DNA of 64,000 nt. Origin: Cenarchaeum symbiont of Oopsacas minuta (lineage in GTDB: Archaea; Thermoproteota; Nitrososphaeria; Nitrososphaerales; Nitrosopumilaceae). The stretch's first letter is position 1. The number at the start of each line of letters is the position of its first letter. This document shows positions 1 to 64,000 of this stretch, one piece after another. Under the pieces are notes generated by a model that did not search any database, was not told the DNA's origin, and saw only the letters and a program-made list of their open reading frames with translations. Location: positions 117,021-181,020 of the forward strand of contig JAJIZT010000001.1 of assembly GCA_029948415.1 (NCBI GenBank), in the 5' to 3' direction. A program made the position numbers and the translations under genes.

Positions 1-165
1 TACTTTACTCCAGATACGATCAAACATAAAAAAATCTGTACTCCAGAAGAGCTCGTTGGAGAGTGGAAGATAGTGTTTGAAGATGAATCATACCCTCCTA
101 CATATTTTAAAATAATAGACGAAATTCTCCCAGGTTTTGAAAAAAATCTAGATGTTGTATGTTAA
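1..165 (+). CDS. C-terminal fragment of an unidentified protein
   Basis: Frame 1 is open from the first base to a TAA at 163-165, giving the last 54 residues of a protein that begins before the window (ending ...GFEKNLDVVC). The stretch is acidic and aromatic-rich with no motif I recognise. The stop abuts the stop of the convergent pyrE gene with no spacer, so the two genes meet tail to tail. No function is proposed. Confidence 0.6.
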   Translation, partial: YFTPDTIKHKKICTPEELVGEWKIVFEDESYPPTYFKIIDEILPGFEKNLDVVC

Positions 166-744
166 TCAAAGTTTGTGATTTTTTAAATATCGATCAAGAA
201 AATATTTTTCATCAAAGATGTATAGAAATTTTCCATACTCTTTGATCTTTGCTTTTTGTTCTTTATTTCCTCTGTACACTATGGATAAGAGACATTTTGA
301 ATCATATCCTGCAGATTTTACTGCATCTAGTGCTTCTATAGCAGAGTTACCGCTAGTTATTACATCATCTACAATGGCAACTAAAGTCTGTGGCCTTCCT
401 TCAATACGTTTTTTTGCACCGTGAGATTTTACTTTTTTACGAACATAAAATGACGAAAGTGTGCATTTTGGATCTTTGATATAGCTTTGCTGTGAGATTG
501 CAGCGGCGATAGATATCGAACCAGATTCAAGACCGCCTATTGATTTTATTCCTCCAATCTCTAATATCATCTTGTACATGATTCGAGCAATTGCAGCTAT
601 GCCTGCAGCATCACCACTAACCTGACGTAGATCAAAGTAAAAGTGTGACTTTACACCAGAGGCTAGTGTAAAAGGTTCTTTTGAATACGAGATGGCATAT
701 TTTTCTATTAGATCTGCTAATTCGGTGCGGTCATCTTTCATCAA
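166..744 (-). CDS. pyrE: Orotate phosphoribosyltransferase
   Basis: 192 residues, usual length for the family. It joins orotate to PRPP to give orotidine 5'-phosphate in cytosolic pyrimidine synthesis. Visible features are FYFDLR near residues 35-40, the lysine-rich catalytic loop VRKKVKSHGAKKRIEG at 101-116 and the PRPP-binding motif VAIVDDVITSGNS at 122-134. It begins with two methionines; the first (744) or second (741) could be used. It lies 30 bases after hisI in the same direction and is probably co-transcribed with the his operon, a sensible pairing because both pathways consume PRPP. Confidence 0.93.
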   Translation of the reverse strand: MMKDDRTELADLIEKYAISYSKEPFTLASGVKSHFYFDLRQVSGDAAGIAAIARIMYKMILEIGGIKSIGGLESGSISIAAAISQQSYIKDPKCTLSSFYVRKKVKSHGAKKRIEGRPQTLVAIVDDVITSGNSAIEALDAVKSAGYDSKCLLSIVYRGNKEQKAKIKEYGKFLYIFDEKYFLDRYLKNHKL

Positions 745-774
745 GATCTCTTTAGTCAGGTGTTGTATTATCTT

Positions 775-1110
775 TTATCGGAGAATGTTGTGAAAGCATG
801 TACCCTTGCCTGTATGACAGGCAGGACCTGACGGGTCTACTAGATATACTAGTGCGTCAGAATCACAATCTACGAGTATCTCTTTTATTTTTTGAGTGTT
901 GCCAGATTCTTCACCTTTCATCCACAACTTTTTTCTAGATCTACTCCAAAACCATGAATTGCCAGTTTGTTTGGCACGCTCTAATGCATCTCTGTTAGCA
1001 TATGCCAAAGTGAGAACTTTGAGTGTTGCAGCATCTTGTACTATGACTGGTATGATACCATCACCTTTTGTAAAATCGATCTGCTCGATATCTTTTTCCA
1101 TGTGTGACAT
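775..1110 (-). CDS. hisI: Phosphoribosyl-AMP cyclohydrolase
   Basis: 111 residues, a stand-alone HisI without a fused HisE domain. It opens the purine ring of phosphoribosyl-AMP in the third step of histidine synthesis. The metal-binding DCDSDAL lies at 81-87 and the cysteines of the C-terminal PACHTGKGTC segment at 98 and 105. It is the last his gene of the operon, 28 bases after hisF. HisE, HisG, HisD and HisC are not in the window. A second methionine at residue 4 could also start translation. Confidence 0.92.
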   Translation of the reverse strand: MSHMEKDIEQIDFTKGDGIIPVIVQDAATLKVLTLAYANRDALERAKQTGNSWFWSRSRKKLWMKGEESGNTQKIKEILVDCDSDALVYLVDPSGPACHTGKGTCFHNILR

Positions 1111-1138
1111 ATGATGTGATAGCGTTATAAGTACAAAT

Positions 1139-1939
1139 CTATAATCTTATAGATATGCCTTGTTTTTGTAAAAATTGCTTTACTGCATTTACACCATACG
1201 AATCATAGTGAAAGATTGATGCTGCTAATGCTGCATCCGCACCCGAATCCTTTAGCACATCAGCCATATGTTGGATGGTTCCGCATCCTCCAGAGGCGAC
1301 AACTGGTACTGGGACGGCTTTTGAGATGGCTTTTGTCAAAGTGATTTCATATCCATCTTTTGTTCCGTCCGCATCGATGCTTGTAATCAATATCTCACCT
1401 GCACCCATCGAGGCAGCTTTACTAGCCCAAGCTATGGCGTCAATACCAGTAGATTTTTTTCCACCATACGTAAAAACTTCATACCAAAAAGTTTTCCCAT
1501 CTTTTTCAAAAATTGTGACATCTTTGGAATCAGCATAATTTCGCTTTGCGTCGATTGCCGCCACAACGCACTGTTTGCCAAATATCTCCATTAGCTCAGT
1601 TAGCAGGTGCGGGTTTTTTACAGCTCCTGTGTTTACTCCAACTTTATCTGCACCCGAGAGTAGTATGTCTCTTGCATGTTGAATCTCTCCAACTCCACCA
1701 CCAACGGTAAATGGTATGTCTATTACTTTGGCAATATTTTGTACAAGACTCTTTAATGTCTCGCGACCTTGTTCTGATGCGGTTATATCTAAAAAGACGA
1801 GCTCATCTGCACCATCATCACTATATTTTTTTGCAAGATCTACTGGATCTCCAGCATCACGCAACGAACCAAAGTGTAGTCCTTTTACGACGCGTCCTTT
1901 TGATACGTCAAGGCACGGTATTATTCTCTTTGTCAGCAT
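1139..1939 (-). CDS. hisF: Imidazole glycerol phosphate synthase, cyclase subunit
   Basis: 266-residue (beta-alpha)8 barrel that takes ammonia from HisH and converts PRFAR to imidazole glycerol phosphate and AICAR. The two catalytic aspartates fall at the canonical places, D11 (CLDVSKGRVVKG) and D130 (AIDAKRNYADSK). Phosphate-binding loops are visible as TVGGGVG near 78-84 and VASGGCGT further on. Its start overlaps the hisA stop by seven bases, typical translational coupling in this operon. Confidence 0.95.
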   Translation of the reverse strand: MLTKRIIPCLDVSKGRVVKGLHFGSLRDAGDPVDLAKKYSDDGADELVFLDITASEQGRETLKSLVQNIAKVIDIPFTVGGGVGEIQHARDILLSGADKVGVNTGAVKNPHLLTELMEIFGKQCVVAAIDAKRNYADSKDVTIFEKDGKTFWYEVFTYGGKKSTGIDAIAWASKAASMGAGEILITSIDADGTKDGYEITLTKAISKAVPVPVVASGGCGTIQHMADVLKDSGADAALAASIFHYDSYGVNAVKQFLQKQGISIRL

Positions 1940-2645
1940 TCTGCTATGGCCTCTCGTATGCTAATCTTGTTTTCATATAGCGCCTTGCCTAGCATTACTC
2001 CATAGGCACCGCATTCTTTTACGAGCTGTACGTCTTTTATTCCAGATATGCCCCCACTTGCGATGGTTTTAGCACCTGTTGCAACCACGGCGCGCAGACC
2101 ATCTATATCTGGACCTTCCATAGTACCGTCACAAGAAACGTTTGTTAGAAGAAAATGGGTAAATCCCATACGCATAAACTGTCCACTCCCTTTAGCAGAT
2201 CTACTCCAGTACTTGACTGCCAACCGTTTATCACGATGATGCCATCACGATGATCTACTGATATTATTAGGCGATCTGTTCCGTATTTAGAGCGTGCTTT
2301 TTCTAGAGCATGATGATCCTCAAATGCCAAGGTACCTAGTACAAGACAGTCTGCACACGATGCAGCTTTGTCAAGAATTTTGGCGTTACGTAAACCGCCA
2401 GCGATCTCTACTGGCACATCTACTGTTGTTGCAATCTCTTTGATCAGATTCAAGTTGGAGCCACGACCTAGTGTCGCATCTAGATCCACTATATGCAACA
2501 TATCTGCTCCTTCTTTGGCCCACCGTTTTGCCATCGCCACTGGGTCATCTCCGTATATGGTAGATTCTTTTGGATTACCACGTAATAACCGCACAACCTT
2601 GCCGTCCATTATATCAACTGCAGCTATTGCCTTCATTTTTGACAC
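1933..2645 (-). pseudogene. hisA: HisA isomerase, interrupted by a 1-base frameshift
   Basis: Two overlapping reading frames together make one full ProFAR isomerase. The N-terminal 166-residue frame begins MSKMKAIAAVDIMDGKVVRL (2645) and carries the first catalytic aspartate. The C-terminal frame resumes with FMRMGFTHFLLTNVSCDGT and has the phosphate loop ASGGISG. The switch falls near 2176-2180. Adding one T to the coding-strand TTT run (plus-strand AAA at 2176-2178) restores a continuous protein of about 237 residues reading ...GVDLLKGVDSFMRMGF. No other damage is visible and the gene sits in an intact operon, so sequencing or assembly error is at least as likely as real inactivation. Confidence 0.85.
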
Positions 2646-3244
2646 TCTCGCAAAAAGTTTTCAAGTATAATCTTTCCAACATGTCCGGATTTTTCTGGAT
2701 GAAATTGTGTTCCATATAACAAACCCGATTCCACGATTGCTGGTACTTTAATTCCGTAATCTGTAGTGGCAGTTACGATTCGTGGGTCTTTTGGGTTTGT
2801 ATAATACGAGTGCACAAAATATGCCCAAATTTTTTTGTCATTTATTCCCGACAAAAGTTTAGAGTCCCCACACGTCTCTAGATTGTTCCATCCCATGTGT
2901 GGCACTTTTATCATATTTGGTAACAAGATCACTTCTCCTTTCATTGCGGCAAATCCAGGCTCTTTTCCCTCCTGACTATGCTCAAAGTACATCTCCATGC
3001 CAAGACAAATTCCCAATACAGGAATGGATGCTCCGATGCGCTCTTTGAATGTAATTTCCGAGTTACCACATATACTACGTACAGCTGGATCAAAATTACC
3101 TACACCAGGAAGCAAAAGGCCAGAGATGGTACTTGTATCTTTAAGATCATCTATTACTATGACTTTTGCTCCGCATCGTTCCAAAGCGTTTTTCAAACTG
3201 AATATGTTACTTGCGCCATAGTCAAATATTGCCACACGTGACAA
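2633..3244 (-). CDS. hisH: Imidazole glycerol phosphate synthase, glutaminase subunit
   Basis: 203 residues, class I glutamine amidotransferase that supplies ammonia to HisF. The nucleophile is C80 in VLGICLGME, and the other two triad members are H182 and E184 in TQFHPEKSG. The oxyanion-strand motif PGVGNF is at 46-51. It overlaps the start of hisA by 13 bases and begins two bases after hisB ends, so hisB-hisH-hisA-hisF read as one tightly coupled transcript. Confidence 0.95.
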   Translation of the reverse strand: MSRVAIFDYGASNIFSLKNALERCGAKVIVIDDLKDTSTISGLLLPGVGNFDPAVRSICGNSEITFKERIGASIPVLGICLGMEMYFEHSQEGKEPGFAAMKGEVILLPNMIKVPHMGWNNLETCGDSKLLSGINDKKIWAYFVHSYYTNPKDPRIVTATTDYGIKVPAIVESGLLYGTQFHPEKSGHVGKIILENFLRECQK

Positions 3245-3246
3245 TC

Positions 3247-3843
3247 TTAATCCACCATCTTGCCCTTTGTGCTTGGTATTCCTTTTTGCTTGGAATCAAA
3301 GGACATAGCTTGACGTAGTGCAACTGCAAGTGATTTTATAGCAGACTCCACCTTGTGATGATCGTTTTTACCGTCCTTTACGGTTACATGTATGCAGCTA
3401 TTCATATTGATCAAAAGTGATTGGAAAAAGTGTTCTAGATCCTCCTTTGAAACTTTTTCAATGTTAGATCGTTTTAGCGACAGCGAGATGACTGAAAACT
3501 GTCGGCGAACCAAATCTACAGAAGCCTCTGCTAATGCCTCATCCATTGGTATCGATGCATGTCCAAACCGCGTGATGCCAGATCTCTTATCAAGGGCTTT
3601 ATCTATGGCAGATCCTATCGTAATGGCCACATCTTCCACCAAATGGTGTTCTATGTTGTCTTTAGATACTGCGTTTATCTTTAGATCCATCATTGCATGT
3701 TTTGTAAATGCGATAATCATGTGGTCAATAAAACTGATTCCCGTAGATGCTGAAACTCTGCCAGAACCATCAAGATTTATGGATACTGTCACAGTCGTCT
3801 CGCCGGTCGTACGTTTTACGGTTTTTTTTCTCGAGGTTACCAT
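3247..3843 (-). CDS. hisB: Imidazoleglycerol-phosphate dehydratase
   Basis: 198 residues, normal for a monofunctional HisB. It dehydrates imidazole glycerol phosphate to imidazole acetol phosphate using manganese. The family histidine motifs are visible: FIDHM at 38-42, EHHLVEDVAI around 65-74 and DHHKVESAIKSLAVALR at 161-177. It is the first gene of the his operon in this window, and the 51 bases separating it from the zinc-ribbon gene upstream should hold its promoter or be part of a longer transcript. Confidence 0.95.
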   Translation of the reverse strand: MVTSRKKTVKRTTGETTVTVSINLDGSGRVSASTGISFIDHMIIAFTKHAMMDLKINAVSKDNIEHHLVEDVAITIGSAIDKALDKRSGITRFGHASIPMDEALAEASVDLVRRQFSVISLSLKRSNIEKVSKEDLEHFFQSLLINMNSCIHVTVKDGKNDHHKVESAIKSLAVALRQAMSFDSKQKGIPSTKGKMVD

Positions 3844-3894
3844 ACACCATTACATCTTGACGGTTGATTTAATGTATTCGTATCGTTTGTGCAG

Positions 3895-4158
3895 TTATTC
3901 TACAAGTGAATGATATAGTATGCGAGCCGAGACCGAATTGCCATGCATTGATTTTAACTTGAAGCCAGGACGTGGTACTAGATACATTACACGATTGTTT
4001 GTATGAGTTGCTAAGACAGTACAGAATTCTGTTGGACATACTAGTAAATCCTTACCAAACCATTGTAGTACACCATGGTTCATTTTTTTATAGTATGCAG
4101 GTTTTAGTGGAACCTTGCAGACTGGACACATCTCCCGTTTTTTCACTTGTTTTAGCAT
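3895..4158 (-). CDS. Small zinc-ribbon protein, function unknown
   Basis: 87 residues. Two cysteine pairs, C11/C14 (CPVC) and C41/C46 (CPTEFC), would bind one zinc ion in a rubredoxin/ribbon-like knuckle. The rest is basic with aromatic residues and no recognisable catalytic motif. It lies upstream of hisB in the same direction but separated by 51 bases. It could be a nucleic-acid-binding or structural protein; this is inference from the ribbon only. Confidence 0.6.
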   Translation of the reverse strand: MLKQVKKREMCPVCKVPLKPAYYKKMNHGVLQWFGKDLLVCPTEFCTVLATHTNNRVMYLVPRPGFKLKSMHGNSVSARILYHSLVE

Positions 4159-4234
4159 AAAATTTATCGGCCATCTAGATAATTAAAAGAATTAATCATA
4201 TAAAATTTTGAAAATAGTCAATATTTTTAACATA

Positions 4235-5278
4235 TTATTTTGGGGCAGAATTGACGGTTCCTACGTTTGCCTTGTTTTTATATTTTGAAAGTGCTAATTT
4301 TACAAGCAAAAACCATGTTATCGCTATAGGGACATAGTATGTGGCAACACGCCAGCCTATTACTGATTTCCAAATATCCGAGTGCCCTGTTATATCCAAA
4401 TTGAATATATCTGCGTTTGTAAGAAACGCCACAATTCCAAACTCAGCAAGACCTGAACCGCCCACCGTAATAGGCAAATTTCCTATTGCATTTGCTCCCA
4501 TTACTGCCATTACAGAATCAAATGCGCCCAATACGTAACCAGTTCCAAGAGTAATTATAAAAAATGATATACCATATAAAATCCAAGAAACCATTGATGC
4601 GGTAAGGGATACTAGAAATACTTTTTTTGCCTTTGTCGTATGCATGTTGTTTCGGCTCATATAACAAATGTCATTCATCCAAACATTTGCATCCTCTACA
4701 ATTTTTGCTGCTTTTTTCTTGCCGATTTTTATTAAAAGTTTTTTTATCACAATAGGAGTTTGAAATGTACGTTTAGATGACAAAAAGAATAGTGTTACCC
4801 AAAGTGCGGTTATCGGTATACTTGTTCCTAATACTACAGCAGCAACTACATATGCACCGTTTACTAGAGCGATAATTCCTGCAATAACTGAGAGTGTTCC
4901 AGCGGCCAACACTTCAGTTACAATATCCAAAATGGCAACCCATGTAGCCTGTGAAGTTTTTACATTTTTTTTGTGAAGATAATAGATTACCACAAGTTCA
5001 GCTCCTACAAACATCGGGGTTGTAAATTTTATAAATTCACTTCCCATGCGCACTCCTACTAGTTTTTTAATGCTGTCAAAAGAATTTCCAATGTAAGAAC
5101 GGGCAATATAAGCAAATTTTATACCTTGTAATGCCAGTTTTGCCATTACGGCGATGATCGCTCCTACAAACGGCCAAAGACCAACTGCTAGAACATCATC
5201 AATGCCGATCTCAAATTGTAAGGCTATTGCCAATATAGGCACAAGCGTAACGGGTATGGCGATCAGTCTCCAGTTCAT
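4235..5278 (-). CDS. Flippase-like integral membrane protein (UPF0104/LPG synthase TM family)
   Basis: 347 residues with about eight hydrophobic segments and the sequence style of the lysylphosphatidylglycerol synthase transmembrane / YbhN-like family. It includes the conserved late segment NLPITVGGSGLAEFGIVAFL around 265-285, matching the family's P-x-x-GGxGxxE motif. Archaeal members are assumed to handle lipids or polyprenyl intermediates, but substrates are mostly unknown. It ends in a charged cytosolic tail. It is divergent from the GPN GTPase gene, with 94 bases between the two starts. Confidence 0.75.
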   Translation of the reverse strand: MNWRLIAIPVTLVPILAIALQFEIGIDDVLAVGLWPFVGAIIAVMAKLALQGIKFAYIARSYIGNSFDSIKKLVGVRMGSEFIKFTTPMFVGAELVVIYYLHKKNVKTSQATWVAILDIVTEVLAAGTLSVIAGIIALVNGAYVVAAVVLGTSIPITALWVTLFFLSSKRTFQTPIVIKKLLIKIGKKKAAKIVEDANVWMNDICYMSRNNMHTTKAKKVFLVSLTASMVSWILYGISFFIITLGTGYVLGAFDSVMAVMGANAIGNLPITVGGSGLAEFGIVAFLTNADIFNLDITGHSDIWKSVIGWRVATYYVPIAITWFLLVKLALSKYKNKANVGTVNSAPK

Positions 5279-5372
5279 GACATCATATTACCTTTGACAA
5301 ATAAAAGCTAAAGCTCAAATCATCATGCATGAGCCTCCTTGTTAAAATACAAGCAATGGATGTTTTAAGATA

Positions 5373-6131
5373 TTGAAAATTATCTTTATAGCTGGCACGG
5401 CCGGATCCGGTAAATCAACCTTGGTTACAAGGATCAAAGAGCATTATACGAAGAGTGGATCTTTTCCAGCGATTTTAAATCTAGACCCAGGGGTAGAAGA
5501 TACACTATATGCTCCCGATATTGATATACGCGATCATATAGACGTGGTTTCCCTGATGAGACAACATAAACTTGGTCCAAACGGTGCACTGGTAATGGCA
5601 AGCGATCTTGTAGCCTCAAAGCTAGATGTCATACAAAACGAATCAAACACGATAAATCCAGACTATCTCATAGTGGATACGCCAGGTCAAATCGAACTCT
5701 TTGCGTACAGAAATAGCGGACCTTACATTATAGAAAATCTAGAAGCAGAAGAAAAAGTTGGGATCTTTATGTATGATGGTAAATTAATTACCAATCCAAC
5801 AAACTTTGTTTCCATATCGATGCTAGCAACTTCTGTTAGGCTAAGGTTAGGTATGTCAATGATAAACGTACTAAGCAAACAGGATTTAATTACAGATATG
5901 ATAGACGAGATTATAAAATGGTCTTCAAATCTACCTGCATTGGAAAATGCCATAGCTTCAAGTACCGATGGTGAATCATATTCACTTGTATCAAACGTAC
6001 TTCGTGGACTCAACTTGGGTGGACTTTCACAAGGACTAATTCCTATATCTAGTGTTACTGGCACGGGTATGATAAATTTGGAGATGGCTCTTAGTAGAAT
6101 CATCAATCTAGGCGAGGAGATTGAAGACTGA
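5373..6131 (+). CDS. GPN-loop GTPase
   Basis: 252 residues. The P-loop is GTAGSGKST at 8-16, the signature Gly-Pro-Asn insertion is LGPNG at 67-71, and the G3 motif is DTPGQIELF at 102-110. GPN-loop GTPases are small dimeric archaeal and eukaryotic GTPases; eukaryotic homologues assist RNA polymerase II assembly, and the archaeal role is not settled. The start is TTG (MKIIFIAGTAG). The stop overlaps the thrB start by one base (TGATG), making a three-gene run with thrB and queC. Confidence 0.9.
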   Translation: MKIIFIAGTAGSGKSTLVTRIKEHYTKSGSFPAILNLDPGVEDTLYAPDIDIRDHIDVVSLMRQHKLGPNGALVMASDLVASKLDVIQNESNTINPDYLIVDTPGQIELFAYRNSGPYIIENLEAEEKVGIFMYDGKLITNPTNFVSISMLATSVRLRLGMSMINVLSKQDLITDMIDEIIKWSSNLPALENAIASSTDGESYSLVSNVLRGLNLGGLSQGLIPISSVTGTGMINLEMALSRIINLGEEIED

Positions 6132-7066
6132 TGGTGCTCGCAGTTACTGTAAAGGCACCATCTTCAACTGCCAATTTGGGTTCTGGATTTGATGTTTTTG
6201 GATTGGGACTAGATGCCTTTTATGATAACGTGACTATAACAAAAAAAGGTAAAGGTGTACGGATAGTTGATTCAGATGGAACACCTTCAAACGAGCTACA
6301 GAACACGGCTGGAATAGTAGTAGGCAAAATGGCTACCGAATATGGTATAAAACAAGGAGTTGAGATTTCTATTAAAAAAGGAGTACCTGCAGGGTTTGGT
6401 CTTGGCAGTAGTGCAGCTTCTGCAGCAGCTGCGGCAATAGCATTTGACAGGCTTTTCAAGCTAAATTTGGAACCAGACACGTTGGTCAGACATGCAGGTC
6501 AAGGTGAGAGAGCAAGTGCTGGCACTATACATTACGACAATGTGGCCGCATCGGTGTTAGGTGGGTTTGTCATAATTCGAGATAAACCGCTTCGGATAAT
6601 GAGGATAGAGGCTCCCAAAGATCTTGCTTTATGCGTGGCAGTTCCACATATTGATGTGCCAAAGAAAAAAACAAAGGTGTCACGTAGCATACTTTCAAGA
6701 AATGTTTCTTTTGAAGACTGTACAAAAAACATATCAAACGCTGCATCGATGGCAGCTGCCTTTGCCGTAAAAGATTCAGAGGTCATAGGAGGAGCCGTCA
6801 ACGACGTAATTGTGGAACCCATAAGAAAAACCAAGATACCTGGTTTTGAAAAGATTAGAAAAGGCGTTATGGAGGCAGGTGCATATGGATTTACTATAAG
6901 CGGAGCTGGTCCATCGGTCATTGCATTCTCTACAACGAGAGCAGACTTGGATGGAATTTGTAATGCTATGGAAAAAGGTTTTCTTTCATCTAAAACCAAG
7001 TGCACGACTATCATATGTAGACCTAGTGCCGGCGCCATACGGAAGAAAGGTTCAAGAAAACATTGA
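6131..7066 (+). CDS. thrB: Homoserine kinase
   Basis: 311-residue GHMP-family kinase that phosphorylates homoserine on the way to threonine. The ATP-binding motif GVPAGFGLGSSAAS lies at 84-97, preceded by PSSTANLGSGFDVFGLGL near the N-terminus, and the third GHMP motif is GAYGFTISGAGPSVIAF near the C-terminus. Length is normal. It is translationally coupled on both sides, overlapping the GPN GTPase stop and the queC start. Confidence 0.93.
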   Translation: MVLAVTVKAPSSTANLGSGFDVFGLGLDAFYDNVTITKKGKGVRIVDSDGTPSNELQNTAGIVVGKMATEYGIKQGVEISIKKGVPAGFGLGSSAASAAAAAIAFDRLFKLNLEPDTLVRHAGQGERASAGTIHYDNVAASVLGGFVIIRDKPLRIMRIEAPKDLALCVAVPHIDVPKKKTKVSRSILSRNVSFEDCTKNISNAASMAAAFAVKDSEVIGGAVNDVIVEPIRKTKIPGFEKIRKGVMEAGAYGFTISGAGPSVIAFSTTRADLDGICNAMEKGFLSSKTKCTTIICRPSAGAIRKKGSRKH

Positions 7067-7737
7067 AGAAAAAGGCAGTCCTCGTATATAGTGGCGGTGC
7101 GGATTCTGTTTGTGCAGCAGTAATGTTATCTAATAAATACGATCTATATGGAATAACATTCGTCTATGGCCAACGTGCAAAACATGAAATAATTGCAGCA
7201 AAAAAACTTGCAAAGCATCTAAAAATTAAAGAGCATAAAATTGTCGACATTAGTTTCATGAAAGATCTCTATGGCGACAATGTTCTTACTGACTCTAGTA
7301 AAGATATTCCAGACAAATTTGAATACTCTATAGTGGTACCTATACGTAATGCCATTTTTTTGTCGGTTGCCTCAGCATGGGCATATACTTTGGGCGCACA
7401 GCTGGTAGGATATGGCGCACATGTAGGCGATGTTAATTATCCAGACTGCAGACCCACGTTTGCGAAGAAACTTGCAGATGCATTCAATCTTGGTGAAAAA
7501 GATGGCATAAAGTCTGGTCTGCATAAAGAGATCAAGATTTGGAGTCCGTATTCTGATTCTCTCTCAAAAAGTGATCTATTAAGATTTGGTCATGACAAGC
7601 TTGGAGATACGCTCTTTGACACATGGAGTTGTTATATGAATAAAAAATACCAATGCGGCAGGTGTGAGTCGTGCAACAATCGAAAAGCAGCTTTTATGCG
7701 TGCAAATATATCAGACAAGACTGTATATCTTGCCTAG
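7063..7737 (+). CDS. queC: 7-cyano-7-deazaguanine synthase
   Basis: 224 residues. QueC converts 7-carboxy-7-deazaguanine to preQ0 using ATP and ammonia; in archaea preQ0 is inserted in tRNA and becomes archaeosine. The PP-loop SGGADS is at 10-15, and the C-terminal zinc site uses C190, C198, C201 and C204 (QCGRCESC). The start is TTG at 7063, overlapping the thrB stop. The pathway partners folE and queE lie just downstream on the opposite strand. Confidence 0.93.
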   Translation: MKKKAVLVYSGGADSVCAAVMLSNKYDLYGITFVYGQRAKHEIIAAKKLAKHLKIKEHKIVDISFMKDLYGDNVLTDSSKDIPDKFEYSIVVPIRNAIFLSVASAWAYTLGAQLVGYGAHVGDVNYPDCRPTFAKKLADAFNLGEKDGIKSGLHKEIKIWSPYSDSLSKSDLLRFGHDKLGDTLFDTWSCYMNKKYQCGRCESCNNRKAAFMRANISDKTVYLA

Positions 7738-8078
7738 GCGAAAGTTTTTTTCTTTAAAATGATTTGACGTAGACCTAAATACCAAATACCGAAAAACCCT
7801 GCAAATATGGCATAAAAGATCCAGTTGGAGGTTGCTATAATTTTATTTTGGATATCATTTGGTATATCTTGAAAAACGCTTGTCATTATGGTAACACCGT
7901 CCCACGATTCGAGTGCATCACCATGACCAATTGCATCTGCCACATTATACAAAATAGCATCAGATATTTGCCAAGCAATCACCATCGAGACTGCAAAGAC
8001 TATGGCAAATTCTATGGCATACCAAATCCAGTTTGGCCAAGATTCATCTGGCACACTGATATTATCATGAGCGGTCAT
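7734..8078 (-). CDS. Two-helix membrane protein, function unknown
   Basis: 114 residues from the ATG at 8078. An in-frame ATG at 8099 would add seven residues, but the TATA-like AAATATTA lies only about 15 bases before it and about 36 before 8078, favouring the shorter form. Two hydrophobic segments (roughly 20-45 and 80-105) flank an acidic loop. It is convergent with queC, overlapping its last four bases. I recognise no family; it may be lineage-specific. Confidence 0.55.
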   Translation of the reverse strand: MTAHDNISVPDESWPNWIWYAIEFAIVFAVSMVIAWQISDAILYNVADAIGHGDALESWDGVTIMTSVFQDIPNDIQNKIIATSNWIFYAIFAGFFGIWYLGLRQIILKKKTFA

Positions 8079-8121
8079 ACGAGGGCACTCACTGTACATG
8101 TAGTTAATATTTTGTAAATCA

Positions 8122-8688
8122 TTATAGGTTACCTCTATTCAAAGTGTTGTTATGAATCAATGATATGATGCTGTCTTTTTCTACTTGTTTATTGAATATT
8201 CCACGGAATGTGCTAGATATCATTTCTGCGTCGCTATGAACGCCGCGCATCTTCATGCAGAAATGTTCAGCCTGTGCTATAATAGCTACTCCTTTTACTC
8301 CTTGTGAATACAGATCATCAGCTATATTTTTTGTAAGACGTTCTTGAATCTGCAATCTACGAGAGTATTTTTCTACTAGACGAATTAATTTTGAGACGCC
8401 AAATACTCTTCCGTTTGGAGAATATGCTATGTGTATTTTACCATAAAATGGCAACATGTGATGTTCGCACATTGAATAGAATTTAATGTTCCGAATTATG
8501 ACTGTGTCAGAATCCACCGAAAACTGTACCGCAAGTTGAGGGTCACTCTCGTATCCTCCAAAGATCTCTTTGTACATCTTGGCTATACGTTTTGGGGTAT
8601 CGTGGAGACCTTCACGCGTTGGATCTTCGCCTATCTCGATTATCAAGTTTTTGATCAAATTTTCTATCCGCACTTCATCCATTATCAT
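8122..8688 (-). CDS. folE: GTP cyclohydrolase I
   Basis: 188 residues of the bacterial/eukaryotic type I family. It converts GTP to dihydroneopterin triphosphate, which feeds both 7-deazaguanine (archaeosine) and tetrahydropterin/folate synthesis. Zinc ligands are C74 and H77 (MCEHHMLPF) and C144 (QAEHFCMKMRGV), matching the family spacing. It follows queE by 41 bases in the same direction, so archaeosine is its obvious local pathway. The MptE-like and folP genes at 13406-15001 may also use its product. Confidence 0.94.
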   Translation of the reverse strand: MIMDEVRIENLIKNLIIEIGEDPTREGLHDTPKRIAKMYKEIFGGYESDPQLAVQFSVDSDTVIIRNIKFYSMCEHHMLPFYGKIHIAYSPNGRVFGVSKLIRLVEKYSRRLQIQERLTKNIADDLYSQGVKGVAIIAQAEHFCMKMRGVHSDAEMISSTFRGIFNKQVEKDSIISLIHNNTLNRGNL

Positions 8689-8729
8689 GCCAGTTTATTT
8701 GGTCACATATTTGCGTTATGCGAGAGATT

Positions 8730-9443
8730 TCATGGAGCTCCGATGGCTTTATGCATTTGTGGCACTACTCTGACAGTTACATGGTATTTGGCTGCAGCAT
8801 CATACATTTGCATTAAAAGAGGTAGCTTTGGTTCTGCAATTCCATGTGTAGGCTGTATAATCAGGCCTAGAATTTTGGTGGCTGCAGAATTGGAGAATAT
8901 TTTTTCAAGCATAATTTCAAAATCAACAAAATTTGTCTTTGAGCTCACTACAATCTTGATGTATGTTTTTTTCTCGGCCAAGATTGATCCTTCAAGGCAT
9001 TCTAATGCTTGCTCAAACAGCTTTGGATGCTGTTCGGGAGATACAAATCCTGATTCGACGGTTTTGAATTCAATCTTTACGATGTCTATAAATGATAACA
9101 CGTGTGAAAATCTTTGCACCTCAAAGCATGAGGATTCTAGATAGGTGGGTACATTTTTGGACTGGACAAACTTTGCCATCTCAGCTACGGCCTCATGTTG
9201 TATGAGTGGATCGCCACCAGTAAAATTGACTTTGTAAGTACTCGGCTGCAGTTCTCTAGATATCATATCACACGCCTCGTCTATTTCATATTCTGTTCCA
9301 GAGTCAAGTGGAAGTGAATCAAGCGTATCACAATAAAAACATCCGTAAGGACATCCAGCTAGGCGCACAAAGAGGGTTTTGGTTCCACAGAAAATCCCTT
9401 CTCCTTCTATAGAAGTAAATATCTCAGTTAATCTAACTTTCAT
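8730..9443 (-). CDS. queE: 7-carboxy-7-deazaguanine synthase, radical SAM
   Basis: 237 residues. QueE contracts the pterin ring of 6-carboxy-tetrahydropterin to 7-carboxy-7-deazaguanine. The [4Fe-4S] motif is C31-x3-C35-x2-C38 (AGCPYGCFYC), preceded by the family signature TSIEGEG at 10-16; the SAM-binding FTGGDPLIQ follows. It is first in a queE-folE pair. QueD, the step between FolE and QueE, is not in the window. Confidence 0.92.
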   Translation of the reverse strand: MKVRLTEIFTSIEGEGIFCGTKTLFVRLAGCPYGCFYCDTLDSLPLDSGTEYEIDEACDMISRELQPSTYKVNFTGGDPLIQHEAVAEMAKFVQSKNVPTYLESSCFEVQRFSHVLSFIDIVKIEFKTVESGFVSPEQHPKLFEQALECLEGSILAEKKTYIKIVVSSKTNFVDFEIMLEKIFSNSAATKILGLIIQPTHGIAEPKLPLLMQMYDAAAKYHVTVRVVPQMHKAIGAP

Positions 9444-9487
9444 GATACAGAATAAACTAGACGATTATTTATTGTGGTGTATTTGAT

Positions 9488-9682
9488 CTAATGTGTTATT
9501 GGCTGTTTTGTATAAAAGAGGCCAGATATGAAAAAGATCGCTCCAAGGATTCCAATAAGACTGCCAATAAATTCAATGGTAGACGCAATCTCCATATCAT
9601 ATTGGGGAAGAAATAGAGCCATCAACGCACCTACCACCATCATTGGGATTCCAACGCCAATTGATATTACATTTGAGGCCAT
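9488..9682 (-). CDS. Small two-helix membrane protein
   Basis: 64 residues consisting almost entirely of two hydrophobic helices (about 5-25 and 35-57) joined by a short polar loop, ending in FYTKQPITH. It has no charged catalytic motif. It sits in the same direction as queE, 44 bases upstream. Coding status is supported only by the tidy membrane pattern and position. Confidence 0.5.
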   Translation of the reverse strand: MASNVISIGVGIPMMVVGALMALFLPQYDMEIASTIEFIGSLIGILGAIFFISGLFYTKQPITH

Positions 9683-9788
9683 ACATGGCTCATAAATGAA
9701 AATTATATGAAGTTTGGCTTTACGATTGTAAGATCTGGTGCTGAAAAAAGACCTACGTCTTTAATAATAACGGGCAATATTGTCATGT

Positions 9789-10322
9789 ATGACAGGATTC
9801 TTTAGTAAAAATAAGGATGATGGCGAAACGATGGAGGCTAAAGCTCCAAATGACAATCTAAACAGCTCAACCCTAGAGCAGACTATAAAAGCATCAAAGA
9901 ATTTGGAATCTACTCGCCAAGACGACGAGCAAACTGCAGGATCTATGGTTGGAATAGATGGTCTAATGAACAAGCGCGTAAAACTCGAAGAGTCTATAGA
10001 CTATGTAGGTCATGTAATAAAAACTCTAAAAGATAAAAGATCACGCCTTGAAAAAGACGTTGAAGAAGAAGCTGTTGACATAAAAAATCTCAGAGAGCAG
10101 CTGATCAAGATCAAAGAATACATCGATGATGAGAGCAAAGGGATTGAAAATCTTACTAAAAAACGCTCTCAGATAGAGTCAGAAGCTGACGAAGTACGTG
10201 GAATCGTAGGCAACTTTACAGAGATGCTTTCTAGAATAGATAGCATGGTAAATAGAGAAAAGGAAAAAGTTACACAGTTTAAAAGATCAATGCAAAGTCA
10301 AGATACGCCAAGTTCTACATGA
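9789..10322 (+). CDS. Coiled-coil protein beside CdvB
   Basis: 177 residues from the ATG at 9789 (a TTG at 9780 is the alternative). After a polar, disordered N-terminus, residues about 55-165 form a long, highly charged heptad-rich coiled coil (KLEESIDYVGHVIKTLKDKR and similar). There is no PRC-barrel, so it is not a standard CdvA, although thaumarchaeal proteins of this shape are often called CdvA-like. It converges on a cdvB gene, with the two 3' ends overlapping by 8 bases, which hints at a role near the ESCRT-type machinery. Confidence 0.65.
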   Translation: MTGFFSKNKDDGETMEAKAPNDNLNSSTLEQTIKASKNLESTRQDDEQTAGSMVGIDGLMNKRVKLEESIDYVGHVIKTLKDKRSRLEKDVEEEAVDIKNLREQLIKIKEYIDDESKGIENLTKKRSQIESEADEVRGIVGNFTEMLSRIDSMVNREKEKVTQFKRSMQSQDTPSST

Positions 10323-10959
10323 ATTTGTTTGGTGTCTCTACAGACTGATCTATATCTGTCGGCATGGTTGGGAATTTTGAATCTGCCGTATTCTCTGCTA
10401 TGGCAGCTGCCTCTTGGAGTATCTTTTCTGACTCTTCAGTGGTTGCAGTATCTGTTGCAAAGCTTGAATCGTTGGTAAAGGTGTCTGTCATCATACCACC
10501 TAACATCTCTGCCATTTTGCCAATCTCCTGATCCGCTCCTGGCATGAATTTTGCCAATGAAGATTTCATGCCCTTCATGAGACCTATTGTTGGCATTATT
10601 GTTACGATAGTATCACCTAGATCGTGTGCAGTTGAAAGACGAAGTTCTATCTGTTCCAATGCAATGCGTGCATTACCCAAAACCTTTGAAACTTTGCGCA
10701 CTTCTGCAAGCTCACTCGAGAGCACTTTGCTCGTATGTGTATCATGTTGTTGAGTTGCTTGAACTATTCTACTGAAAATTTTAGCGTCACGCTCTGCTAG
10801 TTTGCCAAGCATGCCGTCAAGTTTTGTGACCTGTTTTTGTAAGCGCACTATGGCTGCCTGAACTCGTGGCTTTAGAGGACCATTATGTTTTAGCATATCC
10901 GATACCTTTTCTGTCAGTCCTGGTGTTGTCTGTTTTGCCCACTTGTTCTGAAAGGTCAT
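10315..10959 (-). CDS. cdvB: CdvB-like ESCRT-III (Snf7) protein
   Basis: 214 residues. The basic N-terminal half (helices about 5-130, e.g. KPRVQAAIVRLQKQVTKLDG) and an acidic C-terminus after about 150 (GGMMTDTF, TATTEESEKILQEAA) give the charge layout of ESCRT-III/Snf7 proteins. In thaumarchaea Cdv proteins polymerise at mid-cell during division, and several CdvB paralogues occur per genome. No winged-helix CdvA-binding tail is obvious, so this may be a shorter paralogue. cdvA and cdvC are not in the window. Confidence 0.8.
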   Translation of the reverse strand: MTFQNKWAKQTTPGLTEKVSDMLKHNGPLKPRVQAAIVRLQKQVTKLDGMLGKLAERDAKIFSRIVQATQQHDTHTSKVLSSELAEVRKVSKVLGNARIALEQIELRLSTAHDLGDTIVTIMPTIGLMKGMKSSLAKFMPGADQEIGKMAEMLGGMMTDTFTNDSSFATDTATTEESEKILQEAAAIAENTADSKFPTMPTDIDQSVETPNKFM

Positions 10960-11051
10960 AATTGAGTTTGATAAAATCTATTCTTAATAGGAGTTGTAAG
11001 CTTTGATCAACAAACCATTAAAATTACTCAACTAAACTAGTGTACAATACC

Positions 11052-11210
11052 TTATGTGATTGTGGCTTTTTTGACCACAAGTGAATCTCCCTCTAGGTAT
11101 ATTTTTACATAATCACCTTTTTGCATATCCATATGCTTTCTCAACTGTTTTGGAACAGTAACTGTGCCTGCAGAGGTAATCTTTACTAGTATCTCTTCTA
11201 TGTCCGACAT
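11052..11210 (-). CDS. AbrB/SpoVT-type swapped-hairpin DNA-binding protein
   Basis: A 52-residue gene starting with ATG at 11210 and ending with TAA at 11052-11054. The pattern ILVKITSAGTVTVPKQLRKH followed by GDYVKIYLEGDSLVVKK is the classic AbrB/MazE swapped-hairpin fold. Such proteins bind DNA as dimers, as transition-state regulators or antitoxins. No partner toxin gene is adjacent. The 44 bases upstream are an extremely AT-rich near-palindromic tract, probably its promoter and perhaps its own operator. Confidence 0.8.
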   Translation of the reverse strand: MSDIEEILVKITSAGTVTVPKQLRKHMDMQKGDYVKIYLEGDSLVVKKATIT

Positions 11211-11254
11211 CTTGATTATTAATATTATATTATAATATAATATAATTTTTGATA
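11211..11254 (-). promoter_or_regulatory. AT-only tract between guaA stop and abrB-like start
   Basis: About 30 consecutive A/T bases with self-complementary ATATTATA and TATAATAT runs separate the guaA stop from the small AbrB gene. It can serve as TATA element for the AbrB-like gene, as T-rich terminator for guaA, or both. Its symmetry would also suit a dimeric regulator. Assignment is by composition and position only. Confidence 0.4.
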
Positions 11255-12772
11255 TTATAGAGGTTCTATGGTGGATGGAGGTTTACTCGATATCGCATAT
11301 GTGACCCACGTAACCTCCTCTATCTCGTTGGTTATACGTCTAGCCATCTTGTCCAATATATCATGGGGTACGCGCGTCCAATCTGCAGTCATTGCATCTA
11401 TAGAATTGACTATACGGATTGTGACTATTCTACCGTATCTTCGCTCATCGCCAACAACACCTACAGCTCGGTCATCTCCTACCAAAGCGTACGCCTGCCA
11501 AATGTCTCCATATAGACCAGCTAGATGGAGCTCATCTTCCACGATGGCACTTGCAGTCTTACATATTGCAAGTTTTTCCTTTGTCACTTCTCCAATTATT
11601 CTCACTGCAAGACCAGGACCTGGAAATGGATGACGTTTACGCATATACTCTGGAACATCAAGCATCTTGGCTATCTTTCTAACTTCATCTTTGTATAGAT
11701 CTCGTAATGGTTCAAGCAGATCTAGATTCAGCCAGTTTGGTAGTCCGCCCACGTTGTGATGTGATTTTATAACTGCTGCCGGTCCTTTTGATATTCCACT
11801 TTCTATAACGTCTGGATACAGAGTTCCTTGTGCAAGCCATCGGAAATTTCCATCTTTGGCAAATCTCGAAAACTCTTCGATGAATGCCTCGCCGATTATT
11901 TTCCGTTTCTCCTCTGGATTGGTCTTACCTTGAAGTTTTTCTAGAAATTTTTTACTAGCATCAATAAGGGTAAAATTGACGCCAAAATTTTCTACAAACA
12001 TCTTTTGAACCTGTTCTGATTCACCACGACGTAACAGCCCGTTGTCTATAAAAATACATTTTAACCTATTACCAATTGCTTTGTGTATCAAAAGAGCCGT
12101 CACTGTAGAATCTATGCCACCGCTAACACCACATAAAACGTCTCCATCTATAGAAGAGATTTGTCTAATGGTTTTTTTCACAAACGAATCTATTGTCCAT
12201 TCTTTTTTGGCACCACATATGTTAACTGTAAAATTTTCTAGTATCTTTGAACCTTGTTCAGTATGAGTCACCTCGGGATGAAACTGTAATCCAAATATGG
12301 ATTTCTCTTCCAAGGTTATTGCAGCAGTCGCAGAGTTTTCCGTGCTACCTATGACTTTGAATTCTGGTGGAATTTTTTCAGCCTCATCTCCATGGCTCAT
12401 CCATGCAGTTATCTGCCTACCGAGTCCATCAAATATTCTATTTTCCTGCATATCTAGCTTGGATGCACCATATTCCTTGTTTGCGCGTTTTATACTACCG
12501 CCATGTCTATCCACCACAAGCTGATGTCCATAGCATATACCTAGAATCGGCACGTTCATCTCAAAGATCTCAGAGTCGGGTTTTGGTGATCCTTGTTCGT
12601 ATACGCTAGCTGGACCTCCAGAGAGTATCAAGCCTTTGGGGGTCAGCTCTTTGATTTTATCAACTGGTGTACCATATGGTAAGAGCTCAGCATAGACTGC
12701 AAAATCACGTATCCTTCGGCATATAAGATGACTATACTGGGAACCAAAATCCAGTATGACTATTTTGTCCAT
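11255..12772 (-). CDS. guaA: GMP synthase (glutamine-hydrolysing)
   Basis: 505 residues from the ATG at 12772. An upstream in-frame ATG (12796) exists, but AGGTGA five bases before 12772 and the family-typical start MDKIVILDFGSQY favour 12772. It aminates XMP to GMP. Domains in order: class I amidotransferase (nucleophile C80 in GICYGHQ, later LQFHPEVTHTEQG), ATP pyrophosphatase (GVSGGIDSTV) and the C-terminal dimerisation domain ending SSKPPSTIEPL, here in one chain rather than split as in many euryarchaea. guaB lies at 21676-23130. Confidence 0.95.
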   Translation of the reverse strand: MDKIVILDFGSQYSHLICRRIRDFAVYAELLPYGTPVDKIKELTPKGLILSGGPASVYEQGSPKPDSEIFEMNVPILGICYGHQLVVDRHGGSIKRANKEYGASKLDMQENRIFDGLGRQITAWMSHGDEAEKIPPEFKVIGSTENSATAAITLEEKSIFGLQFHPEVTHTEQGSKILENFTVNICGAKKEWTIDSFVKKTIRQISSIDGDVLCGVSGGIDSTVTALLIHKAIGNRLKCIFIDNGLLRRGESEQVQKMFVENFGVNFTLIDASKKFLEKLQGKTNPEEKRKIIGEAFIEEFSRFAKDGNFRWLAQGTLYPDVIESGISKGPAAVIKSHHNVGGLPNWLNLDLLEPLRDLYKDEVRKIAKMLDVPEYMRKRHPFPGPGLAVRIIGEVTKEKLAICKTASAIVEDELHLAGLYGDIWQAYALVGDDRAVGVVGDERRYGRIVTIRIVNSIDAMTADWTRVPHDILDKMARRITNEIEEVTWVTYAISSKPPSTIEPL

Positions 12773-12776
12773 GCAA

Positions 12777-13346
12777 TCACCTGCTAGTTTTTTCAAGCAT
12801 TTTGTTAAAAGACCAAGTGGCCGTATTGATTATTTCCATGGCTGTTTGATGATTACGATAGTTTTCAATAATAATCTCACGCATTATAGAACCTACTTTG
12901 TTTATTGTATAATCCATAACTTTTTGATCCTCTCCTTGAACCTTGGCATCTTTTTTCTTCATATCTGCCATGACCCTATCAAGAAAATACGTCTGAAACG
13001 GTGGTGTAGTCTGCTCCAAATCAAGATCTTTATTCAAAATTATAGCTAGCCTGTCAGGTGTCAAGTAAGCGTTTGCAATAACACGACCATCTGACGTATT
13101 TGTCATCGGAATACTCTCAGAGGTATCATCGGTTTGGGTTTCAGGTTCGATTTTGGTCTTGGGTTTTGTATTCTCAGGTTCAAGGGGTATTGAAGATGCC
13201 TTTGTAAAACTAGATCTCTTTAAAAGTAGGTCGACGGCTTTGAGAGATTCTTCTAGAAACAGCAGATCTTCATGGGCAGCATCTATCTTTTGTTCTATTT
13301 TATCTCGCAACCGAGTAATCTCGCGTATCTCTTCAGGCGACTGCAT
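12777..13346 (-). CDS. Conserved-looking protein with coiled-coil N-terminus, unknown
   Basis: 189 residues. An N-terminal coiled coil (about 3-45, IREITRLRDKIEQKIDAAHE) is followed by a low-complexity, Pro/Glu/Thr-rich linker (50-85) and a helical C-terminal domain (about 90-185). Its stop lies four bases upstream of the guaA start, and the ribosome-binding sequence of guaA overlaps its end, so the two are co-transcribed. I recognise no family and give no function. Confidence 0.65.
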   Translation of the reverse strand: MQSPEEIREITRLRDKIEQKIDAAHEDLLFLEESLKAVDLLLKRSSFTKASSIPLEPENTKPKTKIEPETQTDDTSESIPMTNTSDGRVIANAYLTPDRLAIILNKDLDLEQTTPPFQTYFLDRVMADMKKKDAKVQGEDQKVMDYTINKVGSIMREIIIENYRNHQTAMEIINTATWSFNKMLEKTSR

Positions 13347-13405
13347 ACTGTGAAATAGTCATATGGGTATTAAAAGCGCACGGTAAACAGATGTATTGAT
13401 CAAAG

Positions 13406-14134
13406 CTATGCAAAATCTAGACGGTCGTATCGGATATTTTCAAATCCTCGAATTCTACTAGACGTTGTGTATAGACGGCTTTTGGATCTTTCGGCAAGCC
13501 ATTCCAAGAGTATTTTGGCGCGGCGCAGTTTTGCCATCTTTGTTTGCATATCTTTACGGGCAGTGGATGAATGTATTCCTATACGTCTGCCAAGATCCAT
13601 TCCAAAGAGTATAATTTTTTCAGCCCCAAATGATTCAGCCAAGAAAACACATCTATCACCATCGGTAAATCCACCATAATTGCGAACGTGCCCCACAGGT
13701 CTACCTTGTGTGGTGGCCATTACGTTCACAAATTTTTTTGCTATTGGTAATGTCTTTACATTATCACCATGCGCATGAACTAGCATCAATGAGCCTAAAT
13801 CATCGGCTTTTTGTAACGAGGCTAAATCGCCGTCAAGGTCTGTTACCACAATATCTGGAATAATACCTGTCTTTAATACTGTCTTTACGGCACTGTCTGC
13901 CACGATCTTTGTGACCGGCAGTCTGCGAGACGCCAAAATCGTCTGCCCTAAAGATGGGCCAGCTCCAATAACAATTACTGTCTTACCAAAGATCAAACGA
14001 CGGATCCTATTCTCCGAGATGGGTTTTTTTATTATTCCATCTAGAATTCGTGCCGCATTCGTATCGTCTGATCTTGAATATCCAAAATCTTTCAACAGTT
14101 TCGAATACTGCGTGTACCAGCCTCTTATTGGCAT
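13406..14134 (-). CDS. MptE-like 6-hydroxymethylpterin diphosphokinase
   Basis: 242 residues of the DUF115/MptE family, which in archaea replaces FolK and transfers diphosphate from ATP to 6-hydroxymethyl-7,8-dihydropterin. Visible motifs are VIVIGAGPSLGQTI near 50-63, the DLDGD metal motif in IVVTDLDGDLASL, LVHAHGDN, and GFTDGDR / ILFGMDLG toward the C-terminus. It is divergent from folP, the next enzyme in the pathway, 33 bases apart. That pairing strongly supports the assignment. Confidence 0.85.
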   Translation of the reverse strand: MPIRGWYTQYSKLLKDFGYSRSDDTNAARILDGIIKKPISENRIRRLIFGKTVIVIGAGPSLGQTILASRRLPVTKIVADSAVKTVLKTGIIPDIVVTDLDGDLASLQKADDLGSLMLVHAHGDNVKTLPIAKKFVNVMATTQGRPVGHVRNYGGFTDGDRCVFLAESFGAEKIILFGMDLGRRIGIHSSTARKDMQTKMAKLRRAKILLEWLAERSKSRLYTTSSRIRGFENIRYDRLDFA

Positions 14135-14167
14135 AACCTAATTTGTAGGGAGATTGTCTTAAACCCT

Positions 14168-15001
14168 ATGAACATATTCGATTCGACAAGAAAAAAACAT
14201 ACAATCATCATGGGCATAATCAATACATCACCTGAATCATTTTATTCTGAATCGGTGCATACTAGTGCTTCTAGTATATCAGCCACGGCTCGTAGAATGC
14301 AAAATGAAGGAGCAGACATTATAGATGTCGGAGGCATGTCCACTGCACCATATCTAAAGACGTTCATAAAGTCAGAGGTTGAATTGCATAGGGTGGTTAC
14401 GGCCGTAAAAATCGTGCGTGCTGCATCCTCATTACCTATCTCTATAGATACGTGTAGAGCTAATGTGGCCGAAGCTGCACTAGATGCAGGTGCAGATATC
14501 ATAAATGACGTGACTGGGTTGCAGTATGATTCATGCATGAGCAGTCTCATAAGCCGATACAGACCATCATTGGTGCTCTGCGCTTATGGTGGCACCAAAC
14601 ACCGTGGAAACGGTCTACTGACAGATACGTCATCGTTGCTTAAACGTAGTACAGATATAGCATTCAAGGCAGGAGTGCATAGTAGCCAAATAGCGATAGA
14701 TCCAGCAATTGGTTTCTTTCGACGTGCCTCAAAGTCGCCGTTTTTTACAAAGACAAGTTCGAATCAGATCAAGAGGGATCTTTTGATATTAAAAGATCTG
14801 AATAGACTAGGCAATATGCTAGTACTCGTTTCCATATCACGTAAATCATTTCTTAGAGGTATGTTTGGATCTCCTGATCCAAAAAACAGACTCCCAAGTT
14901 CACTTGCATGTGAAATGTTTGCGATACAATGTGGTGCCAATATTATACGTACTCATAACGTACGTGAGAGTCGTAACATTGCAGATATGGTGTATATGTA
15001 A
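14168..15001 (+). CDS. folP: Dihydropteroate synthase family protein
   Basis: 277-residue TIM barrel. The N-terminal IMGIINTSPESF (14-25), IIDVGGMSTAP, the metal/pterin motif ISIDTCRANVAEAALDAGAD, IINDVTG and the C-terminal SRKSFLRG are all DHPS hallmarks. In archaea such proteins make folate- or methanopterin-type pterins. The divergent MptE-like gene provides its pterin diphosphate. Typical FolP has DSFSDGG after the first strand, whereas here ESFYSESV leads into VHTSASSI, a small deviation that may alter the second substrate. Confidence 0.85.
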   Translation: MNIFDSTRKKHTIIMGIINTSPESFYSESVHTSASSISATARRMQNEGADIIDVGGMSTAPYLKTFIKSEVELHRVVTAVKIVRAASSLPISIDTCRANVAEAALDAGADIINDVTGLQYDSCMSSLISRYRPSLVLCAYGGTKHRGNGLLTDTSSLLKRSTDIAFKAGVHSSQIAIDPAIGFFRRASKSPFFTKTSSNQIKRDLLILKDLNRLGNMLVLVSISRKSFLRGMFGSPDPKNRLPSSLACEMFAIQCGANIIRTHNVRESRNIADMVYM

Positions 15002-15107
15002 ACATTGATTAGATTTCATTAATAGAAAATTTATAATTATATTAAAAATTATAGATAATTTCTAGATGCATACTAATCTTTTTATCATACATTATTTGTA
15101 AAAAAAT

Positions 15108-15545
15108 ATGAAGAGAGTAATTTATGGTGGAATTGTCATAGCCATCGCACTTGTTATTATATTGATATTAAGATCAATCGCATTTGACACCACACCTGGC
15201 ACGGATTTTGCATATCATGTTCTTTTATCTGGAACTGATGATTACAAGGCTGGAGTATACACAGAAAATTTTGATTTAACCGCTGGAGATTATGCCATTA
15301 GATTCATAGCTAGTGGGAGTAGTCCGAAACAGATCACAATAAATCTCAAAGGTGAAACACTTTCATTTTTAGAAAATTACAAGCTACAAAATATGCTACA
15401 CAAATCCCCAATCTCTGAATATTATACATGGAGTTACAATGGAACCAAGATGATTCATAATTCACAAGGTCAGATTGTTGAAATTACCATAGACCCGCAC
15501 GGAAAGACAGATGGTTCTGTGTCAATTTTGCTTGAAAGAAGATAA
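15108..15545 (+). CDS. Membrane-anchored extracytoplasmic protein, unknown
   Basis: 145 residues. A single N-terminal hydrophobic helix (about 4-24) anchors a beta-rich domain that should lie outside the cell (ENFDLTAGDYAIRFIASGS). No cysteines or catalytic motif are visible. The upstream 106 bases are very AT-rich and contain TTTTTATCATAC about 30 bases before the ATG, a plausible TATA element. The folded element at 15551 begins only five bases after its stop codon. Confidence 0.6.
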   Translation: MKRVIYGGIVIAIALVIILILRSIAFDTTPGTDFAYHVLLSGTDDYKAGVYTENFDLTAGDYAIRFIASGSSPKQITINLKGETLSFLENYKLQNMLHKSPISEYYTWSYNGTKMIHNSQGQIVEITIDPHGKTDGSVSILLERR

Positions 15546-15550
15546 TGTCG

Positions 15551-15634
15551 GCGTGATCCCTAAATTGTAGAACCAAGGGAGATTTCCTCCATAGTCGGAA
15601 TATCCGACACGTGTTTTGTTCTACGGGATCACGC
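15551..15634. other. Highly self-complementary 84-base element (structured RNA or MITE-like)
   Basis: Outer arms GCGTGATCCC (15551-15560) and GGGATCACGC (15625-15634) are perfect 10-bp complements. After a 6-base bulge (TAAATT), GTAGAAC (15567-15573) pairs perfectly with GTTCTAC (15618-15624), directly stacked on the outer arm. Inside are two further hairpins: GGAG/CTCC (15578-15581 with 15587-15590) and GTCGGA/TCCGAC (15594-15599 with 15603-15608). No T-tract follows, so an ordinary archaeal terminator is unlikely. No clear target-site duplication flanks it. It matches no RNA family I can name. Confidence 0.6.
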
Positions 15635-15811
15635 TAGTCTAAGCAATGTATTTTATCGCTTTTGACATGATATACTATACGATATATTGATATTTAAGAT
15701 TTTGTATAAAATATTACATAAAAAAGCGTATTTTTATGAAAATTTTACTTGTGTGATAAAGATGTCTTTTATGTGCAATAAGACAAATAGGAACAATATC
15801 AAAACTAAACA

Positions 15812-16012
15812 ATGGTAAAACTAAAGATAAGAACAATAGTTCTTTTGGCTACAATTTGGTTTGTGGTAACACTGCCTTTACCTTGGCTCATAAACAATCC
15901 AGATGTGCAAGCACAGCAGTTCTATACAATACTTGGCATAATAGGTGTCATGTCCATACCGTTTGTAGGTCTTGGAATAGCTTGGACACTAAAACCAGAA
16001 CTTGTCACATAA
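15812..16012 (+). CDS. Small two-helix membrane protein
   Basis: 66 residues with two hydrophobic helices (about 8-27 and 38-58) separated by a short loop containing INNPDVQAQQ. No catalytic motif. It precedes the hemerythrin gene with 34 bases between its stop and that gene's chosen ATG, so the two may be co-transcribed. The 177 bases between the folded element and this gene contain only AT-rich sequence. Confidence 0.5.
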   Translation: MVKLKIRTIVLLATIWFVVTLPLPWLINNPDVQAQQFYTILGIIGVMSIPFVGLGIAWTLKPELVT

Positions 16013-16046
16013 GAGATTAAAACCGAGACCAACAATACTCGTCCAT

Positions 16047-16595
16047 ATGAGTGCCACAGAGACGTTACGTAAGGATCATCAACATGTTATGCGACTTGAT
16101 GCCATAATTCAAAGTTGCTACAAGACATTGTATTCTGGCATACACGTTCCGATCTCAGACATTAGACAAATCACTGTAATCATATCAGAGTTTTTTGATT
16201 CTATACACTATACGAGAGAAGAGGATTCTTACTTTGCATGTGTTGCCGGATATGGTGAGCTAAAAGATGATATACGCAAATTTATGATAGAGCATGAATT
16301 TGGACGTAGAATAGCATCCAAAATTTCAAAACATCTAGATGATTACAAGAGAGATGAATTAAATACGTACGAGCCTGTAGCTAGATTTTTGCGGACATAT
16401 TCGATATATCTAAACGATCATGTTTCAAAAGAAGAAAAATTCTTCGATCAAGTAGAATCAACAATACTTTCTGCAGAAGAGGAGCGTGAAATGTACGAAC
16501 AGTTCAACTCTTCCATGGCCACTGCAAAAAAACTTTCAGGGATTATAAAACAAATGGAAATTCTTGAAGACCTTCCATGGGCTCGGATATCGTAA
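16047..16595 (+). CDS. Hemerythrin-like HHE cation-binding protein
   Basis: 182 residues from the ATG at 16047 (an in-frame TTG at 16002 would add 15). It shows the hemerythrin histidine series: LRKDHQHV near 7-14, SIHYTREED, HEFGRR and DHVSKEEKFF, enough for a di-iron centre in a four-helix bundle. Likely roles are O2, NO or iron sensing/handling in the cytosol. A decayed relative lies at 52931-53437. Confidence 0.85.
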   Translation: MSATETLRKDHQHVMRLDAIIQSCYKTLYSGIHVPISDIRQITVIISEFFDSIHYTREEDSYFACVAGYGELKDDIRKFMIEHEFGRRIASKISKHLDDYKRDELNTYEPVARFLRTYSIYLNDHVSKEEKFFDQVESTILSAEEEREMYEQFNSSMATAKKLSGIIKQMEILEDLPWARIS

Positions 16596-16627
16596 GGTCT
16601 TTAAGACCTCTTTATTGGTTTAAAGTA

Positions 16628-17137
16628 ATGGCGTTTGTTCTTTGGATGACAGGTCTACCATGTTCTGGAAAGACCACTCTAGTAAAAAGATTACAAAAAG
16701 ACATTCCAAACCTTGCAATGCTAGACGGTGATCAGCTTCGGGAATGGCTGTCACCAAAAGATTTCTCAAAAGAAGCACGTAATGAACACAATAAAAGAGT
16801 GGCACATTTGGCAAAACTCTTGCAAAATCATGGCATCTCTTCTGTCGTCTCGTTGATCAGCCCATACGCGGAGAACAGAAAAAATGCAAAAGAGATCATA
16901 GGTGATGGATCATTTTCAGAAGTATATGTAAAATGCTCTCTAGAGCAATGTGAGAAACGCGATGTAAAAGGTATGTATGCAAAGGCTCGAGCTGGTGTGA
17001 TCAAAGGGTTTACAGGCATCGATGACCCATATGAGGCTCCAGAGGCTCCCGATTTGGCACTCAACACCGAGGTTGAAGATCTTGAAGAGTCTACAAATTC
17101 CATACTAGACTATCTGAAATCAAAGAATCAGATCTAA
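16628..17137 (+). CDS. cysC: Adenylylsulfate kinase family protein
   Basis: 169 residues from the ATG at 16628, chosen because the family starts just before the P-loop (upstream in-frame ATG at 16577 overlaps the hemerythrin gene). It phosphorylates APS to PAPS. The P-loop GLPCSGKTT is at 9-17, the DGDQLREWL substrate motif near 35-43, and the mobile-lid region VKGMYAKARAGVIKGFTGID further on. No sulfurylase or PAPS reductase is nearby. Confidence 0.85.
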   Translation: MAFVLWMTGLPCSGKTTLVKRLQKDIPNLAMLDGDQLREWLSPKDFSKEARNEHNKRVAHLAKLLQNHGISSVVSLISPYAENRKNAKEIIGDGSFSEVYVKCSLEQCEKRDVKGMYAKARAGVIKGFTGIDDPYEAPEAPDLALNTEVEDLEESTNSILDYLKSKNQI

Positions 17138-17198
17138 ATTTCACATGCACACTTTAAAAAAAAGTTCCCTTTAAATCAGAGCGTATGATACTGCCTAG

Positions 17199-18592
17199 AT
17201 GATAGAAATTTCGCTCTTTAGTCTATTAGATCTTATCGGCGAATATCTTGGAAAGATTGATGGATTAGCGAATATGGAGCATCTGCACAAGCTCTTAGAG
17301 GCCATATCTATCACGGATGGATCAATTGCATCAGCTCCAGTAATTCTGCTAGCTGCTGGCATTGTGATCTTTATGGGAGTAATTGGAGAATCATTCTTTA
17401 AGAAGACTGGTATTCCAGATGTAGCATTTTTGATGATACTTGGGGTAATACTTGGACCACTGCTTGGTATAATCAGGCCTGACGCCGTAGCGCTTATTGT
17501 ACCATACTTTGCTGGAGTGGCACTTATTATAATCATGTTTGACGGCGGATTAAATCTAGATCTAAAACGCATGGCAAAGACGGCACACTTTGCGATTATT
17601 TTGGCACTAGTGGGATTTATCATTTCTGTTGCAGCTGTAGCCATTTTTGCTCACTTTTTGTTGGAATGGGAATGGTTGGACAGTATCTTACTTGGTAGTA
17701 TAGTTGGAGGTAGCAGTTCTGTAATTGTTTTTGGTCTTGTAAAAAACATACAGATTACAGCCGATGCTCGATCTATGCTCAGCTTTGAATCGGCCATTAC
17801 GGACATACTCGCAACGATAATTGCGTTTATACTCTTTGAAGCAATACTGACTGGTCAGTTCAGCATACAAACTCTAAGCCAAACTGTGGGTAGAGCTATG
17901 GCAGTTGGGCTAATTCTTGGACTTGGAGTTGGAATTCCATGGATGTACATTACCACAAAGCTTGGCAAGGCAAAACACAGCTATATGCTTACACTCGGTG
18001 TGTTGTTTATGCTCTTTTTTATGGCAAACACGTTTGGCGAATCTGGAGCCCTAACTGCCCTTGTATTTGGACTCATGTTAGGTAATAGGAACAGGGTCTC
18101 AAAGATTCTCAGATTCAAGATAAGGGCGATCGAGTTAGACGACTCGATGCATAATCAGCTTACATTTTTGGTTCGATCGTTTTTTTTCGTCTTTGTGGGG
18201 TTATTAGCAAGTTTTGGGCAGATAGAATATGCAATATTTGGAATTATAGTTACGGTCGCCGTATACATGTTGAGAGTTGCCATAGTACGAGGCATACTAA
18301 ACGGTAGAGTGTTACGCGATAAATTTTCGCTTTTGGATAGAAACGTGACCACTGCCATGATACCACGGGGTTTGGCAGCTGCTGTGCTTGCCACCATACC
18401 GCTGACCATTGGAATTCCAAATGCACAGGCTATCCACAGATTGTATTTTTCATAATACTGACCTCTGTAATCATAACAACTGTAGGTTTAGGTTCAGCAA
18501 AAAAGACACCTCCGCCAGAAAACATAGAAGGTGGATATGTAAAAGAAGATGAATCTAAACCAGATGCGTCTAAGGGTCTAGAGATTCCTTGA
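17199..18592 (+). pseudogene. CPA1-type Na+(K+)/H+ antiporter, interrupted by a 1-base frameshift
   Basis: Twelve-helix monovalent cation:proton antiporter of the CPA1/NhaP type: IMFDGGLNLDL, GSIVGGSSSVIVFGLVK, FESAITDILATI and MIPRGLAAAVLATIPL are family landmarks. The first frame stops at 18455 with an unnatural tail after IPNAQ. Moving one base near 18429-18431 continues as YPQIVFFIILTSVIITTVG and a charged tail to a TGA at 18590-18592, about 464 residues in all. One extra G in the GG run would repair it. The end overlaps the convergent tfb gene by 23 bases. Confidence 0.82.
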
Positions 18593-19478
18593 GTCCTTTG
18601 TAGCGGTTGCGTATTGTAACTTCGGTAACGTTTGCAGCCTCTGCAATATCCCTCTGCGTCTTGTCCTCGTTGTTATTTACGCATGCCAAATAAAGTGCAG
18701 CTGCAGCAAGACCCATAGGATCTTTTCCTGCAGAGATTTCACATTTTTGTGCTTCTTTTAGCACTTTTATTGCGTGACGTTTTGTTTTTTCGGCAATTCC
18801 TATTCTGCTAGATATTCTTGCAACACATTGTACAGAATCTGTTACTGGCATTCTAAGATCAAGCTCCTTTACTAACAAGCGGTAACATCTTGCGATATCT
18901 TTACGTTTTATGTTTGCTACTTGTTCTACGTCTTTTAGATTACGTGGAGTTGCAGTATCACGACATGCCGCATACAAGGCAGAAGCCATCAGAGCCGAGA
19001 TTGATCTCCCACGTACTAGACCTTTTTCAAGTGCTTTACGGTAAATGTATGCTGCTTTTTCTATGACGGCATCAGATATTGCAAGTTTGTCCTTTAGTCT
19101 GTTTAATTCGCTAAAAGCTTGACGAAAGTTTCTGTCTACGGGTTCGTGCACTTGACTTCTGCTGTCCCATGTTCTGAGTCTTTCTATAGTGCTCTTCATA
19201 GACGAGGTAAGAGGTCTACCAGATGCATCCTTGTTTTGTGGGTTGATTATTGTTGCAAGACCCATATCATGCATTGTTAATGACGTTGGAGCTCCAGCGC
19301 GTGCACGATCCCCGTGTTCATCCTGCGTAAACGATCTCCATTCTGGTCCAGATTCTTGAATTTTCTCACTCATAACAAAACCGCATTTAGAGCAAAACAT
19401 TTCACCAGACTCATTATCAGTAACAAGCTTGCCTTTTACACATCTAGGACATACTCCTTTGTTATTTTTTTGAACCAA
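18570..19478 (-). CDS. tfb: Transcription initiation factor TFB
   Basis: 302 residues. The N-terminal zinc ribbon uses C10, C13, C29 and C32 (CPRC and CSKC). The B-finger/linker (GPEWRSFTQDEHGDRARAG) and two cyclin folds follow, the second ending with the helix-turn-helix that reads the BRE. It recruits RNA polymerase to TBP-TATA complexes. The start is TTG at 19478 and a TATA box lies about 25-30 bases upstream, implying a nearly leaderless mRNA. Confidence 0.95.
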   Translation of the reverse strand: MVQKNNKGVCPRCVKGKLVTDNESGEMFCSKCGFVMSEKIQESGPEWRSFTQDEHGDRARAGAPTSLTMHDMGLATIINPQNKDASGRPLTSSMKSTIERLRTWDSRSQVHEPVDRNFRQAFSELNRLKDKLAISDAVIEKAAYIYRKALEKGLVRGRSISALMASALYAACRDTATPRNLKDVEQVANIKRKDIARCYRLLVKELDLRMPVTDSVQCVARISSRIGIAEKTKRHAIKVLKEAQKCEISAGKDPMGLAAAALYLACVNNNEDKTQRDIAEAANVTEVTIRNRYKGLKESLDP

Positions 19479-19816
19479 GATGAGATAACCTCTAATATGA
19501 TCTATATAAAGTAAATTAATTTGTGCCTTTATTCTAGTAATATGTATAGATAACGAAGAAAAATATATCTAATCAAATTCAAGACAAGTAAAGATCATTT
19601 ATAATTATACCAAAGATAGTTAAAATGTACTAGCTAAACGGATCATACATAATCGAATACAGCATCTGATTTGAAATATTATTTCTTAGTGATGAGATCT
19701 CTAAATGCCCATTTTTATAAAGACGCAGATAATCCCAACTTACAGATGTATATTATTGAGATATAATTTCACGTTCTACTAACAACAGTTATAATTTAAG
19801 ACATTGTGTATAAAAT
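19479..19816. promoter_or_regulatory. 338-base intergenic region between tfb and csl4 (divergent promoters)
   Basis: AT-rich non-coding stretch. On the minus strand CTTTATATAG (plus 19502-19511) is a good TATA box 24-33 bases before the TTG start of tfb. On the plus strand AT-rich sequence precedes the csl4 ATG at 19817, e.g. GTTATAATTTAAG around 19788-19800. The 270 bases between show no open reading frame, tRNA or clear repeat. Confidence 0.5.
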
Positions 19817-20371
19817 ATGTCAAAAAATGTATTTCCTGGAGACAAAGTATCATCTATAGAAGAATATGAGGTTGGAACCAATACATTTGATGATAAAGGG
19901 ACGATCAGAGCGGCGGTCATTGGAACGACAAATATGGATTCAAGCTCGCACGTAGTTGATATAAAACGTGCTAGCTCCCATCAAGTTGCACAACCTGATG
20001 ACATAATAATTGGTACAGTAACTGCAGTACTCTCTTCCATAATACCAGTTTCTATAGAATATGTTAACGGTAAAAAAGTAACAAACGGAGTAGAGTGCGT
20101 ATGTTCCACACGCAATCGCAGAGAAAGGATCGTGGCATTGGTAGGCGATTTAGTTAAACTAAAAATTATTAATCAGATCAACGGAACCATACATGCATCT
20201 GTGTCGGACCCCGAACTGGGGGTTTTGCATACAAAATGTAGAGTATGTGGTAGTAGAGTCGTAACCATAAACAATGGTGTAAAATGTGTTGAATGTGGTT
20301 GGAAAGATGATCGCAAGTTATCTTCAGATTATGGTAATATTAATACAATCATCTCACTCAATGCGACATGA
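19817..20371 (+). CDS. csl4: Exosome subunit Csl4 (S1 domain and zinc ribbon)
   Basis: 184 residues in the Csl4 order: an N-terminal beta domain opening with FPGDKVSSIEEYEVG, a central S1 RNA-binding barrel (PDDIIIGTVTAVLS... VGDLVKLKIINQINGTIHAS) and a C-terminal zinc ribbon CRVCG... CVECGW. Csl4 caps the archaeal RNA exosome and selects substrates. The Rrp41/Rrp42 core is not in the window. It overlaps pheA by four bases. Confidence 0.9.
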   Translation: MSKNVFPGDKVSSIEEYEVGTNTFDDKGTIRAAVIGTTNMDSSSHVVDIKRASSHQVAQPDDIIIGTVTAVLSSIIPVSIEYVNGKKVTNGVECVCSTRNRRERIVALVGDLVKLKIINQINGTIHASVSDPELGVLHTKCRVCGSRVVTINNGVKCVECGWKDDRKLSSDYGNINTIISLNAT

Positions 20372-21189
20372 CTGCACATGTTTCATTTCAAGGAGAACAT
20401 GGAGCATATAGTGAATCAGCGGCAATTAATTTTTTTGGTAAAAATGTACAAACATTTCCCTGTCCTACATTTTCAAACGCCCTAGACGCAATATATGGCG
20501 GAGAGTGTGAACATGCCATGCTTCCCATAGAAAATTCCATAGAAGGGAATGTGGGTGAGAGCTATGACCTGCTATATGAAACAGATCTAAAGGTGATAGG
20601 AGAAACATATCAAAAGATAGATCACTGTTTGATAGGAACTGCATCTGATATGGCCAAAGTACAGACAATATACTCACATCCACAGGCGTTAGGACAGTGC
20701 AGAAAATTTATCCAATCACGAGGGATAAAGATTGTTCCCACATACGATACGGCCGGTAGCGTACCAATTGTAAAAAAGCTTGATGATTCAACGGTTGCTT
20801 GCATAGCAAGCGAAGATGCAGCCATCATACACGGTCTGCCTATTATCGCTCGTAATATAGCAAATAGTCTAGACAATTATACGAGATTTTTAATCATGGG
20901 TAAAAAAGAAACAGAGTGTAAAGGAGATACAAAAACATCCATAATGTTTACCTTAAAACATGAACCAGGTGCACTTTACAATATAATTGGTGTTTTAAGC
21001 AAAGCTGGAATAAACCTTACAAAGATAGCATCACGGCCACGAAAAGGCATGGTTTGGGAATATAATTTTTATTTAGATTTTGAAGATAGCTGCCAAAGGG
21101 AACAAAATGTTGTGGCATTAGAAGAGATATGTAAAACATGTTCTTTTCTAAAAGTGTTGGGAACTTATCCAGTAATACGGTTTGGTTAG
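20368..21189 (+). CDS. pheA: Prephenate dehydratase
   Basis: 273 residues. It converts prephenate to phenylpyruvate in phenylalanine synthesis. The catalytic domain opens FQGEHGAYSESAA, has ENSIEGNVGE, and the TRF catalytic motif appears in NYTRFLIMGK. A C-terminal ACT domain (GALYNIIGVLSKAGINLTKI, then SRP) should bind phenylalanine for feedback control. No chorismate mutase domain is fused. It is coupled to csl4 by a four-base overlap. Confidence 0.94.
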   Translation: MTAHVSFQGEHGAYSESAAINFFGKNVQTFPCPTFSNALDAIYGGECEHAMLPIENSIEGNVGESYDLLYETDLKVIGETYQKIDHCLIGTASDMAKVQTIYSHPQALGQCRKFIQSRGIKIVPTYDTAGSVPIVKKLDDSTVACIASEDAAIIHGLPIIARNIANSLDNYTRFLIMGKKETECKGDTKTSIMFTLKHEPGALYNIIGVLSKAGINLTKIASRPRKGMVWEYNFYLDFEDSCQREQNVVALEEICKTCSFLKVLGTYPVIRFG

Positions 21190-21656
21190 AATCCGCGTGG
21201 TTTACGTTTGCTAAATCCTGCACTAAATCCAAGTATGACAATACCTGTGATTATGACCATTATATGATATGCAATATGTATGGGATCTGTAGATATTACA
21301 GCTACTCCGCTTACGGTCACATCTGAAGATCCAGTATTTGATACGACCATTATACTACGGCCTTCTTTAGAGTGAGACCAATTAAGGATAGTTTGATCAG
21401 AATATGATTCATTTTGAGATATTCCTGGACCCTCTATGAGAACGTTAAAAGAATCTCCTGTAATCTCAAAGGTTTGCACCGCATCCGGTGGAGCATTGAA
21501 CGAGTATTGTATTCTATCACCAACTGGGTATGCATCATCAATAATTACATCTTGTAGCCCAAACGAAGTTACTAATGAATACATACCGATCGCGATGATG
21601 ATCACGCCCAATATGGTACCGATTACTGGTATCTTTGTCATATAGAAAGTATCCAT
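21186..21656 (-). CDS. Membrane protein with extracellular beta domain, unknown
   Basis: 156 residues: one hydrophobic helix at about 9-30, a beta-rich acidic region of about 85 residues (YSFNAPPDAVQTFEITGDSF), then a second helix at about 128-147 and a basic tail SKRKPRGF. The topology places the middle outside the cell and both ends inside. No family recognised. It is convergent with pheA, overlapping four bases, and lies 19 bases after guaB in the same direction. Confidence 0.6.
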   Translation of the reverse strand: MDTFYMTKIPVIGTILGVIIIAIGMYSLVTSFGLQDVIIDDAYPVGDRIQYSFNAPPDAVQTFEITGDSFNVLIEGPGISQNESYSDQTILNWSHSKEGRSIMVVSNTGSSDVTVSGVAVISTDPIHIAYHIMVIITGIVILGFSAGFSKRKPRGF

Positions 21657-21675
21657 GCTATGAATAAAAGAATAT

Positions 21676-23130
21676 CTACATTAACGTAACATCGTGTGGT
21701 TGACTTTCGGCAAATCCAGCTCTCGACATTTTGATAAATTCGGCGTTTTGTTGCATCTGTGATATGGTATGTGCTCCACAGTAGCTTAGACCAGAGCGTA
21801 TACCGCCAGTAAGTTGTTTTAGTATATCGTTAACGCTTCCCTTGTACGGAACCATAGCTTCGACGCCTTCTGCTACGTAATCGTTTAGATCGTCTTCATT
21901 TTGTGCCTGTGCTAACTGTTCTTTTGATTTACGTCCCAACGAAGCTGCAAGAGATGCCATTCCGCGGTAGACTTTGAACCTTTTACCGTTTTTGGTAAGA
22001 ACTGACCCTGGGGATTCGTCGGTGCCGCCAAGCATACTTCCTACCATTACAGATGAGGCGCCAGCAGCTAGTGCTTTTGTAGCATCGCCTGAAGTACGTG
22101 TTCCACCATCAGATATTATCGGAATTCCGTTGTCGCATCCTACTTTGGCGCATTCAATAACAGCCGTTAGCTGTGGCACACCAGAACCAGTAATCACACG
22201 TGTTATACATATAGAGCCAGACCCTACTCCGACTTTAACAGCATCAACGCCGACGTTTATTAGATCGGTGGTTGCTTGCGCTGTAGCTACATTGCCAGCA
22301 ACAAGTTCACATTCTGGAAACGCTTTTTTGATATTACGTATCGCGTTGATGGCATTCTCACTATGACCGTGTGCAATATCAACTACTAGTATATCAGCAC
22401 CTGCATCTAACAAGGATTCGGTACGATCCATAAAATCACCTTTTACCCCTACTGCTGCACCAACCAAAGGTCTACCTTTGATATCTTTGGATGCGTGTGG
22501 ATAGGCTTGAGCGTTTGAAATGTCCTTTGTAGTAATGATGCCTTGCACTCTACCTTTTTCATCTACTAGTGGAAGTTTCTCTATACGGTTTTTGTATAAA
22601 ATATCCTTGGCCTCTTCAATGGACGTGTTGTGAGGAGCTGTAACTACGTTCTTTGTCATAAAGTCAGTTATTTTACATTCTAATTCTGTCTGAAATGCCA
22701 AATCACGTTCGGTTAAAATTCCAATGAGTTTTTTTGTATTTGGATCAACTACCAACAATCCAGAAACGTTCTTGTTTGTGGTATAGTTTATAGCATCATT
22801 AAGCGTCTGATCTGGATTTATTGTGTATGGATTTTCAATTATAATACTGCCCGATCGTTTGGTTTTTAGAATCTCGTTAGTTTGTTCTTCAATAGTTAAA
22901 AATCGGTGTATAATTCCTATACCACCAAGTCTAGCTAGGGTTACAGCCATTAAAGATTCTGTTACAGTATCCATATTTGCACTGATTATGGGTATGTTGA
23001 GTGGGATGTTACGTGTGAGTTGGGTAGAGAGATCAGTCTGCGCACGGCTTGTGATATCAGAATATTTGGGTACAAGAAGTACATCATCAAATGTAAGCCC
23101 TTCTCTAAATTTCAATGATACCCTGTACAA
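21676..23130 (-). CDS. guaB: IMP dehydrogenase
   Basis: 484 residues. It oxidises IMP to XMP, the substrate of GuaA encoded 9 kb away. The barrel opens REGLTFDDVLLVP. A CBS-domain pair (about 90-215) is inserted, the catalytic cysteine lies in GVGSGSICITR, and the flap and IMP-binding SDGGTRTSGD and VMVGSMLGGTDESPG follow. Two ATG-adjacent starts are possible; the one at 23130 leaves the usual short N-terminus. Confidence 0.95.
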   Translation of the reverse strand: MYRVSLKFREGLTFDDVLLVPKYSDITSRAQTDLSTQLTRNIPLNIPIISANMDTVTESLMAVTLARLGGIGIIHRFLTIEEQTNEILKTKRSGSIIIENPYTINPDQTLNDAINYTTNKNVSGLLVVDPNTKKLIGILTERDLAFQTELECKITDFMTKNVVTAPHNTSIEEAKDILYKNRIEKLPLVDEKGRVQGIITTKDISNAQAYPHASKDIKGRPLVGAAVGVKGDFMDRTESLLDAGADILVVDIAHGHSENAINAIRNIKKAFPECELVAGNVATAQATTDLINVGVDAVKVGVGSGSICITRVITGSGVPQLTAVIECAKVGCDNGIPIISDGGTRTSGDATKALAAGASSVMVGSMLGGTDESPGSVLTKNGKRFKVYRGMASLAASLGRKSKEQLAQAQNEDDLNDYVAEGVEAMVPYKGSVNDILKQLTGGIRSGLSYCGAHTISQMQQNAEFIKMSRAGFAESQPHDVTLM

Positions 23131-23245
23131 CAGACACAGGTTATGTTATAAGTTTTTGTGGGAGTTGAAGGTAAAATGTCAGATTTTGTCGTGTATAAGC
23201 AAAAATGCATTTGCTGTATATGATTAATTATAACCTCTATGTTGG

Positions 23246-24670
23246 TTGTACGTGCGAGAGGAAGTTACAAAAGCAATATCATATGCCCTTAGTAATAACA
23301 TTCAGATACATCCGAGTGTAATAGACGTATTGGAAGATGTAGACTCTACAAAGCTAATGCGTATTATGCGAGATATTATTATTCAAAAAAACCGTCAGCG
23401 TAATTCTCTGATAACTCGGGAGGATGTGGAGATTGCCTTGGGTGTAAAAGAGTCCTTGGGTGTAACGGCTGCTTTTGACGTGTTGTTTGATCCTAGTCCA
23501 AATATAGCATCAGGTGAGGGCATAGATGGGTATGGAACCTTGTTTAAGAATAGATATGAAGAGCTGTGTAAAATTATATCCCAAAGACCCGAAGCGAAAA
23601 ACCTTAGATCTATCATCTCATTAAAAGGAACTAAAAAACCTAATACAGAAATGTATGTGTGTGGTCTTGTCATGGAAAGAAGAGCTGAAGAAGATCGTGC
23701 CATATTCAAATTAGATGATCCTACGGGGAATACGGAACTAGCTGCATATGATGAAAAGGTAATAGAGAAAATATCTTTGTTGTTAGATGATCAATTGGTT
23801 ATGGTTAAAGTTATTGAATCAAAAAAAGGCAATCTTATAGCAAAAGATGTAATATTGCCAGGAGTTATAAGTTCTGAAAAAAATCGATCTGAAACTGATA
23901 CATACGCAGCTTTTGTATCTGACTTACATATAGGAAGTAAGTTTTTTATGGAAAATGAATTTAATGCGTTTGTTGACTGGCTTTCAAGTCAAGATCCAAA
24001 GGCAAAAAAAGTACGTTTTTTGATCATCGGAGGAGATCTTTTAGACGGTGTTGGCATATACAAGGATCAAAATAAAGAGCTAATATACCAAACCATTGAA
24101 GAGCAGCTTGAAAAAGCATATGAGATATTATGTCGCATGCCAAAACATATTCAAATTTTTATCTCTCCTGGAAACCACGATCCAGGTAGAAGAGCTCTAC
24201 CACAACCAGCCATACCCAAAAAATATCATGCTAAAATCTGGGAGAGATCAAATATTACCATGATAGGTAATCCTGCTATGGTGGCACTTAACGGTGTTAA
24301 AGTTTTGATTTATCATGGACAATCTATAGACGACTTGGTTAGAACCACACCAGGTATGATATATGAAAACCCAACAAAGGTTATGACGCATCTTTTAAAA
24401 GCTCGACATCTTGGAACTATTTTTGGTGGCACTACTCCAATAGCACCTGAAACCAAAGATATGTTGGTAATAGATGATGTTCCAGATATTTTTCAAACAG
24501 GTCACGTACATATATCAGGTATTGAAGTGTACAAGGGAATTCTTTTATTAAATGCAGGTACATGGCAAAAACAGACTGGTTATCAATCAAGTGTAGGAAT
24601 AACACCAACGCCTGGTATAGCCATATTGGTTAATCTTAAAACACTAAAACCTGATTATTTTACAAACTAG
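23246..24670 (+). CDS. polB: DNA polymerase D small subunit (DP1)
   Basis: 474 residues. DP1 is the exonuclease/accessory subunit of the archaeal D-family replicative polymerase. An N-terminal helical region and an OB fold (about 125-215) precede a calcineurin-like phosphodiesterase domain: SDLHIGS, GGDLLDGVG, GNHDPGR, YHGQSID and TGHVHISG provide the metal ligands for 3'-5' proofreading. The start is TTG at 23246 or GTG at 23252. It is convergent with orc1/cdc6 with a four-base overlap. Confidence 0.93.
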   Translation: MYVREEVTKAISYALSNNIQIHPSVIDVLEDVDSTKLMRIMRDIIIQKNRQRNSLITREDVEIALGVKESLGVTAAFDVLFDPSPNIASGEGIDGYGTLFKNRYEELCKIISQRPEAKNLRSIISLKGTKKPNTEMYVCGLVMERRAEEDRAIFKLDDPTGNTELAAYDEKVIEKISLLLDDQLVMVKVIESKKGNLIAKDVILPGVISSEKNRSETDTYAAFVSDLHIGSKFFMENEFNAFVDWLSSQDPKAKKVRFLIIGGDLLDGVGIYKDQNKELIYQTIEEQLEKAYEILCRMPKHIQIFISPGNHDPGRRALPQPAIPKKYHAKIWERSNITMIGNPAMVALNGVKVLIYHGQSIDDLVRTTPGMIYENPTKVMTHLLKARHLGTIFGGTTPIAPETKDMLVIDDVPDIFQTGHVHISGIEVYKGILLLNAGTWQKQTGYQSSVGITPTPGIAILVNLKTLKPDYFTN

Positions 24671-25884
24671 ATAATATCTTCTAGTACTGGATCGCCTTCA
24701 AAGGCTTCTTTTACCATCTCTGTTGAAATATTAATTTTGTATTTTTTTGTTCTGCCGTGTATGCCTTGATGGGATATACGACCAGATATTATGCCAGAGA
24801 GTTCTATATCACCTAGTATTTGGGTGGTTCTTCTAGGCGTTAAGGCATTCTGTCTAACGGTTTTTGCAAGATCTTTGTAAGCTGTGTATATCTCACCTGT
24901 AGAATTTCCTTTTGCACGCATTACAGCTAATAGTACAAGTTTTTCGTGTAATGGATATGAACAAAGAGCCGAGACTTCTTTGTTTTCTTCTATTTTTTGA
25001 GAAGCGGTTCTAACGTGTTCTTTGGTAACCAGTTTTTTGTTCTCTCTTTCAGCTATCTCTCCAGCTACTCTAAGTAAATCAATGGCTCTGCGTGCATCGC
25101 CGTGTTCGCTGCCAGCCATGGCCGCACATAGATTAAGTGCTGCTTCATCAACACAGCCGCTACAAAACGCAGCATCAACACGATCATATAGTATCTTTCT
25201 TATCTGTTCTACTGTATAATTTGAAAAAACAACTTCTTCTTCACTAAGAGTACTTAGTGCTCGTGGATCTAGTTTTTCTTTAAATGTAAGATCGTTAGAT
25301 ATACCAACTAGAGTCAAGCTGCCTTTGTTTAGATGTTCATTAGCGCGTGTTAATTGATACAAAATATCTTTACCTGTTTTATGAACAAGTTGGGCAAGAT
25401 AATCAATCTCATCTATAACAAATACTGCATTTATTTCATTTTCAGATATTGTAGACAATAATCTTTTAAAAACTTCTGCTGTAGACAAACCAGCTGCCGG
25501 TAATTTTTTTTCGTCGAGATCTAATTGACGGCCAAGGTTGACAAGTAATCCATAAAGAGTTGTCTCATCTTTAGAGTTTGCATAAAGTAATTTTATAGTG
25601 AAGTTTGTTTTTTTAACATGCTCTTGAATTTTACCAAGCACTTTTTTAACTACAAGTGTTTTACCAGTACCAGGTTTACCATAAACTAAAAGGTTTGATG
25701 GTCGAGATTGTTTTAGAATTGGTAATAATGATTGGGCAATAGATTTTTGTTCGATATCACGATGATAGATTACTTTTGGAATGTGAGTAAAATGTAATGT
25801 GTTTCTATTTTTTAAAATTGATGTGCCATTGGCTGCTTCTGTTAAAAGGGCATCAAGTGGGTCTTGTAATGTAATTGCACTCAT
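24667..25884 (-). CDS. orc1/cdc6: Orc1/Cdc6 origin recognition and helicase loader
   Basis: 405 residues. AAA+ ATPase with Walker A YGKPGTGKTLVVKK, Walker B FVIDEIDYLAQ, sensor-1 LVGISNDL and the origin-binding specificity helix region, followed by a C-terminal winged helix (LLAVMRAKGNSTGEIYTAYK). Archaeal Orc1/Cdc6 binds origin recognition boxes and loads MCM. The gene normally lies beside the origin it controls, and the 516 bases upstream here have origin-like features. Confidence 0.95.
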   Translation of the reverse strand: MSAITLQDPLDALLTEAANGTSILKNRNTLHFTHIPKVIYHRDIEQKSIAQSLLPILKQSRPSNLLVYGKPGTGKTLVVKKVLGKIQEHVKKTNFTIKLLYANSKDETTLYGLLVNLGRQLDLDEKKLPAAGLSTAEVFKRLLSTISENEINAVFVIDEIDYLAQLVHKTGKDILYQLTRANEHLNKGSLTLVGISNDLTFKEKLDPRALSTLSEEEVVFSNYTVEQIRKILYDRVDAAFCSGCVDEAALNLCAAMAGSEHGDARRAIDLLRVAGEIAERENKKLVTKEHVRTASQKIEENKEVSALCSYPLHEKLVLLAVMRAKGNSTGEIYTAYKDLAKTVRQNALTPRRTTQILGDIELSGIISGRISHQGIHGRTKKYKINISTEMVKEAFEGDPVLEDII

Positions 25885-26400
25885 TCTAGATCAGTACTCC
25901 ATCTTTATTCTCTAATTGAACTGATCAAATTGCGAATATTTACACTACTGATCAAGTTTATTGACTGATTGCAGACACACCATAATTTCGTCTCTAATGT
26001 CATCATTCATGAATATTTTCAATTATGTTTATAATATTAATAATAATTTTTTTTAAAAAAAATAAAGAAAAGCATAGAGTGGAAAGTATGGTGTGTGTGT
26101 TTGGAACTATGTTAACAAGATGTTGTTATCATTTAATAAATAAACTAAATAACCATATTTTGACCCTTTCATTTCCACTCTAGGCATAATTGAAATATTA
26201 ACAATGTTAATAACCATATTTTGACCCTTTCATTTCCACTCTAGGCATAATTGACTGTTAATTATACACTAAAATTTAGTATATTTGTTAAGGTTTAACC
26301 ATATTTTGACCTTTTTAGGCAGTCAATATTAACAATTAAGAATATTAACAAATTTCGGTCAAAAAGTTCAATTGTCAAGGTTTGTTGATACTTGATCTTT
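25885..26400. other. oriC: Putative replication origin region
   Basis: Non-coding, between the orc1/cdc6 start and the next gene. A very AT-rich block at about 26018-26072 is a good duplex-unwinding element. A 43-base direct repeat occurs at 26151-26193 and 26212-26254 (begins AACCATATTTTGACCC, ends AGGCATAATTGA). A partial third copy (AACCATATTTTGACC...TTTAGGC) is at 26297-26320. An inverted GGTCAAAA is at 26357-26364. An inverted copy of the ends (AGAGTGGAAAGTATGGT) lies across the AT block at 26075-26091. Such flanking repeats fit Orc1/Cdc6 binding boxes. Confidence 0.7.
26151..26254 (+). repeat. Two 43-base direct repeats (origin box candidates)
   Basis: Perfect copies at 26151-26193 and 26212-26254, 61 bases start to start, each containing TTTTGACCC, TTTCCACTC and TAGGCATAATTGA. 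A shortened copy at 26297-26320 lacks the middle CTTTCATTTCCACTC. Two units with one short spacer, AT-rich context and the neighbouring orc1/cdc6 gene argue for replication-initiator binding sites rather than a CRISPR. Confidence 0.75.
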
Positions 26401-26793
26401 ATGGCAAGAAAACGTATACGAATTGATATAGAAGACTCTGATGGTGCCAAATATGATATCAAAGTAGAGGGGAATGTTACAAGAGAAAAAGTGCTTAAAA
26501 TATTTGAGATGATGGAGTTGATGAATATTGAAGCAGAAGAGAACGCTGTCACACCAACCTCTGTTGGCGCAAAGATTTGGCATATAATTGATAAACATTA
26601 TCCAGTTGGTCCGTTTACCTCTACTGGTATTAGAGAAAAGTATGAAGATGAATATAACGAACCAATAAAATTAAGTATTATATCTACATATTTGGCCAGA
26701 TTTACAAATAGAGGTAAAACAAATCGCACAAAATCTGGTAAAGAATGGATTTATCAAATTCAAAGACCAACACCGATTTTAAATAAACCATAA
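26401..26793 (+). CDS. Small basic protein next to the origin, unknown
   Basis: 130 residues from the ATG at 26401 (a TTG at 26392 would add three). A basic start MARKRIRIDIEDSDGAKYDI forms a beta segment, then a helix, then from about 50 a wHTH-like region (GAKIWHIIDKHYPVGPFTS... ISTYLARFTNRGKTNRTK) ending in a basic tail. It could be a DNA-binding protein. Its position, directly downstream of the origin repeats and divergent from orc1/cdc6, makes a replication-linked role conceivable, but this is inference. Confidence 0.65.
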   Translation: MARKRIRIDIEDSDGAKYDIKVEGNVTREKVLKIFEMMELMNIEAEENAVTPTSVGAKIWHIIDKHYPVGPFTSTGIREKYEDEYNEPIKLSIISTYLARFTNRGKTNRTKSGKEWIYQIQRPTPILNKP

Positions 26794-26809
26794 AAAAATT
26801 TAATGATGA

Positions 26810-29602
26810 TTACCAATCATTTTTCAAAGACGGCTTTTGTTTTCTTTTAATATGTAAAAATTGATATATTTTATGACGATAAATTGTATACATAATTACG
26901 CTAGTTATAACACCTGCAAGCACAATCATCAGACCACTATAATCTGTTTTGTATACAACACCACCGACAACATCAGAATTTGCTATAAATGATACTTGTT
27001 GTAAATCATCAACATTAACATTTTCCCAACTACTAAAAACTTCTCTAACCAAAAAAGAATAAACATCACGTGAGGGCGCAAATAAAATTACTGTGCTACC
27101 ATATGGATAAATACCAGCACCTTCAGCATTAGATACATTTATCCACACAACTCTATCATAATGCACAACAAGATTATTATCTGAATTTACAACAACATTC
27201 AAAGAACCATCTATATGATCAAGAGGCCGTTCCCCAAAAATTACATTTGATATTACATAATTATATCCATTAATAGTATGTTCTACTGGAAATTCAAGAT
27301 TAATTTGATCTGGCTTTATCTCCAAAACTTGTGGGGTTTGTATATTCTCATACAATTTGTTGTTTGATGATTGGATGCCCACCCCCAATTTTGTCCCATC
27401 ATTTCCGATAGCCTGTATATCCAACAAAACAATTTTTTTAACTGTAAGCACAAACTCAGCAACAGCTAGAGAATATCCTTCTTTTTTAGCAGTAAAAACA
27501 ATAGAAAATACCCCTTCACTATTTGGCGTAAACACAAACACATCATCTAGCATCTCTCTTACAGGCACAACTGAATCCACACCAACATCAATATCATCTA
27601 TGTCTGAACTGATCGTTACGGACACATTCTGACCTATTCTTGTCACTGCCAACGGCGGTAGCACATCAAAACGCATTTGATTGGTAAACAACTCTACATT
27701 GAACTTTGCTGTACCAAATGGAGCAAAAGCACTCATGCTTGTAGAATTCACATCATATATGATTAATCTTTGATCTTTTATTTGGGCGTTTCCAGTGACA
27801 GAATTTGGTTCTGCACGCGCTAATGGAATTCCATAAGGATCTATTTTATGCATAACAAATGGAATTTCTTCTGCAGCATGAACTTTTTCTGGAACATCAA
27901 ATTTAGCAGATACTACCGTTTGTGCAGGACGAATTTCACTATACGTCGGTTCCATGCCTTGCATTGAAGCTAGAACAAGCGAAACTTCATCAACTTTATC
28001 ATATAACACGACACAACTTTCTTTAACAAAAGTTAATTTTTTAGATACATCGTTGACGGTTACGGTAACTAGTGCACCTGAACCCAACGTTTCACTGACA
28101 TCTAATACTGCTCCATCTAAATCTACAACACAAATCATAGCTAGGGGCTGTTGTATACCAACAAATGTTGGTAAGGGAATTATCACAAGCTTGTACGTTT
28201 CTTTATATGGTGTTGTAGATGTTATCTTGGTTTGTGATCGTTCAAGATCAGGACCAGAAGCAAATATGTCATACGTACCAAAATTCTCGGCAACAATATC
28301 AAATTTTACCGCATGTAACATACGTCCATCAGTAACACCTCCATGCATAAGTATTGAATCTGAATGAACCAAACCAGTAGAAGAGAGAAGAACCGTTTGT
28401 CCATCTAGTTTTATCGGAGTTATTTTTTCGGCTATTACTTTACCCGATTTGATCTCTGGTGTTAAACCTGTAAAATTTTCTACTGTGGCATTGACACTTG
28501 AATATTCTATCGTATATAACGAAACAACTCCCACAAATTTATCCATGCCTACTTTAGGATAAGCCCACACTACAGCTATATTTGGCGACGATCCACTAAT
28601 TGTACTTACTAAAGACTCAGCTACTGTGTCTATTTTAGCAGAACCTACTATAAGGGAAGTTTGAGCTGATCCAAACCCTTGAACACTAGCTGATATTACC
28701 GCCGAGCCAGCCTTGTGTGTGGATATTTGCTTAAACCCGACCCCATCGATCATTGAAATTCGTGCTACATCCTCACGCGCAGATCCTAGAAATTTTTTAA
28801 TTCTTACTACATCTGTATTGCTAGAAGAGATCTGTACATCCACCACACGTGGAGGTTTGAACGGCTTGCCATCTTTTTCAAACCAAACTACCAACAACAC
28901 TTCAGAGTTTTCCATGGCTATTGCAGGCGCTATTGCCATTTTGATTATTATTTGATTTTGTTGTTTTACAATTTCATGTTCTCCATGTTTCAAATGTAAC
29001 GCATTTGCAAATACCATGCCAGTTCCACGTACATCGACCTCAAATTTTGCATAATGCGTACCAGCAAGGATAGTTATCGAGTTTGGAACAAATATAGATC
29101 CAGAAGAGTCTAGAAAAACCTCAATGTTTGCATCTGCCAAAACAGGAACTCCATTATCATCTGTTATTATAACAAACCCCGTAGCAGTTTTAGCTCTAGT
29201 TATATTTGATAAAATTATCTCTAATTTATGTGGCTTTCCTCCAGTAGAATAGATCTGTGATGTTGTTTTAATCACATTACCATCAACTTCCACATACAGT
29301 GTTACGTTTCCGTCTCTATATGGTGTAATTTTGAATATTCCATGATTTGATCCAGGAAGTATCGTTACAGAAACATCCGCAGTTATTTTAGACGAATCTT
29401 CTAAATTCAAAGAAAAAACTCCACCAGAAGGTTCTTCTAATACCAACACGCCCTCATAAGTAATACCTTGTATCATCTCGGGTGGTATCCAAAGATATGC
29501 TTCTTCTGCCAAGGCAGATTGGTTGATCACACCAAATCCAAACACAACAAACACAATATACAATGCAAATTGATTCCATTGTATAGATAATGGCAAAGGC
29601 AT
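26810..29602 (-). CDS. Large exported, C-terminally anchored surface protein
   Basis: 930 residues. A signal peptide (about 10-32, ending QSALAEE) leads into a long run of beta-sandwich, Ig-like or bacterial-Ig-like modules with repeated phrases such as TVTVNDVS, DVTVSI-like strands and NVTLYVEVDGN. Near residue 890 a single transmembrane helix (LMIVLAGVITSVIMYTIYRH) and a basic tail anchor it in the membrane, leaving some 850 residues outside. It is the last gene of the tadC-virB6-like operon, two bases after the adhesin gene. Likely an adhesin or a surface scaffold of the pilus machine. Confidence 0.7.
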   Translation of the reverse strand: MPLPLSIQWNQFALYIVFVVFGFGVINQSALAEEAYLWIPPEMIQGITYEGVLVLEEPSGGVFSLNLEDSSKITADVSVTILPGSNHGIFKITPYRDGNVTLYVEVDGNVIKTTSQIYSTGGKPHKLEIILSNITRAKTATGFVIITDDNGVPVLADANIEVFLDSSGSIFVPNSITILAGTHYAKFEVDVRGTGMVFANALHLKHGEHEIVKQQNQIIIKMAIAPAIAMENSEVLLVVWFEKDGKPFKPPRVVDVQISSSNTDVVRIKKFLGSAREDVARISMIDGVGFKQISTHKAGSAVISASVQGFGSAQTSLIVGSAKIDTVAESLVSTISGSSPNIAVVWAYPKVGMDKFVGVVSLYTIEYSSVNATVENFTGLTPEIKSGKVIAEKITPIKLDGQTVLLSSTGLVHSDSILMHGGVTDGRMLHAVKFDIVAENFGTYDIFASGPDLERSQTKITSTTPYKETYKLVIIPLPTFVGIQQPLAMICVVDLDGAVLDVSETLGSGALVTVTVNDVSKKLTFVKESCVVLYDKVDEVSLVLASMQGMEPTYSEIRPAQTVVSAKFDVPEKVHAAEEIPFVMHKIDPYGIPLARAEPNSVTGNAQIKDQRLIIYDVNSTSMSAFAPFGTAKFNVELFTNQMRFDVLPPLAVTRIGQNVSVTISSDIDDIDVGVDSVVPVREMLDDVFVFTPNSEGVFSIVFTAKKEGYSLAVAEFVLTVKKIVLLDIQAIGNDGTKLGVGIQSSNNKLYENIQTPQVLEIKPDQINLEFPVEHTINGYNYVISNVIFGERPLDHIDGSLNVVVNSDNNLVVHYDRVVWINVSNAEGAGIYPYGSTVILFAPSRDVYSFLVREVFSSWENVNVDDLQQVSFIANSDVVGGVVYKTDYSGLMIVLAGVITSVIMYTIYRHKIYQFLHIKRKQKPSLKNDW

Positions 29603-29603
29603 T

Positions 29604-32261
29604 CTATGACATTCCTACGATAATGGATCCGCTAGTAAATCCTGCAGCTGTATGTACATATGCAGACGTAGTACTAGTTGCATGCACTCCTGAACTATAC
29701 TCATCGATCGTCGGTACAGGCGTTCCATGTGCATCAAGACCTACACGAACCACAAACTCGATCATATCTCCTGCATTCACATCAACTTCCGCTATGTGAC
29801 TTGTTTGCATAGGCGAATATTCTATATGCACTTGATGCATTGTATTAAATTTAGAAAGACCACCATTGTCATAATATCGAGATGGACTGAATGGTAACGT
29901 ATCATATGTAGCATTAATTACGTTTGATACTACGCTTGCTGTCCCAGCATTTGCTTTGTAAATTCGTTCTGTTTTTATATGTTTGAAATTTTTATACACA
30001 TCAACCTCTGCTACTAACGCAGAGATCTGACCACGGTTAAGCGCAATAATTAATTCGTTGGCATGATTTGTGGCCAAACTATTCATATTGCTGATTGATT
30101 CAGGTGGAGGAAAATAATACCAATACCCCACCGATTTGGTAGATCTTACTGGGAAAACTTTGTTATAACTTCCATGTGCTTTGGCCAATTCTCCAGTGTA
30201 ATTGGAATTCATTGTAAAAGTCGCACTACCGCTTATACCGTTTATGTCTATTATGCCATATGTCTTTCCTGTATGTGAAGCTGTTACAAATGTCGATGTA
30301 CTAGCTTCTGTTGTAGTATAGACTGTTGAATCGCCTACTCCATACCTTGCATTTGTTGCCATATTTTCTTGTATGGGAACGATTTGAGTTGTGGCCGCAA
30401 TATGAGCCAACTGTACGGTCATATTGATGCCATCTACGGTGGCATGCATTTTTTTGGTACCTGGCACTATGGGGATCATAATGGCCGAACCTGCTTCATA
30501 GTTGGCATTTAGGTATGAAAGGGCAATTTCATCCACCAAAACATTTTCAATCGTTGAAGCAGCAGGCAACACCCAACGGACATAGGCATGAGGCACATAG
30601 ATGAGCTTACCATCTTCTAAAGGGGCAAGCTGTACGACTTTGTCATTCACAGCATCCAACATAAGCGTATTAAATTCTCCAACATGCCCAGTAGAGTTGG
30701 GATATAGTCTGAGCACCCCTCCAGCAGAATCACCTGTATCAAAATCAACATCAGCGGTAGGTAGCGAAATAGATCCGTCAGAAGCCGTTATTGAAATAGC
30801 CGAAGTAAATCCATCTCTTTCTATGCGATATGGCGTATTTGCTGCAAGCCCTGTTATTTCAAAACGTGGAGAATCAAAGTTTGGTATTTCACCTCTTACT
30901 AATATGACATAAAATGAATTGGTTGTAACAGTCAGATTGGCAGAATATGGAATTGAAAGTGTTGTCTTGTAATACATATTATCACCAAACATGCTAGTGC
31001 TAATGCCTGGTTTATTAGGAACAAACGCCGTGTTTATCTCACGTATGTCTACTTGTGCTATGTAACTAGAATTGTAACAATCTACTATTTTTAAATATCG
31101 AAATAATCCTTCATAGTTTACATCAATTGCATTATTCGTATGATGATATATGTTATATTTGGCTATTTTTTCAAATGCTTTACCATTTGTATCTACATAG
31201 ATACACAAAAATATGCGATGCCCATCACTGCGATCTAAATCTATATTCATGGATCCAATTGTACGATATGATAGAGTTTCAAAATCAAAAATTATTTCAT
31301 TTTGATTTGATTTTACAGTAGCATATGTTGACACATCATCATCAAAAGCTGCATTTAGATTAGTTACATGATCAGATTGCACAGAAATATTCTCAGGAGC
31401 AGCTGAAATACGCAAAACAGTCTGTATCTCTGATGCTGAATTATTTGGTCTCCCAGAAATTTCTATCATGGATCCATTTCGTATTGTACCACTTAGCAAT
31501 ATGGTTTGATTAGCTAATTGTGGATCTAATTTTACCATAATTTGACCTATTCCATAAAACATTAGATAGTCATGATTTACAACCGCATGAGTATTACCAG
31601 TATGACTTTTACTAACATAACCTAAAATATTTGGGCCATCTTGTTTTTTTATAATATGCCCCAAATAATAATATGAACCATCAAAAGTGGGAATGGACAT
31701 TACTTTTGATACATCCACATCACCTAACACAAATGCATAGTCGTCGGTTTGATGAGCTGCCGAATATGGCTGTACGGTTCTTTCGATTCCAAGTTGTTCT
31801 CTGTTGCCCGATATGATACTACCTTTGGTTGAGACTTGTACTATATTCATATGCGTGCCTACAGATCCACTCGATACTGAATTAAGAGATAAATTTCCAC
31901 TAGCAGCAAATATGTTACCTAGACTTGTGATCACATAGACGTCCTTTTCTGAGTAATTACCAGACACAACTATGTCACTAGTAGGATTTAGCGTTGTTTC
32001 ATATGCTTGTATTAATTCTATACCAACTCCATCCATAGTTTTTATCGCTATAACATGGGAAGACTCTATACCTTTATTGTGAATTACAAGATCTCCATCT
32101 TTGATCAAGACATCTAAATTTTCGGATCCTTTTAGATTTTGAACCGCGGTTATCTCCTTTGAAGTCATGGCCAACTCTGCCCCATCGATCATAAAACCTA
32201 GAATTGTTCCTACTGTGATCGTGGCTATGAAGGCTATGCCGATAGCTACTAGTGGTATCAT
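29604..32261 (-). CDS. Large exported protein with discoidin-like domain
   Basis: 885 residues. The N-terminus MIPLVAIGIAFIATITVG is a single hydrophobic helix followed by a short acidic stalk, as in pilin-like or type-II anchored proteins, without a cleavable signal of standard form. About residues 310-415 resemble an F5/8-type C (discoidin) carbohydrate-binding domain (LNAAFDDDVSTYATVKSNQ... GLFRYLKIVDC). The rest is beta-rich, Thr/Ser/Asn-rich with many N-glycosylation-type NxS/T sequons. It sits between two other exported proteins in the secretion operon and could be a tip or surface adhesin. Confidence 0.7.
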   Translation of the reverse strand: MIPLVAIGIAFIATITVGTILGFMIDGAELAMTSKEITAVQNLKGSENLDVLIKDGDLVIHNKGIESSHVIAIKTMDGVGIELIQAYETTLNPTSDIVVSGNYSEKDVYVITSLGNIFAASGNLSLNSVSSGSVGTHMNIVQVSTKGSIISGNREQLGIERTVQPYSAAHQTDDYAFVLGDVDVSKVMSIPTFDGSYYYLGHIIKKQDGPNILGYVSKSHTGNTHAVVNHDYLMFYGIGQIMVKLDPQLANQTILLSGTIRNGSMIEISGRPNNSASEIQTVLRISAAPENISVQSDHVTNLNAAFDDDVSTYATVKSNQNEIIFDFETLSYRTIGSMNIDLDRSDGHRIFLCIYVDTNGKAFEKIAKYNIYHHTNNAIDVNYEGLFRYLKIVDCYNSSYIAQVDIREINTAFVPNKPGISTSMFGDNMYYKTTLSIPYSANLTVTTNSFYVILVRGEIPNFDSPRFEITGLAANTPYRIERDGFTSAISITASDGSISLPTADVDFDTGDSAGGVLRLYPNSTGHVGEFNTLMLDAVNDKVVQLAPLEDGKLIYVPHAYVRWVLPAASTIENVLVDEIALSYLNANYEAGSAIMIPIVPGTKKMHATVDGINMTVQLAHIAATTQIVPIQENMATNARYGVGDSTVYTTTEASTSTFVTASHTGKTYGIIDINGISGSATFTMNSNYTGELAKAHGSYNKVFPVRSTKSVGYWYYFPPPESISNMNSLATNHANELIIALNRGQISALVAEVDVYKNFKHIKTERIYKANAGTASVVSNVINATYDTLPFSPSRYYDNGGLSKFNTMHQVHIEYSPMQTSHIAEVDVNAGDMIEFVVRVGLDAHGTPVPTIDEYSSGVHATSTTSAYVHTAAGFTSGSIIVGMS

Positions 32262-32283
32262 ACATTATAAAATAATATTTAAT

Positions 32284-33159
32284 TTAAGGAATCAATTCTA
32301 GTGTATTTGAAGCGTTCTTGATTGACTTTATTATGGCATTGTATACTAGCGAAAACATATGCAACGTCTCTGAATCAATTTCAGGATATACGTCCGACAA
32401 CGGTTCATGCTTTGACACATTTATCACAATGTCGGAAGGTGGTTTATCCTCACGCACGAATTCTTTGATTGCATCTGCACTATTCTTTAACGCAACAAAT
32501 GATGACTCGTTTGAGATTTGTACAGTAAACCGGTTATTAAAAGTAGAAAGCTGACTCTTTGCTTCAATTCGTATAGGAAATGGAAATTCTTCTTGAATAA
32601 ACATCTTTAATTCTGGATAACCTATCTCATACGTTGGTATATCCAAACTTAGACGTTCCCTAACCAACATCTCGGATCCGAATCCATAATGTAAAGGTCC
32701 ATTACCCCAGGATCTGCCAACTGAGAGTACCTTTGGATCATATTCAGTAGATAAAGAAAACGGCAAAAAAAGTGTCCTCTCTATTGATTCAGCATATTTT
32801 CTATTTATTACGTGAGCAGATTTTGTTTCAAATGAAAGGGGGTCAATATGTAACACGGCATTTTGTAAATTTCCATCATGCTCTATCTTTGCCTGAACCA
32901 CCCACACATTTCCATACGGCCCTTGTAACATTTCTTCAAAGGAAAGCATTACATCATAACAAGGATCAAAAGATGCATCAAAACGATATTCATAATCGCA
33001 AATAGTATAATAATATCCCACGTGGGGCTCTATACCTGATCCTAAAAACCATGATGTAGGCGAGTCTTGAGCCCAACTATATGGTACAAGAACCGTAAGG
33101 ATCGATAAACACAATATCGTAGCTATTGATACTCGCACACACAACAAAATACTAGACAA
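32284..33159 (-). CDS. Exported protein, unknown
   Basis: 291 residues. A clear signal peptide (hydrophobic 8-28, ending SWAQ) precedes a soluble domain with two cysteines close together in ICDYEYRFDASFDPCYD, likely a disulfide. The C-terminal third is helical (SADAIKEFVRED, ETLHMFSLVYNAIIKSIKN). No anchor is visible, so it may be released or held by other surface proteins. It is 22 bases upstream of the 885-residue adhesin in the same operon. Confidence 0.65.
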   Translation of the reverse strand: MSSILLCVRVSIATILCLSILTVLVPYSWAQDSPTSWFLGSGIEPHVGYYYTICDYEYRFDASFDPCYDVMLSFEEMLQGPYGNVWVVQAKIEHDGNLQNAVLHIDPLSFETKSAHVINRKYAESIERTLFLPFSLSTEYDPKVLSVGRSWGNGPLHYGFGSEMLVRERLSLDIPTYEIGYPELKMFIQEEFPFPIRIEAKSQLSTFNNRFTVQISNESSFVALKNSADAIKEFVREDKPPSDIVINVSKHEPLSDVYPEIDSETLHMFSLVYNAIIKSIKNASNTLELIP

Positions 33160-33189
33160 TTTAAAGCCAAAAACACGGTAATATTCGAA

Positions 33190-33570
33190 TCAACATTTGC
33201 GTTCAAATCCTCTACATGCGCTAGTTTTGGTAAAACCGTCACTGTAATTCATTTCCTTTGACCAATCTAAATTTATTTTTCTTATTTGATCCATGGCAGA
33301 CTTGGCATCTTTTTTTACAGTAATCTGATATTTCCACCTTGAACCATCGTGGTCATCCCAAACTACTAGTATGTGATTTATGTCCACGTATGTAATACTC
33401 TTAATATCTGACCAACGCGGCGATAAAATTATGCCATCTAATTTTGTTTTATATATTATGCCAAGATTTGTCACACACAATACTGTACCAATTTTTGTTG
33501 GTTTATCATTGGACGTCCATAACACTACTTCACATTCATCCTTTTTTAGATCCATATGATTTGTAGACAT
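33190..33570 (-). CDS. PH/GRAM-like domain protein
   Basis: 126 residues, cytosolic. The strand pattern VLCVTNLGIIYKTKLDGIILSPRWSDIKSITYVDINHILVVWDD ending in a helix (SAMDQIRKINLDW) is that of a bacterial PH/GRAM-type domain. The N-terminal half of the gene at 58848-59564 shows the same pattern (VIIVTNFGLAVHTRKTGAIL...). It lies between the VirB6-like and exported genes of the secretion operon and may be a membrane- or protein-docking subunit. Confidence 0.6.
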   Translation of the reverse strand: MSTNHMDLKKDECEVVLWTSNDKPTKIGTVLCVTNLGIIYKTKLDGIILSPRWSDIKSITYVDINHILVVWDDHDGSRWKYQITVKKDAKSAMDQIRKINLDWSKEMNYSDGFTKTSACRGFERKC

Positions 33571-33619
33571 TAATATCCAACATACGTTATCTTAAAAGTT
33601 CAAAATCTCTTTAAATTAT

Positions 33620-34912
33620 CTACCTGTCGCTTCGTTTTAAATTAGAACGAATCAAAGTTTTCCTGTTGGATGCATAACCTACTCTGTCACTTATATTTTG
33701 GTATGCCATAACTCCTTTTTGTAACGCAAAACTGCCTAAATGTATAATAGAGCTCGTACCTGCATGTGCAGCAAAACCTCCCATATTCGTCATTGATCGC
33801 GAAAATGTGTTTAACTGAGGAACTATGATTGTAGGCATAAATGCAATCAATGCTAGAACCGTAATAGACACAAACCACGAATGTAACGCATTTGGGATTT
33901 TACAATTTGGGGATGAATGAGGACTCTCACATGTAAAATCTGCTAGATATGCAGAACCTCCAGCAATTGCAAGTGCGGTAAATATGGGCAATAACAAAAG
34001 TGCCACCAACATATCTCGTATTTTATTAGACAGTTTTGTAAAATATGGCACGAGTCCGAGCATCTCGGTTATTGGAATTATGATCATAAAGACTCCCGTA
34101 AGGACGATCCTACCAGTTCCGACCATGATCATTGTAACCACGACCATTAGAACAAAAATGCCTCGAAAAAAGCTCAAAAATATATCTGTGAGTGTATCGG
34201 ATATAGGTTGATTATCTGGATGATGTGATGATTCTACTGGACATTTATCCTCCCATACAGATTCTGAATCTGTATGTGTGTTACCAGATAGCGTATTTAC
34301 TATCGTATCCCATGGGCTGTTTAAACCTGCAAAATGATCGGGTTTTACGTTGTCTATGCAATTATAACTAATGCCAGAAACTTTGGATAGTATGTACTCT
34401 GTGTGTTCGTACAAATATTCTGGCCCTGCTGGAGAAATTATCCAATGAGAGACCCCCTCTACCCCCGCAGCTGCTGTATCCCATACATATGGAAAAAACG
34501 TAAAAAAGAAAAGCATGATTATGGTTTTTGTAAATATGCGATATCCGGTACCAGAGCTTAGAAAACTTGCTTTTTCAAAAACCATGGATATGGCAGCCAT
34601 GCCAATACCTAGTCCCATGAGTGCGCCCCACACATTTCTAAGCTGTGAATATTTGGCAAATGCCGCATTACCGATCTCTTGACCATCTACTACTTGATAG
34701 TCAAACCTTGGAATTTCAGTAGTTAGATAAATTATGGAATCACTGAGAAGATCACTAAATTGTACAACTAGAGACACCATTGCTCCGATGGCAACTACTG
34801 CGCCGATCATAAGAAGACCTATTGCAAATCCCCTACGTCTTTTTCGTGCTGATTCAAATTTATTATGCATATGTGTTTCACTGTATACTAGTTGCATGTC
34901 TTTTAAGATCAT
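33620..34912 (-). CDS. VirB6/CedA-like polytopic membrane protein
   Basis: 430 residues with a short basic N-terminus and about seven hydrophobic segments (about 29-50, 95-112, 127-142, 250-270, 272-290, 300-325, 350-370), a long extracellular loop between the third and fourth (about 150-245) containing several cysteines, and a basic cytosolic tail SNLKRSDR. Topology and position beside TadC match VirB6/TrbL-type channel proteins of type IV secretion systems and CedA of archaeal DNA import. Sequence similarity at this level is not decisive. The start overlaps the tadC-like stop (ATGA). Confidence 0.6.
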   Translation of the reverse strand: MILKDMQLVYSETHMHNKFESARKRRRGFAIGLLMIGAVVAIGAMVSLVVQFSDLLSDSIIYLTTEIPRFDYQVVDGQEIGNAAFAKYSQLRNVWGALMGLGIGMAAISMVFEKASFLSSGTGYRIFTKTIIMLFFFTFFPYVWDTAAAGVEGVSHWIISPAGPEYLYEHTEYILSKVSGISYNCIDNVKPDHFAGLNSPWDTIVNTLSGNTHTDSESVWEDKCPVESSHHPDNQPISDTLTDIFLSFFRGIFVLMVVVTMIMVGTGRIVLTGVFMIIIPITEMLGLVPYFTKLSNKIRDMLVALLLLPIFTALAIAGGSAYLADFTCESPHSSPNCKIPNALHSWFVSITVLALIAFMPTIIVPQLNTFSRSMTNMGGFAAHAGTSSIIHLGSFALQKGVMAYQNISDRVGYASNRKTLIRSNLKRSDR

Positions 34913-36801
34913 AAACTAGTAGGATAATACGGCTCTGCCCAAATTGCTACGAATGTAATTGCAGATATGATGGCCAAATTTGACGTGTGCGTCATACCAA
35001 AATTCACAATTTTATTCATAAGTATACCCAATATAACGGAACTAAGGGCTATAGTGATGTTGATCAGATTCAAAAATTCTGGAGATGCCGAGAGTACCTC
35101 AAATGGCAGATAATTTGTTCCCACACCTTCTACCATAGAGTTGTTCTCAAACCATCCCTTTAACATCTTGGATATGTATACCATGATGAACGGATTTACA
35201 TACGCTAATATCCAAAATATTTGCAAGGCTGCCACCAACCCTTGCCGTTCATTTTTTATTTTGATCATATATCCAGTAAGTATTTCAAGGGATTGTGCAC
35301 TTACATTTCCCACTTTTTCCATTTTTCCTAGCATGAAAAACGTCATACGTCCAAGCCATGAACGCATTTTAACCGTCTCTAGAGTTTTATCATTACCATG
35401 TTGTATGCATTTTGAGAGTGGCGTTCCAAAATGCAGCTGTGAAGCAATTGAGGAAATTTTTTGATCAAATATATGATTGTATTTGCGGTTCTTGGCGAGC
35501 CGGTGTATGGCTACACTGATAGGATTTCCTATCTTTCTAGACTCTGTAATATCACGTAGAAAATCTCCCAACGCTGTATTAGTGGCTTTTATTTCTACAA
35601 CCGCCGTAAAAGTCAATAACGTATTTGTAAGTGCAAGAAACAGCACACCAAGTACCATTGTAGCCCATAACTGACCCAAAACAAAATATCCAAATATGAC
35701 TCCGACTGCTCCTATAGGCACAGATAATAGATTAAATTTTACATTATCTGCAAATTTGGGCTGTACAGAATCGGCCATCATGTATATGATCACGCCAGCA
35801 ACTGGCAACATGATAAACATGAGTGTAGTGAGCGAAGAGAGCACGTCAATAGTCATAATGAACATGCCTGCCACAAGGAATATTGGCATCATGGAAAATA
35901 TTGCGTTTGTTAATATGGCCAAACTCTTTGCTTGTTCTTCATACCTATGAAATCTCGATTTTAATTGGGAGAACAAATCTTCCGTTGTTTTTTCCAAATA
36001 ATTAACAAGATCTCCTCCGTCTTTGTATATGGATACATATCCGACAAACAGGTTACGTAACATCTGATTTGGGTGTTCAAGTGCCCTTTTATTGACCACA
36101 TCTAGAGGATTTTCTGGAAAAAATCCCACATCACGAGACAGTAAATCTGCTTCTTTTTCTATATGCGGCAAAAGTTTTGACCCACGTATTCCAGATATTA
36201 TATCAATCAACGATCCTCCGATCGTTTGTAACACCCATGCGTATATAGAAAAAAATGCCACTTCATCACCGATCTTTATTTTACGTTCAGAAATTAATAC
36301 CATTAATTTGATCTTTGGCCATATCAAAACAATTGGAATAATAATAATCGTTAGCAGTAAGATTGGTTGTTCAAAATAAATCCATAACAAAATAGCTATA
36401 GGTACACCTAGCGCAAAAATTAACATCATTCTTCCTAAATTTTTAGCTGTCTCAATATGTGAATCCATAGCAATACCTGCTGTACGTATGTCAGAATGTA
36501 TCAGCATTGATAATTTTTGTGAAAGATATGAAGCATGTTTATTTTTTACAAGTGATGAATACCACACGTTTTCATCAGGTACTTTTGTATGACTATCTAA
36601 CAACATTTGAATGCGGATTTTTTTATGATAAAACCAGCTATACAAAGCTGTATTGTAAAATAACACCAACATTACAATTGTTGTTATTAAAAATACCATA
36701 AACAGCATCAACTGGCCTGATGCTATGGATGTCCATAATACGATAAGCATGATGGTAATTAGAACCACTCGATAGTTTCTATTCCAAATTTCTAATTGCA
36801 T
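34909..36801 (-). CDS. tadC: TadC/FlaJ-type pilus assembly platform protein (double domain)
   Basis: 630 residues from the ATG at 36801; an upstream ATG at 36864 would overlap the divergent pilin gene. Two T2SSF-type halves are visible: helices around 10-60, a cytosolic helical bundle with GGSLIDIISGIRGSKLLPHIE and DGGDLVNYLEKTTEDL, then more membrane segments and a second bundle with RDITESRKIGNPISVAIHRL and GTPLSKCIQHGND, closing with further helices. Archaeal FlaJ/TadC-like proteins work with a FlaI/TadA ATPase to assemble type IV pilus-like filaments. The matching ATPase is at 47711-49153. Confidence 0.82.
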   Translation of the reverse strand: MQLEIWNRNYRVVLITIMLIVLWTSIASGQLMLFMVFLITTIVMLVLFYNTALYSWFYHKKIRIQMLLDSHTKVPDENVWYSSLVKNKHASYLSQKLSMLIHSDIRTAGIAMDSHIETAKNLGRMMLIFALGVPIAILLWIYFEQPILLLTIIIIPIVLIWPKIKLMVLISERKIKIGDEVAFFSIYAWVLQTIGGSLIDIISGIRGSKLLPHIEKEADLLSRDVGFFPENPLDVVNKRALEHPNQMLRNLFVGYVSIYKDGGDLVNYLEKTTEDLFSQLKSRFHRYEEQAKSLAILTNAIFSMMPIFLVAGMFIMTIDVLSSLTTLMFIMLPVAGVIIYMMADSVQPKFADNVKFNLLSVPIGAVGVIFGYFVLGQLWATMVLGVLFLALTNTLLTFTAVVEIKATNTALGDFLRDITESRKIGNPISVAIHRLAKNRKYNHIFDQKISSIASQLHFGTPLSKCIQHGNDKTLETVKMRSWLGRMTFFMLGKMEKVGNVSAQSLEILTGYMIKIKNERQGLVAALQIFWILAYVNPFIMVYISKMLKGWFENNSMVEGVGTNYLPFEVLSASPEFLNLINITIALSSVILGILMNKIVNFGMTHTSNLAIISAITFVAIWAEPYYPTSL

Positions 36802-36846
36802 AAAGTAAAAAAAGACCTTTTTATTTAATGCGAATTTTTTGTTATA
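36802..36846. promoter_or_regulatory. Short divergent promoter between tadC-like and pilin genes
   Basis: Only 45 bases separate the two opposed ATGs. The stretch contains TTTTTATTTAATG on the plus strand and TTAAATAAAA on the minus strand, so one AT-rich block can serve as TATA element in both directions. This would co-regulate the platform operon with the pilin and PrgI-like genes. Confidence 0.4.
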
Positions 36847-37305
36847 ATGAATACAAAATATCATCTAAAACGAAGAAAGGCAGGAAGTCAGATTTTAGCT
36901 GCTGCTATATTGATGGGAATAGCAATTTCCGCTGCAGGCGTGTATGCATCTGGAATAATGGATCAGATAAGCGTCACTACTCAAAACTCTCGAATTAGCG
37001 TACAACACGTTGGAATAATTCAAGATGATAATGAAAATGAATGGTTTGCAGCTACAATCAAAAATGAAGGAAGTGTGGTAATAGATCAGATCAATATAAC
37101 AATACAGATTGATAACATTACCGTAAAGTATTACATAACAGATAATGTAAAACCAGGTCGAAGTGTCATACAAGAACTAGTCCAAATCTTAGGCGATGGA
37201 AACTCTCCTGCCGTAAGCATAGGAGAGTCGGTTCCGGTGGAATTTCGAGCAATTTCTCTAGATGGATCCATATTTAGCAAAATAGAGTCGGTTCGTATAT
37301 CATAA
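36847..37305 (+). CDS. Type IV pilin/archaellin-like protein
   Basis: 152 residues. The N-terminus has basic residues then the class III signal KRRKAGSQ followed by a long hydrophobic helix (ILAAAILMGIAISAAGVYA), the form cleaved by FlaK/PibD-type prepilin peptidase. The mature part is beta-rich (FAATIKNEGSVVIDQINITI). It is divergent from the tadC-like gene, 45 bases apart, and precedes a PrgI/VirB3-like gene, so it is likely a filament or minor pilin subunit of the same machine. Confidence 0.75.
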   Translation: MNTKYHLKRRKAGSQILAAAILMGIAISAAGVYASGIMDQISVTTQNSRISVQHVGIIQDDNENEWFAATIKNEGSVVIDQINITIQIDNITVKYYITDNVKPGRSVIQELVQILGDGNSPAVSIGESVPVEFRAISLDGSIFSKIESVRIS

Positions 37306-37339
37306 TAATCATTTTTATTTTAATTATATGTTTTAGAAT

Positions 37340-37999
37340 ATGGTTACATTATCCGATCTGAAGGATCTTTTATGGTTTGAAAATATTACTCCTCACAACG
37401 AATCGATGTTTCCAATCTTAGGTTTTGGTACGTTGAGTATTAAGCAGCTTGGAATATTGGGAGCTGGCATCATGTTTACATGGAGCCTATGGCAGAAAAC
37501 AGGAGATTATTTAGCAGTCATTCCAGTCGTAATAGCTTTGATACTAGTAGTTAAAAAAGAGAATGTTATTCCCATAGAGATAAAGATTATCAAAATACTT
37601 TTGTTTCATATTAGAAAGCAGGATAATGTTACACCAAAAAACAAACCCTCAATAAAAAATAATTATAAATCCAATTCAAAACTCTCAATAGCAAAACAAT
37701 ATCGCGTTAAATCATCCAATAGGCAGAATTTTATCAAAGAAACAAACGTGAGAAATATTCCATACATATATGATAGGATGTTTAGAATGAAAATACGTTT
37801 AGATAATGCTAAACAGATGGCAGTCAACTCTCGCGTTAAAATAGTTCTAGATGATGTTTTGTATGAAACGGCTTGCCCTAATAGTAACAATGAAATCGTG
37901 GTAAATTTTATACCAAAATATCCTGGCAAAAACCTGCTTCAAGTATATGCAGATGATACTGAACCCATATATGAAGAAATATTGAATTTTATCAGATAA
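37340..37999 (+). CDS. PrgI/VirB3-like membrane protein with C-terminal beta domain
   Basis: 219 residues. Residues about 28-95 show the PrgI/VirB3 pattern: a GFGTLSIKQLGILGAG helix, a short turn, a second helix (AVIPVVIALILVV), then KKENVIPIEIKIIKILLF. In type IV secretion systems VirB3/PrgI contacts the VirB4 ATPase at the inner membrane. A basic linker (about 97-145) and a C-terminal beta-sandwich-like domain (RVKIVLDDVLYETACP... NLLQVYADD) follow. It is next to the pilin gene. The assignment is by pattern only. Confidence 0.55.
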   Translation: MVTLSDLKDLLWFENITPHNESMFPILGFGTLSIKQLGILGAGIMFTWSLWQKTGDYLAVIPVVIALILVVKKENVIPIEIKIIKILLFHIRKQDNVTPKNKPSIKNNYKSNSKLSIAKQYRVKSSNRQNFIKETNVRNIPYIYDRMFRMKIRLDNAKQMAVNSRVKIVLDDVLYETACPNSNNEIVVNFIPKYPGKNLLQVYADDTEPIYEEILNFIR

Positions 38000-38050
38000 A
38001 CCCCAAGCAACGCTAAGGAAGGAATTAAAAATATTTTAAAAAAATTTAGT
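38000..38050. terminator. Shared AT-rich transcription stop between convergent genes
   Basis: Between the stops of the PrgI-like gene (plus) and amt (minus). On the minus strand it reads as a T7 run followed by AAAATATTTTT, and on the plus strand A/T-rich AAAAATATTTTAAAAAAATTT. T-tracts of this type end archaeal transcripts, and here they could serve both directions. Confidence 0.45.
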
Positions 38051-39616
38051 TTATTCGTTTACGTATGCTTGTTCGCCGTGCTGTGCAAGATCAAGACCAA
38101 TCTCCTCTTCTTTGGGAGTGACCCTGATTCCGCCTGGCCATACAGCATCCATGACTTTGAGAATAACAATAGTTACGCCAAATGCGTAGCCTACTGATAT
38201 CGCAGCGCCAATGATGCTGATAGCTTGTTGCTCGTAGCCTTCTGGGGTTCCAGTCCATGCACCAATACCGTCACCGGTATCCCAAATGTGTGGACTAGCT
38301 AGTGTGCCAGTAAGAATGGCGCCAGTAAGGCCTCCCATTCCGTGTATTCCCCAAACATCTAGTGCATCGTCCCATTTACGTGCGTTCTTGAAAGCGATAC
38401 ATCCGTAACAAATTGTGCTTGCGGCTATGCCGATTATGATCGCGCCCATAGGTCCAACCCAACCAGATGCTGGTGTAATTGCCACCAATCCAGCTACTGC
38501 ACCTGATGCGGCTCCTATGATGCTTGGTTTACCTGTGTTGGCCCAACTCATAAGCACCCATGTTACAGCTGCAACGCCAGTGGCTGTGTTTGTTACCACC
38601 CACGCGCTTACAGTAATTCCGTCAACCATCACTTCGCTTCCTGCGTTAAACCCGAACCAGCCGAACCAGAGTATAGATGCACCAAGTACCACCATTGGTA
38701 TATTGTGTGGTTCCATTGGAACTTTTCCATATCCGAGTCTGCGACCGAGTACTAGGGCTCCCGCCAAAGCGGAGAATCCGGATGAAATGTGTACGACAGT
38801 ACCTCCAGCAAAGTCTAATGCATATGATGGTGATAGATCTGGATCTAGGTCAAGAGCGCCTCCTCCGATATATCCGCCACCCCATACCCAGTGGGCAATA
38901 GGATCGTAGACGAATGTACCCCATAGGAGAACAAATATCACTAGCGCGCTGAATTTTATCCTGTCAATCAAACCTCCAACAATTAGTGCTGGTGTTATGA
39001 TTGCAAACGTACCTTGGAACGCTGCAAAGAGCGCGTGTGGTACGGTGCCAGGCCAGCTATCACTACAAGCTTCTTCAGATTTCATTTGTTGCATTTGATA
39101 TGCATTTGACCAAATGTCCCCGTCACATGCTGTTGGGGCTCCGAGTGGTGCATAGTGTGAAACTTGATTGAATCCGACATAGTCTAGAGCGCCCATGAAC
39201 ATATTGGCATCATTGTCAATTGGACCAAACGAGAGGGTGTAACCCCATGCGACCCATTGCCAAGCCATAATGCCCATAATGATAAACGTCATTCCAATGA
39301 CATTTACTGCGTTCTTTGATCTTGCAAGACCTCCGTAGAAGAATGCTACACCAGGAGTCATAAACAATACCATTGATGTTGCAGTTAACATCCATGCAGT
39401 ATCACCTGTATCGATATAACATGCAGTAAACGTACCATCGTTATTATCTACCCAACATTCTTGGGGATTGCCAGTGTAAATTCCAGAAGTGCCTTTAACA
39501 TATCCGTCCATTCCATCGTTAATGCTTTGTGCGTATGCAGTAGACATTACACCTGATGATGTAATAGCCACTGCGGCTACAAGTAGTAGAGCATACTTGT
39601 GGTTTTTATTTCTCAT
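38051..39616 (-). CDS. amt: Ammonium transporter (Amt/MEP/Rh family)
   Basis: 521 residues from the ATG at 39616, chosen because a TATA box lies about 25-30 bases upstream and it gives a standard signal peptide (ALLLVAAVAITSSGVMSTAYAQ). An extracellular segment then carries two cysteines (PQECW, ACYIDTG), followed by eleven helices. Amt landmarks include MTPGVAFFYGGLARSKN, ILWFGWFGFNAGSE and WGIHGMGGLTGAILTG with the twin pore histidine area. It brings NH4+/NH3 into an ammonia oxidiser for assimilation or sensing. No GlnK gene is adjacent. Confidence 0.93.
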   Translation of the reverse strand: MRNKNHKYALLLVAAVAITSSGVMSTAYAQSINDGMDGYVKGTSGIYTGNPQECWVDNNDGTFTACYIDTGDTAWMLTATSMVLFMTPGVAFFYGGLARSKNAVNVIGMTFIIMGIMAWQWVAWGYTLSFGPIDNDANMFMGALDYVGFNQVSHYAPLGAPTACDGDIWSNAYQMQQMKSEEACSDSWPGTVPHALFAAFQGTFAIITPALIVGGLIDRIKFSALVIFVLLWGTFVYDPIAHWVWGGGYIGGGALDLDPDLSPSYALDFAGGTVVHISSGFSALAGALVLGRRLGYGKVPMEPHNIPMVVLGASILWFGWFGFNAGSEVMVDGITVSAWVVTNTATGVAAVTWVLMSWANTGKPSIIGAASGAVAGLVAITPASGWVGPMGAIIIGIAASTICYGCIAFKNARKWDDALDVWGIHGMGGLTGAILTGTLASPHIWDTGDGIGAWTGTPEGYEQQAISIIGAAISVGYAFGVTIVILKVMDAVWPGGIRVTPKEEEIGLDLAQHGEQAYVNE

Positions 39617-39635
39617 TGATCTGAAAAATCTGATC

Positions 39636-39650
39636 TGTATATTTAAAACT
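39636..39650 (-). promoter_or_regulatory. TATA element of amt
   Basis: On the minus strand GTTTTAAATATACAG lies about 23-34 bases before the amt ATG. The spacing places transcription start at or a few bases before the start codon, a leaderless mRNA as usual for thaumarchaea. Confidence 0.5.
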
Positions 39651-39697
39651 TGATACAACTAATCGCTAAAAAGAATAAATATTATATAATACAGTTT

Positions 39698-39712
39698 TAT
39701 GATAGTATCATA
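39698..39712. promoter_or_regulatory. 15-base perfect palindrome, possible operator
   Basis: TATGATAGTATCATA is a perfect 15-base inverted repeat centred on G39705. It lies between amt and the divergent gene at 39749, near where the plus-strand transcript should begin. A dimeric regulator could control either gene from it. No regulator is identified. Confidence 0.4.
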
Positions 39713-39748
39713 TAATGAAAAAATTAACATACGTACGTGTTGGTAGTC

Positions 39749-40420
39749 ATGACTGAGAATACAGATGCCCTGGCCATATTTGATACATTCAAGACGAAGA
39801 GCATGGATTTGACGGCCAAAGCCATACGCCAAAGGGCGATAATATCTGCCTTGACAGGCAACGTCAACTCTGCAGAGAAGACTAGAACTGCCATAACACG
39901 TAGAATTACAGGAAGTAAAGAATGGAAAAATACCTATTCTGGAGTGTTTTTAGATATTGAAAGAGTCCTAATTCCATTGGGGTTTGTGCAAGAAGAGGGC
40001 AGAATGCCACTAAAACGTGGACCTAAAGCACTTCAAGAAAAAGGAGTGCCATATTACAAGCTTACAAGAAAGGGATCCATTGTGGCTATGGCCTTGAATG
40101 ACACCTCTAATGTAGATGCAGTGCTTGCTGAATGTTTTACTGATATGGTTAAAGAAGAAGAGGAAATAAAAAATACAATAAATATGTTATATGAGATATC
40201 TCCAAAACTAGTACGTTATCTTTTTGAAAAATATGTACGAGCGTACTGTAAGGGAAAATTCGAGGATCTTTTACCCATGAATTCTTCTAGATTTAGTGGA
40301 AATGACGAATTTATGATCATATTGGAAGAATTTCTAACTAATATACCAAAAACAAGTAAAGGCGACACCACAAAGATTCACAACGTGATCCGACAACTCT
40401 TAGATCAAGCCATACATTAA
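39749..40420 (+). CDS. Conserved-looking cytosolic protein, possible regulator
   Basis: 223 residues from the ATG at 39749 (GTG at 39737 also in frame). The first 120 residues resemble a winged-helix arrangement (AKAIRQRAIISALTGNVNSA, then YYKLTRKGSIVAMAL). The rest is helical and acidic with a basic strip. Divergent from amt with a 15-base palindrome between, it might sense nitrogen status, but it could equally belong with the ATP synthase subunit gene 26 bases downstream. Function not recognised. Confidence 0.55.
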   Translation: MTENTDALAIFDTFKTKSMDLTAKAIRQRAIISALTGNVNSAEKTRTAITRRITGSKEWKNTYSGVFLDIERVLIPLGFVQEEGRMPLKRGPKALQEKGVPYYKLTRKGSIVAMALNDTSNVDAVLAECFTDMVKEEEEIKNTINMLYEISPKLVRYLFEKYVRAYCKGKFEDLLPMNSSRFSGNDEFMIILEEFLTNIPKTSKGDTTKIHNVIRQLLDQAIH

Positions 40421-40446
40421 AATCAGTTGTTGATACTTGGTTAAAT

Positions 40447-41493
40447 ATGGCATCGGGAACACAGAAAATGAAAATATATTCTGCTGTAAAATCCTACAGT
40501 CAACGTGGAAATCTTTTATCAAAGGGAGATCTACAGGCCTTTGCAGAATCAAGAAACCTTGACGAATTACTTACTAGAATAAAAAATACTAGATATGCCA
40601 ATACCCTTGGAAAAATTGTGGCTCCGATAACAGCCGAAATGTTAGAATCAGCATTACGTGTGCATTTAGCAGATATACATTACTCAATTTATAAAACCTC
40701 TGGAGAGCCTGCACTGAAAACATATTTTATGAAATTTATGATATGGAATCTAAAGATAATACTAAAAGGTAAGATCTTGGGAAAAACACAAGAAGAGTTG
40801 GAATCAAAATTAAACCTTCACGCAGAAGAGCTCATATCGCAGCGCGATATAGTGTTAAAAGCACTTGTTGCAAAAGATCTAGATGAAGCCGTTATCAATC
40901 TCTCAGAAACTGTTTTTGGTAAAGATATAGAGAAAGCCGTAACCGCATACAACGAATCAGGTAACATACAGGTATTTGATACGTTCTTTGATAAAGTGTT
41001 AACACGACAGCTTGCTCAATATAGTAGAAAAACTTCAGACAGATATCTGTACACACTCATATCGATGGATATTGATTTTTACAATATACTAAGCGTTATC
41101 AGAGGACGGTTTTGGGGATTAGATCCAGAACGAATACGCGAACTAATCGAAGGAAAGACCGCCAGTGTTTCACAAGCATTACTGGATCGAATGATCAACG
41201 CCGCTACGGTAAAAGATGCGTTTACAGAACTATCTACAACACGTTACCGACACCTTGTGTCACAAAAAGAGAATGACATGGAAGCAATATCTGAATTTGA
41301 AAGAAACTTTGAGATGGCAATATACAAATCCGCTTTAAACACGTTTACTAGAATGTTTAGCCCATCTACAAGCGTAGGAATTACAAAGCTAACCGGATAT
41401 GAGATAAGAAACATTGCTGCAATAGCCTTTGGTATAGAACAGAAAATACCTGCAACAGTCATCATGTCAAAATTGATTGTGGATCAAGAATGA
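40447..41493 (+). CDS. atpC: A-type ATP synthase subunit C
   Basis: 348 residues. The all-helical V-type subunit C/d (AC39-like) fold connects the rotor central stalk to the membrane ring. The pattern YSAVKSYSQRGNLLSKGDLQ at the start and repeated three-helix units with conserved aromatic/charged residues (FWGLDPERIRELIEG, YEIRNIAAIAFGIEQKIP near the end) match archaeal AtpC. Other ATP synthase genes are not in the window. It overlaps the next gene by four bases. Confidence 0.85.
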   Translation: MASGTQKMKIYSAVKSYSQRGNLLSKGDLQAFAESRNLDELLTRIKNTRYANTLGKIVAPITAEMLESALRVHLADIHYSIYKTSGEPALKTYFMKFMIWNLKIILKGKILGKTQEELESKLNLHAEELISQRDIVLKALVAKDLDEAVINLSETVFGKDIEKAVTAYNESGNIQVFDTFFDKVLTRQLAQYSRKTSDRYLYTLISMDIDFYNILSVIRGRFWGLDPERIRELIEGKTASVSQALLDRMINAATVKDAFTELSTTRYRHLVSQKENDMEAISEFERNFEMAIYKSALNTFTRMFSPSTSVGITKLTGYEIRNIAAIAFGIEQKIPATVIMSKLIVDQE

Positions 41494-41744
41494 CTATAGA
41501 TTCAAGAGGCGTAACTCTAGAAGTTTTGTTACGGCTAATTTGGGTAAGCACAATACTTGCCATGATATTTGTCTTGCCTGCATTGGGACTTTTTTATATC
41601 ATATATGAAATATCGGGAAATCTAATTGTAGGTATTATCGCAGGAGTTGCTCTACATTTTGTAATTCTTGCATTTTCACCAAAGATCTCTACTTGGATTA
41701 CCTCATGGCTGACTGAGCTCAAACCGTCGGAGAGCAACAGCTAA
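41490..41744 (+). CDS. Small two-helix membrane protein after atpC
   Basis: 84 residues with two long hydrophobic helices (about 10-38 and 44-65) and a polar C-terminus. It lacks the mid-membrane glutamate of a proteolipid c subunit, so it is not AtpK. Overlap with atpC (ATGA) and immediate abutment to the Cas4-like gene put all three in one transcript. The function is unknown; an accessory membrane factor is possible. Confidence 0.55.
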   Translation: MTIDSRGVTLEVLLRLIWVSTILAMIFVLPALGLFYIIYEISGNLIVGIIAGVALHFVILAFSPKISTWITSWLTELKPSESNS

Positions 41745-42386
41745 ATGATGGGTGATCGAGACTATCGTAGTCTCATAAGAAGAGTGATTGACGCGATAGG
41801 CAAAGAAATTGAAATAAATATTGATGTGTCAGATAATGATAAAATTGGAATACATGAAATAACTGGGTGTATACGACGTGCATATTTTAACAGAATAGAT
41901 CCTCTCGAATACAAACATCAAAATTTTGGCGAACTCTCAGTAGGATTGTTACATAAATTACATTACGGTACAAAAAAAATTGAATTTGACATGGACGGAA
42001 TTAAATTGATTGGTAATGCAGACATGATCATAGATGATGCTATAATAATATTCAGATCTACAATAAAGACTATGGAAAATCCACTAGCTGCAGATATGAT
42101 TTATCTAAACGCTTGTCTGTGGATGTATAACAAAAACGATGGCATAATTGTTTACATAACAACTGACGGACAAGAATCTTCATTTTCACTAACTAGAAAC
42201 AAATCCATGTTTGAAGAAACTGCAAGACGTGTGAGAATATTACATAATCTATTGGTCGAAAAAAAATTACCAATATTAGAACCGTCTTCAGAGTGTTCTA
42301 CGTGCCAATATTATCAAAGATGTTATATGAAACAAAAGATAGGAAAAACTATAACTATCAGTGATATCATGGGAATGAAAAAATAA
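41745..42386 (+). CDS. Cas4/RecB-like protein with iron-sulfur cysteines but degraded active site
   Basis: 213 residues. Cysteines C42 (ITGCIRRAYF), C184, C187 and C193 (CSTCQYYQRC) match the four [4Fe-4S] ligands that enclose the nuclease core in Cas4, AddB and Dna2. H70 in GLLHKLHYG and D93 in GNADMI match nuclease motifs, but the E-x-K catalytic pair appears as I102-x-R104 in AIIIFRST, so cleavage activity is doubtful. There is no CRISPR or cas gene nearby, and it follows atpC and a membrane-protein gene. It may bind DNA without cutting it. Confidence 0.7.
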   Translation: MMGDRDYRSLIRRVIDAIGKEIEINIDVSDNDKIGIHEITGCIRRAYFNRIDPLEYKHQNFGELSVGLLHKLHYGTKKIEFDMDGIKLIGNADMIIDDAIIIFRSTIKTMENPLAADMIYLNACLWMYNKNDGIIVYITTDGQESSFSLTRNKSMFEETARRVRILHNLLVEKKLPILEPSSECSTCQYYQRCYMKQKIGKTITISDIMGMKK

Positions 42387-42400
42387 CGTTTTGTCCGAGT

Positions 42401-42511
42401 TTAGTCTAGTGGTTCTTTATGACCGCCACCGCGGAGTGCAAATGTTACTACTGCAAGAGCGATAGATACTCCAATTGCTGCTCCGAATGCGCTTATTGCT
42501 GCTTCTGCCAT
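42401..42511 (-). CDS. 36-residue single-helix membrane protein
   Basis: A short open frame from ATG 42511 to TAA 42401-42403. Residues 5-26 form one helix rich in small residues (AISAFGAAIGVSIALAVVTF), then RGGGHKEPLD. The product looks like a genuine small membrane protein: helix, basic end, polar tail. It lies between the convergent Cas4-like gene and the secretion operon end. It could be a subunit of a membrane complex. Coding status is inferred. Confidence 0.45.
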   Translation of the reverse strand: MAEAAISAFGAAIGVSIALAVVTFALRGGGHKEPLD

Positions 42512-42574
42512 ACATATCGCTCATGATATACTCATATATAACTTTGGCAATTATTTGTCAATTTTAAAATATAA

Positions 42575-44734
42575 TCATAATTTTAAAGAATTATGATACA
42601 TACGTATGATGCGCCATGTAATTATCACACCTGTGATTATTATTAATAGTGTATACAGATTTGAAAACTGCTGATCGCCTTCTTTTATGATAATCGGCTC
42701 ATATAGCGCATATGCTCTTCCTCCCCATATGTTGTATGCTTCAATCAACACAGCATTTTTTGGTGTTGATAGAATACAACTGTTCAGGCAGTTTACAAGG
42801 CGAGGATGATCTACACCATCAAGTTTTATGTGTTGTATATGACCAAAACCATCTGGACCTTTTATTATTATGCTAGCACGGTTGTCATCTATGTGCAATA
42901 TGTTGTGTGTTTCTTGATTTGCAATGTATGCATGATCGCCTATGTGTGAATACAAAAGCGTATCAACTATATTTTTTTCTCCTACTGAAAGATGTATGAT
43001 GTATGGAGACGGTGCATTATATCCTTCATTTATTGGCATAGAAAAAAAATCATCTAAATAGGGTGCATTCCATGTTGATATACGCGGTAGATATAAAATT
43101 ACTTTACCAAATGCATCAGCTTGTGCTTTCTTTGGATACATATCATTTACTAGTATGTTTCCAATTTCTCTTAAACCAGTGTCAAATTCTACTTTATCGC
43201 ACACATAATCATGTGTATATGAAACCCCATTCATTCCAAAATTTGGCATCACATCAATAGAAACTGGCACATCTTCAAGTATTTGTCCGTTTGAATTTAT
43301 TGTAACAAGTGATATATTGTTACCAAAAAGAATATCTGGATATGTATATTCATAGTTGAAAATTTCTTTAGTATAATTTCCAGCAAAATTATTTGATATA
43401 ATGTTGGCGTTAACTAACGCATGTGAATACAATGGATCTTTCATAATATTTGATATGGGGAGATCAAATATTAAACTGCCATAGCCTGAACGCACAAACA
43501 TGGCAGTTTTTGGAGACCTTGATTCCAAAACGTTCAAATCAAATTGGGTTTTTGTACAATATCCAAGATCTTTATGATTTGCTCCATATGCCTCAGACCA
43601 AATCATTTTTGTGTTGACTGGCACTATATTGTCCACTTTGATTGCTGTAATAATGGAAGAAAAATTGTTGATCTTACTACGGCGATCACTATGTACTATG
43701 AGTTCGTCATCTGGACCTGAACCATTAGATCCGCTATAAAACATGGCTACCCCATGACGATTATCCCAACTTGCAGATTTCTTATCAGATAGAACAAGAT
43801 ACGGATATGTCTTGAAGACTGGTTTGTATGTAACTGCCAACACCGTGATTTTTGAATCTTTTACCGCTATATCTTCGCCACTTACACTTTGTAATTTTAC
43901 TTTGTGTAATATGTCATGACTCCCAAGCATATGCTGATCTGTTGCATTGTATATTGTAATGTCTTGACCATATGTGGAATTGTATGTTGTTGGTAAAAAT
44001 CCTGGCAGAATAAAATTCAAGAGGCATCGAGTATTATCACACGTCTTGTTAACCTCCATGTGCAATTTTACATTTTTATCATATTCAACAAAAAGTGTTT
44101 TATTTCTTTCATTTTTCCAGTTGTATAAAGGTACAGAATGTACAATAATCGGATCCCACATATAATGAGTTCCGTCCATATTTGTTGCATTATATCCATC
44201 AGAATCATTCATAAACTTTTTTTCCATATGAAAGATCAATTTTGGATCAGTTACATTTACAAAAAGAAATGACGTTTTAGATATCCAAATATATTTACAA
44301 ATTTCCACATTTTGGGATTCACATATGACTCTCCAACCACCAGCAGAAAATTTCATACTTTTCGATCCAATTCTCGCAGCGGCATCAATCTCTGCATGAC
44401 CTAAAGTGCAGTAACTAAATCTACAATAAGAATTTGCGAAATCTTTAAAAGCTTTTATCGAATAATCATCTTCGTATGTATGTCCATCCATGATCAGATC
44501 ATCTGAATATACTGGTTCATGTACGACAGGTTGAAAACAAGATCTTAGCCCAGGATAATTTGCTACATAGTTGAAAGCATCTCCTGGATAATATGTTCCG
44601 TCTGGATTGTTTCTCTGCTGTCCATCATATGTGGCATACACTGTTTGTGAAGTTGTTTCAAATTCACATGGATATGATGTACCTGCTGCTATTCCAGGGG
44701 TAATTACCATTATAAGAATTAACCATACATTCAC
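42575..44734 (-). CDS. Large exported, C-terminally anchored protein
   Basis: 719 residues. Signal peptide (MNVWLILIMVITPGIAAG), a Cys-containing region with many N-glycosylation-type NxS/T sequons and beta-rich modules, and a C-terminal helix (LLIIITGVIITWRIIRM) with a short basic tail. Cysteine pairs in YCRFSYC and around SCILST suggest disulfides. It is the last gene in the virB11-virB4-pilin operon, so it is probably presented or assembled by that machine. No enzymatic motif seen. Confidence 0.65.
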   Translation of the reverse strand: MNVWLILIMVITPGIAAGTSYPCEFETTSQTVYATYDGQQRNNPDGTYYPGDAFNYVANYPGLRSCFQPVVHEPVYSDDLIMDGHTYEDDYSIKAFKDFANSYCRFSYCTLGHAEIDAAARIGSKSMKFSAGGWRVICESQNVEICKYIWISKTSFLFVNVTDPKLIFHMEKKFMNDSDGYNATNMDGTHYMWDPIIVHSVPLYNWKNERNKTLFVEYDKNVKLHMEVNKTCDNTRCLLNFILPGFLPTTYNSTYGQDITIYNATDQHMLGSHDILHKVKLQSVSGEDIAVKDSKITVLAVTYKPVFKTYPYLVLSDKKSASWDNRHGVAMFYSGSNGSGPDDELIVHSDRRSKINNFSSIITAIKVDNIVPVNTKMIWSEAYGANHKDLGYCTKTQFDLNVLESRSPKTAMFVRSGYGSLIFDLPISNIMKDPLYSHALVNANIISNNFAGNYTKEIFNYEYTYPDILFGNNISLVTINSNGQILEDVPVSIDVMPNFGMNGVSYTHDYVCDKVEFDTGLREIGNILVNDMYPKKAQADAFGKVILYLPRISTWNAPYLDDFFSMPINEGYNAPSPYIIHLSVGEKNIVDTLLYSHIGDHAYIANQETHNILHIDDNRASIIIKGPDGFGHIQHIKLDGVDHPRLVNCLNSCILSTPKNAVLIEAYNIWGGRAYALYEPIIIKEGDQQFSNLYTLLIIITGVIITWRIIRMYHNSLKL

Positions 44735-44744
44735 AGCGTACCAT

Positions 44745-45176
44745 CTATGGAAGATCTATGTCTATTACGTTGGTATTGGAGGTAAGAATTTGCATTGTGT
44801 TTGCTCCATTAGATGCGTCTACTCTAACAAGTTTTTTTACAGGCATGATTGCATCATAAATCTTTTGTATTCTGCCCTGTGAATCATATTCATATATTGT
44901 ATACGAGGCGTTTACTGAATCTATTCTTACTTGATCAATTGTTATGGGCGATGATCCATAATTTATCACCTGTACAGAAGCAGGATCATTGGAAGTGCTG
45001 ACCACTTGCACCAACTCTGAGATCCGTCCCTGGTAATCATTTACCGCATCCCGTACTGTGACTTTGCCACCGTAAACAAGATCAGCAGAACTCTCCATGG
45101 TTATACCCATAGCTATAGTCAATACAGCACCTATGGCTATTATTCCAAATATTTCGCTGCTTGCACGTCTTTTCAT
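44745..45176 (-). CDS. Pilin-like protein with class III signal
   Basis: 143 residues. MKRRASSEIFGIIAIGAVLTI has the basic start, small residue and hydrophobic helix of archaeal class III signal peptides, so prepilin peptidase cleavage is likely. The exported part (VQVINYGSSPITIDQVRID) is beta-rich and ends in a hydrophobic stretch. Its start overlaps the previous pilin-like gene by four bases. Confidence 0.7.
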   Translation of the reverse strand: MKRRASSEIFGIIAIGAVLTIAMGITMESSADLVYGGKVTVRDAVNDYQGRISELVQVVSTSNDPASVQVINYGSSPITIDQVRIDSVNASYTIYEYDSQGRIQKIYDAIMPVKKLVRVDASNGANTMQILTSNTNVIDIDLP

Positions 45177-45586
45177 ACTGCGTCCACAGTCGCCTGTACA
45201 GAAAGCTCTGAACCATCAGCCGATCTAGCATTTACATATAGAACATACCTACTATTCTTATCAATCTGCGCTTCAACAAAATGTTGTTCTTTCCATGACT
45301 CTCCTGGATTAATGTGTCCTATAGGAGTAATGTTTGTGACAGTTCCTACATCATCACGAAAGGACAAATCTGCTGACATGAGTGTGGACGTGCCAGTATT
45401 TACTATTGTAAATGCAATAAACGCTTTTTGTGCACCATAAAGTTCTCGCAGTTGGATTGACGCTATCTGCATATTTGATTGTAACGCCTGCACACGTGCT
45501 TGTTCTATTAAAGAAGATCCAGTTATGGTTGCAGCTGCACTTGCAATTATGATGAGCATTGTAGCTGCAACAAATTTTGATGTCAT
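45173..45586 (-). CDS. Pilin-like protein
   Basis: 137 residues from ATG 45586, which overlaps the stop of the 89-residue gene upstream. The longer frame from 45643 is unlikely because it lies inside that gene. MTSKFVAATMLIIIASAAATITG is a short basic start and long helix as in pilins, followed by a beta domain (AFIAFTIVNTGTSTLMSADLSF) resembling archaellin-type strands. It sits between the VirB4 and exported-protein genes. Confidence 0.65.
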   Translation of the reverse strand: MTSKFVAATMLIIIASAAATITGSSLIEQARVQALQSNMQIASIQLRELYGAQKAFIAFTIVNTGTSTLMSADLSFRDDVGTVTNITPIGHINPGESWKEQHFVEAQIDKNSRYVLYVNARSADGSELSVQATVDAV

Positions 45587-45852
45587 TTCTTTGATCTCTT
45601 TTTTGTATGTGCAGGAAGCATCACTGGTCCTTGCAATACACATCTGTCTGTTTTATTGTCGATAACTCTTACATGATATAAAATACCTGATGGAGTTCGA
45701 GTCTTTTTGAGTAAATGTATGCTGTATTCTGATAATCGAATTATGGAATCTTCTGCTACGGCAGATATCATAGCGCCAAGTACTTCACGCCTCTGATGTA
45801 ACGTCTGGCATAGAACAAGAAAATTTTGTCTGTAGAGTGTTTTTAAATCCAT
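45583..45852 (-). CDS. Small cytosolic protein between virB4 and pilin genes, unknown
   Basis: 89 residues: a helical N-terminal half (about 5-40), then a beta-rich, basic C-terminus (SGILYHVRVIDNKTDRC) and a KKRSKK tail. No membrane segment. Both ends overlap neighbouring genes (one base with virB4, four with the pilin), so it is a fixed member of the operon, possibly an adaptor of the ATPase. Confidence 0.55.
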   Translation of the reverse strand: MDLKTLYRQNFLVLCQTLHQRREVLGAMISAVAEDSIIRLSEYSIHLLKKTRTPSGILYHVRVIDNKTDRCVLQGPVMLPAHTKKRSKK

Positions 45853-47666
45853 TATATCTTACCTCCTGTTGGATCCGTATTGAAAAGCCGTAATTCATCT
45901 GCAGATGGTCTTATCTGAGCGCGTATTCTGTATCCTTTGGTAAGTAATAATGCTTGACCTCTACTGAATGAAACAATCAACTCTACTTCCCTATCGGATA
46001 ACCCTAGTACTTTTTGAGTAAGATTTGCTGCATCAGGTTCGAGCCCTAGTATTATTTTTAGTCCAGAATTATTTGCAAATGCACGTCCGTATTGATTGGT
46101 TGTGATATCGTTTGGTTCCTGTGTGATGAATATTCCAATTGCATGATATGCCCTGCCCATTCTAGCAATCTCTTCTATTATGCGTGAAGTATTTTTTTTC
46201 TTAAAAAGTCTCCAACCCTCGTCAACAATGAGAATCTTTGGACATGATTGTTCGGCCATCCGTATGCTCTTCCATGCCTTGGCAAAAGCTAGTACGGTTA
46301 ATATCGAAACCATGGACGATGGTTTGTTTTTTAAAGAGATTACAGTTCTATGTCCAAATTCTTTGTCACCTCGTATGATTTTTTGCATATCTGTTGCCAT
46401 CAATCTTTGTACATATTTTGCACCCTTGCCATCAGAATCGAGCTTTTCATAAAGCTCAGCAACGCTATTACTATTCTCAGCAGCTGCAAGTATCTCGTTA
46501 CGTGTTGGGGCATCATCTTCGGCCACATCACATATGTCGGCTATAATATCAGCCGTATCGCCCACGTTACTAAATAGATGAAATGGATCCATGCCCATAG
46601 TTACATCACTTTCAGGATCTATCTCGTCAAGATTCCACTTACTAGCTGGATATTCTCCCTTGGGGTCTACAATGAAAATCATTGAATCTGGATGAGCTTC
46701 TACAAGTCTAGTTAGTATGGTTTTTGCAGTAACTGATTTGCCTTTACCTACCCTAGCAAGTATCAAAACGTTATAACTGTCAAGCGTAGTATGATCCCAA
46801 ACTATAGGCGCGCCTGTGGTCATGTTTATTCCTAAACAGATGCCGCCAGGTGTTTCGATAAGATCAGATGATGCAAATGGGTAGAAAATATTTAGAGATC
46901 CAAGTTCTATGTAAAGCTGCTTTCCCCACCCATGGGATAACATGTCTCGTTGTTTTGTTGGAGTGGCATCCCATTTTGTCATGGTAGCTGCGCTGTGGAC
47001 ACGGAATTCTTTTTCACGTATCTTTAGATCCTCAAGCGTATTTGCTTGAATTAGCGCATTACATTCACATATGAACAGCTGTGTTACTTGCCTAGCTAAC
47101 GCATCCATGGTGGCAAGACCTTTTTCATATCTGTAAGCATGATCTGGCGATCGAAGTTTTGTGGCACCTAGTATGTTCACATATCTACGCATCTTTGTAA
47201 CCGCCTGATCATGAGGAATTGGCGTAAGTCTAATGGAGATCATCTCAGAATATCCTAGAACATTGTAAATCCAAGCTGGATACAGCTGGGATGGGAGTCC
47301 ATACAGGGTAAAGCATTTAGCAAAAGCACCATTATCAAGCTCTAGATAAGACTTACCAGAAACAACCGAGTGTTGTTCTTTCTTTATAGGATAAAATTCC
47401 CTATCCGATATCACGTGATGATCAAACCCGTTTAGATTGGTCTCCAAACTTATGGGACTAGTTACAAAAGTGCGAGGACGAACCAAATTTACATTCTCAT
47501 TACCCATTTGAACCGTAAGAGGTTCATTGATCATGGTGATGAGAGTTCTATTCCTAAGAGTACGTAAAAATCCCAAATATTTTGCCATAGCCTCCATCTT
47601 TTTCTCATCTGGAAGAGTTTCAAAATCCGTCGCGGCAACTTCATAGCAAAATCTTTGTTCTGTCAT
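45852..47666 (-). CDS. virB4: VirB4/TraC-like secretion ATPase
   Basis: 604 residues. The C-terminal P-loop domain has Walker A ARVGKGKS at 304-311, the region IFIVDPKGEYPASKW (330-344), Walker B KILIVDEGWRLF at 477-488 and ITQEPNDI (514-521), all typical of VirB4/CagE-type and CedB-like ATPases. The N-terminal 270 residues are the VirB4-type domain. VirB4 powers substrate transfer and pilus biogenesis in type IV secretion systems. It is translationally coupled to the small gene downstream and 44 bases after the TadA/VirB11 gene. Confidence 0.85.
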   Translation of the reverse strand: MTEQRFCYEVAATDFETLPDEKKMEAMAKYLGFLRTLRNRTLITMINEPLTVQMGNENVNLVRPRTFVTSPISLETNLNGFDHHVISDREFYPIKKEQHSVVSGKSYLELDNGAFAKCFTLYGLPSQLYPAWIYNVLGYSEMISIRLTPIPHDQAVTKMRRYVNILGATKLRSPDHAYRYEKGLATMDALARQVTQLFICECNALIQANTLEDLKIREKEFRVHSAATMTKWDATPTKQRDMLSHGWGKQLYIELGSLNIFYPFASSDLIETPGGICLGINMTTGAPIVWDHTTLDSYNVLILARVGKGKSVTAKTILTRLVEAHPDSMIFIVDPKGEYPASKWNLDEIDPESDVTMGMDPFHLFSNVGDTADIIADICDVAEDDAPTRNEILAAAENSNSVAELYEKLDSDGKGAKYVQRLMATDMQKIIRGDKEFGHRTVISLKNKPSSMVSILTVLAFAKAWKSIRMAEQSCPKILIVDEGWRLFKKKNTSRIIEEIARMGRAYHAIGIFITQEPNDITTNQYGRAFANNSGLKIILGLEPDAANLTQKVLGLSDREVELIVSFSRGQALLLTKGYRIRAQIRPSADELRLFNTDPTGGKI

Positions 47667-47710
47667 TAGTTACTAAAAATGCATATTCATATAAGGCAAA
47701 TATTCTAGAT

Positions 47711-49153
47711 CTACAAGTGCATATTAGAAAGCATCTTTGTCACATCTGTAGGACTGGAGATCTTTTCTCGTATGCATATATCTAACAGATTTATTCTCCT
47801 TGAGAGATCTTTTGATGCATCAACGCCAAATTTTTCTGCAACATCATGTACTCTACTACTTTTAACTAAAATATCTTCTATGCATTCTGTGTCGTAACGA
47901 TCATCAGAAGACAAGTATTTGAATAACGGTTTGATTTCAGGTTCATTTAAACCAGGTGTGATCTCATCTATACGCAATATCTTGCGCTGTATTTTTTTAC
48001 CGCATCTTATCTCTCCCAAATGCACCATAAACCACAAAAGTACTAACTGGTTGCGACTCAGACCAATCTCTCTGTCAGTTAAACGCACCCGTGCATACTC
48101 TGGACTTTCTGCATGAAATGTGGCCATTCCTCCATGCCCAGTAGCAGCAATATCAAATAACGAATGTACTTCTCCACCATTACGCACTTCACCAAGAACT
48201 ACAAAATGAGGCTGCATGCGTAATGCTTCGTAATTTAATCTTTGAAGATCTATTGCAAATTTTTCATTTTCATAGTCCTCTCTAGTCACAAGTCGTTTCC
48301 ATCGTTTGTGTGGTATCTGTAGTTCTGGCATATCTTCGGCCGTAACTATAATCCATTTTGGATGACATAAGAACATCAGTGCGTTAAGTACTGTAGTCTT
48401 GCCTGCACTAGTTGATCCTACTAGTATGCCAAAAGCACGCGCATCAATCATCATCCATAGATATGCTGCTTGTAGTTTTGTCATAGTACCATTTCTTATC
48501 AAATCCACAATGGTTAAAGGAACATTGGTAAATTTTCTTATAGATATTATCGGACCAGGCAGTGAAACTTTGTCATCATATGTAATGTGCATTCGATGTC
48601 CTTCTGGAAGGCGCAAATTTCCAAATGGTTTGGCATCAGAAACCGTCTTGTGATTACGCAACATGACACTCTGCACAAATGCATTCATGTTTTCCTTTGT
48701 ACCAAATGACAGATTTGTGTCTAGTACAGGATATTTCCAGCTTTTGTATGCTCGATGTACTATTCCTACATCTGCATCAAATCGTTCACATGTAATGTCT
48801 TCTACTTTATCATCTTGCATAGGAACATCAAGTATACCATATCTGAGAATATCCCGCTCTAGACGATACCTTAATCCTCTATAACATTTTTTTATTTTGT
48901 CTGTTTGTCCGATCAAGCTAGCACGTCGCCATATGTTTTCTTCTATGTATGCTATTGGATCTCTAGACTCTTTGAGTGGTGCAAGCGACTGATACATGTG
49001 TATGAGCATCTCACGGTATATCTTTTCACCCTCGAAAGTTAATGTAGGTTCATCTACAATGTATTTACCGTCGTTTGTTATGGTAACATTAGATTGGCCT
49101 ACTTTATATCTACTAATAACTTGAGCATCAGGAAGTCTGATAGATCTGTTCAT
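47711..49153 (-). CDS. tadA: TadA/FlaI/VirB11-type secretion ATPase
   Basis: 480 residues. GSPE-family hexameric ATPase with Walker A GSTSAGKT at 246-253, the Asp box ITAED-like VTAEDMPELQIP (270-281), Walker B FVVLGEVRNG (317-326) and His box HGGMATFHAES (340-350). The N-terminal ~200 residues form the docking domain. This superfamily includes FlaI, TadA and VirB11. It pairs with the TadC-like protein 11 kb away and the VirB4-like protein next to it. A conserved folded element lies just upstream of its start. Confidence 0.88.
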   Translation of the reverse strand: MNRSIRLPDAQVISRYKVGQSNVTITNDGKYIVDEPTLTFEGEKIYREMLIHMYQSLAPLKESRDPIAYIEENIWRRASLIGQTDKIKKCYRGLRYRLERDILRYGILDVPMQDDKVEDITCERFDADVGIVHRAYKSWKYPVLDTNLSFGTKENMNAFVQSVMLRNHKTVSDAKPFGNLRLPEGHRMHITYDDKVSLPGPIISIRKFTNVPLTIVDLIRNGTMTKLQAAYLWMMIDARAFGILVGSTSAGKTTVLNALMFLCHPKWIIVTAEDMPELQIPHKRWKRLVTREDYENEKFAIDLQRLNYEALRMQPHFVVLGEVRNGGEVHSLFDIAATGHGGMATFHAESPEYARVRLTDREIGLSRNQLVLLWFMVHLGEIRCGKKIQRKILRIDEITPGLNEPEIKPLFKYLSSDDRYDTECIEDILVKSSRVHDVAEKFGVDASKDLSRRINLLDICIREKISSPTDVTKMLSNMHL

Positions 49154-49184
49154 AGTTGTTCATAAACGTATTATATCTAAGGAA

Positions 49185-49283
49185 GAGATATCGTATGAGA
49201 TCAGCTACTCTGTATTTTTATGCGTAAATGCAAAACTTTCTTGATAATTATAGGCAGGGACGTGACCTCATACGAGATATCTC
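49185..49283 (-). ncRNA. Conserved foldable element, copy 1, upstream of the secretion ATPase
   Basis: On the minus strand the end arms GAGATATCTCGTATGAGGTCA and TGATCTCATACGATATCTC pair over about 18 bp with a 2-base bulge and one G-U pair. The 59-base interior is 50/59 identical to copy 2 at 62465-62558, including ATAATTAT, AAGAAAGT, CATTTACGCATAAAA and ACAGAGTAG. The element ends 31 bases before the ATPase start. Equal interior length in both copies and different but still pairing outer arms suggest an RNA structure under selection. Confidence 0.65.
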
Positions 49284-49297
49284 AATGCAGTTTTAAA

Positions 49298-49843
49298 TTA
49301 TGGCGTCAGAATAAAATCCACTATATTTTCCCCACCAGTAGTCATGGAGCTTAGTGAATAGTATGCTTGTCCATTTACCTGCCAGTTCAAATTTCCATCG
49401 GTAAGAGATCTCCAAAGCTCTGGCATATTGCCTGTATTTTTAAGTACAATTATGTCTGATAGAGCAACTGTTCCATTACCTAGCACCGTGAAATAATTTG
49501 AAGATGTAATAAATCCCTCAGGTCTTTCACCGATCTGTCCTGCATATATGCTGGAATCAGACTCTTTAATCTCATATTTTATAAATTGCAGTATGATCGA
49601 TTTGTAATTGGGATTGTATACAGAAAAATGAATATTCATAGTAGCTGACTTTTTGTCTATATATGATACCTCAAGCTCTTCCAAATTAATTTCGAGTGGT
49701 TTAACGTTGACTGGGTCTTTTGAAACTTGGATTATACTACCTTTGGATATATCGTTGAGGTTGATTTGTCCTGATAATCCGATTATTCCTATTATGATCG
49801 CAAAACCTACAACAGCTATGCCAATTAGAATTCTACCATTCAT
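49298..49843 (-). CDS. Membrane-anchored WHy/LEA14-like protein
   Basis: 181 residues from ATG 49843 (an upstream ATG at 49915 would add 24). One N-terminal helix (about 5-25) anchors an extracytoplasmic domain of the WHy/LEA14 type: NLEELEVSYIDKKSATMNIHFSVYNPN followed by alternating strands. Such domains are found in stress-tolerance proteins of archaea, bacteria and plants. It lies upstream of the folded element, divergent from the gene at 50002. Not part of the secretion operon by spacing. Confidence 0.65.
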   Translation of the reverse strand: MNGRILIGIAVVGFAIIIGIIGLSGQINLNDISKGSIIQVSKDPVNVKPLEINLEELEVSYIDKKSATMNIHFSVYNPNYKSIILQFIKYEIKESDSSIYAGQIGERPEGFITSSNYFTVLGNGTVALSDIIVLKNTGNMPELWRSLTDGNLNWQVNGQAYYSLSSMTTGGENIVDFILTP

Positions 49844-50001
49844 GCCAAAGATCCATACACGGTTTATCTTAAATGTTGGGAAATTTAATTCATATATGAC
49901 TTGTCGTCTAAACACAATCTTGAAAAATTCTACACGAGAATCTGATTCTCTTGCGTATATGATATATCAAGTTTTATAACGATGAACCAAGCAATAAATT
50001 C

Positions 50002-50346
50002 ATGCAATATTTTCAAGCAGTACAACAAGGACGACAGAGGGCAGCAAAATCACAGATGAAACTTTTTGATATAGCAGGATTTGCAATGCTTACGCTTACA
50101 ACCAAAAAAGTGAATGATATTTTTGTCCCAGTGGGAGAGGAGGATTATGTTGCGTTGATACAAACTAGAGATGGATACGTGACAATACTTGCAGACGGTG
50201 ACGGAAAAACAAAAGCTCAAACAAAAGCACTTGAAAAAAACATAGCAGCAGATATTTTCAACAAAGTCATAGAATCTGGAGTGCCTAAATTTAATGGAGA
50301 TCAAGTAGAGATTTGGACTGAAAAATATCCTATAATTCAGGTCTAG
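50002..50346 (+). CDS. Small cytosolic protein, unknown
   Basis: 114 residues: helical start ([19 protein letters not shown]), a central beta portion ([20 protein letters not shown]) and a helix with Lys/Glu, then IEWTEKYP-like end. It has no hydrophobic segment or metal motif. It is convergent with the UMP kinase gene, overlapping four bases. I do not recognise a family. Confidence 0.5.
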
Positions 50347-51062
50347 CGTGTATGTTTTTTCTTGGAGTGAATTATTTCCGTCCCTGCTGCATCGCCTTTG
50401 ATTACGCGTTCTAAAACTGTCGTATCTGCCTCTAGTATGCGTGTTTTTATGCGCGAGCGTTCAATTATTTTGAGAGCTACAATATCCATCAGGTCGTATC
50501 CTCCAGCCACCGTATCTTCATGTGCAAGCATACTGCGAAGATCACTCAGATTAATTTTCTTTAATTTTTTGGCATTTTTGTATATTTTAGGATCTTTGTT
50601 GTATACTCCGTCTACGTCAGTTGCGTTGAGAAATTCAACGGCTCTAATTTTTTCCGCTATAAGAGCGGCCGTTCCATTTGTACTTTGACCCGGATGTAGT
50701 CCACCTGTAACCACCACAAGTTTACTCTCTATTGCATGCTGGACTTCGCGTAGGGTGGTAGGTGTATGTGTATATGCTTTCCCTCCAAGTGCGCATATCA
50801 AAAGTTTGGCGTTGAGTCTTGAGATCTCTATACCAAGCTCATCTAATGTAGACTCATCAGCACCTGAAGCTCTTGCATGTTCTATGTAATGACGGGCAAT
50901 TTTACCTCCTCCTGCTATTGCAACAGGTTGGCATATGCTGCTAATCTTTGTAAGAAATACTGCAAATTTTTCAATCAGATCCTTGCGTTCAGGATCAAAG
51001 ACGCTACCGGATATCTTTATTACTATTCTTTTTTTCAAGTATTGTTTCCCCTCCAAGCGCAC
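50343..51062 (-). CDS. pyrH: UMP kinase (archaeal PyrH)
   Basis: 239 residues, amino-acid kinase fold. It makes UDP from UMP. KISGSVF at the N-terminus, [35 protein letters not shown] and [12 protein letters not shown] are family motifs, and [14 protein letters not shown] closes. The start overlaps the end of the HD-hydrolase gene by about 59 bases, so an internal start (e.g. a TTG giving [10 protein letters not shown]) is possible. pyrH, HD hydrolase and tmk form a nucleotide cluster. Confidence 0.9.
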
Positions 51063-52272
51063 TATCTACTATAATTTCAACATTACCGTATGCTTTGTGC
51101 GTGGTATATACGCGCGTTATATTTAGAAACTTTGAGAGAGCTGAAACCAAGGGTATCTCAGATATCCCAAGCGTTTGTGAATTCTTTGAACCATCAGATC
51201 CTCGAGAGACCAAAATCATCGATTGCTCTTCTTCGCTAAACGTTGTAACTGGAATAGCTGGTGCCATAGGAATGTCAACAAACACTTGATCCTCATCCAC
51301 TTTGGCTTTTTTTGCAATATCTGCCCTAATCTCAGTGGCTGGAATGCCACCAGTGGTGTCACCTAATTGTTCGTAGACACACTTGAAGAGTCTTCTACTC
51401 TGATAATCTTTGGCGTAGGATTTTGCTTTTGAGAGATCCATAGTATCGGCATCCATGGATAATATACGATATAAAAGTGCCTCATCAGTAAGTTCAAGAT
51501 ACTCTGAAATCTCAAGCGAATCAAGATCCAATCTGTGAGATGAAAGTCTCACAGCCTCGGCTAGCATTACTTCTGCAGCACGCACCGTCTTGTGAAAGTA
51601 AACTGCTTTGAACATTTGATAGCGTGAGTGCATCATGGATTCAAAAGAGTGCAATGCAGATTTTTCAAGTGCAAGCCTATCATTGCTTATATCTAGAGAG
51701 TCGGTTATACGCCGATGGTCAAGTTTGCCGTGTTCGACTCCAGTAAAATAGCCATCGCGTAATAGATAGTCCATCATATCTGCGCTCAAATATCCTGAGA
51801 GAATTTCAGTCATGTGTCTATTTGCTTGCTTGTCGCCAAACGCAATGGAGGTAACATCCTTTGGGTCATAACCGGTAGAAGAGATTGTATCGGCAATTCC
51901 GGTGGTCTCTATTATTTTTTTACCCATCTCTTCATGAGATGCACCGTCTCCAAAATCTAACGTCTCAAACATGTGGGAGAATGGACCGTGTCCTATATCA
52001 TGTAACAGCCCTGCTAATCTGAGAATTTTTATTCTATCAGAATCAATTGCACCTTTGTTTACAAGCGCGTGTCCTGCCATGTCAGCTATGTGCATCACGC
52101 CAAGCGAATGTTCAAATCTAGTATGTTGTGCTCCAGGATACACAAGATATGTTGAGGAGAGCTGCCTGATACGTCGCAATCTCTGAAATGCAGGATCGTT
52201 GATTAGTTTTTGTTCTACATCAAAGGCGCGCACAAAACCATGTATGGGATCAATTATATCTAGAGTATCCAA
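51004..52272 (-). CDS. HD-domain phosphohydrolase (dNTPase-like)
   Basis: 422 residues. The HD motif [19 protein letters not shown] and [19 protein letters not shown] give the metal-binding H...HD...D set; the architecture resembles bacterial dGTPase/SAMHD1-like enzymes and archaeal relatives, so deoxynucleotide triphosphate hydrolysis is likely but untested. It lies between tmk (two bases upstream) and pyrH (overlapping), consistent with nucleotide-pool control. Confidence 0.85.
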
Positions 52273-52274
52273 AT

Positions 52275-52862
52275 TTATGAATCCATCCTCTTCTCTACCA
52301 TAGAAAGTAGTCGATCATGAACTATTCTACGATCTAATTTTGCGTCTATTATCTCCCATCCTTTGTGTTTTGCCACCTTCTTGTATGTTAGCGAAACTTT
52401 ACGTATAAAATCACTATTGTTTTCAAATCGATCGCGCCCATTGCCTTTACGTCGGAATGATTCGCTCTGCGTTACGTCCAACAGTATCACCATGTCTGAT
52501 TTTGGCAGACCTGCATCCAAATTCTCCAACCACGATTCTTCTATTCCGTTGACCATACCATATACCAAGTTTGAATGATAATAACGGTTCATTATGACAA
52601 TAGAACTCTCTTTTGTAGCATGGCGTATATCATCTACGTGCTCCCATCTGTTGGCTGACATTAGACAATGAATTACCTGAGGTATTAGCGCTTGCTTGCT
52701 GTTTAGGACACCCTTGATTATCTTACCTGTTGGTGTTGTATAATCGGGAAAACTAAACGTTGAAACTTTTAGCCCACTTGCACGAAGCGCCTTTGCAAGC
52801 ATGGTTGACTGGGTTTTCTTTCCTGCCTGATCGCCGCCCTCTATGGATATGATCAACGGCAT
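52275..52862 (-). CDS. tmk: Thymidylate kinase
   Basis: 195 residues. It phosphorylates dTMP to dTDP. The P-loop GGDQAGKKTQ is at 9-18, the DR(Y/H) motif appears as NRYYHSNLVYG, and the lid with RRKGNGRDRFE follows. It starts a run tmk-HD hydrolase-pyrH on the minus strand. A decayed hemerythrin gene lies upstream. Confidence 0.92.
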   Translation of the reverse strand: MPLIISIEGGDQAGKKTQSTMLAKALRASGLKVSTFSFPDYTTPTGKIIKGVLNSKQALIPQVIHCLMSANRWEHVDDIRHATKESSIVIMNRYYHSNLVYGMVNGIEESWLENLDAGLPKSDMVILLDVTQSESFRRKGNGRDRFENNSDFIRKVSLTYKKVAKHKGWEIIDAKLDRRIVHDRLLSMVEKRMDS

Positions 52863-52930
52863 ATCATTCTACCGTAGGAATTAAAGCCTATCAGTTCTCT
52901 CGCCTAGAGCGTATCCATCTAAATTCTTGG

Positions 52931-53437
52931 CTATTTTTTCATAGTGTTTACGATCTTATCTAGCAGATCAGTCTCAGATTTATCCAACTCTGTACCCACT
53001 GTGTCAGATACACCTTTTAGACGCATATCTGCCATCATAAAGAGTCGATTATTCTCCTTCCACAAGTGCTCACTAACGTGTTTTGCATATTGTTCAATGT
53101 CAGAGATAAGTCTCTAGCTTGTTGGATTTTAGATACTCCTCTGCAGATCTTTTCATACTCTCTGCTATCTGTCGTGTTTTCTCATGTTCTACTAGCATTA
53201 TAGCTATTGGACCCATTATTGGTTGGCATTCTAGACTCTGCTAGTGCAGGAAACAACACTTTTTCTTCTTTTGAATGGTGGCACACATCGGTAAAGTTTG
53301 TTGTAAAATCTATCACCTGTTTTAAGATAGGCTCAGGTACATTGTTGCCTTTGCGTAGCATCATAACAGTAACTTTTAGATTTTATCACTTTTTCTATGA
53401 GATCGTGATCACGTCGTAAGGATTTTGTTGTAGACAT
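52931..53437 (-). pseudogene. Decayed hemerythrin-like gene with at least three frameshifts
   Basis: Read piecewise, the minus strand gives a whole hemerythrin: MSTTKSLRRDHDLIEKV from 53437, then VTVMMLRKGNNVPEP... CHHSKEEKVLFPALAE in another frame, IAIMLVEHEKTRQIAESMKR in a third, and LISDIEQYAKHVSEHLWKE to a stop at 52931-52933. Apparent +1 shifts fall near 53371, 53210 and 53113. The HHE histidines survive in fragments. Several independent lesions point to true decay, and an intact relative is at 16047-16595. Confidence 0.75.
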
Positions 53438-53675
53438 ACAAAGTTTCCGTATGGGGATTATTAAAATATGGTTAAACGCACATGATCGATCCAATGTATG
53501 AGAATATTGATGTATATCATATCTGTTGGTAAATCAAAACCATTTGTTTTGACTCAAATCTTTTTGGTAATCTAACTTTGAGTTTTATCAAAGATCTACT
53601 CTGCCGTCTCTTTCCTACCTGCAAAGCTTGTGCATATCCTCCTCTTGTTGACAGATTTTGTTTTAGAAATTATTT

Positions 53676-54356
53676 TTACTTGCTATCATCATATACAACT
53701 TGAAGTTTTGAATAATTTAAAACCATCTCGTCTCCATACCTAACTGCTCTTTTTAGAACAAGTTTTGTAGACTTTGCTATGTATTTGAAACCCACTCCAT
53801 CCACAAGTGTCGGAGCAGTTTTGCCACCAAGCAAATATGGTGAAATGGTAATTACGACATTGTCTACAAGCCCTTTGTTGATAAACTCCCAGTTCGTTCT
53901 CCCACCTCCCTCTAACAGAATAGTTTTTATTTTTATTTTCCAAAGCTTGTAAAGTAACAACTGTACACTAATATCATTTTTACCTGTAATCATCACATGT
54001 ACACCATAGCTTTCAAGTTTCAGACGGCGTAATTTGGTAATTTTTGATGATGTAGCAACAATAGTGGGTATCGAATTTGCAGTTTTTACAACGCGCAATG
54101 ACAGTGGCAATGTTCCACGTGAGTCTATTATTATGCGCACAGGATTTTTTCCCCGTACATGCCTTGCAGTAAGAATGGGATCATCGGATATAGCTGTACG
54201 TCGTCCTATCAGAATGGCATCGTGTATGGTTCTCATCCGGTGAACTCTTTTCATATCGTCCATCGATGAAAGTTTTGAATCTCCACAAACACTAGCAATC
54301 TTACCGTCAAGTGAAATTGCTGCACTAAGAGTAACTTTGGGTCTAGATCTTACCAT
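53676..54356 (-). CDS. arfC: Riboflavin-pathway reductase (ArfC/RIB7 type)
   Basis: 226 residues. It reduces 2,5-diamino-6-ribosylamino-4(3H)-pyrimidinone 5'-phosphate to the ribityl form with NAD(P)H. RPKVTLSAAISLDGKIA opens it, followed by DAILIGRRTAISDDP, the RIIIDSRGTLP segment, LEGGGRTNW and the closing RAVRYGDEMVLNY. No deaminase domain is fused, so the deamination must be done by another protein. It overlaps the amidohydrolase gene by 14 bases. Confidence 0.9.
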   Translation of the reverse strand: MVRSRPKVTLSAAISLDGKIASVCGDSKLSSMDDMKRVHRMRTIHDAILIGRRTAISDDPILTARHVRGKNPVRIIIDSRGTLPLSLRVVKTANSIPTIVATSSKITKLRRLKLESYGVHVMITGKNDISVQLLLYKLWKIKIKTILLEGGGRTNWEFINKGLVDNVVITISPYLLGGKTAPTLVDGVGFKYIAKSTKLVLKRAVRYGDEMVLNYSKLQVVYDDSK

Positions 54357-55533
54357 ATGCGATTTTACCTCCTACCATAACAGCCCTTATTGATGAATTC
54401 GAAGCTCGATGTACTAGTGCAGCATATGGATCGTGCATCGGTTCCAAATCTATCGAGTGTTTTTCCATCAATATGCAGTCTGCTAACCTTTCTGATTCTA
54501 TAGAACCTATGGCTCTTTTGAGAATTTTACCTGCATTTACAGTCGCCATCTTTAGTATGTGTCTAGGTTCCATGTGCATTCTACGCGAAGCCATAGTTGC
54601 CTTCCATAGATAATCCATCTCACGGAATATATCAGGCGAGTTTATCATTACGTTATCTGTCCCAATTGCTACATTGCATCCTGCTTGACTCATTGCATAT
54701 ACATCAGGTAGTCCTTCCATAAGCGTTGCATTAGCTCTTGGGCACACCACAATACCTCGAGTTTTTTTTGCAGCAAGGCGTAGATCCGTTCTTGAAGCTT
54801 GTGTCATATGGACTAAAAAATCTGGTCTAAGAGCTAGAGCACGTATAATTTCAGATCTACCCGTTATTTCTCTAGAGACTCTGACACTATCACGTGTTTC
54901 CATGCAGTGTATGGCACGTATCTTTGGCATCTTTGAATACATTTGAAGCGTTGCATTGCTATGTTCATTAGCCCCGCTTATTCCAACTCCGTCACATTTT
55001 TTTAGCAACTCTGCAAGCTCTTGTACATATTCTCGAGCCCGTGTATGGTTTTGTCGTATTTGTTGTCTGTTTTGATAAAGATTGAGCCGTCCTAGAATTA
55101 TGGTGCGTATGGGAACATCCGAGACGGCATCACGAAGTAGGTTTATTCCAGCTAGACCATCTTCTCTAAAATCAACAAATGTAGTAATGCCATTTTTTAT
55201 CATACTCTTGCACGAAGCACGCATAAATGCAACAAGATGTTTTGGATTGCTCTCTGCAAGTATTTTGGATTTTATTCCGTATACGGGATGAACTTTTGAA
55301 TCAACTGACGCACCAAGTGCAATATCTTTACCTATGGAATCGCCTATATGCGTATGTGCGTTTATCATACCTGGTACTATGAGCAAACCTTCACAGTCTA
55401 TCGACGTTTCAGACGAACTTGCATGTATGTTTGAACCAATACGACCAAATCTTCCACGCACAATTTTGATGTTGGTAGATTCTACATAGCGCAACTCTTT
55501 GCCGATTAACGCACTTGTATTTTTTAAGAGCAA
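54343..55533 (-). CDS. Amidohydrolase (ATZ/TRZ-SAH/guanine deaminase type) in the riboflavin operon
   Basis: 396 residues. Metal and catalytic residues of the deaminase-type amidohydrolases are present: the HxH in INAHTHIGD, H and the catalytic E in IHCMETRD, H in FLVHMTQASR, CPRANATL and the metal-ligand Asp in AIGTDNVMINSPD. It is fused by overlap into the operon: 10 bases with arfA and 14 with arfC. Archaea need a formamide hydrolase (ArfB) and a still poorly defined deaminase between these two enzymes. This protein is the best local candidate for one of them, most simply the deaminase. Function inferred. Confidence 0.75.
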   Translation of the reverse strand: MLLKNTSALIGKELRYVESTNIKIVRGRFGRIGSNIHASSSETSIDCEGLLIVPGMINAHTHIGDSIGKDIALGASVDSKVHPVYGIKSKILAESNPKHLVAFMRASCKSMIKNGITTFVDFREDGLAGINLLRDAVSDVPIRTIILGRLNLYQNRQQIRQNHTRAREYVQELAELLKKCDGVGISGANEHSNATLQMYSKMPKIRAIHCMETRDSVRVSREITGRSEIIRALALRPDFLVHMTQASRTDLRLAAKKTRGIVVCPRANATLMEGLPDVYAMSQAGCNVAIGTDNVMINSPDIFREMDYLWKATMASRRMHMEPRHILKMATVNAGKILKRAIGSIESERLADCILMEKHSIDLEPMHDPYAALVHRASNSSIRAVMVGGKIAYGKI

Positions 55534-56270
55534 GGCAGCTCGTATATCCGAGGATTTTTACCATTAGAATCTCTCATTTTGCGTATGGTATCGAGCGACT
55601 CGGTGGCAAGACATGCTGCTTGACGGGATCTTTTGGCAGTTCCAATTCCACAATTAAGAGTTATTCCGCGTTCTTTTTTGACTTTGCTGATAAATTCAGC
55701 AACTGATTCTTTTGCACTAGGAGATGACACGATCATGAAATTATCTCCACCCATGAAGAAAGAGAGGGATTTTTTTGCCATGAAAAATTCTGACATGTAT
55801 GCGTATAGACTGAATATTGTTGAAGTGGTATCATATGGCGACAGTTTTTTTTGTGATTTGGTAAAGTTATCTATGTCAAGGTGCATTATAGTCACAAAAT
55901 CTCCATCACATGCCTCTCCACACACAGAATCATTTTTACCGTTGAGTTGAGATACTTTTCGTGCTTCATATGCGGCTAGATTTGCCTCGTATGGTGTGTT
56001 TGAACATCCTATGGAAAAAGAGAGTTTTGTACGTGGATCAAACATTCGTTTTTTTATTTTTTCATGTCCTTGAATATCTAATCCATTTGTTACAGCAAAA
56101 AATTCGTCTGCACGGTTGACAAACACAAGACAATTTTTTTCAGAAAAACTCTCCTGCAGATTTTTGTACAATGAGGCTTGAAGCATCTGTAAGATATGTT
56201 CTCTATCACTACCTAAAGTGAGAGTCCATGGTCCATACCCAATTATTTTGATAATGCACAACTGTATCAT
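55524..56270 (-). CDS. arfA: GTP cyclohydrolase III
   Basis: 248 residues, archaeal family that converts GTP to the formylated pyrimidine (FAPy), the first step of archaeal riboflavin/F420 synthesis. The double GGDEF-related fold shows SFSIGCSNTPYEANLAAYEARK, HLDIDNFTKSQ, and MGGDNFMIVSS. It replaces the bacterial GTP cyclohydrolase II (RibA). Overlaps both neighbours, ribH by four bases and the amidohydrolase by 10. Confidence 0.9.
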   Translation of the reverse strand: MIQLCIIKIIGYGPWTLTLGSDREHILQMLQASLYKNLQESFSEKNCLVFVNRADEFFAVTNGLDIQGHEKIKKRMFDPRTKLSFSIGCSNTPYEANLAAYEARKVSQLNGKNDSVCGEACDGDFVTIMHLDIDNFTKSQKKLSPYDTTSTIFSLYAYMSEFFMAKKSLSFFMGGDNFMIVSSPSAKESVAEFISKVKKERGITLNCGIGTAKRSRQAACLATESLDTIRKMRDSNGKNPRIYELPCS

Positions 56271-56683
56271 GTTTTTACCTTCACAAGCTCTGAATGTATT
56301 TTTATCGCTGCTTCCACTGCGCGTTCAGCTACTGGTCTTGTGCGCGCATATGCCTGTCTCTTTTGCATACCCGGACCGCTTATTCCAAGCGTGACTGGTT
56401 TGTGATGTTTTATTGAAAGTTCCATAAGAGTTTTCGCTGTTGCATTTGCAATAACTTCATCATGTTTTGTCTTACCATGTATTATGGCTCCAAGTGTAAT
56501 TACTGCATCAACATCGTTTCTTTCAAGTAGTGCATCTACCACTACAGGCATATCATATGTGCCAGGCACGTGACTTGTAGCAGTTATGATTACATCTAAT
56601 GACTGTGCTCTCTCACGAGCAATCGACAACATACGAGAGGTTATCTCGTTGTTAAATTCTGAAACAATAATTGCTATTTTCAT
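56267..56683 (-). CDS. ribH: 6,7-dimethyl-8-ribityllumazine synthase
   Basis: 138 residues. Condenses the ribityl-pyrimidine with dihydroxybutanone phosphate. Landmarks are VSEFNNEITSRML, HVPGTYDMPVV and the catalytic GAIIHGKTKHDE. It follows ribB by three bases and overlaps arfA, third in the riboflavin operon. Confidence 0.93.
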   Translation of the reverse strand: MKIAIIVSEFNNEITSRMLSIARERAQSLDVIITATSHVPGTYDMPVVVDALLERNDVDAVITLGAIIHGKTKHDEVIANATAKTLMELSIKHHKPVTLGISGPGMQKRQAYARTRPVAERAVEAAIKIHSELVKVKT

Positions 56684-56686
56684 GAT

Positions 56687-57352
56687 TTACACCTTTGCAT
56701 GCTCTAATAATTCAGCTCCATCCACAAAAGGAATATCATTCTGTTTGGCATATTTTGAGGCTTTGTCAAATGAGAGTGCTGTATAAGTTTGAGCATCCAT
56801 CATTTCACAAATTATGGAGACAGGAGATAACCCTGCTACTTTTAACAGATACACTGACATTTCTGTATGCCCACGTCTCTCTGTAAGCATGCCCTTTGAA
56901 GCAAGTAACAATGGCAAGTGTCCGGGAGTAACAAACGAGGAAACAAACTTTTCCTTCAAATTTGTCTTACCGTATAGACTCGCAATTTCACGTGCGGTAA
57001 GTGCTCTATCACTGTCCGTTATACCAGTATACGTATGACGGTGGTTCACATGTATGGAAAAAGATGGTCGATCTCCATAAGGAGAACGGTTTGGAATCAT
57101 TTTGTGTAGTTTGGGATCTAGCGAATCTTTTAACATATCATGCATATACTTTAGACCTAGATTTTTACCGAATTGACCGTCAAGTGCAAGGCATATGAGT
57201 CCTCCACCATGTTGACGCATTCGAGCTATATGTTCAGGTTCTGCCATTTGGGCTGCAACAACCATGTCGATCTCATTCTCACGCTCTTTTGAGTCATACA
57301 AGAGGATGAATTTACCGCATCGTAACGATTCAATGGCGTGCTCTAGTGTCAT
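56687..57352 (-). CDS. ribB: 3,4-dihydroxy-2-butanone 4-phosphate synthase
   Basis: 221 residues from ATG 57352; the longer frame extends upstream through the intergenic palindromes and would be odd for the family. Converts ribulose 5-phosphate to the four-carbon unit of lumazine. Motifs: FILLYDSKERENEIDMV with the acidic metal ligands, HGGGLICLAL, TGITDSDRALTA, and RRGHTEMSVYLLKVAG. No GTP cyclohydrolase II domain is fused, consistent with use of ArfA. Confidence 0.93.
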   Translation of the reverse strand: MTLEHAIESLRCGKFILLYDSKERENEIDMVVAAQMAEPEHIARMRQHGGGLICLALDGQFGKNLGLKYMHDMLKDSLDPKLHKMIPNRSPYGDRPSFSIHVNHRHTYTGITDSDRALTAREIASLYGKTNLKEKFVSSFVTPGHLPLLLASKGMLTERRGHTEMSVYLLKVAGLSPVSIICEMMDAQTYTALSFDKASKYAKQNDIPFVDGAELLEHAKV

Positions 57353-57393
57353 GTAGACTGTTGTTAAGATTCGGATTATAAAGCTAACTTGTA

Positions 57394-57419
57394 TATTGGT
57401 TATTACCAAAATATTGGTA
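57394..57419. promoter_or_regulatory. Three TTGGT/ACCAA half-sites between ribE and ribB
   Basis: TTGGT (57396-57400), ACCAA (57405-57409) and TTGGT (57415-57419) alternate in orientation with 4-5 base gaps, forming two overlapping inverted repeats; TACCAA-N4-TTGGTA at 57404-57419 is perfect. The stretch sits between the ribE stop and ribB start. It may be an operator for a flavin-responsive regulator or an internal terminator hairpin. Confidence 0.4.
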
Positions 57420-57423
57420 GTAT

Positions 57424-58008
57424 CTAGGCGTCCAAAACGTATTTGCCAAGTATATCCGTCTCGATGTTTACCATGTCCCCGACCTTTTTGTGTTGAAAGT
57501 TTGTAGCTAATATCGTATGTGGTATGAGACATACTGATGCTTTTGATTTATTTGTATCAACTACAGTTAGACTAATCCCATCTATTGCTATGGAACCTTT
57601 TTTGACTATAAATTTGACGAGTGGTTTTGGAACATCAAACCAGACACATATCTGACTAGGTTCTTTGATAATATTTTTAACAGTACCTACACCATCTACA
57701 TGTCCTAGAACAAAGTGGCCATCCATTCTGCTACCAGCTTTGACGCTACGTTCAATATTTAATGAATCCCCAATTTTTAGTAAACCCAATGATGTATTTT
57801 TTGCAGTCTCATCAATCATTTCAAAATTACATACGTTTCTGATCTTTTTGATCACTGTAAGACATACACCGTTTAATGCTACACTTTCTCCTATTTTGAG
57901 TCCCTTTGAATGTTTACCTAAATCTACAGAGATTCCTATTGCGCTACGAGTTTTTGTCTTGTCAATTTTTTTTACTTTTCCTATACCTCCGATTATTCCT
58001 GTAAACAT
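57424..58008 (-). CDS. ribE: Riboflavin synthase, alpha-type
   Basis: 194 residues of the trimeric, two-barrel bacterial/eukaryotic type: MFTGIIGGIGKVKKI opens it, each half carries the GESVALNGVCLTV / IAIDGISLTVV pair, and KAGSRMDGHFVLGHVDGVG is the signature. It dismutates lumazine to riboflavin. Many archaea use an unrelated pentameric RibC instead, so the mixture with ArfA/ArfC is notable. First gene of the riboflavin operon, with a TATA box about 25-32 bases upstream. Confidence 0.92.
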   Translation of the reverse strand: MFTGIIGGIGKVKKIDKTKTRSAIGISVDLGKHSKGLKIGESVALNGVCLTVIKKIRNVCNFEMIDETAKNTSLGLLKIGDSLNIERSVKAGSRMDGHFVLGHVDGVGTVKNIIKEPSQICVWFDVPKPLVKFIVKKGSIAIDGISLTVVDTNKSKASVCLIPHTILATNFQHKKVGDMVNIETDILGKYVLDA

Positions 58009-58030
58009 TACAAAATATGTTATTTGTTTG

Positions 58031-58045
58031 CTATAAAATTATTTG
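58031..58045 (-). promoter_or_regulatory. TATA element of the riboflavin operon
   Basis: The minus strand reads AATTTTATAG about 23-32 bases before the ribE ATG, giving a leaderless or very short leader. There is no room or sequence for an FMN riboswitch. Confidence 0.45.
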
Positions 58046-58114
58046 CCGTTACCACAACATTTTCACATAATATATGCCATCTATGGGAATTTCATTTCAC
58101 ATAGTATGACATTT

Positions 58115-58462
58115 TTAGGGGAAGTTACGAATGAATTTTCTATTACTATAGTATGCATCAAGATGTAACAAACCAAAGATTACTGCAATCACACTCATAT
58201 ATCCAAAATTTGGAAACCCAGACATCACGGTGGTGATAAGCAACACAAAACCCAAATCTACTAACGCTTGTATGGGAACAGCAAACAAACCTAGTTTTGT
58301 ATACAGAACAGAAAATACTATATTACTTTCATAGTGTATCATGCGCTTATTGAGAATAGTATATGCTGCATCACATACAAAACATACAAACCATATGCTA
58401 AAAAACCCTACAGTAACCATTATTGGAATTTGTATATTATAATATTCTAAAAGAATAAGCAT
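58115..58462 (-). CDS. Integral membrane protein, possibly missing its natural start
   Basis: 115 residues from the only in-frame ATG (58462), with three hydrophobic helices (about 14-35, 50-65, 66-95) and a basic end YYSNRKFIRNFP. The frame stays open upstream for about 70 bases without another start and encodes a further plausible basic-plus-hydrophobic stretch (KRKKIAFALPVATSIPA), so a start codon may have been lost or be unusual (ATA/ATT). No family recognised. Confidence 0.5.
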   Translation of the reverse strand: MLILLEYYNIQIPIMVTVGFFSIWFVCFVCDAAYTILNKRMIHYESNIVFSVLYTKLGLFAVPIQALVDLGFVLLITTVMSGFPNFGYMSVIAVIFGLLHLDAYYSNRKFIRNFP

Positions 58463-58535
58463 TGCTGGAATACTTGTGGCTACAGGTAGGGCAAAGGCGA
58501 TCTTTTTACGTTTGTGATCTATGTTGTTTCACACA

Positions 58536-58805
58536 CTATCCTTTGGTCCACTCGAGCTTTATCACGCCAATTATTCCCCCTACCACAACCATTACTCCTC
58601 CAACAAATTTCAACGCAGTAGACGCTTGAGTCCACATGGCCGCCCATGAATTTGGGACGTTTTGTGGATTGCTAAAATCTATCCCCAAAAACCACTCGAT
58701 GGTTTCTGGTAAAATTGCTATTATGATTCCAGCCATAATGGAGCTTGATATTATTCCCATCCATTTGCCCTTGTCTTCTTCACCAACCATTGTCTTTTCA
58801 TACAT
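58536..58805 (-). CDS. Small two-helix membrane protein
   Basis: 89 residues: charged start, helix about 17-38, a loop with NPQNVPNSWAAMW, and a second helix (LKFVGGVMVVVGGIIGVIKL), ending TKG. No cysteine or catalytic motif. It is 73 bases upstream of the previous membrane gene and 42 bases downstream of the PH-like gene. Confidence 0.55.
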   Translation of the reverse strand: MYEKTMVGEEDKGKWMGIISSSIMAGIIIAILPETIEWFLGIDFSNPQNVPNSWAAMWTQASTALKFVGGVMVVVGGIIGVIKLEWTKG

Positions 58806-58847
58806 ATGAATATAGTATGCAATTCACATTTAAGAAACAAAATACAT

Positions 58848-59564
58848 TTAGATCAAAAAATAATCTATTCTTTGCTGACCTGCAGCAGGTGCATGTCTTG
58901 CCGCGGCAATCTCTGCAGTAACCATCTCACGGGTAAGTGAGGGTAATAACATGTAAAATAATTTTCCTTTTTTTACAATTTGCACGGATGGAAATCCTAA
59001 AATTATTTTTATTTTTTCTTTTTTTGCTACAATCCCGTCACAATCCCCTGTCTGATCTTGGTATTTTATTTGATGTGGTCTTTTGCGCAGATCATCATTG
59101 CGTACAAAGTATGGATTTAAAGTGACATATATCTTTCGTGCCTCATCAAACCAACAATCATGCCAAACAAATTTGTCTGGCACTGATGATGGAACTCTTT
59201 TCGAACGTACTAGCTCACGCGTTGGTGTATCGATTTGCCAGTCCACAGGATCATTATAGCTCGAAAATGATCCATCAAACTCTGCCTTGGCTGCACACAT
59301 TCTTTCATATACTTTATCTGATTCTTTTGTTGTAATATCTAGACTGTTGTTCTTGTTAGAGAATTCTTTCCATTGTATGCGCAGTTTGTCATCTCTAGAA
59401 TATTTTATATTTATAATCTCTGGATATAGCAGATCCAATATGGCACCCGTTTTGCGTGTGTGTACTGCTAATCCAAAATTTGTCACAATAATTACTCCGT
59501 TACCGTATTTTGTTCTTGCAAATACAGAAAAGATCTCTTCTTCTCCTTGATTCAACGGTTTCAT
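58848..59564 (-). CDS. Protein with N-terminal PH/GRAM-like domain
   Basis: 238 residues from ATG 59564 (59609 would add 15). The first ~100 residues repeat the strand-strand-helix pattern of the secretion-operon protein at 33190-33570: VIIVTNFGLAVHTRKTGAIL, YPEIINIKYSRDDKLRIQW, then a helix VYERMCAAKAEF. The C-terminal part carries a second beta region (FYMLLPSLTREM). Likely cytosolic and membrane- or protein-binding. Confidence 0.6.
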   Translation of the reverse strand: MKPLNQGEEEIFSVFARTKYGNGVIIVTNFGLAVHTRKTGAILDLLYPEIINIKYSRDDKLRIQWKEFSNKNNSLDITTKESDKVYERMCAAKAEFDGSFSSYNDPVDWQIDTPTRELVRSKRVPSSVPDKFVWHDCWFDEARKIYVTLNPYFVRNDDLRKRPHQIKYQDQTGDCDGIVAKKEKIKIILGFPSVQIVKKGKLFYMLLPSLTREMVTAEIAAARHAPAAGQQRIDYFLI

Positions 59565-59619
59565 CGTATCCAAAGTATTGTTTGTATATAACACGAACAT
59601 TAAACGCATATGCGTATTG

Positions 59620-59826
59620 TTATGACCATGATTGTGGATTCTTTTTCCAAATCTGTTTTCCGTCTATAAACACGGAATTTTCCTCTTCAAATACCGTATG
59701 CCATTTGCCGTTGGTGGGGAAGATCCTATCCATTTCGGTTATCTTGTCATGTGTTGGACGAGTGTTTGTTATGGCTCCCCATTTCATGTTTGGAATTTTT
59801 GGCATTATTTCGTTAATATCTCGCAA
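59620..59826 (-). CDS. Small protein, possibly coding
   Basis: A 68-residue frame with TTG start at 59826, one base after the stop of the 567-residue exported protein, ending before the PH-like gene. Sequence is polar with NMKWGAITNTRPTHDK and VFIDGKQIWKKNPQ, a natural-looking composition. Tight packing between two genes favours it being real, but there is no other support. Confidence 0.4.
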   Translation of the reverse strand: MRDINEIMPKIPNMKWGAITNTRPTHDKITEMDRIFPTNGKWHTVFEEENSVFIDGKQIWKKNPQSWS

Positions 59827-59827
59827 A

Positions 59828-61531
59828 TTATTGACTCACCACCAAGTTGCCATTCTCTATTAGATATTGCAATGCTCCAACAAATGTTCCATCATCTATC
59901 TCTCCTGTAGACCACCATCCAGCGTTTGACTTTACCCATTCGGGTATTACATTGTCTGTAGATTCACTCTGTGGTGTTGCTGGTATTAGGATGATCTCCA
60001 TTTTTACCAAATATTGCAATGCTCCAACAAATGTTCCATCATCTATCTCTCCTGTAGACCACCATCTAGCGTTTGACTTTACCCATTCGGGAATCATAAT
60101 ATCTGTCTGTTTATCTTCAAAATCAGTCTTGATCTCTGTCATAGGACTTGCGCCAACTTCTATAAATGCAGAACCAATACCTGCATATTTTGGATCAAAA
60201 TCAAGTCCCATCGTGCCCTGACCAATAATTGCAACATCTAATCGGTAAATTTTATCGTCAGGTATTCTTAACACCTGTGTGTCTATTCCTTCAAAAGCCA
60301 ATATTCCAAGATTTTGTGGATCGTTACCAACATCTTGTGTAATAATTTGATTTGATTTGTGTTCTGAAAGAATGTACGCATACCGGACATTGCGTATAAT
60401 TTCATCTTTGGCATCAAAGAATGTAATTTGGAATGGTATTTCGTCTCTAGAGCCATATGAGGAATCCCAAGATATCTCCACGGCGGCACCATTGTTTTCC
60501 TTTGTATTCTCATTCATCAAATAAAAATCAACAATATTTTTTGATATTTCTGAACTGGGTACCAATTTGAAATTCATCTCGTCTCGTTCTTCATGTTCAG
60601 GACCTAAAAGTTCATTTATACGTTTTAATTCGTTATTTGTAACCAAAAAATGAATTACATTTATGTTCTCTTCCTTGAAGGTATAAGGATCCAAAACCAA
60701 TACTCTCTGATCCACTTCGACTCCATCTATGTATCCTTTGAATTGTTTTTCATTACCAAACGGCGTAAACGTATTTGGAATTTGTATCTCCTCGTGAACT
60801 AGCGCTACTTGAGATATATATTCTGGAGACCAGTTAAATGGCATATTGAATGATATTGCATCATCGGATTCGTTGTATTCAAAATTCTCGATCTCATCAT
60901 AGTATGTCTTTATCACTACATCTACTTCTGCTGAAGCTGTCTGTATACTAAATAGCTGTTCTTGAGCTATACTGATAAAAGTATCATAAGAGATATCATT
61001 TGCAATCAAAGTTTTTGGACTAGTAGCACCTTCTATGTCTACGCGTATGTTGTACAATCCTCCTTTGTCAAAGAGTGGTCCTTTTATTACTAGTTGTTCT
61101 CCAATGCGGGCATAAAGAGCTCCTACAGACACGGGATGTTCTGCTCCATAGTATTTGGTGCATTTTGAAAGCTTGATCTCATCACAATTGTATGTAGGAC
61201 GTATATTAATATCCAAATTCCCATCGACATCGTAATACAAGTTTCTTGCAAGAAGCTGATCGCTCCGCCACACTTCAACCCTGTACGTCACTTTTTCAAG
61301 GTTTTGATCTGTATCTAGATTAAAGAATCGTATAGATATATTCGCATCATCAATAGTGCCTACAGTAATATCCGAAGGTGTCATATTGGCACTTATTGTT
61401 ATATTCTCTCCATCAAAGTTTATCGGAGGTGCAACATCTCCACCGAGACCATGTCCTGCTGCATTTCCAATAAAGAATGGACATATGGCAAGTACAATAT
61501 ATGCAAATAGTGTCAATTTCATATATGTCAA
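59828..61531 (-). CDS. Exported protein with two C-terminal WVKSNAxWW repeats
   Basis: 567 residues. Signal peptide (about 3-25), a beta-rich region with two cysteines (YNCDEIKLSKC) and, after residue about 475, two copies of a ~36-residue module: IPEWVKSNARWW / STGEIDDGTFVGALQYL and IPEWVKSNAGWW / STGEIDDGTFVGALQYL. The module is common in exported thaumarchaeal proteins, where it is usually at the C-terminus or linked to copper domains; its job is unclear. The two copies are nearly identical as DNA, 147 bases apart. Confidence 0.75.
   Translation of the reverse strand: MTYMKLTLFAYIVLAICPFFIGNAAGHGLGGDVAPPINFDGENITISANMTPSDITVGTIDDANISIRFFNLDTDQNLEKVTYRVEVWRSDQLLARNLYYDVDGNLDINIRPTYNCDEIKLSKCTKYYGAEHPVSVGALYARIGEQLVIKGPLFDKGGLYNIRVDIEGATSPKTLIANDISYDTFISIAQEQLFSIQTASAEVDVVIKTYYDEIENFEYNESDDAISFNMPFNWSPEYISQVALVHEEIQIPNTFTPFGNEKQFKGYIDGVEVDQRVLVLDPYTFKEENINVIHFLVTNNELKRINELLGPEHEERDEMNFKLVPSSEISKNIVDFYLMNENTKENNGAAVEISWDSSYGSRDEIPFQITFFDAKDEIIRNVRYAYILSEHKSNQIITQDVGNDPQNLGILAFEGIDTQVLRIPDDKIYRLDVAIIGQGTMGLDFDPKYAGIGSAFIEVGASPMTEIKTDFEDKQTDIMIPEWVKSNARWWSTGEIDDGTFVGALQYLVKMEIILIPATPQSESTDNVIPEWVKSNAGWWSTGEIDDGTFVGALQYLIENGNLVVSQ
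59864..60095 (-). repeat. Two ~82-base near-identical repeats inside the exported protein
   Basis: The segment beginning ATATTGCAATGCTCCAACAA at 59864 recurs at 60011, 147 bases (49 codons) away, with a single visible difference (CATCCAGCG versus CATCTAGCG). It encodes the repeated GALQYL...WVKSNAxWW module. High DNA identity implies recent duplication or gene conversion. Confidence 0.75.
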
Positions 61532-61613
61532 CTAGTACAAACAACCATATTTACTTATCGTGGTAAGCTATGTACAAACGAGGATTTTTAACACCAATGA
61601 AACAAAAACTTGC

Positions 61614-62429
61614 ATGAATACATTGTTATTCTTACTCACACTGATTTTATTTTCATCCGTTCAACTAGATCCCATATATGCGGAAATATCTTCAACTGAA
61701 AAAGGAACACTTGATGTAGATCTTGTAGTTGAAACCTCAAAAGATGATCCGTTTCAGTCAAAATTAAAAATAGATTTTTTAAATCCAATTACTGGAAAAA
61801 CGCAAGAACATATTGACTATAGAATTACAGTATTTGATGAATCTGAAAATAATGTGTTCGGTCCTATACCATTTACCCACACATCCGTTGGTTCTGTAAC
61901 AATACCTATCGAAATTGCCCAAAACGAGAAGCATCGTGTATTAATAGAAGTGGTAGGTATACTCTTCCAACCTATAGACTCGGAGACTGTTACATTTGTA
62001 ATAAATGATATGGCAACAGAGCTAGAGAACGGAGGATGTTTGATTGCAACTGCAGCATATGGTTCTGAGCTTGCCCCACAAGTTCAACAATTACGACACA
62101 CAAGAGACATGATATTGCAAAATTCTGATTCAGGATCTACATTTATGAGATTGTTTAATGCTATATACTATACTTTCTCTCCTTCTATAGCTGATTTTGA
62201 AAGAGAGAATGAACTTTTTAGAGAAACAATGCGAGCGTATATCACTCCAATGATTGTAATTCTATCCATCATGGATAATGCTGATTCTGAAACACAGATC
62301 ATAGCATATGGAACGAGTGCCATATTGTTAAATGTGATAATTTACATGGCATTACCTATAGTAGTGGCCATTTTGATGCATAAAAAGATCTCAAAGATAG
62401 TGCATACAACCGTGCGTCATAATGTCTAA
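61614..62429 (+). CDS. Exported/membrane protein with CFI-box-like CLIATAAYG motif
   Basis: 271 residues from ATG 61614 (a GTG at 61560 also in frame). A signal peptide (MNTLLFLLTLILFSSV) is followed by a beta domain of about 110 residues, then the motif GGCLIATAAYGSELAPQVQQL at about 141-161, a recurrent CFI-box feature of proteins from thaumarchaea and some bacteria, and two C-terminal helices (ITPMIVILSIM; AILLNVIIYMALPIVVAIL) with a basic end. Function unknown; divergent from the 567-residue gene. Confidence 0.65.
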   Translation: MNTLLFLLTLILFSSVQLDPIYAEISSTEKGTLDVDLVVETSKDDPFQSKLKIDFLNPITGKTQEHIDYRITVFDESENNVFGPIPFTHTSVGSVTIPIEIAQNEKHRVLIEVVGILFQPIDSETVTFVINDMATELENGGCLIATAAYGSELAPQVQQLRHTRDMILQNSDSGSTFMRLFNAIYYTFSPSIADFERENELFRETMRAYITPMIVILSIMDNADSETQIIAYGTSAILLNVIIYMALPIVVAILMHKKISKIVHTTVRHNV

Positions 62430-62464
62430 ACAGCAATGTATAGTTTTTATAAAAGTTGAATATA

Positions 62465-62558
62465 GTGTACTGAATGAGGTCATGTCCCTGTCCATAATTA
62501 TTAAGAAAGTCATACATTTACGCATAAAATTACAGAGTAGGTGACCTCGTACGTGTAC
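62465..62558 (+). ncRNA. Conserved foldable element, copy 2, upstream of the tandem cupredoxin
   Basis: End arms GTGTACTGAATGAGGTCA and TGACCTCGTACGTGTAC pair over the inner GAGGTCA/TGACCTC and an outer GTAC/GTAC. The 59-base interior matches copy 1 in length and at 50/59 positions (TGTCCCTG, ATAATTAT, AAGAAAGT, CATTTACGCATAAAA, ACAGAGTAG). It ends three bases before the ATG, so it would lie in the 5' leader or be a DNA-level operator. Orientation relative to the gene is the same as in copy 1. Confidence 0.65.
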
Positions 62559-62561
62559 TTG

Positions 62562-64000
62562 ATGAATATAAAGACAATAGGCACATTATTTGTTTCATTT
62601 TCTTTGGTTTTTGGTGTTATGGTAACACAAGCATACGGAGATCCTGATAAAACATACGTAAGCATACCTACAGAAACCAGTATTCCTGGATGTGAAACAA
62701 CCAATATGTGTTTTATACCATATGATGTTTCAGTGGACAAAGGCGGTGAAGTGATTTGGACAAACGACGATACTGCAGCTCATACTGTGACAAGTGGTAC
62801 TCCATCTGACAGTATAGGTGATATCTTTGATAGCAGTTTGATGAGTCCAGGATCTACCTTTTCTCACATGTTTGAAGTTTCAGGCACATTTGATTATTTC
62901 TGCATAGTACATCCTTGGATGGAAGGAATTGTTACAGTTGCAGGTCAGCCTGAAAACAAACACGATGATAGATATGAAGATAAACACGATGATAGATATG
63001 AGGATAAACACGATGATAGATATGAAAACAAAACACAAGACAGAGATCCTGATAAAACATACGTAAGCATACCTACAGAAACCAGTATTCCTGGATGTGA
63101 AACAACCAATATGTGTTTTATACCATATGATGTTTCAGTGGACAAAGGCGGTGAAGTGATTTGGACAAACGACGATACTGCAGCTCATACTGTGACAAGT
63201 GGTACTCCATCTGACAGTATAGGTGATATCTTTGATAGCAGTTTGATGAGTCCAGGATCTACCTTTTCTCACATGTTTGAAGTTTCAGGCACATTTGATT
63301 ATTTCTGCATAGTACATCCTTGGATGGAAGGAATTGTTACAGTTGCAGGTCAGCCTGAAAACAAACACGATGATAGATATGAAGATAAACACGATGATAG
63401 ATATGAAAACAAAACACAAGACAGAGATCCTGATAAAACATACGTAAGCATACCTACAGAAACCAGTATTCCTGGATGTGAAACAACCAATATGTGTTTT
63501 ATACCATATGATGTTTCAGTGGACAAAGGCGGTGAAGTGATTTGGACAAACGACGATACTGCAGCTCATACTGTGACAAGTGGTACTCCATCTGACAGTA
63601 TAGGTGATATCTTTGATAGCAGTTTGATGAGTCCAGGATCTACCTTTTCTCACATGTTTGAAGTTTCAGGCACATTTGATTATTTCTGCATAGTACATCC
63701 TTGGATGGAAGGAATTGTTACAGTTGCAGGTCAGCCTGAAAACAAACACGATGATAGATATGAAGATAAACACGATGATAGATATGAGGATAAACACGAT
63801 GATAGATATGAAAACAAAACACAAGACAGAGATCCTGATAAAACATACGTAAGCATACCTACAGAAACCAGTATTCCTGGATGTGAAACAACCAATATGT
63901 GTTTTATACCATATGATGTTTCAGTGGACAAAGGCGGTGAAGTGATTTGGACAAACGACGATACTGCAGCTCATACTGTGACAAGTGGTACTCCATCTGA
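62562..64000 (+). CDS. Exported protein of tandem type-1 copper (cupredoxin) domains, 3' end outside window
   Basis: 479 codons visible from ATG 62562. Signal peptide (MNIKTIGTLFVSFSLVFGVM, cut near QAYG) then cupredoxin domains. Type-1 copper ligands in the first are H74, C114, H117 and M120 (AAHTVTSG, FCIVHPWM). Domains repeat every 135, 127 and 135 residues, and the fourth runs off the window. Linkers hold 3, 2 and 3 HDDRYE(D/N)K units, giving charged, flexible spacers. The copies look base-identical apart from linker units. Probable extracellular electron carrier or copper-binding protein; domain number is unknown. Confidence 0.85.
   Translation, partial: MNIKTIGTLFVSFSLVFGVMVTQAYGDPDKTYVSIPTETSIPGCETTNMCFIPYDVSVDKGGEVIWTNDDTAAHTVTSGTPSDSIGDIFDSSLMSPGSTFSHMFEVSGTFDYFCIVHPWMEGIVTVAGQPENKHDDRYEDKHDDRYEDKHDDRYENKTQDRDPDKTYVSIPTETSIPGCETTNMCFIPYDVSVDKGGEVIWTNDDTAAHTVTSGTPSDSIGDIFDSSLMSPGSTFSHMFEVSGTFDYFCIVHPWMEGIVTVAGQPENKHDDRYEDKHDDRYENKTQDRDPDKTYVSIPTETSIPGCETTNMCFIPYDVSVDKGGEVIWTNDDTAAHTVTSGTPSDSIGDIFDSSLMSPGSTFSHMFEVSGTFDYFCIVHPWMEGIVTVAGQPENKHDDRYEDKHDDRYEDKHDDRYENKTQDRDPDKTYVSIPTETSIPGCETTNMCFIPYDVSVDKGGEVIWTNDDTAAHTVTSGTPS
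62640..64000 (+). repeat. Tandem cupredoxin DNA repeat (405/381/405 bases)
   Basis: Unit starts (GATCCTGATAAAACATACG) at 62640, 63045, 63426 and 63831. The 24-base difference of the second unit equals one HDDRYEDK linker codon block. Within units I see no base differences by eye. Such identity implies recent expansion or ongoing gene conversion and makes assembly collapse likely. Confidence 0.85.

Follow-up and report, generated by a model that had tools for sequence, protein, structure and literature searches.

Genes for surface and channel parts of a mobile element's DNA-transfer machine lie scattered between chromosomal genes in the window, the 64,000-nucleotide stretch of DNA from an ammonia-oxidising archaeon analysed here, and because the linked mobility parts are missing as well, this suggests that the machine was taken over by the cell for its own use. 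We assign a probability of roughly 0.57 to the reading that a conjugation apparatus of the integrative-conjugative element (ICE) type has turned into a resident chromosomal machine serving DNA exchange. The original prediction had called the joint occurrence of pilus and T4SS genes unusual, and this idea of an unusual chimera was dropped, since the same mixture was published for thaumarchaeal ICEs (PMC6563490); what is unusual is the state of the window copy.

Layout and family assignments of the system genes

Seventeen open system genes form three blocks within 33 kb that are separated by core genes (Table 1). All ORFs named by the original prediction were found in their places. The split layout it described was confirmed, but not its number of two operons, as the third block (58115-59609) had been overlooked. 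Its four large exported proteins are all exported, but the fourth (32284-33159) has just 291 aa. Except for the shorter VirB6 and EXP3, the system genes are of family-like length.

Table 1. System genes in the window and core genes between the blocks
Feature	Position	Strand	Block	Remarks
EXP1, 930-aa exported surface protein	26810..29602	-	1	C-terminal membrane anchor
EXP2, 885-aa exported protein	29604..32261	-	1	HMM match 1.8e-95
EXP3, 291-aa exported protein	32284..33159	-	1	
SMa, small protein	33190..33570	-	1	paralogue of 58848-59609
VirB6/TrbL-like polytopic membrane protein	33620..34912	-	1	predicted DNA channel
UpsF-like double TadC/T2SSF platform	34909..36864	-	1	start probably 36801
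PilC, type IV pilin, UpsA-like	36847..37305	+	1	class III signal (read from sequence)
VirB3/PrgI-like protein	37340..37999	+	1	C-terminal beta domain
Core genes between blocks 1 and 2	38051..42386			Amt transporter, unknown, A-ATP synthase AC39 subunit, small membrane protein, Cas4-like
EXP4, 719-aa exported protein	42575..44734	-	2	
PilB, type IV pilin, UpsB-like	44745..45176	-	2	NF046074 UpsB 2.3e-6, below curated cut-off
PilA, type IV pilin, UpsA-like	45173..45643	-	2	NF046073 UpsA 1.7e-4, below curated cut-off
SMb, small protein	45583..45852	-	2	directly downstream of VirB4
VirB4-type ATPase	45852..47666	-	2	
FlaI/TadA-type pilus assembly ATPase	47711..49153	-	2	
Core genes between blocks 2 and 3	49298..58008			LEA-like protein, small protein, IPK, HD hydrolase, tmk, riboflavin cluster
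TM115, membrane protein	58115..58462	-	3	adjoins VirB2/VirB3-like genes in relatives
Pil2, 89-aa two-helix protein	58536..58805	-	3	candidate VirB2/CedA1-type conjugative pilin
253-aa protein	58848..59609	-	3	SMa paralogue

Profile searches bore out the pilus parts that had been predicted, namely the assembly ATPase (archaellum ATPase model 8.8e-72; Pfam T2SSE 1.2e-24; PDB 2oap 2.4e-48), the double platform (NCBIfam UpsF NF046075, 1.2e-61) and three pilins, of which PilC matched NF046073 UpsA (3.5e-8) and Pfam Arch_flagellin (1.5e-4). The Ups scores, including all three pilin matches (UpsA, UpsB, UpsA), are below the curated NCBIfam cut-offs, with 209 of 400 bits for UpsF, 33.7 of 130 for UpsA and 27.7 of 70 for UpsB. 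Judging from the sequence, PilA probably starts near 45583 rather than at 45643. The platform start at 36801 chosen in the original prediction avoids an overlap with the divergent pilin PilC.

On the T4SS side, the VirB4-, VirB6- and VirB3/PrgI-like proteins were likewise recovered, the latter two with support at the level of their sequence families. VirB4 matched Pfam AAA_10 (3e-16), the VirB4-like PDB entry 4ag5 (4.8e-11) and VirB4-type NCBIfam models (up to 1.3e-23, below the model cut-offs), and its GxGKS and DE positions are invariant across the window protein and seven homologues. The VirB3/PrgI-like family gave a Pfam PrgI match in 11 of 13 members (best 5.1e-5; 0.062 for the window member alone) and a macroglobulin MG4 match in five (best 1.3e-4). 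TrbL/VirB6 was matched by three of the 13 VirB6 family members (best 9.3e-4), and the window protein alone had no Pfam match. Pfam T4SS_pilin was hit by 8 of 18 Pil2 family members (best 1.5e-5), the window member not being among them. The structure model of Pil2 is a helical hairpin (mean pLDDT 79), a plain shape for which Foldseek gave no PDB match at E<=0.001. PDB sequence and profile searches with the VirB6 and PrgI families, with Pil2 and with the Pil2 family returned no T4SS chain, and a PHROGs search with ten window proteins gave matches for the two ATPases only. Weak family-level matches underlie the putative VirB6 and VirB2 assignments.

Relatives are cited by genome labels assigned in this analysis, in which G000 is the window genome. 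The position of SMb is conserved in G187, G096, G080, G081 and G136. Homologues of the 253-aa protein adjoin VirB6 in G096, G081, G168, G193 and G073, and its relation to SMa is supported by reciprocal HMM matches (2e-12 and 7e-24). EXP1, for which no Pfam family scored above cut-off, has homologues in the ICE loci of G096, G080 and G081 and also in G073, G144 and G187; those of EXP2 occur in G096, G080, G081, G073, G099 and G187. Homologues of EXP3 adjoin PilA-PilB-EXP4 in G099 and G105, those of EXP4 lie beside VirB4/VirB6 in the G037 and G053 loci, and both are also present in ICE loci.

Relation to ICEs and to domesticated transfer systems

In G096 the whole set is contained in approximately 47 kb together with an integrase, VirD4 and TFIIB/ParB-like genes. 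All 17 window genes have counterparts there, PilA via a second PilC-type match and SMa via a second 58848-type match. Because this single element holds the window families together, their grouping is more than chance, which supports the earlier proposal of a single machine with pilus and T4SS components. The conjugation module of thaumarchaeal ICEs (PMC6563490, PMC5797428) shares VirB4, VirB6, VirB3, the TadC-type platform, the FlaI-type ATPase, the pilins and the VirB2-like pilin with the window, and the four exported proteins are present in ICE loci as well. In contrast to these elements, no linked VirD4, integrase or TFIIB-ParB was found in the window, the genes form three blocks between core genes and VirB6 is shorter, with 430 aa versus 573-617 aa in VirD4-linked loci. 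The C-terminal tail of VirB6 is clear in g9-type ICEs and marginal in G037/G053 (E 0.14 and 0.29, with an HMM built without these two). A link between the loss of VirD4 and that of the tail was considered and dropped, as G001 lacks the tail yet has VirD4.

Neither an integrase nor VirD4, TraG2 or a TFIIB-ParB pair was found in the window with 20 kb to its left and 40 kb to its right (approximately 123 kb); with one integrase HMM, the only signal was a 12.9-bit cross-match to TFB. This agrees with the predicted absence of an integrase from the window. No ParB gene adjoins the TFB of the window (18570-19478), and TFIIB-ParB pairs, as labelled in this analysis, are present in G096, G168, G146, G037 and G053. 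No direct repeats of at least 22 nt bracket a block between 25800 and 62500. Within the window the predicted absence of a coupling ATPase stands, but elsewhere in the genome a TrwB/TraG-type ATPase is encoded approximately 590 kb away, among transposase genes in an IS-rich island; an ICE-type VirD4 was not found in G000 at E<=1e-10.

The original prediction of a resident machine was right in tendency, given the core genes between the blocks and the lack of integrase and coupling ATPase matches in the window. The core genes that separate block 1 from block 2 keep their order in all eight relatives fetched, and in seven of these the genes from LEA to tmk are contiguous with the Cas4 segment, an order that block 2 interrupts. 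ribE is present in 26/26 genomes, and system genes lie beside the riboflavin cluster in 2/26. This shared site of G000 and G073 was rejected as proof of common descent, since no system genes occur there in G085, which branches beside G073 in the tree of riboflavin genes.

The window system may work like Ced and Ups of Sulfolobales (PMC11868833, PMC9905601), a chromosomal combination of an Ups-type pilus with VirB2/VirB4/VirB6-type parts that lacks a linked relaxase or coupling protein. In contrast to Ced and Ups, the window has a VirB4-type protein instead of CedB/CedD, has a VirB3-like protein in addition, and its pilus and channel genes share blocks. Window VirB4 reached 28 of 700 bits for CedB and 26 of 600 for CedD, and VirB4-type models scored higher. 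No CedA or CedA1 model was among the matches of the VirB6- and VirB2-like proteins, Pil2 being a two-helix protein with a T4SS_pilin family signal. Characteristic of the Sulfolobales systems are a UV-inducible pilus that makes cells aggregate (Ups) and the import of chromosomal DNA (Ced). Ted of Thermoproteales, described as a domesticated T4SS, has a similar set of VirB4, VirB6 and VirB2-like proteins (PMC9905601); we liken Ted by this description, the consulted part of which does not present Ups-type pilus genes as belonging to it.

Distribution, dispersed copies and selection

The blocks are mostly found in the same genomes: among 200 genomes searched for UpsF, 12 had a match at E<=1e-60, and all of these except G193 and G134 also had VirB4 at E<=1e-100 (10/12). 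G105 kept VirB4 and lost part of the machine by a deletion in the VirB4 block. The distribution of VirB4 is patchy (43/250 family genomes, E<=1e-20); a scan of genome contigs yielded at least 19 loci, and VirB4 relatives were found in none of 75 candidate stretches of viral contigs. Dispersal was also observed in two species of another genus than the window organism. In G073, the system genes extend over approximately 39 kb with core genes between them, and in G099, on one contig, EXP3-PilA-PilB-EXP4 lies between core genes approximately 715 kb from an EXP2-VirB4 block and occupies the same place in G105. A UvrD-like helicase gene, a type known from ICEs (PMC6563490), was noticed by eye approximately 4 kb outside the G073 set.

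In this related genus, the system genes are under purifying selection, with dN/dS of 0.08-0.24 in 12 gene comparisons among these relatives. The core genes used for comparison are more strongly constrained (0-0.06). Between G099 and G105, dS of five system genes matched that of three core genes (0.15-0.21 versus 0.18-0.21). Part of the G105 signal may be older than the loss of machine parts there. VirB4 branching of G073, G144, G099 and G105 agrees with the riboflavin genes, the shared VirB4 group having a support of only 87/72.

Alternative explanations and proposed function

A decaying or immobilised ICE, fragmented by rearrangements and deprived of its mobility genes with the rest not yet degenerate, would account for the remnants in G187 of the same VirB4 group (a piece of VirD4 next to EXP1-EXP2 and a fragmented integrase, on contigs other than that of VirB4), for the partial loss in G105, the TraG-type ATPase in the IS-rich island of G000 and the patchy occurrence of VirB4. 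We consider it rather unlikely because every system gene in the window is open (17/17), dispersed copies in the related genus are under purifying selection, and two species of that genus combine dispersal with open genes. The unlinked TraG/TrwB-type ATPase could also be the coupling protein of a complete conjugation system acting in trans and exporting DNA of other elements or the chromosome. In G000 and G073, a single VirB4 match is accompanied by a single TraG2-type ATPase, and in G206, G201 and G105 related ATPases are encoded approximately 4-15 kb from VirB4; however, neither type of coupling ATPase was matched in G099, and the G000 enzyme may belong to another element, which makes such a system unlikely. 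That the pilus and the exported proteins serve attachment, with VirB proteins aiding protein rather than DNA export, is improbable. The set does include four exported proteins, and six genomes (G099, G105, G121, G206, G017 and G137) have pilus loci that encode an EXP1-like protein and whose fetched stretch gave no match to VirB4, VirB6 or PrgI, but these same loci show that VirB-type parts are dispensable for such a pilus, and ICE loci expected to transfer DNA carry the same exported proteins.

Under the preferred reading of a resident DNA-exchange machine, an Ups-like type IV pilus composed of the FlaI-type ATPase, the UpsF-like platform, three pilins and the large exported proteins would bring cells together, and a minimal T4SS of VirB4 motor, VirB6 channel, VirB3-like adaptor and two-helix VirB2-like pilin would move DNA between them. 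The linked integrase, coupling ATPase and TFIIB-ParB would have been lost, and the absence of linked mobility genes together with the position of the blocks between core genes argues for a role in chromosomal DNA exchange, by analogy to Ced and Ups in Sulfolobales. We infer that the parts form one assembled machine in the window cell, and that DNA is its substrate, as well as a direction of transfer and a benefit for the host. More tentatively, and with slightly less than even odds, ammonia-oxidising archaea may have domesticated a conjugative element into such a machine separately from Ced and Ted, with the Ups-like pilus and the T4SS channel derived from one ICE module and mobile and resident forms in the same family. 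If true, the series from ICE to domesticated machine could be followed within this family, and mesophilic ammonia-oxidising archaea would have a mechanism for chromosomal gene exchange. The joint travel of pilus and channel as one module would also offer a possible reason for the cooperation of Ups pili and Ced in Sulfolobales.

Components of the window machine

All genes listed in the original prediction were found in the window, which derives from a genome (G000) of 1.63 Mb in 11 contigs. On the pilus side, the ATPase matches FlaI-type ATPases (8.8e-72), whereas the match of the platform protein to UpsF (1.2e-61) scored under the model cut-off and those of the pilins to the UpsA/UpsB models also remained below the respective cut-offs. 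On the secretion side, a VirB4 ATPase is encoded. The proposed VirB6-like and PrgI-like identities hold at the family level, with TrbL matches in 3 of 13 VirB6-like and PrgI matches in 11 of 13 VirB3/PrgI-like proteins, but the two window proteins searched singly gave no convincing match, so that their assignments derive from the families. In the VirB3/PrgI-like protein and its family (A2), the C-terminal region forms a beta domain, which gives weak macroglobulin matches in five of 13 members (best 1.3e-4).

Both predicted operons are present, but the layout also includes a third block, which was traced via the neighbours of PrgI genes in relatives. It encodes Pil2 (89 aa), for which structure prediction gave a helical hairpin at mean pLDDT 79 and pTM 0.52. 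The commonest Pfam match in the Pil2 family (n=18) is T4SS_pilin (8/18, best 1.5e-5), and two members match TrbC/VirB2 (best 0.037). Window Pil2 itself matched neither, and Foldseek with its model returned nothing at E≤0.001. Because Pil2 genes adjoin VirB3-like genes in relatives and the family carries this signal, we consider it a candidate VirB2-like protein; such a protein was already named in the account of ICE-2 (an integrative-conjugative element) of Nitrosocaldus (PMC5797428).

Coordinates of features discussed in the text
Feature	Position	Remark
58-nt tandem duplication	26136-26254	91% identity; flanked by Orc1 and the 26392 gene
VirB3/PrgI-like protein	37340-37999	
Cas4-like protein	41745-42386	Pfam 21.6 bits, just below cut-off 22.7
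Block 3	58115-59609	upstream of ribE
Pil2	58536-58805	
Exported protein	59828-61531	96-nt repeat near C-terminus, copies 94% identical
TrwB/TraG-family ATPase	C1:762982-765600	fetched stretch L093, 22-2643

Placement among core genes

Gene order was compared in eight fetched genomes of the 40 matching the Cas4-like gene. The order Amt-unknown-AC39-TM-Cas4-LEA-small-IPK-HD-tmk is uninterrupted in seven of these relatives, and only its Amt-to-Cas4 part is intact in G001; in the window, block 2 sits between Cas4 and LEA. All seven relatives fetched for this comparison keep DP1, Orc1 and the 26392 gene side by side, at about 64-99 kb from Cas4 in six and 345 kb in G001, and block 1 separates this group from Amt in the window. 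The site upstream of ribE, occupied by block 3 in the window, carries system genes in two of 26 genomes, G000 and G073 (VirB4 in G073). The Cas4-like gene lies near the A-ATP synthase AC39 gene in all eight fetched AOA genomes, and the 58-nt duplication is perhaps close to a replication origin.

The absence of a coupling ATPase and an integrase from the window, noted in the original prediction, was borne out: marker HMMs turned up neither a separate VirD4 or TraG2 nor a TFIIB-ParB pair of the ICE type, and a genuine integrase was missing too, the 12.9-bit match of the integrase HMM to the chromosomal TFB being probably a zinc-ribbon cross-match. The 20 kb to the left and 40 kb to the right also lacked these markers. 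Among 250 family genomes, VirB4 was detected in 43 (E≤1e-20) and ICE-type VirD4 in 21 (E≤1e-10), with G000 not among the latter. The window system looks resident.

Mobile, dispersed and partial copies in relatives

A single contig of G096 carries, in a stretch of about 47 kb, an integrase, VirD4 and a ParB-TFIIB-like pair along with the exported proteins EXP1, EXP2, EXP3 and EXP4, PilB, a second pilin, PilC, TadA, UpsF, SMb, VirB4, TM115, Pil2, PrgI, VirB6 and two 58848-type proteins, showing that pilus and secretion parts form one set, as predicted. The gene set is the conjugation module described for thaumarchaeal ICEs (PMC6563490); the mixture as such is therefore already known and not unusual, and its recurrence in ICE loci indicates that the exported proteins form a unit with the pilus and the channel. 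Among other fetched stretches, G168 has the mobility markers of G096 with a subset of system genes, G080 has integrase and VirD4 without a TFIIB-ParB match, and G146 has VirD4 and TFIIB-ParB without an integrase match. G081 has two copies, with VirD4, and VirD4 with TFIIB-ParB occurs in the G053 locus and one G037 locus.

In genus g17, the species G073 carries w58848-SMa-VirB6-TM115-Pil2-PrgI-PilC-UpsF-TadA-VirB4, then the riboflavin cluster, followed by PilA-PilB-EXP4, EXP3 and EXP2-EXP1; the set spans about 39 kb with other genes interspersed, and no mobility marker was matched in 80 kb. The second species, G099, has EXP2 through VirB4 as one block and, about 715 kb away, EXP3-PilA-PilB-EXP4 among core genes, a site shared with G105; EXP1 was not located, and a genome-wide look for both types of coupling ATPase gave no match. 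G105 (C21; L146, L147) has partially lost the machine: its TadA measures 298 aa, and the genes from UpsF to PrgI are missing beside VirB4. A TraG2-type ATPase and, by eye, a restriction/defence-like island precede this remainder. The copies in G144 and G134 lie on short contigs. Our literature search found no paper describing, for this family, a system that is dispersed and free of VirD4; it covered few subscription papers and no preprints, so novelty is not proven.

For G099/G144, dN/dS was 0.08-0.20 in seven system genes at a near-saturated dS of 0.9-1.5 (ribE: 0.73), and for G099/G105 0.09-0.24 in five at dS 0.15-0.21. The system genes are thus constrained in g17, a genus other than that of the window copy, although the core genes in the comparison are under tighter constraint (dN/dS 0-0.06). 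Since dS of three core genes in G099/G105 was 0.18-0.21, the system genes are as old as that host divergence.

Proposed residency, coupling and mechanism

In the VirB4 tree (n=38), G000, on a long branch, groups with G187, G073, G144, G099 and G105 (support 87/72), adjoining a group of G037/G053 and elements of genera g9 and g6. The four g17 sequences branch in agreement with the riboflavin genes, and the G073 riboflavin copy falls within g17. Against residency, a VirD4 fragment adjoins EXP1-EXP2 in G187, which belongs to the VirB4 group of G000 and also has an integrase in pieces; a clade without G187 was not rejected (p-AU 0.41). Also against residency, no VirB4 match was obtained in G193, which has the platform, VirB6 and PrgI. 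Six family genomes contain pilus-only paralogous loci (L084-L088, L092; TadA, UpsF-like, pilins, EXP1-like), and no VirB gene was matched in the fetched stretches.

A further point against residency is a TrwB/TraG-family ATPase of G000 (TrwB_AAD_bind 4.4e-11, above cut-off), about 590 kb away, which could provide coupling in trans, since G000 and G073 each have a single VirB4 match. Its relatives lie 4-15 kb from VirB4 in G206, G201 and G105. By eye, the island that holds the G000 gene contains several transposase-like genes. In G073, the N-terminal portion of this ATPase is matched by a separate adjacent gene, and its C-terminal region resembles, by eye, a restriction-type nuclease fold.

For a resident machine, we infer that the FlaI-type ATPase and the UpsF-like platform would build PilA/B/C filaments, possibly joined by the large exported proteins, which would draw cells together. 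VirB4, bound via the VirB3-like protein, would then power assembly of a Pil2 pilus and DNA passage via VirB6. For Ced, only VirB2, VirB4 and VirB6 homologues were reported (PMC11868833), and no archaeal relaxase is recognised in the account of PMC9905601. By analogy, the absence of a linked relaxase and VirD4 would be compatible with a working machine and need not disable the one in the window.
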